From the NCBI RefSeq assembly GCF_024166365.1, contig NC_064831.1, forward strand, positions 26,216,768-26,280,767: a stretch of DNA of 64,000 nt. The letters run 5' to 3'. The notes below the pieces were generated by a model. That model saw only the letters and a list, made by a program, of their open reading frames with translations, was not told the DNA's origin and searched no databases. A program made the position numbers and the translations under genes. Positions within the stretch are counted from its first letter, which is position 1, and every line of letters begins with the position of its first letter. The DNA comes from Elephas maximus indicus (Eukaryota > Chordata > Mammalia > Proboscidea > Elephantidae). This document shows, in pieces, positions 1 through 64,000 of this stretch.

Positions 1-1075
1 TAATAACATTTGACACTATAACACACAACATGTTTATTTCCTGCTGGAAAAATACATGCTTGTCTGCAGGTACCTCACCTACCTGTTTTCTGGGTCTCGG
101 CCCACATATGTAGGACAGCGCTCTGAAGAACTGGAGGACAAGGTCTTAGCACAGCCTTGGGGCTCAAATAGGCTGCTTACAGCTGACCTCGGCCCTGGAG
201 AGCCCAGCACTGACAGCCCTAAATCTTGCCTGCTCCAGAATCTGCATCGCCAGCCTCTGACCCAAATAAAGACTGTGCTACCTTTGGATGATAGGAAATT
301 CGACATCTTATGCTGGTGTTTGATGCTGGCTAAAGCTGACTTTTCCCTTCATTAATATCATGTTTCTTGGGGATCTGGCCATTCCCAGAATCCTGTTCCC
401 CAGATATTCTTCTGTAATTTGCCAATCAAGTTAATAAACAATGCAACTTACCTCCTGAGATTCAACTTTGTCCACTGAGGCTTAGATGTTGAAAAACACT
501 CAGAAGAAGGACACAATTCTTAAACCTTATTTGAAGTGGACTTTTTTTTCTAATTAGGATAGGTTCTAATGATGTTGAACTAAAAATTTAATTAAACAAA
601 GAGGTATTTCTGTAAAATCCAGCAAGCCCATAATGAGTTAGTGAACTGTTCCTGTTGACTGAATTGATTGCAGCTGCTTTCAGTTGAGTGACAGATGGTT
701 TAGAAACATTTCACAATCATATTTTAATTATGGGTGTGCCTAAAAAGAAGTAATTTGTTAATAAGGTTATCTGCGGTAAATTAAAGCAATCCATACCCAT
801 GTTAATTCTAAGTGTGAATCTGCCAATTTAACAAAGAAAATGCAGTGTCTGAATTAGTCCGACAAGCCTAGCTTGAGTTTTAGAAGATGAGCTGGAAAAG
901 AAAAAGTTTACAACATGTCTGAAATATAGCAGCTGGAGGGGAGGGGGAGAAACAAGTATATAAAATTCTCTCTTACTAAGAATAGCTAATTTTTTTGTGT
1001 GTTTTTGTTTAAAAGAAAGGGTTGACTAAATAATGACTAAAAATGAAAAGAAATTTGCACTTTTTTCTGTTTTTA
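1..1075. other. Intergenic DNA, no gene recognised
   Basis: AT-rich intergenic sequence. The part at about 56-360 is richer in GC and holds short overlapping open frames on both strands (99 and 75 codons), but neither resembles a protein I know and neither is preceded by a convincing gene structure. It may be an old repeat that I cannot name. The rest shows nothing beyond AT-rich, low-complexity stretches. Confidence 0.5.
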
Positions 1076-1215
1076 ATGATTCATTTATTTAACAAATATG
1101 TATTTAGTGCATGTACCAGGGGTTCTTCCATGCATTGGGATATCCCAGTGAATCACACAGACATTGATTGGTTTACATCTGTGGATCACATGAAGTTTAA
1201 AGTCTGATGGGGTAG
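1076..1215 (-). repeat. L2 LINE 3'-end fragment
   Basis: Reads as the antisense of the L2 3' end: an ATTTATTTAACAAATATG-type start, then a CATGTACCAGG stretch, then a weak match to the conserved 'cagtgaatcacacagac' part. Diverged, consistent with an ancient mammalian repeat. Recognised by eye only. Confidence 0.6.
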
Positions 1216-1784
1216 GCTGATATCATTTATCATTTATTGATGCTTTATTTAACTAACATATACTTTTTTCCAAAATAGTATGACTCATGTGCATATTTTT
1301 TTAAGAAAAGGTGGCAAAGAAAAGGACAAATAAAAACATATCTTTTTAAATATCCTTAGTACTGTCTCTCAGAGTTAGGCACCTGATATGTTTCCTTCCA
1401 AACACATTTTTTCTGTGTCCCACTTATGGGGTAGTGAAATCAGGTTATCACCATGAACATAGTCTATATCTTGCTGCTTACAATTAATTTCTATGGTAGG
1501 AATTTTCTTATGCCGTGAGAGTTAGGAGAAAAAAAAAAACATTAAAACACCATTTATAGCTTGCACAATAGCCTGTTATTCCTTGAGGGCTTGGGGGCGT
1601 CAGGATTAGCCTCCCACAATTAGTGCTTAACTGTGTTGTGAGAGGGTAGAAGTCTTTCTCTGTGTCAAGAAATAGATGTCAGAAGATATGTGGATTAATA
1701 TCCTCTTTAAGAGTGAGGTGCATATTAATTATTAAAAACATACTTCATGAAATATGTCAATTACAGCCTATAGTATACACAGTG
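1216..1784. other. Intergenic DNA, no feature seen
   Basis: AT-rich sequence with short homopolymer runs (an A run near 1531-1540). No coding, RNA or repeat feature could be supported. Confidence 0.5.
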
Positions 1785-2248
1785 TTGAAAAGCAAAGATG
1801 TCACCTTGAAGACTAAGGTGTGCCCGACCCAAGCCATGGTGTTTTCAATTGCCTCATGTGCATGTGAAAGCTGGATGATGAAAAAGGAGGACAAAAGAAC
1901 TGACGCCTTTGAATTGTGGTGTTGGCAAAGAGCATTGAATATACCACAGACTGCCAGAAAAACAAATAAATCTGTCTTGGAAGAAGTATAACCAGAATGC
2001 TCCTTCGAAGCAAGGATGGCAAGACTATGTCTCACATACTTTGGACATCTTATCAGGAGGGATTAGTCCTTGGAGAAGGATATCATGATTGGTAAAGTAG
2101 AGGGCCAGCAAAAAAGAGGAAGACCCTTAACAAGATGGATTGACACAGTGGCTGCAACAATAGGCTGAAGGATAACAGGACCGGGCAGTGATTCATTCTG
2201 TTGTTCATAGGGTCACTATGAGTAGGAACTGATTTGATGCCACCTAAT
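1785..2248 (+). mobile_element. RTE (BovB-like) LINE, 3' end, 5'-truncated
   Basis: The conceptual translation follows the C-terminal end of RTE/BovB polymerases: a CESWMMKKED segment, then DAFELWCWQRAL, then a YFGHLIRRD-like and SLEKDIM segment, then KRGRPLTRWIDTV near 2118-2150. Stops interrupt it, so it is dead. It ends in 'gggtcactatgag' followed by a gatgccaccta tail, the 3' terminus also used by the AfroSINEs here. RTE elements supply the reverse transcriptase that moves such SINEs (known of the family). Confidence 0.85.
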
Positions 2249-2320
2249 TTTTTTTTTTTAACAAGTGTATGTTTGCATATTTCCAGTGGTATTAATAAAA
2301 TAAACCCTTGAGTATCTATT

Positions 2321-2521
2321 ACCAAACCAAAACCAGTTGCTGTTTAGGTGATTCCAACTCATAGCCACCCTGTAGGACAGAGTAGAACTGCCCCATAGGG
2401 TTCCCAAGGTTCTAATCTTTATGGAAACAGACTGACACATATTTAGAGCAGCTGATGGGTTTGAACCACTAAGCTTTTGGTTGATAGCTGAGCCCTTAAT
2501 CACTGTGCCACCAGGGTTCCT
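2321..2521 (-). repeat. AfroSINE, near full length
   Basis: Reverse-orientation SINE: starts in accaaaccaaaaccagttgc and runs through the 'ccaactcatagccaccc' and 'gtagaactgcccc' blocks to the tRNA-like head, which ends in 'gtgccaccagggttcc'. Imperfect flanking direct repeats are visible (agtatctatt at 2311-2320 and agtacccatt just after the end), consistent with target-site duplication. Confidence 0.9.
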
Positions 2522-2534
2522 ACAGTACCCATTA

Positions 2535-3204
2535 TTTATTTACCATAAAAGCTTAATTTTTGAAAGCCTGTTCTATGCCCTTTCACCATTGAGTCATCTT
2601 TCCCTCATACTCCTTTCCCTACAACAGCTGTATATTTCTCATGTGTACTATAGCTTCTAATAGTACATTACAGGATATACCCTAAAGAATGCTCAATTAT
2701 GGCCATTTACTGTGTAGTTTGTTTCATAGTGGAGCAAGAATTCTGTCATTCATTTTTTATTTCAAACATTATAAATTATTTTTGACTATGATTTCTTCCA
2801 TATTAATTAAAAATCATATTGTGGAATTAAAAATAAGTACTTACGTGTATCACACTAAAACCACAAATTTACTGTGGTTTTTAAATACTTAAATTTTTAT
2901 CTAGAAATTCTATTTTAAAACTCTGTTTTCATATTTCCCAGTAAAGTTATTTTTAAGTTTTCCCCATAAGTGTAAGATTGACTCAGTTATTAGTGCACAG
3001 AGGATATTTGAAATTCTGTGATTATCTGCCACAGTAGATTATGGACTATGTGAAAAATCCAAATAATTTGTGATAATTTTAAAGCTAATCAAAATATTGC
3101 CAAAAATCATTACACTTTACAAGAAGTGATGGTAGTTTATTGTAATAGTAACCTAACTTCACTATAAAGAACAAAATAGAGGTACAAATATTATAATAAT
3201 ATAG
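2535..3204. other. Intergenic DNA, no feature seen
   Basis: AT-rich sequence. A 67-codon open frame at 2689-2892 is compositionally like its surroundings and has no recognisable motif; I do not regard it as a gene. Confidence 0.5.
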
Positions 3205-3310
3205 TCATCATTTCTTGAGCATTTATTTAGAGGCACTGTGCTAAATGTTTTACACTCTTGCTTTATTTAAGCTTCACGAGTAAGAAATCTGAAACCTAGA
3301 AAGTAAGCGA
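3205..3310 (-). repeat. MIR SINE, part 1 (split by L1)
   Basis: Antisense MIR: 'ttcttgagcatttatttag', then 'gcactgtgctaaatgtttta', then 'aagcttcacgag'. The match resumes beyond the L1 at about 6834 with 'aaggtcatccaagg', so one MIR was split by the insertion. Confidence 0.7.
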
Positions 3311-6300
3311 GGAGAGATGGAGCCAAGATGACAGAATAGACAGACACTTCTGCCAAGCCCTCTTACAACAAAGACCCCAAAAAACAAGTAAAATGAGTAT
3401 CTTTATGACAAGCTAGGAGCCCTGAACATCAAGGGAAAACTTAGAAAACAAACTGAGGGGCAGGGAGAGGAAGAGACCGTTCAGAAGTGGAGAGGAGTTA
3501 CTGGACCTGAATTGCAGGGAGTCCTCAGGCACCATTCCTGGGTGTGGCAGTGGCGGATTGGTGCTAGTGTTCGACTGCAGTTTCCTCAGGGAGAAACGAG
3601 CAGGCACAGAGCTTACTAACACCTCCGGAACCAGAGAAGAACAGCGCCCCCAGGAAAAACTAAATACTTGCATATATTTTACCGTGCCCCAACCCCGCAA
3701 GCTGGCTTCAGTGGCTGATTTCCCTGGGCCTGAGATAGGCCTTGTTGAGCACCTAGAGCCATCCTCCCAGTGTTGGAGAAGGAATAAATCCGCAATTGGG
3801 GGAAAAGACAATTTGTCAGCTCCACTAACTGGGGGAGCTCAGGACAGAAGTGGCTCCTGTCCAGGCATAAACAGTCTGTGGACTTTAGGTGTCCTTCCCC
3901 TCTGCATGGACCCGTGTGGGCCTGTTTCAGGAGAATAGGCCCTTGTTGGCAGACTCCAACCATTTCAGCTGTGTGGCAGAGATGGGTGTTTCATGTTTGA
4001 CATTGCTTTGCCTATTAAACAGGGCCCTCACCTATACACATCAGGGACCTAAGGACTGGTAGCTCCATTCAGGTCACCCAGCCACCTGTGACAGGGGTCC
4101 AAGGATAACTGGTAACTCCCAGTCTTTACAACCAAAAACATTGGGTGCCCATGGCCCGTCTGCAGAACCCACCCACCTGTATGCTCTAGGGAACAGGGAC
4201 ACACTTTCCTCAGAGACACATGGGGGACAACTCTCAGCCCCCTGCCTTGTGCAGAGTGTGACCCCCTACTGCAACCAGACACCAGTACCTAAACCAAGTG
4301 CCCCTGCCCCTCAAAGACTGTAGGACAGAGCCTGTACCACACACATGATGACCAGCTACGTGGACACTTCAAATGGTGCTAGCATAACTGGATATCCATC
4401 TGCAGAAAAATGAAACAAGACCCATACCTCACACCATGCACAAATATTAACTGAAAATGGATCAAAGACCTAAATATAAAATCTAAAACAATAAAGATCA
4501 TGGAAGAAAAAAATAGGAGCATAGTTAGGAGCCCTAATACATGGCATAAACAGTATACAAAACATTATTAAGAATGCAGAAGAAAAACTAGATAACTGGG
4601 GTCTCCTAAAAATCAAACAACTTTACCAAAAGAGTAAAAAAATTACCAACAGACGGGGAAAAAGTTTTAGCTATGACATTTCCGATCAGCGCCTGATCTC
4701 TAAAATCTACATGACACTGCAAAAACTCAACTACAAAAGCAAAAAATAACCCAATTAATAAATGGGCAAAAGATATGAATAGACACTTCACTTAAGAAGA
4801 CATTCAGGTGGCTAACAGATACATGAGGAAATGCTCACGATCATTAGCCATTAGAGAAATGCAAATTAAAACTACAATGAGATTTCATCTCACTCCAACA
4901 AGGCTGGCGTTAATCCAAAAAACACAAAATAATAAATGTTGGAGAGGTTGTGGAGAGATTGGAACACTTATATATTGCTGGTGGGAATGTAAAATGGTAC
5001 AACCACTTTGGAAATCAATTTGGCGCTTCCTTAAAAAGCTAAAAATAGAACTACCTTATAATCCAGCAATCCCAGTCCTTGGAATACACCCTAGAGAAAT
5101 AAGAGGCTTTACACGAACAGATATTTGCACACCCATGTTCTTTGCAGCATTGTTTACTATAACAAAATGATGGAAGCAACCAAGATGCCCATCAACAGAG
5201 GAATGGATAAATAAAGTATGGTATATTCACACAATGCAATACTATGCATCAAAAAAGAACAGTGATGAATCTGTGAAACATTTAATAACATGGAGGAATC
5301 TGGAAAGTATTATGCTGAGTGAAATTAGTTGCAAAAGGACAAACATTGTTTAAGACCACTATTATAAGAACTCCAGAAACAGTTTAAACAGAGAAGAAAA
5401 TATTCTTTGATGGTTATGAGAGGGGTGAGGGAGGGAGGGTGGGAGAGTAGATGTTGTTGTTGTTAGGTGCCTTTGAGTCAGTTCCAATTCATAGTGACCT
5501 TATGCACAACAGAATGAAACACTGCCCTGTTCTGAGCCATCTTTACAATCGTTGTTATGCTTGAGCTCATTGTTGCAGCCACTGTGTCAATCCACCTTGT
5601 TGAGGGTCTTCCTCTTTTCCGCTGACCCTGTACTCTGCCAAGCATATCTTTCTCCAGGGACTGAACCCTCCTGACAACATGTCTAAAGTATGTAAGATGC
5701 AGTCTCGCCATCTTTGCTTCTAAGGAGCATTCTGGGTGTACTTCTTCTAAGACAGATTTGTTCGTTCTTTTGTCAGTCCATGGTGTATTCAGTATTCTTC
5801 ACCAACACCACAATTCAAAGGCGTCAATTCTTCTTTGATCTTCCTTATTCATTGTCCAGCTTTCACATGCATATGACGTGATTGAAGATACCACGGCTTG
5901 GGTCAGGCACATCTTAGATAAGAACTTCTTTAGGTGACGGGAAAGACAACACAAAATACAGGCGAGGTCAGCCCAACTGGACTAAACCAGAAGCAGTTTC
6001 CTGAATAAACCGAATGCTTCGAAGGGCAGTGTAGCAGGGGTGGGGGGTTTGGGGACCATGGTTTCAGAGGACATCTAGTCAATTGGCATAATAAAATCTA
6101 TTAAGAAAACATTCTGCATCCCACTTTGAAGAGTGGCACCTGGGGTCTTCAACGCTAGCAAGCAGCCATCTAAGATGCATCAATTGGTCTCAACCCACCT
6201 GGATCAAAGGAGAATGAAGAACGCCAAGGACACAAGGTAATTACGAGCCCAAGAGACAGAAAGGGCCACATGAACCAGAGACTACATCAGCCTGAGACCA

Positions 6301-6823
6301 GAAGAACTAGATGGTGCCCAGCTACAACCGATGACTGCCCTGACATGGAACACAACAGAGAACCCCCGAGGGAGCAGGAGAGCAATGGGATGCAGACCCC
6401 AAATTTTCAATAAAAACCCGACTTAAAGGTCTCACTGAGACTAGAAGGACCCCAGTGGTCATGGCCCCCAGACCTTCTGTTGGCGCAGAACAGAAACCAT
6501 TCCCAAAGCCAACTCTTCAGACAGGGATTGGACTGAACAATGGAATGGAAAGGGATGCTGGTGAGGAGTGAGCTTTCTAGATCAGGTGGACTCTTGAGAC
6601 TATGTTGGCATCTCTTGTCTGGAGGGGAGATGAGAGGGTAGAGGGGCTTCGAAGCTGGCGAAATGGACACGAAAAGAGAGAGTGGAGGGAAGGAGCGGGC
6701 TGTCTCATTAGGGGTAGTGCAATTGGGAGTATGCAGCAAGGTGTATATAAGTTTTTGTTTGAGAGGCTGACTTGACTTGTAAAATTTCACTTTAAGCCCA
6801 ATTAAAATTAAAAAAAAAAAAAA
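3311..6823 (+). mobile_element. L1 LINE with intact ends but large internal deletion
   Basis: Begins with an L1 5' UTR (ggagagatggagccaagatg) that parallels the second long L1 at 35336 for about 1.05 kb. At about 4366-4372 it jumps straight into the last part of ORF2 (homologous to about 40928 of the other copy), so ORF1 and most of ORF2 are missing. The C-terminal ORF2 zinc-knuckle-like region is readable at 4808-5170 ([18 protein letters not shown]). The 3' UTR ends in a poly-A at about 6808-6823. A perfect 10-base target-site duplication, aagtaagcga, flanks it at 3301-3310 and 6824-6833. An RTE copy lies inside its 3' part. Confidence 0.93.
5453..5915 (-). mobile_element. RTE LINE 3' end inserted in the L1
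   Basis: On the minus strand this reads as the RTE polymerase C-terminus: MARLHLTYFRHVVRR, SLEKDMLGRVQGQRKRG and RPSTRWIDTV within 5478-5711. It begins on the plus strand with the reversed (CAA)n-like tail gttgttgttgttaggtgcc. The surrounding L1 3' UTR continues on both sides, with tagat at each edge, so the RTE landed after the L1. Confidence 0.9.
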
Positions 6824-6833
6824 AAGTAAGCGA

Positions 6834-6885
6834 TTCCTTCAAGGTCATCCAAGGTAAAGTCATAACAGAGCCATTGGTTTACCTA
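6834..6885 (-). repeat. MIR SINE, part 2
   Basis: Continuation of the MIR interrupted by the L1: 'ccttcaaggtcatccaagg' then 'gtcataacagagcc', matching the antisense MIR core after the 'cttgcccaaggtcac' position. Confidence 0.6.
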
Positions 6886-7584
6886 GAGTATTTGGATATA
6901 GAGGCCATGTTTATAAATGCAACCGTTCCCTGCTTTTTTAGGTGCAGATAGAGTTCTGTCTTATCCTAAACAGCTGTTCACAAATAAGGAAAGTGAAGCA
7001 ATGGCGTACTTACATTGAGAGAAATTTCACACAATGAGCACAAAGACAGATCTGCTTTATTTACAGCCTTCCTGGAGCATACTGCCTTCTCTTTCAAGGG
7101 TTGTTCTTTAAAAGGCTTCTAGGTAAGACAGTGTATGCTCAAATGAGAATGTTGTGAGGTTTTAGAATTACACCAAGGAAGAGTTGCTGAAAAGGAAGTG
7201 GAAGTATTTGATTCTATTCACAGAAAACAAAGAGAAGACAAATACCAGTGAATTTATAAGAGGGATTAAAATTGCTGTGTTTGACCACAAAATTAGAGAT
7301 ACCATGATAGACTGAGCATTAAGGAAAATATATATTTGGTTCAATAAAAGGAAGGGCATTCTAAACTTCATGTCAGAAGTTGTTCAAACAGGATATTATC
7401 ACTTGCTTAGATATTATACAAGGAGATAAGTATTTGATAATTATATATTCTTGGTTTTTCAAACTTTAATTTTATGATTTGATGAGCCTAAATTATATTT
7501 TAATTTATTCATGGCATAACTTTTTGACAAAATCTAAGTACAATTTTTTCAGTATAGATATTGCCTGTCTATTCAGACCAGGGC
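6886..7584. other. Intergenic DNA, no feature seen
   Basis: AT-rich sequence with a 67-codon minus-strand open frame at 7168-7371 that is hydrophobic by composition only (AT-rich codons). No family resemblance and no promoter or splice context; not called as a gene. Confidence 0.5.
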
Positions 7585-7731
7585 TTTGAACTGGTTCATT
7601 CTAGTTCTACCCCCTGTTGAGAATTTTTCATTTCCACCCCCCAGATATCGTGTTAAAGTATAGATTCAGTATATCTGAGGTGGAAGTGCAAATTCTCAGC
7701 AGTGGGTCAAACTGGAATGAACCAGTTCAAA
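7585..7731. repeat. Palindromic element, MITE-like
   Basis: Two arms of about 54 bases form an imperfect inverted repeat: 7585-7638 (tttgaactggttcattctag onward) and 7679-7731 (ending tgaaccagttcaaa), separated by about 40 bases. The outermost 16 bases match perfectly, with about 80 percent match by eye over the arms. This architecture is typical of short non-autonomous DNA transposons. The wider left end reads cagggctttgaac, which could be a hAT-type terminus, but the outer bases on the right fit poorly. Family not identified. Confidence 0.7.
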
Positions 7732-7836
7732 AACCTAGAGACAGAGACAAAGAAGAGGGGATTTCCTAGGATGCAGCAGTCATAGGTCTTGATGCCCAAA
7801 GAAAAGCCATAATCTCTTTCAAAATCTGTTATTAGG

Positions 7837-8040
7837 TTCCTGAGTGTTGCAAACAGTTTGTGCTTGGGTAGTAACCGGAAGATTTTCAGTTCTATCCCAC
7901 CCAGTGGCACTACAGGAGAAAAAGCCTGGTGATACGCTTCTATAAAGATTACAGCCAAGAAAACCCTATGGAGCTTAGTTCTACTCTGCACACCTGGGGT
8001 CTTCATTAGTCATACTCAGCTAGAGAACAACTAACAACAA
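7837..8040 (+). repeat. AfroSINE, long variant
   Basis: Forward SINE of the subtype with a 'ggcctggtgat.cttct' middle block: head 'gttgcaaacagtttgtgc', body 'aaaaccctatggagc', then 'gttctactctgcacacctgg', ending in an aacaactaacaacaaac tail. Diverged relative to younger copies such as 19560-19712. Confidence 0.85.
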
Positions 8041-8879
8041 ACACAATAAGAGAGGAGATAGGCAAATGATCATGAGATCTATTTCTACACAACACTTTGA
8101 TCTCACTGAAATCATGGTGCAAAGTGACTTTAAATTTTAGAAAACCTAAGAATACAAATTCAAAATCCATTCTAATGTCATAGCATTGCTTACCCCCTGG
8201 TAGAGCTTTGATGTATTGATAGAGGCAGGAGCTCAAGATTTCTAGGTATAGCAATCTAAATGATTTCAAGAATTATTTTCAAATATTTTATTTTTTATTC
8301 AATTCTATTAAAAAATGAGGATTATCCGAACATTATATCTCACTACTTGATGCATTCTCTGTGTATTTATGTGATTGGCCATTATGGGTGTGAAACTTGC
8401 TTTACATTATCTTTTCAGTGAAGTGATAGATGGCATTGGGTTTTTTAGAATTCCTTAATGACCAAGGACAGACTTTGACAAGATGATTTTTTATAGTTTA
8501 GAACTACTCTCTTGAACCAAGAAATAGAATAAAGCTGTGAGTTAATTAAAAGAACCAGCCGCAGAAGATAACAAACCAATCTAGGAATCAATAATTATTC
8601 TTAAAAGACAACCACATCTTGAAATTAGCAGATAATTTGTTATTATCTTAATAAACCTCCTGGCACATAATTAGGGAGAAAGTCTTAACTTTTGGACATC
8701 TCCACATGGAACACACAATGGAGATATGGAAACTTCAGAACAATTAGTCCTTTCAGACAATTGAAGAGAATATGTCCCTTAAGATTTACACTTCCTTTTC
8801 TTTCTTCCTGATGCATCATATGACTGGTGAATGAGGGGTTTGGACTGTATTTGTGGGTACATATTACTTTTTTATTAGA
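8041..8879. other. Intergenic DNA, no feature seen
   Basis: AT-rich sequence. Short open frames (87 codons at 8006-8269, 73 codons at 8685-8906, both minus) show no recognisable domain; the first overlaps the end of the SINE. Confidence 0.5.
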
Positions 8880-9062
8880 TGGCAGGCACTCCACACACAA
8901 TATCATATATAAGCTTTATAAAAAGGACCCATTTCATTAATGAGAACATAGGCAGAGTTTTACATAACTCACCAGGGTTGCACAAGGGTAGGCCAGAGCA
9001 CTAGTGTTTAAATTCAGGTGTTTCAGACTTAAACCCATTGTCTTTCATCATAATGCACTGCT
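8880..9062 (-). repeat. MIR SINE
   Basis: Antisense MIR signature: 'ggcaggcactccacacacaa', then 'aatgagaacataggcagag', then the 'ggttgcacaagggtagg' core and a 3' part 'cactagtgtttaaattcagg'. Ancient and diverged. Confidence 0.65.
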
Positions 9063-9808
9063 TTAAGGACAACTGTGGGGATTGTCGGTATTGTATCGGT
9101 GGGATCAAGCTTCAAATACCTGCATTAAAAAGAAATCTCACTACAGGAGTGGCATGGTGAATCTGAAGGCCGTAAGGTTTGCGAGGAGTCTTCCAGCAGT
9201 GTGGCAGGGAGAGGGTTCAAGATATAGTATCTTGGGCTGATGTAGGGAGTCTTGAGGGCCACTTATTATGCTCCACCGGTTTTCTTAGTCGTGCTTATCA
9301 TCACAATGTTCATTTAGAGAAAACTCCTTTTCAAACAAATTTTGCTGTCTTTTAAAAAGCCCAGCCCTGACCAAAGTTTGCATAAAAACTTCGAAAGTTT
9401 GTTCATTTCTGAAATAAAGCAGGGTCTAACTTTATAATCTTTTGTTGTGTGCTTTGCCTTCTGCTGTTTCCAACATTGGGAAATCCCCTTCAAATACCGT
9501 CAACAATTCTTTCCAGATCTGCCCACCTGCCACCACCCAGCCAATCAATAAATACAATAAATACATCCTTTCTCTCTTTAAAATAATATAGAAAGAAGAA
9601 AAAGTCATCCTCTTTCATGATGCTTATTTATTTTGACATTTTTCTGGATGCTACACTGAGCTCTTAGTCTCTGCAGGCCCAGAGTGAAGGGACTTTGGAA
9701 TAAAAGTATTAACAGAATATACTCTTGTCCTTTAATAGGTTAAATTGTATAAAAAACTCTTAAATCACTCTTTAAATATAGCATTTTTATATAAATCTAA
9801 AACAAAAA
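9063..9808. other. Intergenic DNA, no feature seen
   Basis: No gene or recognisable repeat. Composition is mixed, with a slightly GC-richer part at about 9130-9280. Confidence 0.5.
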
Positions 9809-9893
9809 ATCAAACCAGTTGCCATTGAGTTGATTCAGATTCATGGCATCTCCATGTGTGTTAGAATAGAACTGTGCTATGATGACACTTTTT
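9809..9893 (-). repeat. AfroSINE, 3' part (split by L1)
   Basis: Reverse SINE segment (atcaaaccagttgccattga onward) that stops at the target-site duplication of the L1. The rest of the same SINE resumes at 12597. Confidence 0.85.
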
Positions 9894-12595
9894 GTTTTAA
9901 ATAATTTTTATTGAGCTTTAAGTGAACGTTTACAAATCAAGTCAGCCTGTCACATATAAGCTTATATACACCTTACTCCATACTCCCACTTACTCTTCCC
10001 CTAATGAGTCAGCCCTTCCAGTCTCTCCTTTCATGACAATTTTGCCAGTTTCTAACCCTCTCTACCCTCCTATCTCCCCTCCAGACAGGAGATGCCATCA
10101 CAGTCTCAAGTGTCCACCTGATACAAATAGCTCACTCTTCATCAGCATCTCTCTCCTACCCACCGTCCAGTCCCTTTCATGTCTGATGAGTTGTCTTCGG
10201 GAATGGTTCCTGTCCTGGGCCAACAGAAGGTTTGGGGACCATGACCGCTGGGATTCCTCTAGTCTCAGTCAGACCATTAAGTCTGGTCTTTTTATGAGAA
10301 TTTGGGGTCTGCATCCCACTGATCTCCTGCTCCCTCACGGGTTCTCTGTTGTGCTCCGTCAGGGCAGTCATCGGTTGTGGCCGGGCTCCGTCTAGTTCTT
10401 CTGGTCTCAGGATGATGTAAGTCTCTGGTTCATGTGGCTCTTTCTGTCTCTTGGGCTCATAATTATCGTGTGACCTCTGTGTTCTTCATTCTCCTTTGAT
10501 CCAGGTGGGTTGAGACCAATTGATGCATCTTAGACGGCCGCTTGTTAGCATTTAAGACCCAGATGCCACATTTCAAAGTGGGATGCAGAATGTTTTCATA
10601 ATAGAATTATTTTCCCAATTGACTTAGAGATCCCCTTAAGCCATAGTCCCCAAACGCCCGCTCTTGCTCCGCTGACCTTTGAAGCATTCAGTTTATCTCA
10701 GAAACTTCTTTGCTTTTGGTCCAGTCCAGTTGAGCTGACCTTCCTTGTATTGAGTATTGTCCTTCCCTTCACCTAAAGTAGTTCTTATCTACTAACTAAT
10801 CAGTAAATAACCCTCTCCCACCCTCCCTCCCTCCCCACCTAGTAACCACAAAAGTATGTCTTCTTCTCAGTTTATACTATTTCTCAAGATCTTAAAATAG
10901 TGGTCTTATACAATATTTGTCCTTTTGCCTCTGACTAATTTCGCTCAGCATAATGCCTTCCAGGTTCCTCCATATTACGAAATGTTTCACAGATTCGTCA
11001 CTGTTCTTTATCGATGCATAGTATTCCATTGTGTGAATATACCACAATTTATTTAACCATTCATCCGTTGATGGACACCTTGGTTGCTTCCAGCTTTTTG
11101 CTATTGTAAAGAGAGCTGCAATAAACATGGGTGTGCATACAACTGTTCGTGTGAAGGCTCTTATTTCTCTAGGGTATATTTCGAGGAGTGGGATTTCTGG
11201 GTTGTATGGTAGTTCTATTTCTAACTGTTTAAGAAAAGGCCAGATAGATTTCCAAAGTGGTTCTACCACTTTGCATTCCCACCAGCAGTGTATAAGAGTT
11301 CCAATCTCTCCACAGCCTCTCCAACATTTATTATTTTGTGTTTTTTGGATTAATGCCAGCCTTGTTGGAGTGAGATGGAATCTCATCGTAGTTTTAATTT
11401 GCATTTCTCTAATGGCTAATGATCGAGAGCATTTTCTCGTGTATCTGTTAGCTGCCTGATTATCTTTAGTAAAATGCGTGTTCCTATCCTTTGCCCACTT
11501 CTTGATTGGATTGTTTGGCTTTTTGTGGTTGAGTTTTAACAGAATCGTATAGATTTTGGAGATCAGGCGCTGGTCGGAGATGTCATAGCTGAAAATTCTT
11601 TCCCAGTCTGTAGGTGGTCTTTTTACTCTTTTGGTGAAGTCTTTAGATGAGCATAGGTGTTTGATTTTTGGAGCTCCCAGTTATCTGGTTTCTCTTTGTC
11701 ATTTTTGGTAATGTTTTGTATTCTGTTTATGCCTTGTGTTAGGGCTCCTAACGTTGTCCCTATTTTTTCTTCCATGATCTTTATCGTTTTAGTCTTTATG
11801 TTTAGGTCTTTGATCCACTTGGAGTTAGTTTTTGTGCATGGTGTGAGGTATGGGTCCTGTTTCATTTTTTTGCAAATGGATATCCAGTTATGCCAGCACC
11901 ATTTGTTAAAAAGACAATCTTTTCCCCAATTAACTGACACTGGGCCTTTGTCAAATATCAGCTGCTCATATACGGATGGATTTATATCTGGGTTCTCAAT
12001 TCTGTTCCATTGGTCTCTGTGCCTGCTGTTGTACCAGTACCAGGCTGTTTTGACTACTGTGGCTGTATAATAGGTTCTAAAATCAGGTAGAGTGAGGCCT
12101 CCCACTCTCTTCTTCTTTTTCAGTAATGCTTTACTTATCCGAGGCTTCTTTCCCTTCCATATGAAGTTGGTGATTTGTTTCTCCATCACATTAAAAAATG
12201 TCATTGGAATTTGGACCGGAAGTGCATTGTATGTATAGATGGCTTTTGGTAGAATAGACATTTTTACTATGTTAAGTCTTCCTATCCATGAGCAAGGTAT
12301 GTTTTTCCACTTAAGTAGGTCCTTTTTAGTTTCTTGTGGTAGTACTTTGTAGTTCTCTTTATATAGGTCTTTTACATCTTTGGTAAGATTTATTCCTAAG
12401 TATTTTATCTTCTTGGAGGCTACTGTGAATGGTAGTGATTTGGTTATTTCCTCTTCGATGTTCTTTTTGTTGATGTAGAGGAATCCAAGTGATTTTTGTA
12501 TGTTTATCTTACAACCTGAGAGTGTGCCAAACTCTTCTATTAGTTTCAGTAGTTTTCTGGAGGATTCCTTAGGGCTTTCTGTGTATAAGATCATG
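9894..12595 (-). mobile_element. L1 LINE, 5'-truncated, minus strand
   Basis: On the minus strand it holds the C-terminal half of ORF2: 11623-12651 is open for 342 codons (with LLKLIEEFGTLSGCKINIQK, the thumb region after the polymerase active site) and 10892-11404 gives the C-terminus with [18 protein letters not shown]; a frame break separates them. The 3' UTR occupies 9894-10891. The 5' end is truncated within the polymerase just after the catalytic FADD motif. Flanking copies of gatgacac plus a T run (9881-9893 and 12597-12610) are the target-site duplication. Long open frames suggest a fairly young but dead copy. Confidence 0.93.
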
Positions 12596-12596
12596 G

Positions 12597-12719
12597 ATGA
12601 CACATTTTTTAGAAGTAAAAACAGGGCCTTTCTTCCCAAGTACCTCTGCATAGACTTGAACCACCAATCTTTCAGTTAGCGGCCTAGTGAATTTACCATT
12701 TCCACCGCCCACGGGCTCT
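12597..12719 (-). repeat. AfroSINE, 5' part (split by L1)
   Basis: Continues the SINE left at 9893: 'gggcctttcttcccaagtac', 'cttgaaccaccaatctttca', then the reversed tRNA-like head ending near 'gcccacgggctct'. With 9809-9893 it makes one SINE split by the L1. Confidence 0.85.
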
Positions 12720-12737
12720 GTAAATATACCTTTGTTA

Positions 12738-12950
12738 GATTCCCTGGCTGGTGCAAACAAAGAGTTAAGAGCTTGACTACTAACAGAAAGATTAGCAGTT
12801 TGACCCCAGGTGGAGTTATCGCAGAAGAAAGGCCTGGTGATCTACTTCTGTAAGGTCACAGCCTTGAAAACCATATGAAACCGCTCTGCTGTGCACACAT
12901 GGGATCACCATGAATCAGAATGGACTCAACTGCAACTGATTTGGTTTTTA
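12738..12950 (+). repeat. AfroSINE, long variant
   Basis: Forward copy: 'ttccctggctggtgcaaac', 'gaagaaaggcctggtgatc', 'cttgaaaaccatatgaaac', ending in 'caactgatttggttttt'. It faces the preceding SINE head to head, so transcripts of the area could fold back. Confidence 0.9.
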
Positions 12951-13208
12951 AAACGCACAGGTTCTTAGTTCAATCAGATATAAGAGACCAAATGGGCAGC
13001 TGTTGTCCAAAAGCAGGATGAGAAGGCAGAAAAGGACAAGAACAGGACGAATGGACACAGGGAACCCAGGGTAGAAAGGCGGAGGGTGCTGTCACACTGT
13101 GGGGACTGCAACCAATATCACAAAACAATATGTGTGTAAATTTTTGAATGAGAAATTAACTTGAGCTGTAAACTTTCACCTAAAGCACAATAACAAAAAT
13201 AAAATAAA
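12951..13208 (+). mobile_element. L1 LINE, 3' UTR fragment
   Basis: A 3' terminal L1 piece of an older subfamily: 'gacgaatggacacagggaac', 'gtgctgtcacactgtgggg', 'gtaaatttttgaatgagaaa', and an A-rich tail at about 13185-13208. The same subfamily end is seen reversed at 49072 and 27772. Near-identical flanks (aaaacgcacag at about 12950 and aaaatgcacag at about 13206) suggest a target-site duplication. Confidence 0.8.
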
Positions 13209-13650
13209 AAATGCACAGTTAGTGGGAAGCAGGCCAAGGGTCAGCATTTCTTTTGCTGGATCCATCTCTATAGACTCTCGGGTCTCCTTCATAATTATTA
13301 GGAATTTTCTCTGCTTAAAACCTTAACCATCTCTGTATCAACTTTTCTTTCTGAATTCCTTCCACTGAACCTTCCTGCATTATAAAAGAAGAGGCACAGC
13401 TGGATATGGGCACACCTTAGCCGAGTTCGAAAATCTGAGGCTGTGTTCACAGGGACCTTAGCTCAATGAAACTATCGACAGTTCTAGGGAAAAAGGAAAA
13501 AGAAAAATGTAGGATGTAATTGGTTAACTGAAAACTAACAGAAGTCCTAAAAACCACAAGCAGAGAGGCAAGTGCTGAGTCAGTGACCATTGATCCTGAA
13601 GTTTGATCTGACTTATATTTTTTTTTTTACTTTTTTTTCCTGTCATTGCA
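13209..13650. other. Intergenic DNA
   Basis: No gene or named repeat recognised. Ends in a long pyrimidine tract (about 13617-13648). Confidence 0.5.
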
Positions 13651-13938
13651 GAATGGCCTGAGTTGTGGGCCTGGGGAGATTGTGAAACCCCAGAGCTGAG
13701 GGAAAATGTGTGGCCACAGAGAGCAAAGGGACTTGTTGGAAAGGGGTCAGGCAGGAAAGAAAATATTTATGCCCTGAAAAAATGGTTTCAGGATCCTAAA
13801 GCCGTGAGGCCAAAGTTAGAGAAGACAACCGAGAGAAATGGTAAGATGATAGAAGATTCTGAAGTTCAGCTGATTGATAGGATGTCAGAGAAAGCAAGGG
13901 CCAAACAGAAAGGATTATTAGACAAGGAGTGTGCCTGA
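13651..13938 (+). other. Unassigned exon-like open frame
   Basis: An uninterrupted frame with no ATG start runs to a TGA at 13936-13938 (about 95 codons; charged, e.g. ENIYALKKWFQDP and KTTERNGKMIEDSE). It is directly preceded by a T/C-rich tract and 'cctgtcattgcag', which looks like a good splice acceptor. I do not recognise the peptide, and no donor or partner exon is evident, so it may be chance or a relic of a lost gene. A SINE starts about 10 bases after the stop. Confidence 0.2.
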
Positions 13939-13947
13939 GGGGGAATA

Positions 13948-14090
13948 AACCAAAAAGAATCCAAACCCCGTGCCATAGAGTCGATTCCAACTCATAGCGG
14001 CCCTCTAGGACAGAGTAGAAGTGCCCCATAGACTTTCCAAGGAGCGCCTGGCGGATTCGATCTACTGACCCTTTGGTTAGAATAGCTAAC
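13948..14090 (-). repeat. AfroSINE, reverse copy
   Basis: Reverse SINE: 'aatccaaaccccgtgccata', 'tcgattccaactcatagcgg', 'gtagaagtgccccatag', 'gaccctttggttag'. Close to the young consensus; tRNA-like head incomplete. Confidence 0.9.
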
Positions 14091-14104
14091 AGATTTGGAA
14101 ATAC

Positions 14105-14158
14105 AGGGTTGCTATGAGTCTGAATCAACTCAACAGCAACAGGTTCATTTTTTTGGTT
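14105..14158 (+). repeat. AfroSINE 3' fragment
   Basis: Only the RTE-like tail: 'agggttgctatgagtctgaa', 'ctcaacagcaacaggttc', then a T run. Opposite in orientation to its neighbour, separated by about 15 bases. Confidence 0.8.
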
Positions 14159-14810
14159 AAATGCATCAAAAGATGAATTTAGGTTAAAAATTAAGGACAG
14201 TAAGTGCATCAAAATGTGTTGTACCAGGACCAAAAGGTGTTTTATTCACACCAACAAAAAGACCACGAGCAAATAAAAATTTCAGCTAGACCACCCCTTT
14301 AAAAGAAGAAAGTTTCTAGGTGGTACTTTACATAGCCATTTGTAAATGCAATGATATCTAGTTATAATTAAGTTCTCTTTCTATCTTCATGGATGTGCTG
14401 TAAAGGAATTTTATTTTCCTAAGACCAATAGTAAAAACCTCAATCCCACCCTCCTAATGCCTGATACAAAACGAAGCTTTAAGCTCCACAACTCTGGATC
14501 CAAGGAGGGAAAAAGTGTGATCTGATGTCAGCTCACCCACTCCACTGCCCCCTCAAAGCCACTGCTCTGCATTCAAGTTAGCTATGCCTGCAATTCGCCC
14601 ATAAATTTTAGCAAATACACCGCTTTAGTGTGTCTCAATTAAAACACCTGGAAAGTAAAAACATGTTCTGGCATCTGTCAGAGTGATGGAGAGATAAAGC
14701 TGGATCACAAATGTAGAATGTAGAAAAATATGGATGCCAAATTTGACATAATTGGATACGGTTGCCTTGAAATTTTCTCTTCCATCAGCCTCTTATGATA
14801 AATTGTACTG
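14159..14810. other. Intergenic DNA, no feature seen
   Basis: Mixed-composition sequence without a supportable gene or repeat. Confidence 0.5.
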
Positions 14811-14935
14811 ATTTTATTCATTCATCCATCCATTCATTCAACTAGTTTTTTCTACATCTGTATGCACCAGGGATTGTTCAAGGTATTGAACAAAATAGAC
14901 AAAGCGCCCTGTCCTAATAGAGTTTATATTCTGTC
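14811..14935 (-). repeat. L2 LINE 3'-end fragment
   Basis: Antisense L2 3' end with the usual order: 'ttcattcatccatccattca', 'tgcaccagggattgttcaag', 'gaacaaaatagacaaag', 'gccctgtcctaatagagttt'. Confidence 0.85.
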
Positions 14936-15019
14936 TATCCGTCCTTTTTCCATTCATTTCTTCCTTTTTTCTTTAATTGTAATTACTGCATGCCAAGACT
15001 TATATTGTGTGTAGTATCT

Positions 15020-15175
15020 ATTCCCTCACTCAGTCCTCTGAATAGCCCTCTATGAGTGACGCTAACACAGAAGAGTGACATAGCTTGTCTAAAGACTCTA
15101 GCTAGTTAGTGAACAGCCTCAGTCCACAGCCAGGGTCTGTTTTTCTATTGCTAGACCACCTTCCTTTTGCTTTCT
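15020..15175 (-). repeat. MIR SINE
   Basis: Antisense MIR: 'tattccctcactcagtcctc', 'gaatagccctctatgagtga', 'acatagcttgtctaaagac', 'gctagttagtgaacagcc', 'gtctgtttttctattgctag'. Diverged but in consensus order. Confidence 0.7.
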
Positions 15176-15265
15176 TTTCTAATGTCACATATTTGTTGGT
15201 TTGTTCATACCTGTCTATGTTTGTTCTCAAAGAATATACCCATTTTAATTATTCACCTAACCTTT

Positions 15266-15430
15266 AGGCAGATGTGTAGTGGTTAAGAGCTATGGCTGCT
15301 AACCAAAAAGTCGGCAGTTCGAATCCACCAGGCACTCCTTGGAAACCATACGGGGCACTTGTATGCAGTCCTATAGGGTTGCTATGAGCTGCAATCGACT
15401 CAAAGACAATGGGTTTGGTTTGGTTTGGTT
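15266..15430 (+). repeat. AfroSINE, forward copy
   Basis: Near-complete young-type SINE: 'gtgtagtggttaagagctat', 'ggcagttcgaatccaccagg' (tRNA-like B-box region), 'ctatagggttgctatgag', ending in a repeated ggttt tail. Confidence 0.93.
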
Positions 15431-15489
15431 ATACTCTGCCCACTTCCAAAGCTCTAGATCAAGACTGAGTTCTTAAAATAAGGACTCAC

Positions 15490-16000
15490 AAATCTAGAGC
15501 CTCAGGGGCCTGAGTCATGAGGCCCCACCTCTCTCTGCAACGACCTTATCTGCTGCTACTCTTCTGGTCCTGCATGCCATTTCTGCCTAGCATTCTGCGA
15601 GTCATCTGGGTCCATCCTGCTCCTTCCTGCCACAGTCTCCTCTGAATTCTGTGCTCTGGCTGAACAGCCTTGCCAGAAAGCCCCTTCTGTTTGCCAGCTT
15701 GTACTAATCCTTCAGATGTTAGCTCAAATGACCACGGAGGGCATGTCCCTCATTCCATAAACTAATTCAGGGTCCTCGGTTATATTCACGTAGCACTAGT
15801 GAGTTTCTGTCACCTGGTTCTTAGTTTGTTATTATACATTTACATGATTCCATGTCAAATTCTTCCAACTGATTTAAAGGCCCCTTGAGGGATGGGGCCA
15901 TATGCCTTTTGCTCACCTTTTGCCTTTAGACCAAATTCAGTGTCTGGAACTCCGTGGGTAACAACAAAGGTTTGCTGAGTGATGGATCGAATGAACTGTT
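15490..16000 (+). repeat. L2 LINE, 3' region
   Basis: Sense-strand L2 over about 500 bases: 'cgaccttatctgctgctact', 'tttgccagcttgtactaatc' region, 'cagatgttagctcaaatgac', 'tttaaaggccccttgaggga', and the 3' end 'ggtttgctgagtgatgga'. Ancient. Confidence 0.85.
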
Positions 16001-16146
16001 ATAGGCATGGCCTACTACCACTTTAAACTGACCGATGCTGAAATTACATTGTGCTCAGATGACACTCCCTCGGATTTGTCTACTTTCTTAATGAACTTGA
16101 TGGCTCACCACAGCCATCCTGATTCAGCCTGACCTTTGGGGATCAT

Positions 16147-16340
16147 GGAGTCCCTAGGTGGCACAAACAGTTACGTGCTCAGCTGCAAACCAAAAGCTCT
16201 CTTAGTTAACCCGAGGGCTACTTGGAAGAAAGGCCTGGTAATCTACTTCCAAAAGGACAACCACAAAAAACCCTATGAGCACAGTTCTATTATGATACTC
16301 ATGGGGTTGCCATGAGTCGAAGTTGTCAACGGAAGTTGGA
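16147..16340 (+). repeat. AfroSINE, long variant
   Basis: Forward copy: 'ggagtccctaggtggcacaa', 'gaagaaaggcctggtaatct', 'gagcacagttctattatgat', 'ggggttgccatgagtcgaag'. Lies about 270 bases before the TRIM58 relic. Confidence 0.9.
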
Positions 16341-16606
16341 AAAATTATTGGTACAGTCAGAAGACCCTAACTAACTTGATGTCAACCATTTTTCAGTTTC
16401 TTGTTTGTTTTGTTTTTGTTTTCTTGGCGGGGAGAGAGACCACATCCTCTCTGTCAAATCATCTTGTATCTTCTATATCTGTCTCAGCTTCCCACATCTC
16501 ACAGGTAGACCTACGCTTGAATTATTCTTTTAAATAGTGGTGTGATCTACAGCTTTGCCACCTCCACGATGTGCTTTCCAAAAATCACAATTTCAGAGCA
16601 TTTATT

Positions 16607-17002
16607 CTGCAGCCCAGGTGCCCTGTGTGCCTGGATTTCCTGCAGAAACCAATCAGTGTCAACCCTGGCCACAGCTTCTCCTTCAGGTGCATCTCAGAGT
16701 TCTGCCAGAAGTCCAGTAGCGCCCAGGGCAGCGTCTATGCCTGTCCTCAGTGTCAGGACCCCTTCAGCCCCAAGAGCTTCTGACCCAACCACCAGCTGGC
16801 CAATCTGGTGGAGAGTGTGCGACAGCTGGGGCTGGGCACGGGGCTGACAGGTGTGCACCTCTGCTTGCGCCATGGCGAGGAGCCGAACCGGTTCTGTGAG
16901 GAGGATCAGGCAGCCCTCTGCTGGCTCTGTGATGCCACCTCTGAACACAGGAGCCACTTTACGGTGCCCCTGCAGGAGGCTGCCAGGTGCTGCCACATGA
17001 CA
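16607..17002 (+). pseudogene. TRIM58: TRIM58 exon 1 relic (RING and B-box)
   Basis: TRIM58 is a RING-type E3 ubiquitin ligase of red-cell precursors (known of the family). The translation lines up with the first coding exon of TRIM58: RCPVCLDFLQKPISV, then RCISEFCQKSSSAQGSVYAC, CPQCQDPFSP, then in the same frame LVESVRQLGLGTGL, RFCEEDQAALCWLCDA and PLQEAA. Damage: no ATG and N-terminus; the RING segment that should read CGHSFC reads PGHSFS, losing two zinc ligands; and a TGA at 16781-16783 sits where an arginine codon is expected. The B-box cysteines and histidines look kept. No coiled-coil, linker or PRY-SPRY exons were found in the next several kilobases. Human TRIM58 borders the OR2 cluster, matching the receptors 16 kb downstream. 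It may be the decayed orthologue or a partial duplicate. Confidence 0.82.
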
Positions 17003-17059
17003 GCCGCTGTATCCTGAGCACTAGGCACTTAGATAGGCCATTTAGGGATATGCATATTC

Positions 17060-17150
17060 TGCTTTGACAGAGGAAGAAGCAGAGCCAGAGGAGTGACTGC
17101 CCAAACACAGATTCAAATGATAGAGCCCAGGTCTCCTCTGCTTTCTCCTC
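17060..17150 (-). repeat. MIR SINE fragment
   Basis: Antisense MIR core: 'gacagaggaagaagcagagc', 'agtgactgcccaaacac', 'atagagcccaggtctcctct'. Short and diverged. Confidence 0.55.
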
Positions 17151-17336
17151 CCCGTTCCCTGACAACTCACACTCAGGTAGGGGCCTTCTTGCCTTTGCCA
17201 GAGGTGTTCCATTTTTGGGATCCCTGTTCAGAATCCTAAACCCACCCATCCTTTGAGGCTGCCCACCTCTTTCATGAAGACTCCCTCCCCCCCATTTCAT
17301 TTCCTGAATTGGTTTACTTTTCCTGAACATTATGGG

Positions 17337-17361
17337 CTGGGTCCTATAGGGTCACTATGAG
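17337..17361 (+). repeat. AfroSINE 3' fragment, left piece
   Basis: Reads 'gtcctatagggtcactatga' and is then cut by the hAT-like insertion. The same SINE tail continues at 17722. Confidence 0.8.
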
Positions 17362-17721
17362 CAGGGCCAGATTTAGGCATGTGAGAGCCCTAAACATTGA
17401 TAATCTGTAGTGCCCCCTCCTCTGCTTATTCATGCATTGGAACAGGTTATATGTGTTCTTTATATACATGTATAAACAATCTTGCAGGTGGGCACCTTTG
17501 TGACTCTGTGTGAACTTTATTTCTGGCTGGCACATCCTCTTGCACTGGAGCTGGTATCTATTTCAGTGAGTGTCCTCTCCTTTCCCTTCCTTTGTGCCCT
17601 CACTTTCTCTTGGGTTCTGTCTGCTTGGCATCTATGGGTCTTTCCTTTGGACAGCTCATGTCCCTGTTTTGTGGATGGCCTAAGCCTGTGCTTACCTTGC
17701 TTACTGGGTAATCCATCTCTG
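17362..17721. mobile_element. hAT-type non-autonomous DNA transposon
   Basis: A 360-base insertion inside an AfroSINE tail. The ends are related inverted termini: left CAGGGCCAGATTTAGGCA; right, read on the other strand, CAGAGATGGATTACCCAG. It is flanked by an 8-base duplication, actatgag (17354-17361) and gctatgag (17722-17729), which differ at one base. CAG..G termini with 8-base target duplications are the hAT hallmark. It carries no transposase-like frame (an 85-codon frame at 17482-17739 runs past its end and has no motif). Because it sits in an afrotherian SINE, it inserted after that SINE. Family name not known to me. Confidence 0.8.
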
Positions 17722-17755
17722 GCTATGAGTCAGAATTGACTCCATGGTAATAAAT
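17722..17755 (+). repeat. AfroSINE 3' fragment, right piece
   Basis: Continues the interrupted tail: 'gctatgagtcagaattgact', 'ccatggtaat', then a T run. The first eight bases are the hAT target duplication. Confidence 0.8.
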
Positions 17756-18502
17756 TTTTTTTAATATTAAATAAATATTCATAAACTCTGAAGAGTGTCT
17801 TAAGGCCCTGAGTTACATTTCCACTATGTTTGTTCTTACCAACCATATTTTCCAGCAAAACTAACCTAATCACTGTTGGACCTAAATGCAACACACCTGC
17901 CTTTTTCATCTTCCTGCTTTTACTCAAAATTTCTGCCGTTTGAGGGGGCTTTTTTCCATCTACAAGAGTCAGAGTGCTTTATTCTTTCCAGGCACCAAAG
18001 AAAATGCCACTTTCACCATCTTGCTAAATGTCGATATGAATTTTACTGTTAATATAGCATCAAACACAGTCTCCTTTTATAGCGATGTGTGTATGCCGTA
18101 CCAAATGACTTGCAAGACAGAGGTTTTCTCTTTTATGTTGTTGTTGCCTTTTCCTTTTAAAGATATGCGAAAGTGTGTATCTTTGTCAGTGTCCTCCATA
18201 AACAAATGTGTTTACCTTGAAAAGAGATCCTAGGGGTGAAAGTAGATTTCGGTTTCATTGTATTATTTTTTTGCCCTTTGAAATATTTACCAACTGTTTT
18301 TACTTTTCATTTTAAAAAATGTTAAGTAACATGATTGCTTCTGCTCCCCTCAAAAATAGAAAACTAATATTTTTGAGACGTGAAATCTAAAGAGAGATAT
18401 ATGGAATAATGTCATTCTTCAACTTCACACCAAGAGACATTTCTTCTATTAAACATTTTCACTGACTTCTACCTTATTTTTAATATTCATTACAAGTTCT
18501 TT
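17756..18502. other. Intergenic DNA, no feature seen
   Basis: No coding motif. The 115-codon frame at 17886-18233 has no recognisable domain and an AT-driven composition. Confidence 0.5.
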
Positions 18503-18527
18503 CCCCCCCCCCCCACACACACAAAAA

Positions 18528-18715
18528 AACTCACTGCCATCGAGTCGATTCTAACTCATAGTGACCCTACAGGACAAGGTAGAACTGCCTCATAGTGTTT
18601 TGAAGGTTTTAAATCTTTACAGAACCAGACCGCCACATCTTTCTCCTGCAGAATGGCTGGTGGGTTTGAACCACTGAACTTTTGGGTAGCAGCCAAGCAT
18701 GTTAACCACTGCATC
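18528..18715 (-). repeat. AfroSINE, reverse copy
   Basis: Reverse SINE: 'actcactgccatcgagtcga', 'agtgaccctacaggacaagg', the extra 'gaaccagaccgccacatctt' block of the longer subtype, and 'tgggtttgaaccactgaact'. It is preceded by a run of twelve C at 18503-18514 and a short CA run. Confidence 0.92.
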
Positions 18716-18849
18716 ATCATAACGCCAATTACATACAATTTGCTTATTTTAAACCATGTTACAATTGTGGGCATTTCATGTCACTGAATCTTCTGCAACA
18801 CCTTATTGTAACCCAATCCTATTAATGAAAAATATTTTTTACCCTCTTC

Positions 18850-18935
18850 CACATTTAACGTTTTTGTTACTTTTATTTTAGCTATTTTAAATAATGTTGC
18901 AATGAACATACTTCTAATTATTTCTTTGGTTGTAC
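18850..18935 (-). repeat. Old L1 fragment (weak)
   Basis: 'agctattttaaataatgttg' then 'caatgaacatacttc' resembles the antisense of the L1 ORF2 3' region ('attacaaataatgctgcaat' in L1). Short, so uncertain. Confidence 0.45.
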
Positions 18936-19558
18936 CCTGGTATTATAATTTTTAAGCATATTTATGTTTAGTTATTAATGTCAGACATTTTTATATGCAT
19001 TCTGGGTACGACTTTAATTGATCTTTTTATTTCCTGCAATATCTAGTTGACATTAGATGACTAAATGAGGCCACCTGTGAAGATTCTGGCATCTCATCCA
19101 CTCACATTGAGCTCCAAATAACAGCCCTGGGACTTGTAAGGAAAGAGATGGAGGAGGCCTTGGCTTAGGAGGCCAACATGGGTAAGAAGACTGTCGTTTG
19201 AAAGGCAAGGGGATATTGGGGCTCCAGGAGGCTTACTGACCTGAAGGATGCCATTCTTCCTTGGTCTTCTCCATTCCAAAGCTGTTGTTCCATCCATATA
19301 GTTGTTCAAGAAAAACATCTTGTTGTCATCCAGGTTTACCCCAGTCCTCGCGAATTATATTGTGCATTCGTGCTCTTCTTTTTAACCCTATTGCCATACC
19401 ACAATCCAAATTATAAATAAGTAACTTTATTGGTTTTGATCTTACTGTAAAACTCACTGTTGTAACCTTAACACCTAAGACAGAGCCTCATACCGTCACA
19501 TATTTATTGGAATATGAAATAATGAATATTTTACAACATTATGACAGATAATATGCAG
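18936..19558. other. Intergenic DNA, no feature seen
   Basis: No gene or recognisable repeat. The 74-codon minus frame at 19094-19318 has no known motif. Confidence 0.5.
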
Positions 19559-19559
19559 C

Positions 19560-19712
19560 TACCCTGGTGGCGTAGTGGTTAAGTGCTATGGCTGCTAACC
19601 AAAGGGTCGGCAGTTCGACTCCTCCAGGTGCTCCCTGGAAACTCTATGGGGCAGTTCTACCCTGTCCTATAGGGTCGCTATGAGTCGGAATCGACTCGAC
19701 GGCACTGGGTTA
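19560..19712 (+). repeat. AfroSINE, young-looking copy
   Basis: One of the best-preserved copies: 'accctggtggcgtagtggtt', 'gtcggcagttcgactcctcc', 'tatggggcagttctaccctg', 'gggtcgctatgagtcggaat', 'cgactcgacggcactgggtt'. CpG sites are retained, so probably recent. Confidence 0.96.
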
Positions 19713-19879
19713 ATAGTGACCATCTTACATACAAATGAGTAATACGAACTTTCGGTCTCTTTTTCTAGCAACACGCCAGGCAGATACACATTTCCTATTT
19801 TCTACACCCTTGTCCACTCTTTTTTTCTCATATCCACCCATTCGAGGCACAGGCACATGCACATGCACGGTGTAGCTTA

Positions 19880-19938
19880 AAAAACCAAACCAAACCTGAT
19901 GCCGTTGAGTCGGTCCTGACTCATAGCAACCCCATAGT
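19880..19938 (-). repeat. AfroSINE 3' fragment, reverse
   Basis: 'aaaaccaaaccaaacctgat', 'gttgagtcggtcctgactca', 'tagcaaccccatag'. Truncated where the MER20 begins. Confidence 0.85.
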
Positions 19939-20113
19939 TTAACTAAGGGTGATTTAACCCCCTGCCCCCAGGAAATACTTTATAATGTCTGGAAAATATT
20001 TTTGGTTGTCATAATTAGGGCTTGGGTAGAACCTAGGAATGTTAAGCATCCTACAATGTACAAGACACCCCCACCCCAGGGCTAAAATGTCAATGGTGCT
20101 GAAGCTGAAAATA
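19939..20113 (+). mobile_element. MER20 (hAT-Charlie DNA transposon)
   Basis: In MER20 order: 'gggtgatttaaccccctgcc', 'cccaggaaatactttataat', 'gtctggaaaatatttttggt', 'tgttaagcatcctacaatgt', 'acaagacacccccacccc', 'aaatgtcaatggtgctgaag'. Ancient eutherian non-autonomous element, sandwiched between two opposed AfroSINE pieces. Confidence 0.9.
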
Positions 20114-20117
20114 TCTA

Positions 20118-20305
20118 TATTAACATGCTGGGCTGCTAACTGAAAAGCTGGAAGTCCAAGTACACCCAGAGGCACCTAGGAAGAAAGGCCTGGTGATCCA
20201 CTTCTGAAAAATCAGCGATTGAAGAGCCTACTGAGCACAGTTCTACTCTGACACATGGGATCACCCTGAGCCAGAATCTACTTTAGGGCAGTTGGTTTGG
20301 TTTTG
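20118..20305 (+). repeat. AfroSINE, long variant
   Basis: 'gggctgctaactgaaaagct', 'cacccagaggcacctaggaa', 'gaaaggcctggtgatccact', 'cagttctactctgacacatg', 'gcagttggtttggttttgg'. The head is partly missing. Confidence 0.88.
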
Positions 20306-20372
20306 GTATATATACGTGTGCATGGGTGTATGTGTGTATATATGTGTACATATATATATACACATACATATT
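20306..20372. repeat. TA/TG microsatellite
   Basis: Alternating purine-pyrimidine tract 'tatatatacgtgtgcatggg' through 'tatatatatacacatacata', directly after the SINE tail. Confidence 0.9.
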
Positions 20373-20705
20373 TCTAGAAACTATAAATAGTTTATGTGTT
20401 TATAGAATCAATAATAGCACACTAGCTATAAATGTAGACTATATAGAATATTTGATATTTCTCCTCCAAATACCCCTTCTTCTCTGATAAATTTCTGCAT
20501 TTCTCTAGTTTTTCATCCTCTTTTAAAATTTTGTCTTATACTATATCCTCACACAGACATCAGGACTATTTTTCTTACATTTTTCTTTTTGGATAAGTCT
20601 CATTTGTTTCCATTGCTATGTGCAGTATATGTAAAATTAAAACACTGATTGACAAGTTTTTGTTCTTTTGTAAATCGACTGTTTTCAATCTTGGCCTCAG
20701 GATCC

Positions 20706-20765
20706 AAAAACACCCAGTGCCATCGAGTCGATTCCGACTTATAGCGACCCTCAGGACAGATTTAC
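20706..20765 (-). repeat. AfroSINE 3' fragment, reverse
   Basis: 'caaaaacacccagtgccatc', 'gagtcgattccgacttatag', 'cgaccctcaggacagattt'. Well conserved but short. Confidence 0.88.
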
Positions 20766-21123
20766 TAAATAAGACTCTCCATATCAAGATCTGGGTTTCT
20801 GTATTTTTTAAACTCTTCATTTATTATTTTAAAGTAGAGGTGAGGTTAAGATTCCTGTATAAGCCAATTACATTTGAGTAATCTTTACCATTTAAAACGT
20901 ATCCATATGAGCCAAATATAACAAGCTTGGGTCTTGATAAAAATGAATTCTAAATTCTAATAAAACAGGTCTCCTTTCTATATCTGTACATATAACCGTA
21001 GAACTCAAAAAAGACGATGTGAAAGAAAGATGAATTACAACCAAACCTCTTCCCACCACACCATTCCTTGAGTCCCAGATATAATGCTGCTCCTTTCCAA
21101 TGGCTGAGAAGACAAAGACCTAA
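20766..21123. other. Intergenic DNA, no feature seen
   Basis: AT-rich; nothing supportable. Confidence 0.5.
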
Positions 21124-21373
21124 GTCTTTTTACTCTTGGTGAAGTCTTTGGATAAGCATAAGTGTTTGATTTTTAGGAAAAAAAAAAAAAATTTTTTTTT
21201 TTTTTTTTTAGGAGCTCCCAGTTATCTAGTTTCTCTCCTGGTGTTTGTGCATTGTTAGTAAGGTTTGGATACTGTTTATGCCATGTATTAGGGCTCGTAG
21301 AGTTTTTTCTTTCATGATCTTCATTGTTTTAAATTTTATATTTAGGTCTTCGATCCATTTTGAGTTAGTTGAT
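21124..21373 (-). mobile_element. L1 ORF2 fragment joined to RTE
   Basis: Antisense L1 ORF2 C-terminal region; a minus-strand frame at 21226-21423 reads STNSKWIEDLNIKFKTMKIM, matching the other L1s. It has no L1 poly-A end and abuts the RTE at about 21374, where RTE sequence (on the minus strand, ending ccaaaatcaac) passes directly into L1 (taactcaaaatgg). Inside it, at 21177-21211, a run of A followed by a run of T interrupts the L1 'ggagctcctaaaaatcaaac' sequence. Confidence 0.85.
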
Positions 21374-24078
21374 TTTGGATCCAAGTAAAATGAAATCCCC
21401 AAAGACTTCAATATTTTCTCCATTTATCATGATATTGCTTAATGGTCCAATTGAGAGGATTTTTGTTTTCTTTGTGTTGAGTGCCATCCATACTGAAGGC
21501 TGTAGTCTTTGATTTCTATCAGTAAGTGCTTCAAGTCCCCTTCACTTTCAGCGAGCAAGGTTGTGTCATTCTAATATTGCAGGTTGTTAGCCTTCCTCTA
21601 ATCCTGAAGCTGTGTTCTTCATAAAGTCCATCTTCTCAGATTATTTGTTCAGCATACAGATTGAATAAGTTTGGCGAAAAGATACAACCCTGACACACAA
21701 CTTTTCTTATTTTAAACCACACTGTATGCCCTTGTTTTGTTCTAACAACTGCCTTTTGGTCTATGTACAGGTTCCACATGAGCTTAATTAAGTGTTCTGA
21801 AATTTCCATTCTTTACAATGTTATCCATGATTTGCTATGGTCCACACGGTTGAACGCCTTTGTATACTCAATAAAACACAAGTAAACATAGTTTTGGTAT
21901 TCTCTGCTTTCAGCCAAGATCCATCTCACAGCAGCAATGCCACATTCTCTTATGAATCTGGTTTGAATTTCTGAGTTTCCTGTTGATGTTCTGCTGCAAC
22001 ATTTTTTAAATTATCTTCAGCAAAATTTTACATATTTGTGATATTAATGATATTGTTTGATAATTTCTGTTTTCTTGGTATCACTTTTCTTTGAAATGTG
22101 TTTGTATGTGCATCTTTTCCAGTTGGTTGACCAAGTAGCTCTCTTCCAAATTTCTTGGCATAGATAAGTGAGCACCTCCAGCATTGCATCCATTTTTTGA
22201 AGCATCTCAATTGGTATTCTCCCAATCTCTGGAGAATCTTTTTCCGGTGCCTTCAGTGCTGTTTGCACTTCTTCCTTCAGCAACATCGGTTCTTAATCAC
22301 ACGCTATCACTTAAAATATTTGAATGTCAACCAATTCTTTTTGGTACAATGACCCCACGTATTACTTTCACCTTCTTCTCATGCTTCATATATTGTTCAA
22401 TATTTTGTCCATAGAATCCTTCAGTATTGCAAATCAAGACTTGAATTTTTCCTTTCAGGCTGAGAAATGCTGTGTGTATTCGTCCCTTTCTGTTTTCTAT
22501 CCCCAGGTCTTTGCACACATAGTTATACTTTCCTTTGTCTTCTTGAGTCTTCCTTTGAAATCTTCCCTTCAGCTCTTTTACTTCATCATATCTTTAGCTA
22601 TTCTACATTCTAGAGTAAATTTCAGAATCTCCTCTGACATACATTTTGGTTTTTTCCTTCTTTTCTGTCTTTTTAATGACCTTTTGCTTTCTTCATGTAT
22701 GATATCCTTGATGTTATTTCACAACTCATCTGATTTTCAATCATAAGTGTTTCAATGTGTCAAATCTATTCTTGAGATGGTCTCTAAATTCAGGTGGGAT
22801 ATATTCAAGGTTGTACTTTGGCTCTTGTAGACTTGTTTTAATTTTCTTCAGTGTCAGCTTGAACTTGCATATGAGCAATTGATAGTCTGTTCCTCAGTCA
22901 GCCACTGGCTTTGTTCTGACTGATGATTTTGAGCTTCTCCATCGTCACTTTCCACAGATGTAGTCTATCTGATTCCTGTGTATTCCATCTGGTGCGATCC
23001 ATGTTTACAGTAATTGCTTATGTTGTTGAAAAAACAGGTATTTCAAAGAATGAGTTGGTGGCCTTGCAAAATTTTATTATGAGATCCCTGGAGTTATTTT
23101 ATCACTGAGACCATATTTTTGAACTGCTGATGCTTCTTCTTTGTTTCCAACTTTCACATTCCAATCACTAGTAATTATCAATGCATCTTAATTGCACGTT
23201 TGATTAATTTTAGACTGCAGAATTTGTTAAAAATCTTAAATTTCCTCATCGTTGGCATTAGTGGTTGGTATGCAAATTTAAATAATAGTTGTATTAACTG
23301 GTCTTCCTTATTAAAATAAGCCATTGCTGTCAAGTCGATTCTGACTCATAGCTACCCTGTAGGACAGAGTAGAACTGTTCCACACAGTTTCCAAGAAGCG
23401 CCCGGTGGACTTGAACTGCCAACCTTTTGGTTAGCAGCTGTAGCTCTTAACTGCTACACCACCAGGGTTTCTGGTCTTCCATATAGGCATATGGACATTA
23501 TCTTATCACTGACAACTTCATACTTCAGGATAGATCTTGAAAAGTTCTTTTCGATGATGAATGCGACACCATTCCTCTTCAATTTGTCATTCCTGGAGTA
23601 GTAGACTATAGGATTGTCTGACTCAAAATGATGAAGTCGATTTCAGTTCATTAATGTCTAGGATATCAATCTTTATGCATTCCCTTTTGTTTTTGATAAC
23701 TTCCAGTTTTTCTAGATTTATACTTTGTGTATTCCACTTTCTGATTATTAATGATGCTTGCAGCTATTCATTCTTATTTTGAATCATGCCACATCAGCAA
23801 ATGAATTTTCTGAAAGATTTACTCTATTCAATATGAGGAGCTCATCTTCTAGTACTATATCAGACAATGTTCCGTTGCTAGCCATAAGGTTTCCACTGTC
23901 TGTTTTCTTGTTTGTTTGTTTTTGTTTTTACAGAAGCAGATCTCCTTGTCCTTCCTACTCTGTCTTAGTCTGGAGGCTCCACCTAAAGCTGTCCGCCATG
24001 GGTGACCCTGCTGGTACTTGAAATAGCAGTGGCATAGCCTCCAGCATCACAGCAACATGCAAGCCACCACAGTATGAC
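21374..24078 (-). mobile_element. RTE (BovB-like) LINE, long copy lacking its 3' end
   Basis: Reads on the minus strand through the whole RTE body: a 5' leader near 23930-24078, an endonuclease region (about 23100-23900; an SNLKRNGVAFIIE-like segment is inferable from the plus strand at 23545-23580), a linker and the reverse transcriptase (about 21400-22900; minus-strand frames at 22028-22286 include EIGRIPIEMLQKMDAMLEV, as in RTE polymerases). Many stops and frameshifts; dead. The last 450 or so bases (the part seen alone at 1785-2248 and 43243-43785) are missing, replaced by the L1 fragment. An AfroSINE inserted at 23308-23470. Confidence 0.88.
23308..23470 (-). repeat. AfroSINE inserted in the RTE
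   Basis: Reverse SINE flanked by a perfect 10-base duplication, ctggtcttcc, at 23298-23307 and 23471-23480. Body: 'aagtcgattctgactcatag', 'ggacagagtagaactgttcc', 'gcgcccggtggacttgaact', 'accaccagggtt'. The RTE reads on uninterrupted if the SINE and one repeat are removed. Confidence 0.96.
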
Positions 24079-24107
24079 AAAATGACAAACAAGTGGAGGA
24101 AAACAAT

Positions 24108-24245
24108 ATTAATAATCATTAAAGCTAATATTTACTGAATGCATGTTGCATGCTGGGCAACACTGAGTTGTTTACATGTGTTAACTAACATAATTCTTAA
24201 GAATCAACCTCCTTGGTAGGTGCTGATACTGGTCATAATAGAAAG
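24108..24245 (-). repeat. MIR SINE (unit 1 copy)
   Basis: 'taataatcattaaagctaat', 'gcatgttgcatgctgggcaa', 'tttacatgtgttaactaaca': antisense MIR. The same MIR, in the same place relative to the receptor, occurs at 45495 and 56885, so it predates the duplication. Confidence 0.8.
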
Positions 24246-27088
24246 GTAATAGTTAATCTTTGAATAAAGAGAGCAAAAATAAGTTTCTGATTGTCCTATT
24301 TAAATGAAGTACATCATCCCCACCCCACTCCTCCACCACCACTCTCTCCTTTTACTCCCTTTTCCAGTGTATGGGGCCCTATGGGAATACCTCCTTTTTC
24401 ATGCACTAGACAAGTTCTGTGTTTTAATGTTATCATAGCCATCCAAAGTAGTTTACTTTTTTTCAAGATATAATACACATATTTATCTCATAAAATATCA
24501 AGTAACAATAACTAAAACAAAATGATAAACTCTATTTAAAAATATTAGACCTAAATACACAGATCGATTTTCATTGAAGCTAAAGAAACCAAAGCTTCAC
24601 GTTATCGCATTTTTGCAGACCCCTATCAAGGCCACGTTTTGGTTTTGTATATGCATTTTTGTTTTCTCTTTCTTAAGAAAATCATCCCAAAATATACAAG
24701 TTTCATGCTCCTAAACATTCGATTTGACACTTTGCTGTTCAGACATATTTCCATCAGTGATTGAATGTAAGTCAAGTGTTGACCATCCCTGGGACTCAAT
24801 TCTTTATTTAAAATCTGAGATTGGGATTCCAAAAAGCCTCTGTTTCCTCCCAAAACAGAATTTCAACTATTGTTTGACTGTTGGAATTTCTTCCCCTATC
24901 CCCCGCACTGAGGAAGTTGTTAGAAGGTGTGTTACAGAAAAGTAAGAGAAAATATTTTAAAATAAAGAATAGCACATAGAACAGTTTGGAAAAAAGAAGT
25001 TAAAAGATATGTATTCATTTAATAGGAATTTATTGATGTGTCTTATATCCTAGTTCATGTGGGGTAATAAGTGTGTGTCTCTCCTCCGAACTCTAGACTG
25101 CATCACCTTGACTCTTAAGTTAACTTGCACTTGGTGTTTTCATACCTGAGATCAGGGATTGCCTTTATGTCATTCCACAGAATTGCGTAAAGGAACTGAA
25201 TGCTCAAAATTTAATTATTCCAGAGTAAATGAATCTTGTTTCAATAGCACAAAATTGACCATCATACCATAATGTAAATTTTTCTCTATGAACTTGGTCA
25301 CTATTAGCCTTTACTATTTACAACTTTTGTATTGAACCCGTAGACTTTCAGAAAGCTGAGTCTTCTGTTTTCATGATCATGTCAAATTCTCGAAATTATT
25401 TTAATGAAAAATTATTTAAATATTCAATACCTAACACCTGTTTGTTATAATTCCCTCAGTAAAATGAATATTTTGTACACATAGTAGCTGATTATTAATT
25501 AGTGGAGTTAAAATCTATACATATTATAAAGGTAAAATAGAATTAAGTAGTATATTTTAAACTCAATCAGTTAAGAGCAGTTGTCTGGTTTTTTTCTAAC
25601 AAATATATTTTGAGCCTTGACCTTGAAATCTTTTTTTTTTTTTTTTTGCATTTAGGCACCAGCTCTAATATAGTATCACCTGCAATGTACACGATGTGTT
25701 TAATTATGGAGTAGAGACCAAGCTTTCCCAAAAGGTCTCTGGAAAACAAAATGTCAGGTTCCACCATGATAAGGCAGTCAATCCATTTCCTTTGAGAGTT
25801 CGAAAGTCTTACATAAGGTTGAGAAAATCAATTCATACATTTGAATCTTATTTTCTACCGAAATTTTTGATGCTGAATGATTGTAGGCTTCTTGCCAGAA
25901 TCAAAAACCAACCAATCATCAAACAAAAAAACAATATTACAACTCATAGTGTGTCAATATTTCCTAAAATTTGTTTCAAATTAGAGATTAAAAAATGTTT
26001 ATATTTATTTTTTAATGTATTTCTGCCTCTCTGCAGAAGTGCCACATTAAATAGATTGATTTTCCAGACTATATGCGGTTCTTCTCATGTGACTTTGATA
26101 CATATCATCAAGAAAAAAATAAAATTTACTTAAAAAAATTACTAAAGAAGGAATTCCTATGATACTCCAAGTGGCCTGGTCAGGAATCCTTCTTCCAACA
26201 AAACTTTCAGATTCATCCTTTGCTCCTTGTTTAACTTCAAGGGGGAAAAAAAAAATCCTAGAAGAATGAAATATCTCTCTATACAAGAGGCTATATATAT
26301 TGATTGAGGTGAATTTTAAATTATTTTATAAAATGTAAAAAATCTATACAGCTGCACATCTAATGAAAAGAATATTCTTTTCAGGGAGTATCTTAAAATT
26401 TAAAGATGTGGCCTACTGGAGACACAAGATCTCCTTCACAATAACCATTATTTGGTTATCAAATAGCTGTTTAGCCACTAATTATTATGAATGAAATCAG
26501 CAGAAATTATGCTCCCTTGAAGAATTTATTATAACTTATGTCAAAAAGATCAATATGCAACTGATCTCAGGCATATTATTTAAAGGAATGTGTTTTATTT
26601 GATAAATTATGTATACTGAGTTGTATTATTTTTCCTGCATGCCCATTTTCTTAATTTGGGCTTTTCCTGGGTTGGATAGATTATACAGATCTTATATGAA
26701 TGATTTCCACAAAACAAATATCAAGGTATGCATCTGAGATTTATTTTGCCTTATATTGAATTTGAATATTCTCAGGGTTAAAATAAAAATGCAGCCAGCT
26801 GGTCATCTTGGCTCAATGAGATAGGGCCGTAGTTTGATAGTCCAGCGCATTTCTACCTGCAGCTGCATGACCCCAAAGAATCACTTTTATTCTTATCACA
26901 GTAAGGAACAAGTTTTTTTTTTTTTAATCTTTATTTTAACCTTAACGTATTACATTATGTTCAGCATACAGTCATAGTCAACAATAACTTTGAATAGCAA
27001 AAGTTTGTAAGAAGTGTTAAATATTTTGTACATATGGTGAGAAATTTATGCAGCTATATTGAAGTATTTTATAAATTATACTGCTCCA
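24246..27088. other. Unit 1 non-coding body
   Basis: AT-rich sequence homologous to 45641-48230 and 57051-59950. The open frames here (e.g. 145 codons at 25696-26133 and 73 codons at 24724-24945) are not conserved as frames in the other two units, arguing against coding. Includes T runs at 25630-25647 and 26912-26924. Confidence 0.65.
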
Positions 27089-27098
27089 TAGTAATGCT

Positions 27099-27260
27099 GG
27101 AAACCCTGGTGGCATAATGGTTAGGAGCTAGCTACTAACCAAAAGGTCAGCGGTTCAAATCCACCAGGAGCTCCTTGGAAATGCTTCGGGGCATTTTTAC
27201 TCTGTCCTGCAGGGTCACTATGAGTCAAATGGACTCAACAGCAACGGGTTTGGTTTTTTT
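27099..27260 (+). repeat. AfroSINE, unit 1 only
   Basis: Forward SINE ('ggaaaccctggtggcataat', 'gtcagcggttcaaatccacc', 'cagggtcactatgagtcaaa', T-rich end). A perfect 10-base target duplication, tagtaatgct, flanks it at 27089-27098 and 27267-27276. Absent from units 2 and 3, so inserted after the split of unit 1. Confidence 0.96.
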
Positions 27261-27771
27261 GGTCTGTAGTAATGCTAATTATTAATGCTTCCAGTTTTGA
27301 AACTTTATTTTATTATTCCTTGATAAAATTAGATAACATAATTTTCATAGACACAGCTTTAGGTTCTACACTTTACTTCCCATCTCTTGAAATAAGTTAT
27401 ACAATATCTTTAATTAAAAATAAAGATCTTTAATAAAAGCAGAGCTCAATATTCAAGTGAAACAGGAGAGCAACAATGACAAAATATGTGTGGATGATGA
27501 TAAGAACCAGAAAAAATGATATTATGATGGGAATACCTATGAATTAAATTGTTTATTTAATAAATTTACTTAGAAAGTGATGCATGACTCTCAGTTTATG
27601 GAACTAATAATATTAAAAAATATTAAACTAGTACACAAATCTCCAGGGTCAATATAAATGTTAATATTGCCTTCTCTCTCTCTGTCATAGGTTCTGGGAT
27701 TGGTTTAAAACACACTTTAAGTAGGTGTTATTTTAAGTTGATTACCTCTCATTGAAAGTCTTATATAACAC

Positions 27772-28668
27772 TTTTTTTCTTTAATTGTGCTTTAGGTAAA
27801 AGTTTACAGCTCAAGTTAGTTTCTCATACAAAAATTTATACACATATTGTTTTATGACCCTAGCTGCTATCCCTATAATGTGACAGCACATTTCTCCTTT
27901 CCACCCCGGATTTCCTGTGTCCATTCAACCAGCTCCTATCCCTTTCTGCCTTCTCATCTGGTCTCTGGACAGGAACTTCCCATTTATAAAAAAAAAAAAA
28001 GTCTCGTGTATTTACTTGAAGTAAGATGCGCACTTTTCACGGGTATCATTTTATGTCTTATAGTCCAATCTATTCTTTGTCTGAAGAGTTGGCTTCAGAA
28101 TGGTTATAGTTCTGGCTTAGCAGAGAGTCCGGGCGCCATGTCTTCTGGGGTTCCTCCAGTCTCAGTCAGAGCACTGAATTCTGGTCTTTTTACTAGAATT
28201 TGAGTTCTGCACCACACTTTTCTTCTGCTCTCTTGGGGAATCTCTGTTGTGTTCCCTGGCAGGGCAGTCATTGGTGGTAGCTGGGCACCATCTAGCTCTT
28301 CTTGTCTCGGGCTGATGGAGTCTAAGGTTTATATGGCCCCTTTTGTCTCTTGGGCTAATATTTTCCTTGTGTCTTTGGTGTTCTTCATTCTTCTTTGCCA
28401 CAGTTGGTTGAGACCAAGTGATGCATCTTAGATGGCCACTTGCTAGTTTTAAGACCCCAGACACCACTCACCAAAGCCGGATGCAGAACATTTTCTCAAT
28501 AAAATTTGTTATACCAATTGACCTAGATGTTCCCTGAAACCATGGTCCCTAGACCCCCACCCCTGCTGCACAGTTCCTCAAAGTGTTTGGTTGTGTTCAG
28601 GAAACTTCTTAGTTTTTAGTTTAGTCCAGTGATGCTGACTTCCCCTGTATGGTGAGATATCCTTCCTA
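27772..28668 (-). mobile_element. L1 3' UTR, minus strand
   Basis: Reads in reverse through an L1 3' UTR like that at 41940-42725: 'tttaattgtgctttaggtaa' at the tail, 'cagtcattggtggtagctgg', 'gagaccaagtgatgcatctt', 'ccgatgtcc'-like end near 28668. Moderately diverged. Not present at this place in units 2 and 3. Confidence 0.88.
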
Positions 28669-29170
28669 GCACTTTTAAAAGGTAGTAAAACTACCTATTG
28701 GTCAATACAGTTCCATTAAAGCTCACTATATTTCTTTTATTTTACTATCATTGGAAGCTCTCATTTGCAATTTTATCTAACTCAAAAAAATACTTGATGT
28801 TGAGGAGGGATTCAGTGGGTAGAGGTTTCTTTAATTTATGGAAAAGAGATTCACGTTGTCTTTTAGGCACTTCTGAACTTACACACTCATTTTAGCCCCT
28901 TTCTTTGATCTAGCAGGTGAAATATTTTATATTTATAATGCTTTAAAGGTGATATGGCCTACGACTGGTTTTTCCAACTTTATGGAGAGGTTTTTGAAAC
29001 ATTTACAGTTGATAGTTCTTACCAGAAGGATTAGTTTTTTGAATCAGGGGTAGTAGAATATCGTCTTAGAGAGCTTCTGACCTGCCTACCAAAAGCTCTA
29101 AGAATGTTACCCTTATTGAAAAGAAATTAAAAGAATGATAAATATATTGCTTTAAAGCTCACAGATATTT

Positions 29171-29215
29171 AAAAAAAAAAAGTTGCTGTCAAGTGGATTC
29201 CAACTCACAGTGATC
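29171..29215 (-). repeat. AfroSINE 3' fragment
   Basis: Short piece after an A run: 'agttgctgtcaagtggattc', 'caactcacagtgatcatat', followed by a TA-rich simple repeat. Confidence 0.75.
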
Positions 29216-29465
29216 ATATGTATATACATATATATATGATATAGATATTTAAAGTACATATAAATAATGACAGAAATTGGTGGGAGAAAAATGATTAAGA
29301 TATTTGATGATCAATAACAAGTCAGGGATAAGAGGAATTAGCCTAGTAGCCACAGGTGCTCGGCAAACTGGCTATGTACAGATTCTGATTAAGCCTAACA
29401 CATAGACGTCCTATTCTTAAAAAACTATTGTACTAAAATAATTTGTATAACAATTTAGGAAATAA

Positions 29466-29664
29466 GAGTAGCTTGTTGTTTTTGTTGTTGTATGCCATCA
29501 AGTCAATTCTGACTCCTAGCGACCCTACAGGACAGAGTTGAACTGCCCCATAAGATTTCCAAGGCTGTTAGGGAAGCTGACTGCCACACTCTCTCCCAGG
29601 GATCAGCTGGTGGTTACCTTTCATTTAGCAGCCTAGTGCTTAATCACTATACCACCAGGGCTCC
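29466..29664 (-). repeat. AfroSINE, reverse copy
   Basis: 'tgttgtatgccatcaagtca', 'tcctagcgaccctacaggac', 'gaactgccccataagatttc', 'gactgccacactctctccca', 'ccaccagggctcctt'. Near complete. Confidence 0.92.
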
Positions 29665-30512
29665 TTCAGCTCATGGCAACCTTATGTGAAAGACAACAAA
29701 ATGTCCACACCACAGTACTGCAAATTGATAGATGGGTGGTAGAAGAAGCATGACATACATCATGGATATTTTACTTTGCTGAGGAAAATGGTGTAAATGA
29801 TATGGGGGATGTATTCATTTCGGAAGCTTAGTGAAGCCTCAGCATGCTTAGAAGCCAAGCAAAATATCCAACCACACAATACCCTGACATCAGTGTGTTT
29901 CCATTTTTTGTACTATTTCTTTGTGTGTATGTGTTTCCAAGTACATAACATTTTGACTGTTATCATAAAAACATCTGTAATTATACATCACTTTTAATTA
30001 AATATATATAATTTCTATACACTAACAATATACTAAGCATTACTAATAATGAATGTTGTAAAAATCTCTCCATAAAGTTGAAGAACTCAACTTTAGCTCT
30101 TAATTCCTAAAAGGTATTTAAAATACAAACTATTTCATCTGCTAGGTTAATAAAAAGTGCTAAAATGAGTATATGTGTTCATATGTGTTCAGAAGCACCT
30201 AAAAGGCACCTTTAATCTTTTCACAAAAGAAATTTCAACTTAAAATGTCTAGTTATCATAATTACTCTTTGAATACACATACATTATCTCATTAGGTTGA
30301 TATTTTTTAATTTCCTTCTCCATTTCATCATTTGAAATTTTTCTTATGAATTTTACTATGATTGACATATTTTTTACAAAAGTAAGTTTCATATTTATAA
30401 CTATTTCACAAGAAAAATTCCCAATATGAAACCGTTAGTTCAAAGGATATGAAAGTTATCAAAGTTCATGATGAATGACTAGCAATTTTTTAAACGATGT
30501 ACCTTATGTTTA

Positions 30513-30717
30513 GAGTCTCTGAGTGGTACAAATGAGTAAGCACTTGACCACTAGCTGAAAGTCTGATGGTTTGAACCCACCCAGAGGCACCTGGGAGTAC
30601 AGGCCTGGCAATCTCCTTCTGAAAAGTCACAGCCCTGAAAACCCTATGGAACAGTTCTACTCTGCACACGTGGGGTTGCCATGAGTTGGAACTGATTGGA
30701 GGCAACTAACAACACGG
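30513..30717 (+). repeat. AfroSINE, long variant
   Basis: 'gagtctctgagtggtacaaa', 'aacccacccagaggcacctg', 'acaggcctggcaatctcctt', 'gttctactctgcacacgtgg', 'ggttgccatgagttggaact', ending 'aactaacaaca'. Unit 1 only. Confidence 0.9.
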
Positions 30718-32626
30718 TATGTCACCACACGTGTTAGTGCATATTTGGCTACATCGTTAACAATTTTTTTCTTGATAATTTAGTAAAGTGTTAATACATC
30801 ACTTTCATACCATGTATAGACTTATCATTTCCTCACATTAAAACTTCTGTTTCCTCTTTGATGTATCAACTATCTATCTTTTCCCTATGGGTTCAGTTGT
30901 CTTTTTTTTTTAATTTGGTAAATTATTTTTATATTTGAGATGTTTAATAACTATATTAATGCTCTAAGCTTTCCTTCAAGTTTTTGTTAAAATTTATAAT
31001 TTTTGCATACAATTTTTGCGGTGTAAACACTGGAAAAATCTGAATAATAGTTTACACGTGATAAAATGAGCATTCCAATAGTTTGGACACCCTTACCAGC
31101 ATTCCCATTTTTATTGTATTAAAACACATTTCTCTGCCCTATATATATTATCAATGATATATCTTCATGTAATAATGTATTATGTAATACAACTTCTACT
31201 AGGTGCAAAAGCTATATTATTTCATTCCTTTTTCTTGCTCATTTATCCCAGTATTTTATCTATTTTACTTTTATAATACTTTGTGTGTTATATTTTCTCC
31301 ACTTCACAGTCTTTCCAAATTTTTTCACTTTGCTTTTTAGCTTGACCTTTTATTACAAATTTTTATTAAAATAATTCATCATGGTCTGAAATATATAGCC
31401 TTGAAATTTAGGTTGGATTTGTATGAATTGGTTTAAAAAGAACAACAATATGACATTTATTTTGTCCATCCAGTTATATGCTATCTTCACATTTTATTTG
31501 ATATTTTACTATATTGTCAGTTTTTATTAAAATGATATTTAAATATTATGCTTAGTTATCAGTATTTATTATTAGTAATGTGAAAATATGATTAGCATAT
31601 TAAAATATAGTATATTGGAATGTTACCAGTTAGAATAATTAAAATTTATCCATTTGGTTTTTTGAATACTTTAGCAAGTTGAATAATTTTCATTGTTCAA
31701 AAATAATGTTTTCAGTAAAAAAAAAATTATAATCAGCTTTCTGTTTTATCTTTCCAGTGTTGCCATCATCATTTATATATGTGGTGCAGCTATGCTTTTT
31801 GGATTCTGCCACATTTCATGACAATATCAGTGGGAAATTGGAAAAAAAAGACTTTTTCATGCTTATATTTATATTGACATATTCATAATATCATCCAAGC
31901 CTTTTTTCAAACTTTTTAAGTTTCTACCCCTATTTACGTTTATTAAAATCCTTTCTCAAAGTTTATTAATGATTGTATGATTTCTCAATGTAATAGCCTG
32001 TTATCACTACATCTGTCTGTACCAGTTAAACACTTCACTTTACCTCATCCTCCCCACTCTTCTGAGTGAGTGGCCTTCTACATGGCAAAATATAAAAAAT
32101 CACTAAAAAGAATTTGAAGGAAAGACTTAGCCTGATTCACTTTTAGAGTTCCAGAAACTATCACTGTATTCGACCATAGTAAATGCACAGTAAATACTGG
32201 TAGCATTTAATATTGTTTCCTTTAAATTTACTAATTGTATTTAGAACAAGTGAACTGTAGATAGTGAGACTTTTATTTGCTCTGGAAATACATAAATGCC
32301 AGATTTTTTGTTGGAAAACAAAACAGAATTCATTTCAATTTGCTATCTTGGAATTAACCATCCTTCATATTCTTCTTCAGTCAAACTTTAATAAATGTTA
32401 ACATATATTTTAATGATTCATTCTCAAGCTCCCCTTAAGTCTGACATGTTAAAGTGCCTGTATTGGCATAATTCCATCTCTTCTTAAAGGAAGAAATAAA
32501 ACGTATTTTCATTTTGCTGTTTGTCAACATGGCCATTATTCAATAGACATAAATTCAACGTGTTGAAAGGGAGCAGAGATATTTACCTAAGGTGACTGAA
32601 GATTTTATTGTATTTAATAATTGTAT
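30718..32626. other. Unit 1 non-coding, upstream of the receptor
   Basis: Very AT-rich; alignable in blocks with unit 2 (for example 'aaaatgagcattccaata' at about 31064 and 49023, and 'ttgaaatttaggttg' at about 31402 and 50393) and near the receptor with both other units ('ttttaatgattcattctc' at 32408 and 61083). No gene. Confidence 0.65.
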
Positions 32627-32643
32627 TGGTTTTTCTCTTGAGG
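32627..32643 (+). promoter_or_regulatory. Putative splice acceptor, receptor exon (unit 1)
   Basis: 'tggtttttctcttgag' ends in AG at 32641-32642, 61 bases before the ATG at 32704. The equivalent AG is present in units 2 and 3. Olfactory receptor genes usually splice a non-coding 5' exon to the single coding exon at such a site. Confidence 0.5.
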
Positions 32644-32703
32644 AACATTCAATATTGTTGGATGGAATTTTTGGATATGGTCTGCTTTATTTTGATTTAA
32701 GCC

Positions 32704-33622
32704 ATGAAGACAGAAAATCACAGTTTTGGAGCAGAATTTATACTTCTTGTCCTTTTCAGTACGGCTGAATGAACACTGTTCTTTTTGTTGCCATCTCCAT
32801 CTTCTTCTCAGTGGCCCCGGTGGGGAATATCAAATGATCCATCTCATCAGATTGGATTCCTGACTCCACACTCCCATGTACTTCCTCCTCAGTCAGCTCT
32901 CCTTCATTGATATGACATACATGTCCACCACTGTACACAAAATGGCAGCAAACTTCCTGTCAAATAGGAAGACCATTATTTTTTCAGCTTGTGAGACTCA
33001 AACCTTTATGTTTTTGACCATTGATGGAACTGAAGCTCTTCTTCTTGGTTTCATGTCTTATGACAGATATGTAGCGATCTGTCACCCTTTACATTATCCT
33101 GTGCTCATGAGCAAGATGATCTGTTTGTCCATGGTCACATGTGCATGGGCCAGTAGTTCCATCAATGCTATAATACATACACTGTATGTATTTCAACTTC
33201 CATTCTGTAGATCTCAGATCATTAACCACTTTTTCTGTGAAGTTCCATCTCTAATACCTTTTGTGTGTCAGAACGCTTCCCAGTATGAGTATACCATCCT
33301 CTTTAGTGGCCTTATTATGCTGTTGCTACCGTCTGTGGGTGTTCTGGCTTCCTATGCCAAGATGCTTATTGTCGTGTACCAGATGAGCTCAGGTAAAGGG
33401 CAGTCAAAAGCCATCTTCATGTGTTCCTCACATCTGATTGTGGCAAGCCTATTTTATAGGACAGGTGTCTCCACCTATATGAGGCCACACTCCTTGTGTA
33501 ATTCTGAACAGGATAAAGTGGTGGCAGTATTTTACAGCATTATCATACCTCTACTGAACCCATTTATCTACAGTCTTAGGAACAAGGAGGTTATGGGGGT
33601 CGTGAAGAGACTGTTGGGATAA
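32704..33622 (+). pseudogene. Olfactory receptor family 2 pseudogene (unit 1)
   Basis: Seven-transmembrane odorant receptor, a GPCR of sensory-neuron cilia in its working form. It starts [15 protein letters not shown] like its sisters but loses frame after about 18 codons: one base is missing near 32757 and another near 32833 relative to the intact copy, and a TGA at 32767 follows the first. From [13 protein letters not shown] at 32876 the frame is open for 248 codons to the stop at 33620-33622, with [13 protein letters not shown], the three second-loop cysteines and [15 protein letters not shown] kept. KAISTC, a strong family motif, reads KAIFMC here. Only two lesions, so loss is not very old, but this is the most diverged of the three copies. 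A start at the internal ATG would lack TM1, so function is unlikely. Confidence 0.93.
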
Positions 33623-33727
33623 CAGAAAATGTGCCATTAGGAACTTCTGTTTGATTGAAACTGAACGTAAAATGCCTTGCCTAAGCAACTGTCTGGAGAG
33701 AAGTAAACCGTAAGAACTTTTTTTTTA

Positions 33728-34430
33728 AATAGTTCTATATGTATATATATGCACATACAAGTATAAGATTTACCAATTTAGCATTGTTCTTGTGCAAACA
33801 TCACTCAGAATAAATTCCAAATTTCCCATCACCATTAAAAAAAAAATTCTCTGCTTTTTAAACAATGGCTCCCCTTTCCCTCTCCCTCTTTTCTCTTGTA
33901 GCCACTAATAAACTTTGATCTCTAAACATTTGTCTATTCTTGTTATATCATATAAGTGAGATTACATAATTTTTGACAGTTCAGTGAGCATAAGGCTTCC
34001 AGGTTCGTAGATGTTATAGTATCAATCAGGACTTAATTATTTTTTTTACGGCTGAGTAGTAATCCATTGCATGTATATACAACATTTTGTTTATACATTC
34101 ATCTGTTGATGGACAATTAAGTCCTTTCCATCTTTTGGGTATAATGAACGTTGCTGCAATGAACATTACTTATATGTATGTCTGTTTACATTGCTGCTTT
34201 CAGGTCTCTTGGGTATATACCTAGAAGTGGAATTGCTATGTCTTATGGTGGTTCTATGTTTAACTTTCTGAGAAAATCCCAAATTGTTTTTCATAGCAGC
34301 TGCACCATTTTGAATTCTCACCAGCAATCGATAAGTGTTCTAATTTCTCCATATCCTCGCTGACATTTATTATTTTCCTAATTTTGCCATTGTATTTATA
34401 ATTCCTGAATATGTAATTCCTGACTGCTTT
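33728..34430 (-). mobile_element. Old L1 ORF2/3' end, minus strand
   Basis: Antisense of an older L1: 'catctgttgatggacaatta', 'tgctgcaatgaacattactt', 'gggtatatacctagaagtgg', 'aattgctatgtcttatggtg', 'tctcaccagcaatcgataag'. It replaces the L2 found downstream of the receptors in units 2 and 3. Confidence 0.85.
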
Positions 34431-34451
34431 TTTTTTTTCTTTTACTTTCAA

Positions 34452-34842
34452 CCTTCTTTAATGGCAAAATTAGGATATTTCCAGACAAGCAGAAATTAAG
34501 GGAATTTGTAAAAACCAGACCAAACTTACAAGAAATATTAAAAAGAGTCCTTCGAATAGAGAACCAAAAACATTAAACAACAATCTGAGATTTGGACGCA
34601 GGACAGGCCACCCAGGTACCAACCCAGATAAAGAATTTTTAAAATAAAACAAAGCAAAAAGTCTAAAAACAGTGAATCAAAGACATCAATATGTAAACGA
34701 TGACACTATCAAAACAAAAAAGAAGGAATAAACAGTGTAGTTATAGAACTTTCATATGGAGAGAAAGCCAAAGCGATATCAATAAATAAAAGACTGCTTT
34801 AAAAGTAGGAAGACAAAAGTAAATTTCAGGGTAACCACATAG
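34452..34842 (+). mobile_element. Older L1, ORF1 end and inter-ORF region
   Basis: Parallels 37530-37930 of the full-length L1: 'ggatatttccagacaagcag', 'ccaggtaccaacccagataa', 'actttcatatggagagaaag', 'cagggtaaccaca'. Truncated at both ends. Confidence 0.8.
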
Positions 34843-34843
34843 A

Positions 34844-34893
34844 GGAGACCCGGTGGTGCATTGGTTAAGTGCCCGGCTGCTAACCAAAAGGTC
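34844..34893 (+). repeat. AfroSINE 5' head only
   Basis: 'ggagacccggtggtgcattg', 'gttaagtgcccggctgctaa', 'ccaaaaggtca', then L1 polymerase sequence. The SINE body is lost, apparently with the intervening L1 endonuclease region. Confidence 0.85.
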
Positions 34894-35330
34894 ATTGCAC
34901 TGAAAGTCTTAGCTAAAGAAATAAGGCAAGAGAAAGAAATAAAGGACATCCAAATTGGAAGGTAGAAGCAAACTTTTCCCTATTCACAGATGAAATGAGC
35001 CTATACATAGAAAACTCCAAGGATTCCACAAAAAAAAAAAAAAAAACAAAAAAAACTACTGGAACTAATAGAAGGATTCAGCAAAGTAGCAGGGTACTAT
35101 ATCAACATATAAAAATCAGTTCGATTCCTCTGCATCAACAAAGAGAACTTCAAAAAGTAAATCACAAAAATAATACCATTTATAATAGCCCCCCAAATGA
35201 TAACAAATAATTGGGAATAAATCTAACCAGGGATATAAAAGACCTATACAAAGAAAACTACAAAATGCTACTGCAAGAAATCAAGAGACCTATATAATTG
35301 GAAGAAAAAGAAAAAAAAAAAAAAAAAGCA
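34894..35330 (+). mobile_element. Older L1, polymerase region, left part
   Basis: Follows L1 ORF2 from just before the catalytic FADD motif ('cctattcacagatgaaatga' where FADDM would be, so mutated) to 'gaaatcaagagacctatata' and 'attggaagaaa'. It continues at 42731 beyond the young L1. Confidence 0.85.
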
Positions 35331-35335
35331 TGCTC

Positions 35336-36645
35336 AGGGTGGAGTCAAGATGGTGGAATAGACAGACTCTTCCATCGAGCGCTCTTTACAACAAAGTCCT
35401 GAAAAAACAAGTGAAACAAGTATATTTGTGACAAGCTGGGAGCCCCGAGCATCAAAGGCAAGCTTAGACAACGAACTGAGGGGCAGGGGGAGGAAGAGGC
35501 CGTTCAGAAGTAGAGAGGAGTTATCGGACATGAATCGCAGGGAGCCCTCAGGCACCATTCCCGGAGTGGCAGCTGCAGTGGAGGGTTGGTACTAGCATTC
35601 TCCTCAGGGAGAAGCAGCCAGCAGCACAGCCTACTCACGCCTCTGGAACCTGAGGAGAACGAGCTCTCGGCAAAAGCTAAGTACTTGGGTATATTTTACC
35701 GCGCTCCCCCCAACCCCAAGCCAGCTTCAGTGACTGAATACCTAGGCCTGAGGTAGACCCTGGTGAGCACCTAGAGCCATTCTTCTGGCCTTGGGGAAGG
35801 AAAAAACTTGCAATTGGGGGGAAAAGATAATTTGCTAGCTCCATTAACTGGGGGAGCTCAGGACAGAAGCGGATCCTGGCCAGGCATAAACCGTCCATGG
35901 ACCTTGAGCACCTTTCTCTTCTGCATGGACCTGTGTGGGCCTATTTCAGGAGAACAGGCCCTTGTTGGCAAACTCCAACCATTTCAGTGGTGCGGTGGAG
36001 AGGTGGGTGTTTGATGTTTGACATTGCTTTGCCTATTAAACAAGGTCCTCACCTACCCACATCAGGGACCTAAGGACTGGTAGCTCCACTCAGGTCACCC
36101 AGCCACCTGCGAGAGGGGTCCAAAGATAACTGGTACCTCCCAGTCCTTACAATCAAAAACTTTGGGTGCCCATGGTCCCTCTGCAGAACCCACCCACCAG
36201 CACACTCTAGGAAACAGAGATGCATTTTCCTCAGAGACACTAGGGGGTAGGTTCTCAAACCCCTGCCTTGTTCACAGTGTCGACCCTGCTGCAATCAGAT
36301 ACCAGTATATACGCCAATCACCCCTGCCCCTCTAAGACTTTAGGACAGAGCCTGTACCACACACTTCATGATCAGCTGCCTGGAAACCTAAGCTGAATTC
36401 ATACAAGAAAACTGAATGGACTCCTAGACTGATTTACCAGATAACAGCTCTAGCCAGCTGGGGACAGGACAACAGAGCTCCAAAGGTGAAAATAATCAAG
36501 CTAGCTCACTCAAGCAACCCATAGGGGTATACCAAAACAAAACAAAGCAAGCAGCTACAACACAGTAAGCAAGCATAAACTAATGCAATAACTTATAGAC
36601 GGCTCGGAGACAAAGTCAATATCAAGTCATATAAAGAAACAGACC
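35336..36645 (+). promoter_or_regulatory. L1 5' UTR
   Basis: GC-richer leader (gggtggagtcaagatggtgg at the start) that aligns over about 1 kb with 3311-4366. L1 5' UTRs contain the internal polymerase II promoter (family knowledge). Open frames within it on either strand are shadows. Confidence 0.85.
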
Positions 36646-37480
36646 ATGATCACCTCAACAGGCTCTCAAAACAAAGAATCCAGGGATCTTCTAGATGAAA
36701 GTGCATTCCTGGAATTACCAGATACAGAATACAAAAGTTTAATATACAGAACCCTTCAAGACATCAGGAAGGAAATGAGACAATATGCAGAACAAGCAAA
36801 GGAACACACAGATAAAGCAACTGAAGAAATTAAAAGGATGATTCAGGAACATAATGAAAAGTTTAATAAGCTGGAAAAATCCATAGACAGACAGCAATCA
36901 GAAATTCAGAAGATTAACAAAATTACAGAATTAGATAACTCAATAGAAAGTCAGAGGAGCAGAATTGAGCATGTAGAAGATGGAATTTCTGAACTCGAAG
37001 ACAAATCACTTGGCACTAACACATTTGAAGGAAAACCAGATAAAAGAATTAAAAAAAAAATGAAGAAATCTTAAGAATCATGTGGGACTCTATCAAGAGA
37101 AATAACTTTATGAGTGATTGGAGTACCAGACCGGGGAGGGATAACAGAAAATACAGAGAAAATTGTTGAAGATTTGTTGGCAGGAAACTTCCCTGATATT
37201 GTGAAAGATGAGAAGATATCTACCCAATTTGCTCATCGAACTCCACATAAGGTAGATGTTAAAAGAGAGTTACCAAGACATAATCAAACTTGCCAAAACC
37301 AGAGATAAAGAGAATTATAAGAGCAGCGAGGGATAAACGAAAAGTCACCTACAAAGGACAGCCAATAAAAATAAGCTCGGACTACTCGGCAGAAACCATG
37401 CAGGCAAGAAGGCAATGGGATGACATATATATATATGTATATTTTAAAATATATTTACATATATATATATATAAATGGAA
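36646..37480 (+). pseudogene. L1 ORF1 (RNA-binding chaperone), broken
   Basis: 36646-37074 encodes 142 residues: an N-terminal segment and a coiled coil (heptad-like stretch IKRMIQEHNEKFNKLEKSID). After a break, 37114-37308 gives the RRM-like part (MIGVPDRGG, FAHRTPHKVDVKRELPRH), and 37290 onward the C-terminal domain (AARDKRKVTYKGQPIKISSD, SAETMQARR). A TA-rich repeat at about 37423-37472 disrupts the end. In working L1s, ORF1 protein trimerises and coats L1 RNA. Confidence 0.88.
37423..37472. repeat. TA-rich simple repeat in L1 ORF1
   Basis: Two (AT)n runs, 'acatatatatatatgtatat' and 'catatatatatatataaatg', around an AAAATATATTT core. Breaks ORF1. Confidence 0.9.
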
Positions 37481-38106
37481 GAAAAAAAATCCCTGCCAAG
37501 AATCATGTATCCGTCAAAACTGTCTCTTAAATATGAAGGCGAAATTAAGACATTTCCAGATAAACACGAGTTGAGGGAATTCATAAAAACCAAACCAAAA
37601 CTACAGGAATTACTAAAGGGAGTTCTTTGGTTAGAAAATCAATAATATCAGGTATTGACCCAACACAAGAACACTGGGCAGAGCAACCAGAAGTCAACCC
37701 AGACAGGGAAATAAAAAAAAACAAAGCAAGATTAAAAAAAAAAAAAAAAAAAGCCAAACACAGGCTAAGAGTGATGTTATTATATAAAAGAAGACAACAT
37801 TCAAATAATAAAGAGGGACTAAGAAATGTAATCATATACCTTCCATATGGAGAGGAAGATACAGCAATACAAAGAAATAAAAGTTACTTTTAAATTTAGG
37901 AAAATAGGGGTAAATAATAAGATAACCACAAAGAAGACAAACTATCCTACTCATCAAAATAAAATACAAGGGAAAAATACAGACTCAACAGAAACAAAAT
38001 CAACAACAACAAATATGAGGAAAGGACAATATAGAAAGAAAATCTACTCAGCACGAAAAATCAAGTGGGAAAAAGAAACTGTCAACATACAAAAAAAGAC
38101 ATCAAA

Positions 38107-41100
38107 ATGATAGAACTAAATTCATACTTATCCATAATTACCCTGAATGTAAATGGACTAAATGCACCAATAAAGAGAGAGCAACAGAATGGATTAAAAA
38201 ACAAGATCCATCTATATGCTGCATACAAGAGACACACCTTAGAATTAGAGACACAAACAAATTAAAACTCAAAGGATGGAAAAAATACATCAAGCAAACA
38301 ACAATCAAAAGAGCAAGAGTGGCAATATTAATTTCTGACAAAATGGACTTTAAAGTTAAATCCATCAGAAAGGATAAGGAAGGACACTATGTAATATTTA
38401 AAGGGACAATACACCAAGAAGATATAACTATATTAAATATTTATGCACCCAATGACAGGGCTGCAAGATACATAAAACAAACCCTATCAGCATTGAAAAG
38501 TGAGATAGACAGCTCCACAATAACAGTAGGAGACTTGAACACACCACTTTCAGTGAAGGACAGGACATCCAGAAAGAGGCTCAATAAAGGCACTGAAGAT
38601 CTAAATGCCACAATCAACCAACTTGACCTCATAGATATGTACAGAACACTCCACCCAACAGCAACCAAATATACTTTTTTTTCTAGCGCACATGGAATGT
38701 TCTCTAGAATAGACCACATCTTAGGTCATAAACCAAGCCTTAGCAGAATACAAAACATTGAAATATTACAAAGCATCTTCTCTGACCATAAGGCCATAAA
38801 AGTGGAAATCAATAACAGGAAAAGAAATCAAACACTTGGAAACTGAACAATAATAGCCTGCTCAAAAAAGACTGGATTATAGAAGACATTAAGGATGGAA
38901 TAAGGAAATTCAGAGACTCCAATGAGAATGAAAACACTTCCTATCAGAACCTTTGGTACACAGCAAAAATGGTGCTCAGAGGTCAATTTATATAGATAAA
39001 TGCACACATCCAAAAGGAAGAAAGGGCCCAAATCAAAGAATTATCCCTACAACTTGAACAAATAGAAAGAGAGCAACAAAAGAAACTCACAGGCACCGGA
39101 AGAAAACAAATGATAAAAAGTAGAGCTGAACTAAATGAAATAGACAAAAGAAAAACAATTAAAAGAATTAACAAGAAGAAAAGCTGTTTTTTTGAAAAAA
39201 TCAACAAAATTGATAAACCACTGGCCAAATTCACAAAACAAAAACAGGAGAGGAAGCAAATAACCCAAATAAGAAATGAGATGGGCGATACTACAACAGA
39301 CCCAACTGAAATTAAAAGAATCATATCAGATTACTATGAAAAACTATACTCAAACAAATTTGAAAACCTAGAAGAAATGGATGAATTCCTAGAAACACAC
39401 TAACTACCTAAGCTAACACAAACAGAGGTAGAAGAACTAAGTAGACCCATAATGAAAGAAGAGATTGAAAAGATAATCAGAAAGCTCCCAATAAAATAAA
39501 GCCCTGGTCCAGACGGCTTCACTGCGGAGTTCTATCAAACTTTCAGAAAAGAGTTAACACCACTACTGCTAAAGGTATTTCAGAGCACAGAAAAAGACGG
39601 AATACTACCAAACTTATTCTATGAAGTCACCATATCCCTGATACCAAAACCAGGTAGGACACCATAAGAAAAGAAAACTGTAGACCTATACCCCTCATGA
39701 ATGTAGATGCAAAAATCCTCAACAAAATTCTAGCCGATAGAATTCAACAACATATCAAAAAAATAATTCGCTATGACCAAGTGTGTTTCATACCAGGTAT
39801 GCAGGGATGGTTCAACATTAGAAAAACAATTAATGTTATCCATCATATACAGAAAACAAAAGATAAGAATCACATGATTTTATCAATTGATGCAGAAAAG
39901 GCATTTGAAAAAGTTCGACACTCATTCATGATAAAAACTCTTAACAAAATAGGAAGCGAAGGAAAATTCCTCAACATAATAAAGGTCATTTATACAAAGC
40001 CAACAGCCGACATCACTTTTTTTTTTAATACAAAGCCAACAGCCAACATCACCCTAAATGGAGAGAGCCTGAAAACATTCCCATTGATATCGGGAACCAG
40101 ACAAGGATGCCCTTTATCACCACTCTTATTCAACATTGTGCTGGAAGTCCTAGCCAGAGCAATTAGGCTAGATAAAGAAATAAAGGGCACCCAGATTGGT
40201 AAGGAAGAAGTCAAAGTATCTCTGTTTGCAGATGATATGATCTTATACACAGGAAACCCTAAGGAATCCTCCAGAAAACTACTGAAACTAAAAGAAGAGT
40301 TCAGCAGAGGATCAGGATACAAGATAAACATACAAAAATCAGTTGGATTCCTCTACACCAACAAAAAGAACATCGAAGAGCAAATCACCAAATCAATGGC
40401 ATTTGCAGTAGGCCACAAGAAGATAAAATACTTAGGAATAAATCTTACCAGAGATGTAAAAGACCTATACAAAGAAAACTACAGTACACTTCTGCAAGAA
40501 ACCAAAAGAGGCTTACATAAGTGGAGGAACATACTTTGCTCATGGATGGGAAGACTTAACATTATAAAAATGTCTATTCTACCAAAAGCGATCTATACAT
40601 TTAATGCAATTCCGATCCAAATCCCAAGGACATTCTTTAATGAGATGGAGAAACAAATCACCAATTTCATACAGAAGGGAAAGAGGCCCTGGATAAATAA
40701 GGCATTACTGGAAAAGAAGAACAAAGTGGAAGACCTTACTTTACCTGATTTTAGAACCTATTACACCTCCGCAGTAGTCAAAGCAGCCTGGTACTGGTAC
40801 AACAACAGATACATGGACCAATGGAACATAATTGAGAATCCAGACATAAATGCATCCACATATGAGCAGTTGATATTTGACAAAGGCCCCAAAATAGTTA
40901 AATGGGTAAAAGACGGTCTTTTTAACAAATGGTGCTGGCTTAACTGGATATCCATCTGCAAAAAAATGAAACAAGACCCGTACCTCACTCCATGCACAAA
41001 AACTAACTCAAAACGGAACAAAGACCTAAATATAAAATCTAAAATGATAAAGATCATGGAAGAAAAAATAGGGACAACGTTAGGAGCCCTAATACATGGC

Positions 41101-41940
41101 CTAAACAGTATACAAAACATAAAGAATGTAGAAGAAAAACTAGAGAACTGGGAGCTCCTAAAAATCAAACACTTATGCTCATCCAAAGACTTCACCAAAA
41201 GAGTAAAAAGACCACCTACAGACTGGGAAAAAGTTTTTAGCTATGACATTTCTGATCAGCGCCTGAGCTCTAAATCTACATGATACTGCAAAAACTCAAC
41301 TGCAAAAAGACTAATAACCCAATTAAAAAATGGGCAAAAGATATGAATAGACGCTTCACTAAAGAAGACATTCAGGTAGCTAACAGATATATGAGGAAAT
41401 GTTCACGATCGTTAGCCATTAGATAAATGCAGATCAAAGCTACAATGACACTTCATCTCACTTCAACAAGGCTGGCATTAATCCAAAAAACACAAAATAA
41501 TAAATGTTGGAGAGGTTGTGGAGAGATTGGAACACTTCTACACTGCTGGTGGGAATGTCAAATGGTACAACCACTTTGGAAATCAATTTGGTGCTTCCTT
41601 AAAAAGCTAGAAATAGAACTACGATACTATCCAGCAATCCCATTCCTTGGAATATATCCTAGAGAAATAAGAGCCTTTACACGAACAGATATATGCACAA
41701 TCATGTGTATTGCAGCACTGTTCACAGTAGCAAAAAGATGGAAGCAACCAAGGTGCCCATCAACAGATGAATGAATAAATAAATTATGGTATATTCACAC
41801 AATGGAATACTAAGCATAGATGAAGAACAGTGATGAATCTGTGAAACATTTCATAACATGGAGGAACCTGGAAGGCATTATGATGAGTGAAATTAGTCAG
41901 TTGAAAAGGACAAATATTGTATAAGACCATTCTTATAAGA
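38107..41940 (+). pseudogene. L1 ORF2 (endonuclease-reverse transcriptase), broken
   Basis: Starts MIELNSYLSIITLNVNGLNA at 38107, the endonuclease N-terminus (catalytic-site N in LNVNGLN). After a frameshift the endonuclease resumes at 38319-38846 (LNIYAPND, VGDLNTPLS, SRIDHILGH, SDHKAI; catalytic D and H of the SDH motif visible). The polymerase runs open for 528 codons at 39697-41283, with [13 protein letters not shown] and FADDMILY (the catalytic Asp pair). The C-terminal Cys region [18 protein letters not shown] lies at 41427-41774. An in-frame tandem duplication lies near 39994-40047, giving TKPTADIT and TKPTANIT. At least four frame breaks by eye. Confidence 0.92.
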
Positions 41941-42730
41941 ACTTGAGAAATAGTGTAAACTGAGAAGAAAACATTCTTTTGTGGTTATGAGAGGAGGGAG
42001 GGACAGAGGGTGGGAGAGGGATATTCACAAATTAGATAGTAGATAAGAACTATTTTAGGTGAAGGGGAAGACAACACACAATACAGGGGAGGTCAGCACA
42101 ATTGGACTAAACTGAAAGCGAAGAAGAGTGAATAACACCAAGGACACAAGGTAATTAAGAGCCCAAGAGACAGAAAGGGCCACATGAACCAGAGACTACA
42201 TCATCCTGAGACCAGAAGAACTAGATGGTGCCCAGCTACAACCGATGACTGCCCTGAGGGAACACAATAGAGATCCCCTGAGGGAGCAGGAGAGCAGTGG
42301 GATGCAGACCCCAAAATCTCATAAAAAGACCAGACTTAATGGTCTGACTGAGACTAGAAGGACCCTGATGGTCATGGCTCCCAGACCGTCTGTTTACCCA
42401 GGACAGGAACCATTCCCAAAGCCAACTCTTCAGACATGGATTGGACTGGACAATGGGTTGGAGAGGGATGCTGGTGAGGAGTGAGCTTCTTGGATCAGAT
42501 GGACACTTGAGACTATGTTGGCATCTCCTGCTTGAAGGGCAGATGAGAGGGTGGAGGGGGTTAGAAGCTGGCAAAATGGACATGAAAAGAGAGAGTGGAG
42601 GGAGAGAGCGCGCTGTCTCATTAGGGGAAGAGTAATTGGGAGTGTTTAGCAAGGTGTATATGGGTTTTTGTGAGAGAGGCTGATGATTTGTAAACTTTCA
42701 CTTAAAGCACAATAAAAATTATTAAAAAAG

Positions 42731-43242
42731 AAAATGCTCGTGGATAGGAAGACTCAACATCGTAAAAATGTCAATACTACCTGAAGTGATATACAGATAT
42801 AATGCAATACCGATCCAAATTCCAACAGCATTCTTTAATGAGATGGAAACACTAATCACCAACCCAATATCTAAAGGAAAGAGGCCTTGGATAAGTTAAG
42901 CACTACTAAAGAACAAGGTAGAAGGCCTCACAGTGCTGAATCTTAGAACCTACTATACAGGCATGGCAATCAAAACAGACTGGTACTTGTACAATGACAA
43001 ACACATAGACCAATGGAACAGAATTTAGAACACAGATGTAAATCCATCCGGCTATAGGCAGCTGATTTTTGACAAAGGGCCAAATTTTGTTAAATTGAGA
43101 AAAGACAGTCTCTAACAAATGGCGCTTGCAAAACTGAATGTCCATCTGTAGAAAAAATGAATCAGGACCCATACTTTACATCATAAACAAAAACTAACTC
43201 AAAATGGATTAAAGACCTAAATATAAAACCTAAAACAACAAG
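42731..43242 (+). mobile_element. Older L1, polymerase region, right part
   Basis: Continues 34894-35330: 'aatgctcgtggataggaaga', 'gtgatatacagatataatgc', 'gagatggaaacactaatcac', to 'ctaaatataaaacctaaaac'. It then runs straight into RTE sequence at about 43243 with no poly-A. Confidence 0.85.
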
Positions 43243-43785
43243 GATTTCATTTTACTTGTTTCAGCAATCAACATCCATGGAAGCAGCAGTGGGCAAATCT
43301 GCTACAAAAGACCTCTTCATAGTGTTAAAAAGTAAGGATATCACCTCGAAGACTAAGGTGCCCCTGTTCCAAGCCATGAAAGCTGGACGATGAATAAGGA
43401 AGACTGAAGAAAAATTGGCATCCGTTGGTGAAGAATATTGACTATATCATGATCTGCCAAAATAAGGAACAAATCTGCCTTGGAAGTAGTACAGCCAGAA
43501 TGCTCCTTAGAAGCAAGGACGGTGAGACTTCATCTCACATACTTTGGGCATGTGATTAGGAAGGATCAGCCTCTGGAGAAGGACATCATCCTTGGTAAAG
43601 CACAGGGTCAGTAAAAAAGAGGAAGACCCTCAACAAGATGGACCGACATGGTGGCTGCAACAATGGGCTCAAGCATAACAATGACTGTGAGGATGGCACA
43701 GGATTGGGCAGTGTTTCCTTTTGTTGTGCATAGGCTGGCTAAGAGTCTGAAATGACTCGAACGCACCTAGCAAAAACAACAACAA
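43243..43785 (+). mobile_element. RTE LINE 3' end
   Basis: 'ggatttcattttacttg' then 'catggaagcagcagtgggca', 'gatatcacctcgaagactaa', 'gaatgctccttagaagcaag', 'cttggtaaagcacagggtca', ending in a gcaaaaacaacaacaa tail. Degenerate polymerase C-terminus with stops. It marks the left edge of unit 2. Confidence 0.88.
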
Positions 43786-43794
43786 GGAGATAGA

Positions 43795-44486
43795 AATTAT
43801 AACAAAGTACCAAATACAAATTAACATTAATCTTTCTCAAATTCTTGCAAAAGAAAATAGTAGGGAACACTTTGTAACTCATTCTATGATGACATAATCA
43901 CCTGATACCAAAGCCAAAAAAACCACAATATCCCTTATGAATATGAAGGCAAATCTTCAACAGAGTACTAACAACCCAAATCCAGCAGCAAAATACTAGC
44001 AAACCAAACAATAGCATATTGAAAAGACTATAAGCCACGTTCCAGTGGAACTTATCCCACAAATGCAAGAGTTGTTAAGCATAAATAGAAATATAAATTT
44101 ATTTAAATATCAATTAATTAAGAAAATGAAGGAAAAATGATTTGATTAATGAATGCAGAAACATCATTTGACAAAATCCAAGACCCTTTCATAATAAAAT
44201 CACTCAAACTAGAAATGTAAGGAAACTACATGTATCTGATTAAGGACACTTATGAAACACCCACAGCTAACAACACACACATTGGTGAAAGACTACAAGT
44301 TTTCCCCTAACATCAGGAACAAGACAAGGATGCCTGATTTCATAACTCTTATTTCACATTTTTCTGGAAATACTAGACAGAAAAGTTACGCTAAAAATTT
44401 TTAAAAAGGCATTCAAATTTGGAAAGAAGTAAAATTTTTCCTATTCAAGATGACATGATCTTATACATAGAATATCCTAAGGAATA

Positions 44487-44518
<32 letters not shown>

Positions 44519-44640
44519 AATACACAATACAAATAAAAAAACAAAAAGAAACTATTAGATTTAATATACAAATTCAACAAAATTGCAGGATATCAGATCA
44601 ACACACAAAAATACAGTTCTGGAAAGCCAAACTTGTTATT
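43795..44640 (+). mobile_element. Old L1 ORF2 (unit 2 copy)
   Basis: Diverged L1 polymerase region: 'aatctttctcaaattcttgc', 'cacctgataccaaagccaaa', 'gaacttatcccacaaatgca', 'cattgtgctgg'-equivalent at about 44338, 'gatgacatgatcttatacat' (FADDM site degraded). Same element as 55572-56500 in unit 3. Confidence 0.85.
44486..44528. repeat. (CT)n(CA)n microsatellite
   Basis: A 'tactctctctctctctct' run then 'cacacacacacaaatacaca' inside the old L1. Unit 3 has only a short CA run at the same site (about 56405-56425), interrupted by an RTE insertion. Confidence 0.93.
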
Positions 44641-44862
44641 ATTTATCCGTTTATCTATTTATCCATCTGTTTATTGATTTATTGATATAGCTATCTCTTC
44701 ATCTACTGATTTATCTATTCATTCATTCATGTGTCTGTCTTTCTGTATGCCTATCTGTCCATCCACCCATCCATACATGCATGTGTTCATCCATTCATGT
44801 ATTCATTCATTTATTTATCTCTCTCTCTATTCGTTTACTTATTACTCTCTTGAGCTTCACAT
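44640..44862. repeat. Tetranucleotide-rich tract (ATTT/ATCC-like)
   Basis: Irregular 'atttatccgtttatctattt', 'attcattcattcatgtgtct', 'ccatccacccatccatacat' series. Unit 3 keeps a much shorter version (about 56540-56605), so the tract expanded or contracted after duplication. Confidence 0.88.
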
Positions 44863-45494
44863 TTCTTCAACATCAAACTTCAAATTGGCCTGAATTTTAA
44901 GGGAAAAAAGATGTCAATGACTTCTTAATTCTGCCTATGGGAAAAATTGATTCACTTGATTAGTTTTCTTCATGACACATTTGCTCTTTAAACTTTATCT
45001 GAAAGAATTGGATGATCTTTTTTTTTTTTCCTTATTTGTATGAATTTAAAGAGCTTAAATTTGGAGGAAAAGAGACATAATGACTCTCTCAGTTCATTAT
45101 TTGGGCCCAAGCACCCATGCATGTGGTAGACTCAGTGCTTCTCAGGTGGTGGCAAAAACATTCATTTGCCTTGTGCTGGCTACTAGGTAGGAAGGCTGCC
45201 CTTGGCTGGAAGGAGGTCAGCACTCAACAGTGACCATGTCGTTGGTAGAGTCTTTGAACCTGAGCAGAGAGAGTGACTATATTTATAGAGTTTATTTAAG
45301 TGATTCTCAGGGCAGAGAGTTCATTCTATTTTTGTTTGTTGAGTTTTTAGTAGAACCATGTAACACGGGGATGTAGAAATCTGTTAAAAGGATTTGTGTC
45401 TGTGTTTGAGCAAAGCAGTGCAGGTGATGCTTCCATCCCTGAATCTTAGTTTATGTAAAATAGTAATCAAAAAAGCAGTAAAAACAGCAGCATC

Positions 45495-45640
45495 AATAAT
45501 AATCATCATTAAAGCTGTTTATTGAGTGTTTGCAGCATGCTGGACAATGTTGTAAGTTGTTTGCATGTGTTAACTAATTTAATTTTTAATAAACGATATT
45601 AGTGGTAGATGCTATTACCAGTACCACTTGAAAGTTAATA
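45495..45640 (-). repeat. MIR SINE (unit 2 copy)
   Basis: 'aataatcatcattaaagctg', 'gtttgcagcatgctggacaa', 'gtttgcatgtgttaactaat': orthologous to 24108 and 56885. Confidence 0.8.
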
Positions 45641-48448
45641 ATTAATACCTGCATCAAGAGAGCAAATACCTTCTTACCTGTCCAGGCCCCTTCCAAGATT
45701 ATATTGATTTTGTATTTGCATTTTTGTTTTCTGGTTCTAAACTCAAGTGCCAAAAACTGCACAAGTTTCACATTATTCAAAATTTACAAATGTCACTTTG
45801 ATATTCTAGGTATATCTCCACCCGTGAACAAAAGTGAGGCAAGGGTTGACCATTCATAGGACTCAATTCTTCAGGTAAACTCTGAGATTTGGTTTCCAGA
45901 ATGCTTATGTTTTATCCTATGACCGACTCAATGATTGTTTGACGACTGGAGTTTCTTTGTAGGGTGTTTTAGAGAATAATGAGATAAAATATTTCAAATT
46001 AAGAGATAATTATGTTATAATTATTATAAATTATAAAATAACATTATAATTGAGGAAAAATGAAGATAAGAACTTACTGATGTAACTTACATCTCTGTGT
46101 GTGATAGAGTTAACCTATGTATTTTCTCTCTAAACTCTGACCTACATCACCTTTCTTCTTAAGTTATTGCACGTTTCTTTTTCTTCCTTGAGCACAGCAG
46201 CTGTCTTATGTCATCCCATGGAATTAGGTAAGAGAATTGGCTGGTTAAAATCCCACTTCACTTTAATTTTTCCAGATTAAATATATCTCATTCAAATAGA
46301 ACAATTTAAGTGGGCATCATGCCAAAATCTAAATTCCTGTCTATGAACTTGGAGACATTTAACCCTTAGGGGCTGAAACATTTGTATTGTATCTGTGGAC
46401 TTCCAGAAAGCTGAATCTCTTACTTCTATGGTCAAGCCAACTTGTTTATTTTGAGAATAAAATGATTGCAATATTTAACATAATATCTCCTACATTATAT
46501 AATTCTCAGTATTGCATGCATATTTTGTACAGAAAAAAATCAAAGTAAATATTAGTTGATTACTAATTACGTGGAGTCTAAATATACATGCATATTTTAA
46601 AGGTAAAATAGAGTGAACTGTTTTTTCTTTTTTTAACATTCAGTTAAGATCAGTTATTTGATTTGTTTTTCACTTGAACAAGTATATTTTGAGCCTTGAC
46701 CCTTTGTTCCTTTTTTTTTTTCTCCCAGGAGTGTAGATACCAGGCCTCATAAAATTAAAAAAAAAAAAAAAAATTTTTTTTCTTTTTTTTTTTTACCTAC
46801 AAATTCTACAATATGCTTAATTGTGGGCTAGAGACCTAGTTTCCCCAGAAGGCCTCTGAGAAACAAAATATAAATTCCACCATGATTAGGCAGTCAGCCC
46901 ATTTCTATCAAGAGGCTGAAAGTCTCATATAAGGATGAGAAAACGAGTTTGAACATTTCTTTTATTCATTAAAATTTTTCATGGTAAATGATTGAAGGCT
47001 TATTGTCTGAAGCAAAAAAAAAAAAAAGGCAATCTTGCATACTCATAGTGTGGTAACGGTTCCTGAAATGTGTTTCAAATTAGAGGTTTCTACAGTCTTG
47101 GATTCCTTTTCAAATCTATTTCTCTGCCACCCTGTAGAGGTGCCAAATAAAGTAGTTTGATTATTCATAATATATGCAGTTCTTTTCTGTGACTCTTTGA
47201 TATATATAACCAACAAAGAATATAATTTAACTTAAAACTTTGTGAAAGACGGACTTGCTGTGAGTATGTAACACTATCCCCAAGTGGGGTGACAGGGAAA
47301 TCTATTTAATTTTGCAGACCCCTTCCCCAGCTTCTCGCTTAATGTTTTATTTCAAATAAAATTTCCTGGGAAAATGAAATATATCTCTATATGAGACACT
47401 ATATATCTCAACTGAAATAAGTTTTAAAATTAATTACTTTATATCTGGAAAAGAATGTGGATGTCTACACATCTAATGAAGAAGAATGTGCTTTTCAATG
47501 CAGTAGCTTATTCTTCAGTTTCAAAAACATGACCCGCTGGACATAAGCAGACTCCTTCATAACAACAACCATTCAAATTTCAAATAGCTGTTTTAGGCCA
47601 CTAATTACTCTGAATTTAACCTAAAATATTACAATACTTTGGAGACTTTACTACAATTCATATCAAAAAGATCAATATACAACTAATCTCAGGGACACTA
47701 TTTAAAGGAATGTGTTTTATTTGATAAATTATGTACAGTGGATTGTATTATTATTATTTTTTTGCACAATCATTTCCTTGATTTGCATGATTTCTGGGCT
47801 GCCCAAATTATCCAGATTACATTTGAACTATTTCTGCAAAAATGAGTATCAAGGTAAGTTATGTGAGTTTGATTTGACCATACATTGAATTGAAATTTTC
47901 TTGGGGCGGCAATCACAAAGGAGCAAGGTGAGAGACATTTCTTGGTAAGGCGAGATAAGGGTTAAGGTTTGAAGGTCCAGTGCGACCCCTACTGGGCAGC
48001 ATAGCCCTGCAGCTATCACTCGTAGTCTTGATTGGGGTAGAAAAAACATTTCTTTCTTATTTTTGCCTTACCACTTTGCATTATGCTTAGGACATAGTCA
48101 TGTTCAGGAATATTATTAGAAAGGTGAAAGGTTGTAAACTATGTAAAGTATTTCAAGCAATACAAACACCTGTTGAGAAACTTATGCAGTTGTATTAAAA
48201 TATTTTGTAAATTGTTTTATTTTTAGTGAAATATATATGCTTATATGCATATGTATATATGTGTGTATATAATGTGTAGCTGTCTAGTTTTCATAGCTGA
48301 TTTTGAATACATGCACATTATCTCAAGTTGATGTTTTTAGTTCCTTTCTCCATTTTTATCATGTACCCTTCATTTCAAATTTCACCTGTATGTTTAGTGT
48401 GTTTCTATAAATTACACAAAATTCCTAATATGAAACTGTTAGTTAAAA
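45641..48448. other. Unit 2 non-coding body
   Basis: AT-rich; aligns closely with 57051-60160 and more loosely with 24246-27070. Short open frames do not hold across units. Copy-specific A/T run at 46757-46795. No gene. Confidence 0.7.
46757..46795. repeat. A-run/T-run inverted tract
   Basis: About 18 A followed by about 9 T, a C and 12 T, in a spot where unit 3 reads simply 'aataaaatatcacttgtaat'. Unit-2-specific; perfect hairpin potential. Confidence 0.85.
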
Positions 48449-48457
48449 GAAAAAAAA

Positions 48458-48603
48458 ACCGATTGCCATCATCAAGTCTATTCTGACTCATAGCCACCCT
48501 ATAGGACGGAGTAGAACTGCCCAGTATGGTTTCCAAGGAGCCGCTGGTGGAATAGAGCTACAAACCTTTTGGTAAGCAGCCCTAACTCAACGACTGCGAC
48601 AGG
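48458..48603 (-). repeat. AfroSINE, unit 2 only
   Basis: Reverse copy: 'accgattgccatcatcaagt', 'gccaccctataggacggagt', 'gtttccaaggagccgctggt', 'acaaaccttttggtaagcag'. Unit 1 reads through the site (about 30443) without it. Confidence 0.9.
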
Positions 48604-49071
48604 TATGAAAATGATCAAAGGTCGTGGGAAATGATTAGCAAGTTTTGAAAAGATCTACCATGTTTTACCAAAACTATGCTACTGCATATCTGATAACATT
48701 GCTGACAACATTTTTGGCCTAATTTAATAAAGTTTATTTAATAAAGTTTTTTTGCTTAACTAGGTTTTAATATTTTTGCATTATTTATTTTAGGCCTTCT
48801 ATTTCATTTTTGATGTATCACTTATTTGTATATTTTTTTCCACTTAGTCAGCTCTTTTCATTTTTATTATTAATTTTTGGTAAATTGGATTTTATTCGTG
48901 GTATTAAAATGTTTTATTTGTTCTAAGAATTTAATTTGGGTTCTTGCTTAGATTTATAATTCTTTACATGAAATTTTTTGGGGTAAAAACTACAAAATCA
49001 AAATAACGATCCCCACATGATGAAATGAGCATTCCAATACATTGGAAATTGTTGCCAGTGTTCCCATTTTC

Positions 49072-49435
49072 TTTCTTTTTTTTTTTTTTTATAAATCTTT
49101 CCTTTCATATATATGTTTATATTAGTTTCTCATTCAAAAATTTATACACAATTTTTTTCATGGCATTGGCTACAATCCCTACATTGTGTCAGCACTCTCC
49201 CCCTTTCCACCCCACATTCCCACATTCCAGTTGTCCAGTTTTCCTGTCCCTTCCTGCCTTCTCCTCTCTGTTTTTTGGCAGGTGTAGCCCATTTGATGTC
49301 ATATACTGTTCGTTTTATAGGCCTGTCTTACCTTTGGCTGAAAGGTAAACTTCTGGAGTGGCTTCAGTTCTGAGTTAGAAGGATCTCCAGGGGCCATAGT
49401 CTCCAGGGTTCTGCTCTGACTGGGATTACAACAGA
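49072..49435 (-). mobile_element. L1 3' end, minus strand
   Basis: Begins at a T run (the reversed poly-A), then 'tcattcaaaaatttatacac', 'ggctacaatccctacattgt', 'ttccagttgtccagttttcc', to 'ctgctctgactgggattaca'. Same subfamily as 12951-13208 and 27772. Unit 2 only. Confidence 0.88.
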
Positions 49436-49515
49436 GTCCAGGACAGAGTGGGAGAAAATGTAGAACAAACGATCAAATTCACAAAAAAGAACAGACTTCC
49501 CTACATATTTTATTG

Positions 49516-49628
49516 AAGGAGCCCTGGCTGTACAGTGGTTAAGCACTGGGTTTTAACCCAAAGGTCAGGGGCTGGAACCTACCAGGAACTTCAAGGGAAA
49601 AAGATGTGGCAGTCTGTTTCCATAAAGA
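49516..49628 (+). repeat. AfroSINE (outer), left piece
   Basis: 'aaggagccctggctgtacag', 'gggctggaacctaccaggaa', 'gatgtggcagtctgtttcca', then interrupted by the reverse SINE at 49629. It resumes at 49828. Confidence 0.9.
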
Positions 49629-49816
49629 TTAACCCACTGCCATCCAGTAGATTCCAACTCAGAGTGACCCTATAGGACAAAGTAGGTTTCAAAGGCAGTA
49701 AATCTTTACAGGAGCAGACTGCCACATCTTTCTCCCTCAAAGCACCTAGTAGGATCAAACCACCAACTCTTCTGTTATCAGCCAAATACATAACCACAGC
49801 ACAAACAGGGCTCCTT
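49629..49816 (-). repeat. AfroSINE nested inside another AfroSINE
   Basis: Complete reverse copy: 'taacccactgccatccagta', 'agagtgaccctataggacaa', 'gagcagactgccacatcttt', 'caaaccaccaactcttctgt', 'aacagggctcctt'. Splits the forward SINE. Confidence 0.93.
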
Positions 49817-49827
49817 CTGTACTGATT

Positions 49828-49908
49828 GTAGCTTTAGAAATCCTATGGGGCAGTTCTGCTCTGCCCAAGGGGTCACTATGAATTGGAATTGACTCCATGG
49901 CAATGGGC
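49828..49908 (+). repeat. AfroSINE (outer), right piece
   Basis: 'agctttagaaatcctatggg', 'gcagttctgctctgcccaag', 'gggtcactatgaattggaat', 'tgactccatggcaatgggc'. Completes the forward SINE begun at 49516. Confidence 0.92.
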
Positions 49909-49962
49909 AGAGTATATAATTTATTGATGATATATAGTCATATACTAATCATATAACTTCTA

Positions 49963-50160
49963 TAAACCCACTGCCATGGAGTCAGTTGCAACTCATAGTG
50001 ACCTTATAGAACAGAGTAGAACTGCCCCATATGGTTTCCAAGGCTGTAAATCTTTACAGGAGCAGACTGCCACATCTTTCTCCTCCTGTTCAGCAGCTGG
50101 TGGGTTCCAACTACCGCCTGCCTTTCAGTTAGCAGCTCAGTGCTATAATCACTACACCAG
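49963..50160 (-). repeat. AfroSINE, reverse copy
   Basis: 'taaacccactgccatggagt', 'agtgaccttatagaacagag', 'gtaaatctttacaggagcag', 'cagctggtgggttccaacta', 'taatcactacaccag'. Third SINE of the unit 2 cluster. Confidence 0.93.
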
Positions 50161-52366
50161 AATCAAGACTCCTTATAATTTCTGCAGCTATTGTATTCTT
50201 AATTTCCAGTTTTTCTATCACACCCAATTATCATGCTATTTTATCACATTTATATCCATAAAATTTTACATATTGTATTTCCTCCTCTTCATTCTCTTAT
50301 CAACATTTTTTTTAATTTTTATTTTTAACTTGATCATTTTCTTTCAGATTTTTGTTAAAAATTGCATCATGGTCTGAAATATATAACCTATCTTGAAATT
50401 TAGATTGTATTTACATCAACTGGTTTACAGTGAACTAGCTTGCAATGACATTTATTTTGTCCTTTCAGTTACATGTGTTTGCATTTGATATTTTTAAAAT
50501 GTAAGCCAGTTTTTTTGATAATCAAATTTAAATAATATTTTATTATCATTGAGTATTGTTATTACTAATGTGAAAAAATTTTTAAATATACTCATAATGT
50601 ATTAGTGTTGCTAACTATAAATTATAATTTATACAATTTATTGAACACTTTTTAGCAAGTTAAATGTTTTTCATTTATCAGGTTTTCAAAAACAGTAAAG
50701 CTTTTAAATAGAAAAAACTTTTTTCTTTTTTGTGTTGTTATTTTTATTTGTCATATTCTATTTTATGGGTTAGAACATTCAAAAAAACATAATGTTGTTA
50801 GAATAAGTCTTTGTTTTTTTCTGAATTATACAAACATCCATCATTATTTTATATCACTGTGTTTGCTGTTTTAGAGAAAAGCACTGTTCTTTGAGAAAGG
50901 CCTATAATGAAGAATGACAGTTCAATAGGATCAAAGCCTTTTAGAATATATGAAATGTGTGTAGTATCTTTCCTATATAACTTAGTGATATGATTATTTA
51001 TAGTCAAATGTGCGTTAGTTTATACCAACTTGGCTGACTACAGATAATGTTAAACAAAATTTCTACAAGATTAAATTTGTATATGAACCCATAAGTTTAA
51101 CTTGCAATTTATGAATGGGAAGTTTCAGACAAGAGCTTTCTAATTCATGAATAGCAACTACAGGTTATGAGTTCTTATACAAATTTAATTTTGCAAAAAT
51201 TTTGTTTTTAACAGTGATGGGGATGGGATTAATGGAACGTTTTGAACTAGGTTAAGCTCAGCAGGCAAATCTTAATTGGTTAACTCACATTTTGGCTTCT
51301 GGGAAGGTCAGGCATTTGCAAAAACTAGACTTAGTTAGGTTTGGTTTGCTGATGTGGGGCTTAGCGTAAGTGACTGCACCTTGGACCAAGTATAGTCAGG
51401 TCAACAATAAATATAACTTTATGATAGATCGTTGAACTCTATATGCTAGAATTGTATTTATATTTGCATGTATGTATAATCAACAGTTGGCATTGTCAAT
51501 TAATTTTCTTATTTGTCACACTTTATATTAAAGCTGACTAGGTTTTACTGAAAATAATTTTAATTTCTCAACCTTGTTGAGCAATATTTGTAATAACAAT
51601 TATTTAAAACTTTCAAATTTTAATGGGGCATCAATACCTTTTGACTCCATATCTCAATTGAGGAGCAAGTAATAACATTTTACTAACTGACATTTCTTCC
51701 AAATGCAGTTTAAAAGTAGATTTCCCCTATTAATATAAAAAGACCAAGTCAAATTCAAAATGCCATTCTTGACATGTTCCTTGAGTTAAACTTAGATTAA
51801 TAATTGCTAATGTAACATTTAATGTTTCTTTCTCCAGCCCTTCTTAAAGGTCTTGCATATTTGTTTTTTGCCTGGGCAACAAATTTCCACATACACTTAC
51901 AGATATTATAGAAATAACCACCAATTCATTTATAAGAGTTGTAGTATTCCTGACATACAAATGGTAATATAACATTTATTACAACCTATAGCCAATATAA
52001 TTTCAAAGTTGAGAAATGGAGAAGAAATTCTTTTTGTAAGAATATTATACCATATTTGAACATCACTGTCATGTTTAATTATTTAAATGAATGGAGTGAA
52101 AGATTTTTTTTTTCATACCAAGTAAACACATCTCCAATCTCTCATCTTGAAGATATTTAAAAGGGGAGAAAAAACTCATGTTGGCAAATCATCTAAATGT
52201 TTATTTCCAGATAATATTTTTATTCTGTAAGAAGTAAAAAAAAAACTTTATCATTTTTTTTTCAAATTGGCCATTGCTCAACAGACACAGATTCAGCGTA
52301 TAGAAACGGGGGGAGAAATAGTCACCTAAAGTGATTCAAGGAAATTCTACCGCATTTAATAATCAT
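50161..52366. other. Unit 2 non-coding, upstream of the receptor
   Basis: AT-rich. From about 51007 ('gttagtttataccaacttgg') it aligns with unit 3 from about 60183. No gene or further repeat recognised. Confidence 0.65.
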
Positions 52367-52384
52367 TTTGTTTTCTTTTGAAGG
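52367..52384 (+). promoter_or_regulatory. Putative splice acceptor, receptor exon (unit 2)
   Basis: 'tttgttttcttttgaag' ends in AG at 52382-52383, 61 bases before the ATG. Positionally conserved with units 1 and 3. Confidence 0.5.
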
Positions 52385-52444
52385 ATATTCAATATTGTTT
52401 ACATTGAATTTTCAGATATTGTCTGCTTTATTTATATTTAAGCC

Positions 52445-53374
52445 ATGAAGACAGAAAATCAAACTTTTGGAGCAGAATTTATACTTCTTGGCTTTTTCCA
52501 ATATGGCCAAATGAACACCGTCCTCTTTGTTACCATTGCGGGCCTCTTCTCTTTTCTCAGTGACTTTGATGGGGAATATCATACTGATCCACCTCATCCG
52601 ATTGGGCACTCCACTCCACACTCCCATGTACTTCCTCCTCAGTCAGCTCTCCTTCATTGACATGATGTACATCTCCACCACGGTACCCAAGATGGCAGCA
52701 AACTTCCTGTCAAATAGTAAGACCATTACTTTTTTAGGTTGTAAGATTCAAACCTTTGTGGTTTTGACCCTTGGTGGAACTGAAGCTCTTCTTCTTGGTG
52801 TCATGTCTTATGATAGATACGTAGCGATCTGTCACCCTTTACATTATCCTGTGCTCATGAGCAAGACGATCTGTTTGTCCATGGTCACATGTGCATGGGC
52901 CAGTAGTTCTATCAATGCTTTAATACATACACTGCATGTATTTCAACTTCCATTCTGTACATCTCAGATCATTAACCACTTTTTCTGTGAAGTTCCATCT
53001 CTAATGCCTTTGGTGTGTCAGGATACCTCCCAGTATGAGTATACTGTCCTCTTTAGTGGTCTTATCATTCTGCTACTTCCATTCATGGCCATTCTGGCTT
53101 CCTATGCCTGGGTGCTTATTGTGGTTTACCCCTGAGCTCAAGTAAAGGGCAGACAAAAGCCATCTCCACGTGTTCCTCTCACCTGATTGTGACAAGCCTA
53201 TTCTATGGCACTGCTCTCTCTACCTATACAAGACCACACACCTTGCATTACCCTAAGGAAGATAAAGTGGTGGCGGTGTTTTACAGTATCATTACACCTC
53301 TTCTGAACCCATTTATCTACAGTCTGAGGAATAAGGAGGTCATGGGGGCTATGAAAAGAGTTTTGGGAAAATAG
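52445..53374 (+). pseudogene. Olfactory receptor family 2 pseudogene (unit 2)
   Basis: Very similar to the intact unit 3 gene. ATG at 52445 gives [20 protein letters not shown]. About 30 codons in, a 7-base excess (cttctcttttctcagtg where unit 3 has atcttctcagtg, about 52540-52560) shifts the frame. The receptor then reads open in a second frame from about 52560 to 53135 ([44 protein letters not shown]). Near 53130 one base is missing ('tttacccctgagc' against 'tgtaccagatgag'), and the end is open in the first frame to the TAG at 53372-53374 ([20 protein letters not shown]). No other stops, so inactivation looks recent. It ends at GK-stop, seven residues before unit 3. The working product would be an odorant-sensing GPCR. 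Confidence 0.94.
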
Positions 53375-53784
53375 AAATTCGTACAGAAAATATAACTTTA
53401 GGAACCCTTCATAGTTTGAGACTAAACAACATGATTTGATTAGCCTACTGTCTAGAGAGATGTAAGCTCCAAGAAATGTTTACAAAATAAATAATTAGAC
53501 AAATGCCTTCATTTCTCCTCTTTTCAGAAATAACTAAGTCATCACTATTGGAACTGGATTGATTTACAATGTATAAGCAAGAGAATGGTTGCCGTTATCT
53601 ACATTGTTTATCTTCTAAAGCAGTAGATTTAGTACCTATAAACACAATACTGCCATGTCATAGCAAATATTTTTTCTTCTTTAATTTGCTGAAATAAAAT
53701 GCATAGAAAATATAATTAATTGCAAAATGCATAATATCTAGATAATATATATGATGACCAAACTGCAGTATAGAGCAAATTTCA
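53375..53784. other. Receptor 3' flank (unit 2)
   Basis: Homologous to 62987-63374. Possible polyadenylation signals: 'aaataaat' near 53486 and 'aataaaat' near 53692. No gene. Confidence 0.5.
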
Positions 53785-54610
53785 TATATCCACTCATTCT
53801 TTCATTCATTGAACAAAAGTTTTAATGCTTTAACTTTTTATATGACGATATTATAGGCATGGTGATATGGGATTGAGCAATATAAAACTGACATAAATGT
53901 CTGCTCTCTTAAAGTTTACATTTCATTGTGAGGAGAAAGACAATATATAAAATTAATGTATAAATTGTACCGTATATCAAAAAGTATTAATTGCCATGAA
54001 GAGAAACTAAGTGCAAAATTGGAATAGGGAAACTAAAAGATGTTTGCAATTATAAGTAAAATAGAGAAGGGAGAAACAAGAATGTGACAATTTGTCAGAC
54101 TAAAAGGAGTTAAGGAAGAGAATCAAGTGGACATATGAGGAAGAGTGTTCTGGAAAGAGCAAAGAGCAAGTGAGAACTTCCTGTGATGGGAACATGCTGT
54201 GCATAGTTACAAAAGATCAAGGAGTAAATTGGTGAGACTTAGGCAATAGGTAGATGTAATGGGACCAGAACATGTAGTATAAATTAGATCAGTATGAGGA
54301 TTCTGGATTTTAACCCAAAATGCTGGGCAACCATTGCTGAGTTGTGAGTATAGAATTGATGTGAACACAAGAAGGCCATTGCATTAGCCCAGATGTGACA
54401 AAACATGGCCTTGGATTGAAGTGATATTAGTGGAGGAGCAAAAACTGGCCAGATTCAGGAGACTGGGAGAAAGCAGATATTTGAGTTTTGTGGGCACATT
54501 GGGATATGAAATGCTACGAAATAAGAGGCATTCAGAATTGGGCTAAGACTTGGACTAAATAATTGGAAGTATGGAGTTGTCATCATTATAGTTTGGGGGA
54601 AGCCACAGGT
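53785..54610 (-). repeat. L2 LINE (unit 2 copy)
   Basis: Antisense L2 over about 800 bases, in order: 'ttctttcattcattgaacaa', 'ggaaagagcaaagagcaagt', 'gatgggaacatgctgtgcat', 'agaacatgtagtataaatta', 'gattctggattttaacccaa', 'ccttggattgaagtgatatt', 'ggaagtatggagttgtcatc'. Same element at 63375-64000 in unit 3. Confidence 0.9.
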
Positions 54611-54759
54611 GGAGCATTTTCATCTTTCAGCATCTCTTGTTCTAGTTTCATGTTGACCTCTTGGCCCCACAAACACAGTCTTTATTCTGACTTCTATCAC
54701 CATTAAATAGAAGCTCTTATTTCTCATCACCATTGGGTAGAAACTTTGGAATCAGAAAA

Positions 54760-55115
54760 AAAACTTCTCTTTGATATTTGGCTTCTTTTAGTCAACATAT
54801 TTAAAAGATTTAACCATATTTTTGTGTGTCTCTGTAACTCCATTGTTTGTATTACAAAGCTGCATTCCATTGTATGGCTCCTGAGCAATTGTTTCCATTC
54901 TGACGCAGGAAATGTTTGGCTATCATGAATAAAACTGCCATAAAACTTCCTGCATAAATGCTTTTTGAGAATATATTAACTGAATTATCTTGTATATACA
55001 TCAAAGATTGAAATTGCTTGGTCATATTTTAAGTACATGTATAGCTATGAATGTTATTGCAATGTGGGTTTAATCATTTGTATTCCATTCGGCAATACAA
55101 GAGAAATTCTTAGTA
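54760..55115 (-). mobile_element. Old L1 fragment, minus strand
   Basis: 'cttcttttagtcaacatatt', 'gcattccattgtatggctcc', 'gaataaaactgccataaaac', 'attgaaattgcttggtcata': antisense of the L1 ORF2 3' region, well diverged. Confidence 0.75.
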
Positions 55116-55289
55116 ATTGTTGATAATAAATAATGCAGTGATTTGCTAAATATAAAATTGGATATAAGCCATGACAATAAAATTCAACCAGTGCTCAAAC
55201 AGTGCATGAATAATGGTATTGGAAGAAAGTATATATTTTCTGTGAAGTATTTAAGATAATCACTGACGAGATTGGTTTTAATCCATTGT

Positions 55290-56500
55290 CAATAATTTTA
55301 ATAATTATGGTTTGTAATTCATAATGTTCAGTTTTCCACAACAGCAACAACAAAATATTAGGCATGCAAATAATCAGGAGCACATGGCTCATTCACAGGA
55401 AAAAATAAATAAATTTGAAACAATCCCTGAGTCAACTCAGATATTGGAATTACTAGAGAAATAATATAAATAAACTGTATTAAAAATATGTTCAAGGTAC
55501 TAATGGATACCATGTACAAAGGACTAAAGGTAACCAGTGAAATAATGTCTTAACAAATAGAGACTGCCAATAAGGATATAGAAATTATAAAAAGATACCA
55601 GATAGGAATTAACAATAGTCTTTCTCAAACTCTTCCAAAAAATAGAAGGTAACTCATTCTAGAATGACATTATCACCCTGATACCAAAGCAAAAAAAAAA
55701 AAAAAATCACAATATACCTTACGCATATGGAAGCAAATCTTCTATAAAATACTAACAAACCCAATTCTGCAGCAAATTGCAACAAAACACTAGCAAACCA
55801 AATATGGCAGCATATTGGAAGGACTGTACACCATGACCCAGTGAAACTTATCCCACAAATGCAGGAGTGGTTAAACATAAATATCAATTAATTAAGAGAA
55901 TGAACAAAAATGATTATATTAATTGATGCAGAAAAATCATTTGACACACTCCAATACCCTTTCATAATAAAATCACCCAACAAACTAGAAATGTAAGGAA
56001 ACTGCTTGTATCTGATTAAGGACAGTTATGAAATGCCCATGGCTAAAATCACACACATTGGTGAAAAACTAAAAGTTTTTCAGGAACAAAACAAGGATAC
56101 TTGATTTCACAACTCTTACTATTTGACGGCACTGGCTGGCTTTTATTCCATATTATTACATAAACACTAGCCAGAGAGAGAGGGGTTAGGAAAAAAAAAA
56201 AACAGGAAATGGCATTCAAATTTGAAAAGAAGTAAAATTGTTCCTATTTAAATGACATGATACAGAATATCCTAAGAAATACTCTGGGCTCAAACATAAC
56301 AATGATTGGGAGGATGGCACAGGACAGAGCAGTGTTTCCTTCTGTTGTACACAGGAGTCGCTATGAGTCAGAACAAACTTGACATCACCTAACAGCAACA
56401 ACAAAGAATACACACACACACACAACAGACCAACAAAAACAAAAATAAACTATTATAGTTAATATACAAATCCAACAAAACTGCAGGATGTCAGATGAAC
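55290..56500 (+). mobile_element. Old L1 (unit 3 copy), internally deleted
   Basis: First part resembles old L1 ORF1 ('gaaaaaataaataaatttga', 'ctaaaggtaaccagtgaaat', 'gtcttaacaaatagagactg'), then at about 55590 it passes into ORF2 ('agtctttctcaaactcttcc', 'cattatcaccctgataccaa', 'cttatcccacaaatgcagga'). From about 55572 it is the same element as 43795-44640. An RTE piece is inserted at 56284. Confidence 0.82.
56284..56395 (+). mobile_element. RTE 3' end inserted in unit 3
   Basis: 'gggctcaaacataacaatga', 'ttgggaggatggcacaggac', 'ggagtcgctatgagtcagaa', 'catcacctaacagcaacaac': the last 110 or so bases of RTE, landed in the old L1. Related flanks aagaaatac and aaagaatac suggest a target duplication. 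Unit 2 has no insertion here, so it postdates the unit 2/3 split. Confidence 0.88.
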
Positions 56501-56884
56501 AGGTTTTGACTAGAGCTCTGGAGAACCAAACCTGATATCTCTGCTTATTTGTTTATTCTTTCATTCATTTATCTCTATTTATTTATTGATTACTCTCTTA
56601 TGCTTCAGATTTCTTCAATACCAAACTTTAGGTCTTTGAATCTTATCAGAGAGAGTGACTGTATGTACAAGGCTTATTTTATGGAATTCTCCCTGTAGAT
56701 AGTTTGTTCTAGTTTTGTTTATTTTTCTCTTGAAACTTTGTAGAACCATGTCACACTGGGCTGGGGAAAGCTTTTAGAAGGATTTGTGTCCACATTTGAG
56801 CAAAGCAGTGGAGGAGATGCTTCCATCCTTGAATCTATCTTAGCTTATGTAAAATAATAATCCAAAAAGGCAGTAAAAATAGCA

Positions 56885-57050
56885 TCATCATTAATAATCA
56901 TCATTTAAGCTAATATTTATTGAGAGCTTGCAGCATGCTGGACAACATTGTAAGTTGTTTGCATGTGTTTACTAATTTAATTTTTAATAAATAATATTGG
57001 TGGTAGATGCTACTATTAGATTAGATAATCTATGAATCAAGAGAGCAAGT
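56885..57050 (-). repeat. MIR SINE (unit 3 copy)
   Basis: 'ttaataatcatcatttaagc', 'gagcttgcagcatgctggac', 'ttgcatgtgtttactaattt', 'ggtggtagatgctactatta': orthologous to 24108 and 45495. Confidence 0.8.
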
Positions 57051-60000
57051 AATACATTCCTGCTTCTGCAATTCAGACAGGGTGAATCACCCCCATCCTA
57101 CCTTCCACCATCATGCTCCACTTTTACTCCCTGATTTAATATATGGGCCCCTGAGAGATATCTCTCTTTTTATGCCACAGGAAGAGTTCTAGGTTTTCAT
57201 GTTCCCATACCCATCCAAAGTAGCTGACGACTATCTGTGTATAATACACTTAAATATTTTTCTCACGCAATATCAAGTGATAATAATAATAAAACAATAA
57301 CAACAAGCACCACTTAAAGGTATCAAACCTAACTTCAGAGGTAGATTTTCACTGAAACATAAGAAACTTGAACTGCACATCCTCTCACCTGTGCAGGCCT
57401 CTTCCAAAGTCATATCAATTTTATATTTGTATTTTTGCTCTCTTGTTCTTAAAGAAAATGCCAGAAACTGTACAAGTTTCACAGTATTCAAAACTTACAA
57501 ATGTCACTTCAATATTCTAGAAATCCTTCCACAAGTGACTGAATGTGAGGCAAATGTTGACTATTCATAGGACTCAATTGTTCAGTAAAAATCTGAGATT
57601 AGGGTTCCAAAACACCTGTGTTTCATCCTAAAACTGACTCAGTGATTGTTTGGCCCCTGAAGTTTTCTCTGTAAGGTGATTTAGAGAATAATGAGACAAA
57701 ATGTTTCAAATTAAGGAATAATTATTATAAATAATGATTTATGAATTATAAAATAACATATATATTATAATTGGAGAAAAATGAAGATAAGATCTATGAC
57801 GTGACTTACATCTCTGTCTGTACATGAGAGAATAAACCTGTGTATTTTCTTCCCAAAATCTAACCCACATCAACTTTCTTCTTAAGTTATTGTACTTTTC
57901 TTTTCCCATTCTTGAGCACAGCAGCTATTTCATGTCATCCCATATAGAATCGGGTAAGGGAATTGAATGGTTAAAATTTCAACTCACTTCAATTTTTCCA
58001 GATTAAATACATCTCATCGAAATAGAACAACATTATTGAGCACCGTGCCAAAATCTAAATTCTACTCTACACGTGGGCACTTTAACCCTGAGGGATTACA
58101 GCATTTGTATTTGATCTGTGGACTTTCAGAAATCAGAGTCCCTTATTTCCATTCAAGCCAACCTTCCTATTTTGGGAATGAAATTATTGCAAAATTTAGC
58201 ACGTTTAATAATATCACCTATATTATATAACCCCTCAGTATTTCATGCATATTTTGTATAGAAAAAAAATTAAACTATATATTAGCTGATTACTAACTAT
58301 ATGGAGTCAAAATCTACGTACATATTTTAAAGGTAAAATAGTTAACTTTAAAAAAATTTTTTAAAGCAATCAGCTAATATCAATTATTTGATTTTTTTTT
58401 TTCACTTGAACAAATACATTTTGAGGCTTGACCCTTGGTTCATTTCCCTCCCTCCCCCCAGGAATGCAGACACCAAGACTAATAAAATATCACTTGTAAT
58501 TTGTACAATGTGCTTAATCATGGACTAGAGGTCTAGTTTTCCCAGAAGGTCTCTGAGAAACAAAATATGAATTCCACCCTGATTAGGCAGCCAGCCTGTG
58601 TCCCTCGGGAGGTTTAAATTCTTATATAAGGACGAGAAAATGAGTTTGAACATTCGATTCTTTTTTCTACTAAGTTTTTTCATGGTAAATGATTGAAGAC
58701 TTATTTGCTAAGGCAAAAAAAAAAAAAAAGCAATCCTGCAAGCTCATAGAATGGTAACACTTCCTAAAATGTGTTTCAAATTAGAGATTTCACAGTTTTG
58801 GATTTCTTTGTGAATTTATTTTTCTGTCATCCTGTAGAAGTGTCAAGTAGCTCGATTTTCCTAATATATGCAGTTTTGTCTGTGACTTTTTAATATATAT
58901 GACAAACAAATAATATAATTTAACTTAAAATTTTTTGAAAGACTTGCTGTGTCTCTCTAATGCTGTGCCCAAGTGGGGTGACAGGAAAATCGTCTATGTA
59001 ATTTTGCAGATCTGTTTCCCAACTCCCTGCTTAATGATTTATTTCAAAAAAAGTCTTCTAGGAGATTGAAACATTATCTCTATACAAAAAACAATATATC
59101 TCAATTAAAATAATTTTTTCAAGTATTTTTATATATGTAAAATAATCTATATGTCTAAATATCTAATGAAAAAGAATATGCTTTTCAGCACAGTGGCTTA
59201 TTTTTCAGTTTTAAAAACGTGGTCTGCTGGAGGTAAAGCAGTCTTGTTCGTAATAACAACCATTCAGATTTCAAATAGCTCTTTTGGGCCATTAATTACT
59301 TTGAATTTAACCTAAAATATTATAATACCTTGAATACTTTGCTACAATTCGTGTCAAAAAGATCAATATATGACTAATCTCAGGGACACTATTTAAAGGA
59401 ATGTGTTTTATTTGGTAAATTATGTAGAGTGAATAGTATTTTTCTTGGATGCCCATTTCCTTTGATTTGGGTGATTTCTGGGCTGGCTAGATTATCCACT
59501 TTACATTTGGATGATCTCTGCAAAAATTGAATATCCAGGTATGTTATCTGAGATTGATTTGACCATATATTGATTTTAAATTTTCTCAGGCCAACAATCA
59601 CAAAAGAGCAAGGTGAGAGACGTGTCTTCGTAAAGCGAGAAAAGGGTGGGGTTTGAAGGTCCAGTGCAACCCCTACTGGGCAGCATGGCCCTGGAGGCAT
59701 CACTTGTAGTCTTGATTGGAGTAGAAAAAAATGTTTCTTTCTTATTTTTGCCTTGCCACTTTGCATTATGCTCAGGGCATAGTCATATTCAACAATATTA
59801 TTGGAATGGTGAAAGATTGTAAACTATTTCAAGCAATACAAATTCGTCGTGAGAATCTTTGCAGTTGAATTAAAATATTTTGTAAATTGTTTTATTTCAA
59901 GTGAAATATATATGCATATATGCATTTTTTTATGCATACATGCATATGCATATATATTTCTATATATAATGTGTAACTGTCTAGTTTTCATAACTGATTT

Positions 60001-60670
60001 TGAATACATGCACATTATCTCACCAAGCTGATATTTTTTAGTTCCCTTATCTGTTTTTATCATGTTCTTATCATTCCAAATTTCTTCTGTAAAACATATT
60101 AAGTTTACTATACTTCTACAAATTTTTTGTACAATGAAAATTCCTAACATGATATTGTTAGTTCAAAAAAAAAAAGTATGCCTTAGTTTATATGAACTTG
60201 GCTGACTATAGACAATGTAAAAAATAAAATTTCTACTAGATTAAATTTGCATATGAATTTATAAGCTTTATTTGCAATTCATGAGTAGGAAGTTTCAGAC
60301 AATAGCTTCCCAATTCATGAATACCAAATATAGTTTATGAGCTCATATACAAATTAATCTTGTAGAAATTTCATTTTCAACAGATTTCTGGTGATGGGGA
60401 AGGGATTAATGGGACATTTTGAACTAGGTTAAGCCCAGCAGGCAAGTCCTAACTGGTTAATTCACATATTTCGGCTTCTGAGGTCAGGCATTTACTGAAC
60501 GAAGACTTACATTTGGGTTTGCTCATGTGACTGCATCTTAGACCAAGTATCAAGTATGGTCAAATTAACAGTAAATATAACTGATGATGAGTCATTGAAT
60601 TTTATATGCCAGAATTGTATTAGTATTTGCATGTGTATAATCAACAATTGTTATTGTCAGTTAATTTTGT
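57051..60670. other. Unit 3 non-coding body
   Basis: AT-rich, alignable with unit 2 at 45641-48448 and, after the deletion junction near 60170, with 51007 onward. The 125-codon minus frame at 59389-59766 overlaps the equivalent of a 66-codon frame in unit 2 (47849-48049); the frame is not preserved, so it is not a gene. Confidence 0.7.
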
Positions 60671-60790
60671 GCTTTGCTGCTAACCAAAAGGTTGGCAGTT
60701 TGAGTCTACCAGCCACTCCTTGGAAACACTGTGGGGCAATTCTACTCTGTCCTATAGGGTCTCTGTGAATCGGAATGAACTCAACAAGGT
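60671..60790 (+). repeat. AfroSINE, unit 3 only
   Basis: 5'-truncated forward copy: 'tttgctgctaaccaaaaggt', 'tttgagtctaccagccactc', 'actctgtcctatagggtctc', 'tgaatcggaatgaactcaac'. Unit 2 reads through at about 51510. Confidence 0.93.
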
Positions 60791-61121
60791 GTTTTATATT
60801 AAAGTTGGCTAGTTTTTAATTGAAAATATTTTCTATTTCTTAACGTTGTTCTGCAATAAGAATTATCCAAAACTTTTGAATTAAAAAAAAAAGCCATCAG
60901 TAGTCTTTTGATTTCATATCCCAATTGAGGAGCAAGTGATAAACTTTTACTAATTGCCACTTCTTCCAAGTGCAGTTTAAATGTAAATTTCCCCAATTAA
61001 TATAACAGGACTAAGCAAAATTAAAAATGCCATTCTTGACATGCTTCTTGAGTTAAATTTAGATGAATAATTGTTAACTTATATTTTAATGATTCATTCT
61101 CCGACCATCCCTTAGGTCTGG

Positions 61122-61275
61122 CATATAGATAGACAGACAGACAAATAGATAGATGATAGATGGTGATGATGATAGGTAGATAGATAGATAGATGATAGAT
61201 ATAGATAGATAGATAGATGATAGATGATAGATAGAGGATAGATGTAGATAGATGATAGATAGATGATAGATTTTT
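61122..61275. repeat. (GATA)n microsatellite, unit 3 only
   Basis: About 150 bases of imperfect GATA/GACA repeats with a few GATGATAGAT interruptions, ending in a T run. Unit 2 has no such tract at the matching place (about 51852). Confidence 0.96.
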
Positions 61276-61721
61276 TTTTTTTTGGAGGGCTTTGTCAATG
61301 AATTCCCATGTACACTTACAGATGTTATCTATATAACCACCAATTCATTTAGAAGAGCTAAAATATTCCTGACCCACAAATGTTAATATAATTTTTATTA
61401 CAATCTATAGCCAATACAAATTCAAAATTGAAAAATGGAGTCAAGAAACTTTTTTTTAAAAGAATATTATACCATGTTTAACCAACAGTGCAATTCTAAA
61501 CTATATATATGAAGGAATTGAGTGAAAGATTTTTTCACAACACGTGAACATGTCTCTAGTCTATCATCATGAAGATATTTACAAGGGGAATAATAACTCA
61601 TGTTGGCAAATCATCTAAATGTTTATCCCCATATTATATTTTTATTGTGATCAATTTTAAAGAAACATTATTTTAATTTTATTTTTCAAAATGCCCATTG
61701 CTCAATAGACACAGATTCAGT

Positions 61722-61897
61722 GCATGAAAACCCCAAACCAAACCCCTTACTGTTGAATTGATTCTGACTCATAGTTCCCTATAAGACAGGGAAGAACTGC
61801 CCCATAGAGTTTCCACGGAGTGCCTGGTGGATTCAAACTGCTGACCTTTTGGTTAGTAGCCATAGCACTTAACTACTACACTACCAGGGTTTCCTAT
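61722..61897 (-). repeat. AfroSINE just upstream of the intact receptor
   Basis: Reverse copy: 'aaaaccccaaaccaaacccc', 'ttgattctgactcatagttc', 'gaactgccccatagagtttc', 'gcctggtggattcaaactgc', 'actaccagggtttcc'. Units 1 and 2 lack it; it ends about 85 bases before the putative splice acceptor. Confidence 0.94.
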
Positions 61898-61963
61898 ATA
61901 AAAACAGGGAGAGACATAGTCACCTAAGCTGATTAAAGGGAATTCTACTGCATTTAATAATCA

Positions 61964-61982
61964 TTTTGTTTTCTCTCAAAGG
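61964..61982 (+). promoter_or_regulatory. Putative splice acceptor, receptor exon (unit 3)
   Basis: 'ttttgttttctctcaaag' ends in AG at 61980-61981, 60 bases before the ATG. Conserved in all three units; typical of olfactory receptor coding exons. An ATG at 61989 inside the predicted 5' UTR opens an out-of-frame reading frame that overlaps the receptor start and runs to 62250. Confidence 0.55.
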
Positions 61983-62041
61983 TCAATCAATGTTGTTACA
62001 TGGAATTTTCAGATATGGTCTGCTTTGTTTTGATTTAAGCC

Positions 62042-62986
62042 ATGAAGACAGAAAATCAAACTTTTGGAGCAGAGTTTATACTTCTTGGCCTTTTCCAATA
62101 TGGCCAAATGAACAAGGTACTCTTTGTTGCCATTGTTATCATCTTCTCAGTGGCTTCGATGGGAAATATCATACTGATCCACCTCATCCGATTGGACACT
62201 CCACTCCACACTCCCATGTACTTCCTCCTCAGTCAGCTCTCCTTCATTGACATGATGTACATCTCCACCACGGTACCCAAGATGGCAGCAAACTTCCTGT
62301 CAAATAGTAAGACCATTACTTTTTTAGGTTGTGAGATTCAAAGCTTTCTGTTTTTGACTCTCGGTGGAACTGAAGCTCTTCTTCTTGGTTTCATGTCTTA
62401 TGATAGATACATAGCAATCTGTCACCCTTTACGTTATCCTGTGCTCATGAGCAAGACGATCTGTTTGTCCATGGTCACATGTGCATGGGCCAGTAGTTCT
62501 ATCAATGCTTTAATACATACACTGTATGTATTTCAACTTCCATTCTGCACATCTCGGATCGTTAATCACTTCTTCTGTGAAGTTCCATCTCTATTGCCTT
62601 TGGTGTGTCAGGATACCTCCCAGTATGAGTATACTGTCCTCCTTAGTGGCCTTATCATTCTGCTACTACCATTCATAGCCATTTTGGCTTCTTATGCCCG
62701 AGTGCTTATTGCGGTGTACCAGATGAGTTCAGGTAAAGGGCAGACAAAAGCCATCTCCACGTGTTCCTGTCATCTGATTGTGGCAAGCCTATTCTATGGG
62801 ACTACTCTCTCCACCTATACAAGGCCACATTCCTTGCATTACCCTGAGGAAGATAAAGTGGTGGCGGTGTTTTACAGTATCATTACACCTCTTCTGAACC
62901 CATTTATCTACAGTCTGAGAAATAAGGAGGTCATGGGGGCCATGAGAAGAGTGCTGGGAAAATGGATATTTGTACAGAAAATATAA
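62042..62986 (+). CDS. Olfactory receptor, family 2 (OR2L-like), intact
   Basis: 314-residue odorant receptor, a rhodopsin-like GPCR expected in olfactory-neuron cilia, coupled to the G-protein alpha subunit Golf. Single coding exon, normal family length. Seen: N-glycosylation site N5-Q-T7; GN at 41-42 in TM1; [16 protein letters not shown] at 55-70 (first inner loop to TM2); C97 at the start of TM3; [13 protein letters not shown] at 118-130; cysteines 169, 179 and 189 in the second outer loop; SYARVLIAV at 217-225; [10 protein letters not shown] at 236-245 (usual form KAxSTCSSH, one change); [15 protein letters not shown] at 283-297. ATG chosen because it starts the canonical N-terminus and is shared by all copies. 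The C-terminus reads through the TAG used in unit 2, adding WIFVQKI. By eye closest to OR2L/OR2AJ-type receptors; subfamily unsure. Ligand unknown. Confidence 0.96.
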
Positions 62987-63374
62987 CTTTAGGAACCCCT
63001 TATAGTTTGAGACTGAACAACATGATTTGATTAGCCTACTGTCTAGAGATATGTAAGCTCAAAGAAATGTTTACAAAATAAATAAATGTAGCAATGCCTT
63101 GGTTTCTCCACTTTTCAGAAATAACTAAAGCATTGTTATTGTAACTGGGTGGATTTGCTGTGTAAAAGCAAGAGAATGGTTGCCATTATCAACTTTATCT
63201 TCTAAAGCAATAGATTTAATCCCTGTCAACACAATGCTCCTATGTCATAACAAATTTTTAGTACCTTTTTTAATATTCTGAAATAAAATGCACATGAAAT
63301 ATAATTTACCATATAATAGATAATATCAGGAAAATACATATAATGTCCAAACTATAATATAGAGCAAAATGCAT
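62987..63374. other. Receptor 3' flank (unit 3)
   Basis: Homologous to 53375-53784. Candidate polyadenylation signals: 'aaataaataaat' near 63077 and 'aaataaaat' near 63281. No further gene. Confidence 0.5.
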
Positions 63375-64000
63375 ACAACCACTTATTTATTTATTCATTC
63401 ATTGAACAAGGGCTTTAATGCTTTAACTCTGTATGTTTTTTACCAAAAAGTGCTAATCACCATGAAGAAGAACTAAGTGGAAAATTGGAATCGGGAAAAC
63501 AAAGGATATTTGCAATGTTAAGTCAAACAGAGAAGGGAGAACCAAGAATGCAACATTTGTCAAAAACTAAAAGGAGTCGAGGATGAGAGACAAGTGGATA
63601 TCTGTGGATGAATGTTCTGGGAAGAGCAAAGAACAAGTGAGAATTCCCTGAGGTGGGGACATGCCCAGCATAGTCACAGAAGATCAAGGAGTAAATTGAT
63701 GAGACACAGAAAATAGGTATATGTTTTAGAGCTGGGTCTTACAGTGTAAATTAGATCGATGTGAGGATTGTGTCTTTGAACCTAAAACAATGGGCTACCG
63801 TTGCAGAGTTGTGGTAGAGAATTGATGTGGGCAGAAGAAAGCCATTGCAGTAGTCCAGCTGTGATAAGATATTACCTTGGACCAAGGTGATATTAGTGGA
63901 GAGGCAAAGACTGGGCAGACTCAGGAGACTGGCAGAAAGCAGACATTTGAGTTTTGTGGACACATGGGATATGAAATACTATGAAATAAGAAGCTTTCAG
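63375..64000 (-). repeat. L2 LINE (unit 3 copy), runs off the window
   Basis: Same antisense L2 as 53785-54610: 'ttattcattcattgaacaag', 'ggaagagcaaagaacaagtg', 'cattgcagtagtccagctgt', 'ttggaccaaggtgatattag'. About 80 bases present in unit 2 after 'gctttaact' are missing here. Confidence 0.9.

Follow-up and report, generated by a model that had tools for sequence, protein, structure and literature searches.

Three collinear units, each with one receptor gene

The window, by which we mean the whole stretch of 64,000 nucleotides analysed here, contains three collinear units on its + strand, each of which includes an olfactory receptor gene or the remnant of one. The alignable parts of these units extend from approximately 24104 to 33722 (U1), from approximately 43780 to 54535 (U2) and from approximately 55568 to the end of the window at 64000, where the third unit (U3) runs off. 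The initial annotation had proposed three same-strand tandem units of a single receptor segment, and had suggested a dot plot as the means of judging this. The check, carried out as a self-alignment, revealed off-diagonal homology reaching far beyond the receptor exons, and it is this collinear noncoding homology, all of it in one orientation as in a tandem segmental duplication, that bears the proposal out. Outside the coding sequence, in alignments with E values up to 1e-3, U2 and U3 were 82.8% identical over 6334 columns, U1 and U3 73.2% identical over 3462 columns, and U1 and U2 73.3% identical over 4011 columns, 69 of which pair two different SINE copies (29496 with 48470). For comparison, U2 spans 10756 bases and U1 9619, the remainder being private insertion, loss or unalignable sequence. 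Individual noncoding self-BLAST matches, in which the identities count gaps, join 45672–48456 to 57383–60175 (U2/U3; 78.6%, E=0), 24104–27010 to 56889–59822 (U1/U3; 67.1%, E=0) and 24639–27077 to 45704–48213 (U1/U2; 65.8%, E=5e-169). The chained blocks numbered nine for U2–U3, six for U1–U3 and ten for U1–U2. The U1–U3 block at 30606–30691 (E 0.056) and the U1–U2 block at 29496–29564, each a SINE aligned with a different SINE, were discounted as weak, and the U1–U2 block at 31140 (E 0.028) and the one at 34134 (E 0.21) stand close to chance.

Each unit is headed by a MIR-like element on the − strand, at 24104–24277 in U1, 45494–45672 in U2 and 56889–57055 in U3. When the window was scanned in 300-base steps with a MIR consensus, the three highest scores were those of the unit heads (U2 104.5, U3 94, U1 76), the next separate place, at 3151, scoring 69; against 200 shuffles the elements gave z values of 11.0, 10.0 and 6.4, respectively. 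Taken alone the U1 copy is only a weak candidate, yet it can be aligned with the copies in U2 and U3. As the initial annotation had noted, U2 and U3 share further sequence on the + strand, and both shared elements could be aligned. Upstream lies an old L1-ORF2-like fragment (43780–44712 and 55568–56612), of which 43797–44489 matches an L1 of the window at 39530–40271 (E=1e-52), and downstream is a stretch, previously named as L2, in which 53975–54535 is common to 63441–64000 (80.5% identity).

The edges of the units are less clear-cut. The start of U1 had been placed at 24095; homology was found only from 24104 to 33722, with L1-like sequence from 33822 beyond the right edge. The sequence to the left of U1 (20500–24103) displayed no homology to the heads of U3 or U2 above 30 shuffles (z 0.8 and -1.5). 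Within U1, 31754–32357 had no homology to the corresponding stretches of U2 and U3 (z -0.1 and -1.1; 30 shuffles), and 33723–34056, past its right edge, had none to the stretches that follow the U2 and U3 exons (z -1.5 and -0.9). The left edge of U1 adjoins repeat-like sequence, comprising a SINE at 23319–23457 and presumably RTE-like sequence. The left edge of U2 adjoins the end of a repeat of ~450 bases (43318–43781) with copies at 1778–2247 and 5452–5917. As both edges adjoin repeats, the absence of the shared left sequence from U1 is no proof, and with U3 exceeding the window, duplication breakpoints were not found. The sequence at the end of U2 (54536–55567) matched 33723–35000, after U1, with a z of 3.8 over ~1 kb; the U1 side of this match is L1-like (33822–34376, 34463–34846 and 34893–35297), the U2 side is without an L1 match at E 1e-3, and the match was not counted into the units.

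One intact and two disrupted receptors

The receptor of U3 is encoded by an intact + strand open reading frame of 314 amino acids (62042–62986), in which residues 33–305 match the olfactory receptor profile 7tm_4 (E=7.7e-42), a profile that also matches the receptor remnants in U1 and U2. We presume that the U3 receptor resembles human OR2L/OR2T-type receptors. Its best match among solved chains is the consensus OR2 receptor (consOR2; PDB 8uy0, chain 8uy0_A), which aligns over residues 4–307 with an E value of 7.6e-114, ahead of consOR5 (7.5e-90), consOR1, consOR6 and consOR4; the OR2 placement, made among solved chains, is at the level of the family. The 8uy0 chain differs from the U3 protein in being a designed consensus. 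The U3 receptor would be made in olfactory neurons and would act as a G-protein-coupled receptor.

The other two receptor genes, also on the + strand, are broken. The U1 gene (32704–33625) has lost one base at codon 19 and another at codon 45, carries stops at codons 22 and 54, and is shortened at its end, where a stop near codon 307 lies beside a 12-base gap. In U2 (52445–53392) 7 bases have been inserted near codons 32–34 and one base has been deleted at codon 227; a stop at codon 308 would by itself trim only the last 7 residues. The description of two dead receptors and one intact copy is therefore upheld by the frameshifts in U1 and U2 and the open reading frame of U3. Since no frameshift is common to U1 and U2, the two deaths look independent. 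A tblastn search of the window with the U3 protein returned these three loci and then matches with E=0.17 or worse, and thus no fourth receptor.

Among the landmarks said to recur in the same order in all three units, the MIR and the receptor do so; the splice-acceptor-like AG does so only in part. Two candidate acceptors were compared by sequence. Directly before the ATG all three units read TTTAAGCC, and the AG at this place (TTTAAGCCATG) is present in every unit, whereas the candidate at ATG-34, TTTTCAG in U2 and U3, is TTTTTGG in U1, where the AG is lost. Sites resembling O/E promoter motifs were scattered and, judged by eye, none stood at corresponding places across the units.

Order of duplications, insertions and loss

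In the upstream body the Kimura distance between U2 and U3 was 0.19, compared with 0.35 from U1 to either. The 801 two-state informative columns of the body join U2 with U3 in 472 cases, U1 with U3 in 190 and U1 with U2 in 139. These distances and site patterns, drawn from three copies in one genome, agree with the earlier view that U2 and U3 are closer to each other than to U1, and support their being sister units and the younger pair. If we assume an uncalibrated rate of 2.2e-9 substitutions per site and year, the two splits would date to about 45 and 80 million years ago.

It had been suggested that six insertions, each present in a single unit, order the events; three of them do so with respect to the U2/U3 split, while three (27099, 48458 and 49516–50160) do not. 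The SINE listed at 61722 (61731–61897, − strand) is private to U3 and, as its site is empty in both U1 and U2, it is younger than the U2/U3 split. A second U3 SINE (60668–60793, + strand; listed at 60671) and a U3 repeat tail (56285–56410, + strand; listed at 56284) have empty sites in U2, U1 being unalignable at these places, and both would postdate the same split if they were gained rather than lost. The segment of U2 from 48456 to 51006 (+ strand) is missing from U3. Parts of it are kept in U1 (30448–30511, 30732–31120 and 31186–31753), indicating that U3 lost ~2.5 kb. Because the surrounding segment is gone from U3, the U2 insertions within it, a SINE at 48458–48603 (− strand; absent from U1) and the 49516–50160 insertion, which lies in a + strand stretch with SINE-like pieces (49080–50164; absent from U1 except for a weak 37-base match), are datable only as younger than the U1 split. 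The U1 SINE at 27099–27256 (+ strand), flanked by TAGTAATGCT at 27089–27098 and 27267–27276, sits within a 3.2-kb stretch of U1 (27078–30242) that is without counterpart in U2 or U3. A further U1 insertion (30512–30731, + strand) with a SINE-like match at 30605–30700 is near-empty in U2 (11 bases) and was absent from the original list.

The ~140-base SINE family, presumably AfroSINE-like, has 32 profile matches in the window and makes an elephant or afrotherian source of the DNA plausible. Its age was tried as a clock and rejected, since the ten seed copies, 6–17% from their own consensus, are too coarse to order the events. Without CG, TG and CA sites this divergence is 6–15%, roughly equal to or above that of the U2/U3 branch (~9%), which, taken literally, conflicts slightly with an origin of the private copies after U2 and U3 had separated.

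Exon conservation and the history of the locus

The coding sequence has diverged less than its surroundings. Divergence between U2 and U3 is 0.067 in the coding sequence and 0.136 in the ~240 bases past the stop, against 0.18–0.24 in most flanking pieces. Codon analysis gave dN/dS ratios of 0.33 (U2–U3), 0.27 (U1–U3) and 0.32 (U1–U2), and the dS of the two U1 pairs (0.37 and 0.31) is similar to the divergence of the flanks (0.35). These ratios point mainly to purifying selection as the reason that the exon is conserved, and on this ground both the U1 and the U2 genes would have died late. Indeed the U2 branch and the branch of the intact U3 gene each carry ~16 nonsynonymous changes, compared with ~66–68 if unconstrained. 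By a rough nonsynonymous clock (one-sided 95%, assuming a dN/dS of 0.25–0.15 while alive), the gene was dead for at most 15–25% of the U2 branch and at most 18–28% of the U1 branch with its stem; as the intact U3 gene gives 16–26%, U2 is indistinguishable from a living gene by this measure. Coding indels, a similarly rough clock with events and columns drawn from two different alignments, numbered 3 in U1 against 17.6 expected if unconstrained (P 2e-5), none in U3 against 9.2 expected, and 2 in U2, where the expectation was 6.1 or 7.7 (P 0.056 or 0.018), the last being marginal.

We therefore consider it very probable that a segment with one OR2-like receptor gene went through two or more tandem duplications and that two of the copies died independently and late, the reading of tandem segmental duplication with receptor birth and death that the initial annotation had favoured and that the alignments, distances, lesions and dN/dS ratios support. 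The ancestral segment was probably some 10–12 kb in length, comprising one OR2-like receptor gene and its upstream noncoding DNA. In this account the first split parted U1 from the lineage that later gave rise to U2 and U3, and the second parted U2 from U3. Unequal crossing-over is the probable route, and each unit would have brought along a promoter and a 5' exon of its own. Thereafter the units acquired separate insertions, U3 lost ~2.5 kb, and the receptors of U1 and U2 died one by one and late, so that within the window only the U3 copy is still intact; through the greater part of its past the exon was under selection. It could be argued that the exons alone are related and that separate insertions, or chance, brought the receptors next to each other, in keeping with the exon being the best-conserved block. 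The self-alignment refutes this proposal, as noncoding sequence is collinear over thousands of columns and every unit has a MIR at the matching place, making such an origin extremely improbable. Equally hard to credit is that the copies are false haplotype duplications introduced during assembly, for although tandem receptor arrays are, in general, difficult to assemble, noncoding divergence of 17–27% and the separate insertions far exceed allelic differences.

Gene conversion between the exons of U1 and U2, and perhaps those of U2 and U3, acting besides duplication, requires more careful consideration; by keeping the central part of the exon similar, it would make exon divergence understate the age of the units. 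Selection alone does not predict a U2–U3 dS (0.136) that lies below most flanks (0.18–0.24). Synonymous differences between U1 and U2 affect 3 of 90 eligible codons in the segment 84–196 and 34 of 139 outside it, and in the same segment 12 sites join U1 with U2 and 4 join U1 with U3, compared with 17 and 21, respectively, in the rest of the coding sequence. The segment used in the Fisher test had been pre-chosen from an earlier scan, and only the permutations of the scan count as a test; the best U1–U2 segment (82–197) was reached in 2 of 2000 of these, and in 0 of 300 in a coarser scan. In contrast, three-way site-pattern tests gave p values of 0.16 and 0.20, the segment scans of U2–U3 and U1–U3 were not significant (179 and 313 of 2000), codons 84–196 are slow in U1–U3 as well (8 of 89, compared with 35 of 144 elsewhere), a pattern to be expected if this region simply evolves slowly, and the overall dS of U1 equals its flanks. 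On balance a contribution from conversion is possible but rather unlikely, and we would give the same guarded standing, somewhat improbable, to its most specific form, in which an exon patch of ~340 bases (codons ~82–197) was copied between U1 and U2 after the U2/U3 split. If this did happen, part of each dead gene, in U1 and in U2, is younger than the unit around it, and patching may have helped the copies to survive until late. The idea that conversion is chiefly responsible for the conserved exon was rejected, given the flank-like dS of the U1 pairs and a dN/dS of about 0.3. Tandem duplication under purifying selection remains the preferred account, and one window would then record how a segment was duplicated twice, how one unit suffered a deletion, how the units gained private insertions and how two genes were lost separately and late. 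This would supply a few orderable events for one receptor cluster, though nothing new in principle.

Receptor genes have been described as duplicating in tandem, lying in clusters dense in retrotransposons, including pseudogenes and undergoing gene conversion (PMC1995454). In the features covered by that description, mammalian clusters and the present locus are alike in having a single coding exon of ~1 kb, same-strand tandem neighbours, retrotransposon-rich surroundings and a mixture of intact and dead copies; the start codons here are 19.7 and 9.6 kb apart, the average spacing in the clusters being ~25 kb. The African elephant repertoire is given as 1841 intact receptor genes and 2462 pseudogenes (PMC6916060), an excess of pseudogenes with which two dead genes and one intact gene are in keeping, if the window is from an elephant. 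The locus is a case of ordinary olfactory receptor birth-and-death evolution, of a known kind; relative to the mammalian clusters as described (PMC1995454) it reveals no difference of principle, and represents a small, old and well-marked instance.

The interval between U1 and U2

The spacing between U1 and U2, the first two of the three tandem olfactory-receptor units, is wider mostly due to a + strand element at 35340-42734, long and L1-like, recognized from its open reading frames and by self-alignment. The reading frames, which carry reverse-transcriptase-like text, lie at 36646-37074, 38319-38846 and 39697-41283, and the 5' part of the element resembles 3318-4367 of the window in the self-alignment.

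Repeats within the units and across the window

Self-alignment also revealed a self-complementary element of ~155 bases at the matching position in U2 (51052-51207) and U3 (60221-60377), the sister units; no counterpart was found in U1 at 31754-32357. An ATAG microsatellite (61125-61271) is present in U3 only, the U2 sequence being continuous across this site in the U2-U3 alignment. In U2, nested inverted SINE-like pieces occupy 49515-50065, where the self-alignment gave self-complementary matches at 49515-49817 and 49811-50065. Across the window (1-64000, E up to 1e-3), a ~140-base SINE profile produced 32 matches on both strands, about ten of them near full length and the weaker ones including some tails of a ~450-base repeat.

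Likeness between units outside the receptors

A 25-base run at 59390-59414 is identical in U1, U2 and U3, and is the sole three-unit identical run of at least 18 bases found upstream of the receptor coding sequence. The end of U2 (54567-55563) displays a weak collinear likeness to sequence downstream of U1 (33759-34762; z 3.8, 30 shuffles), which may reflect either an old L1 in both or the remnant of the original unit end.
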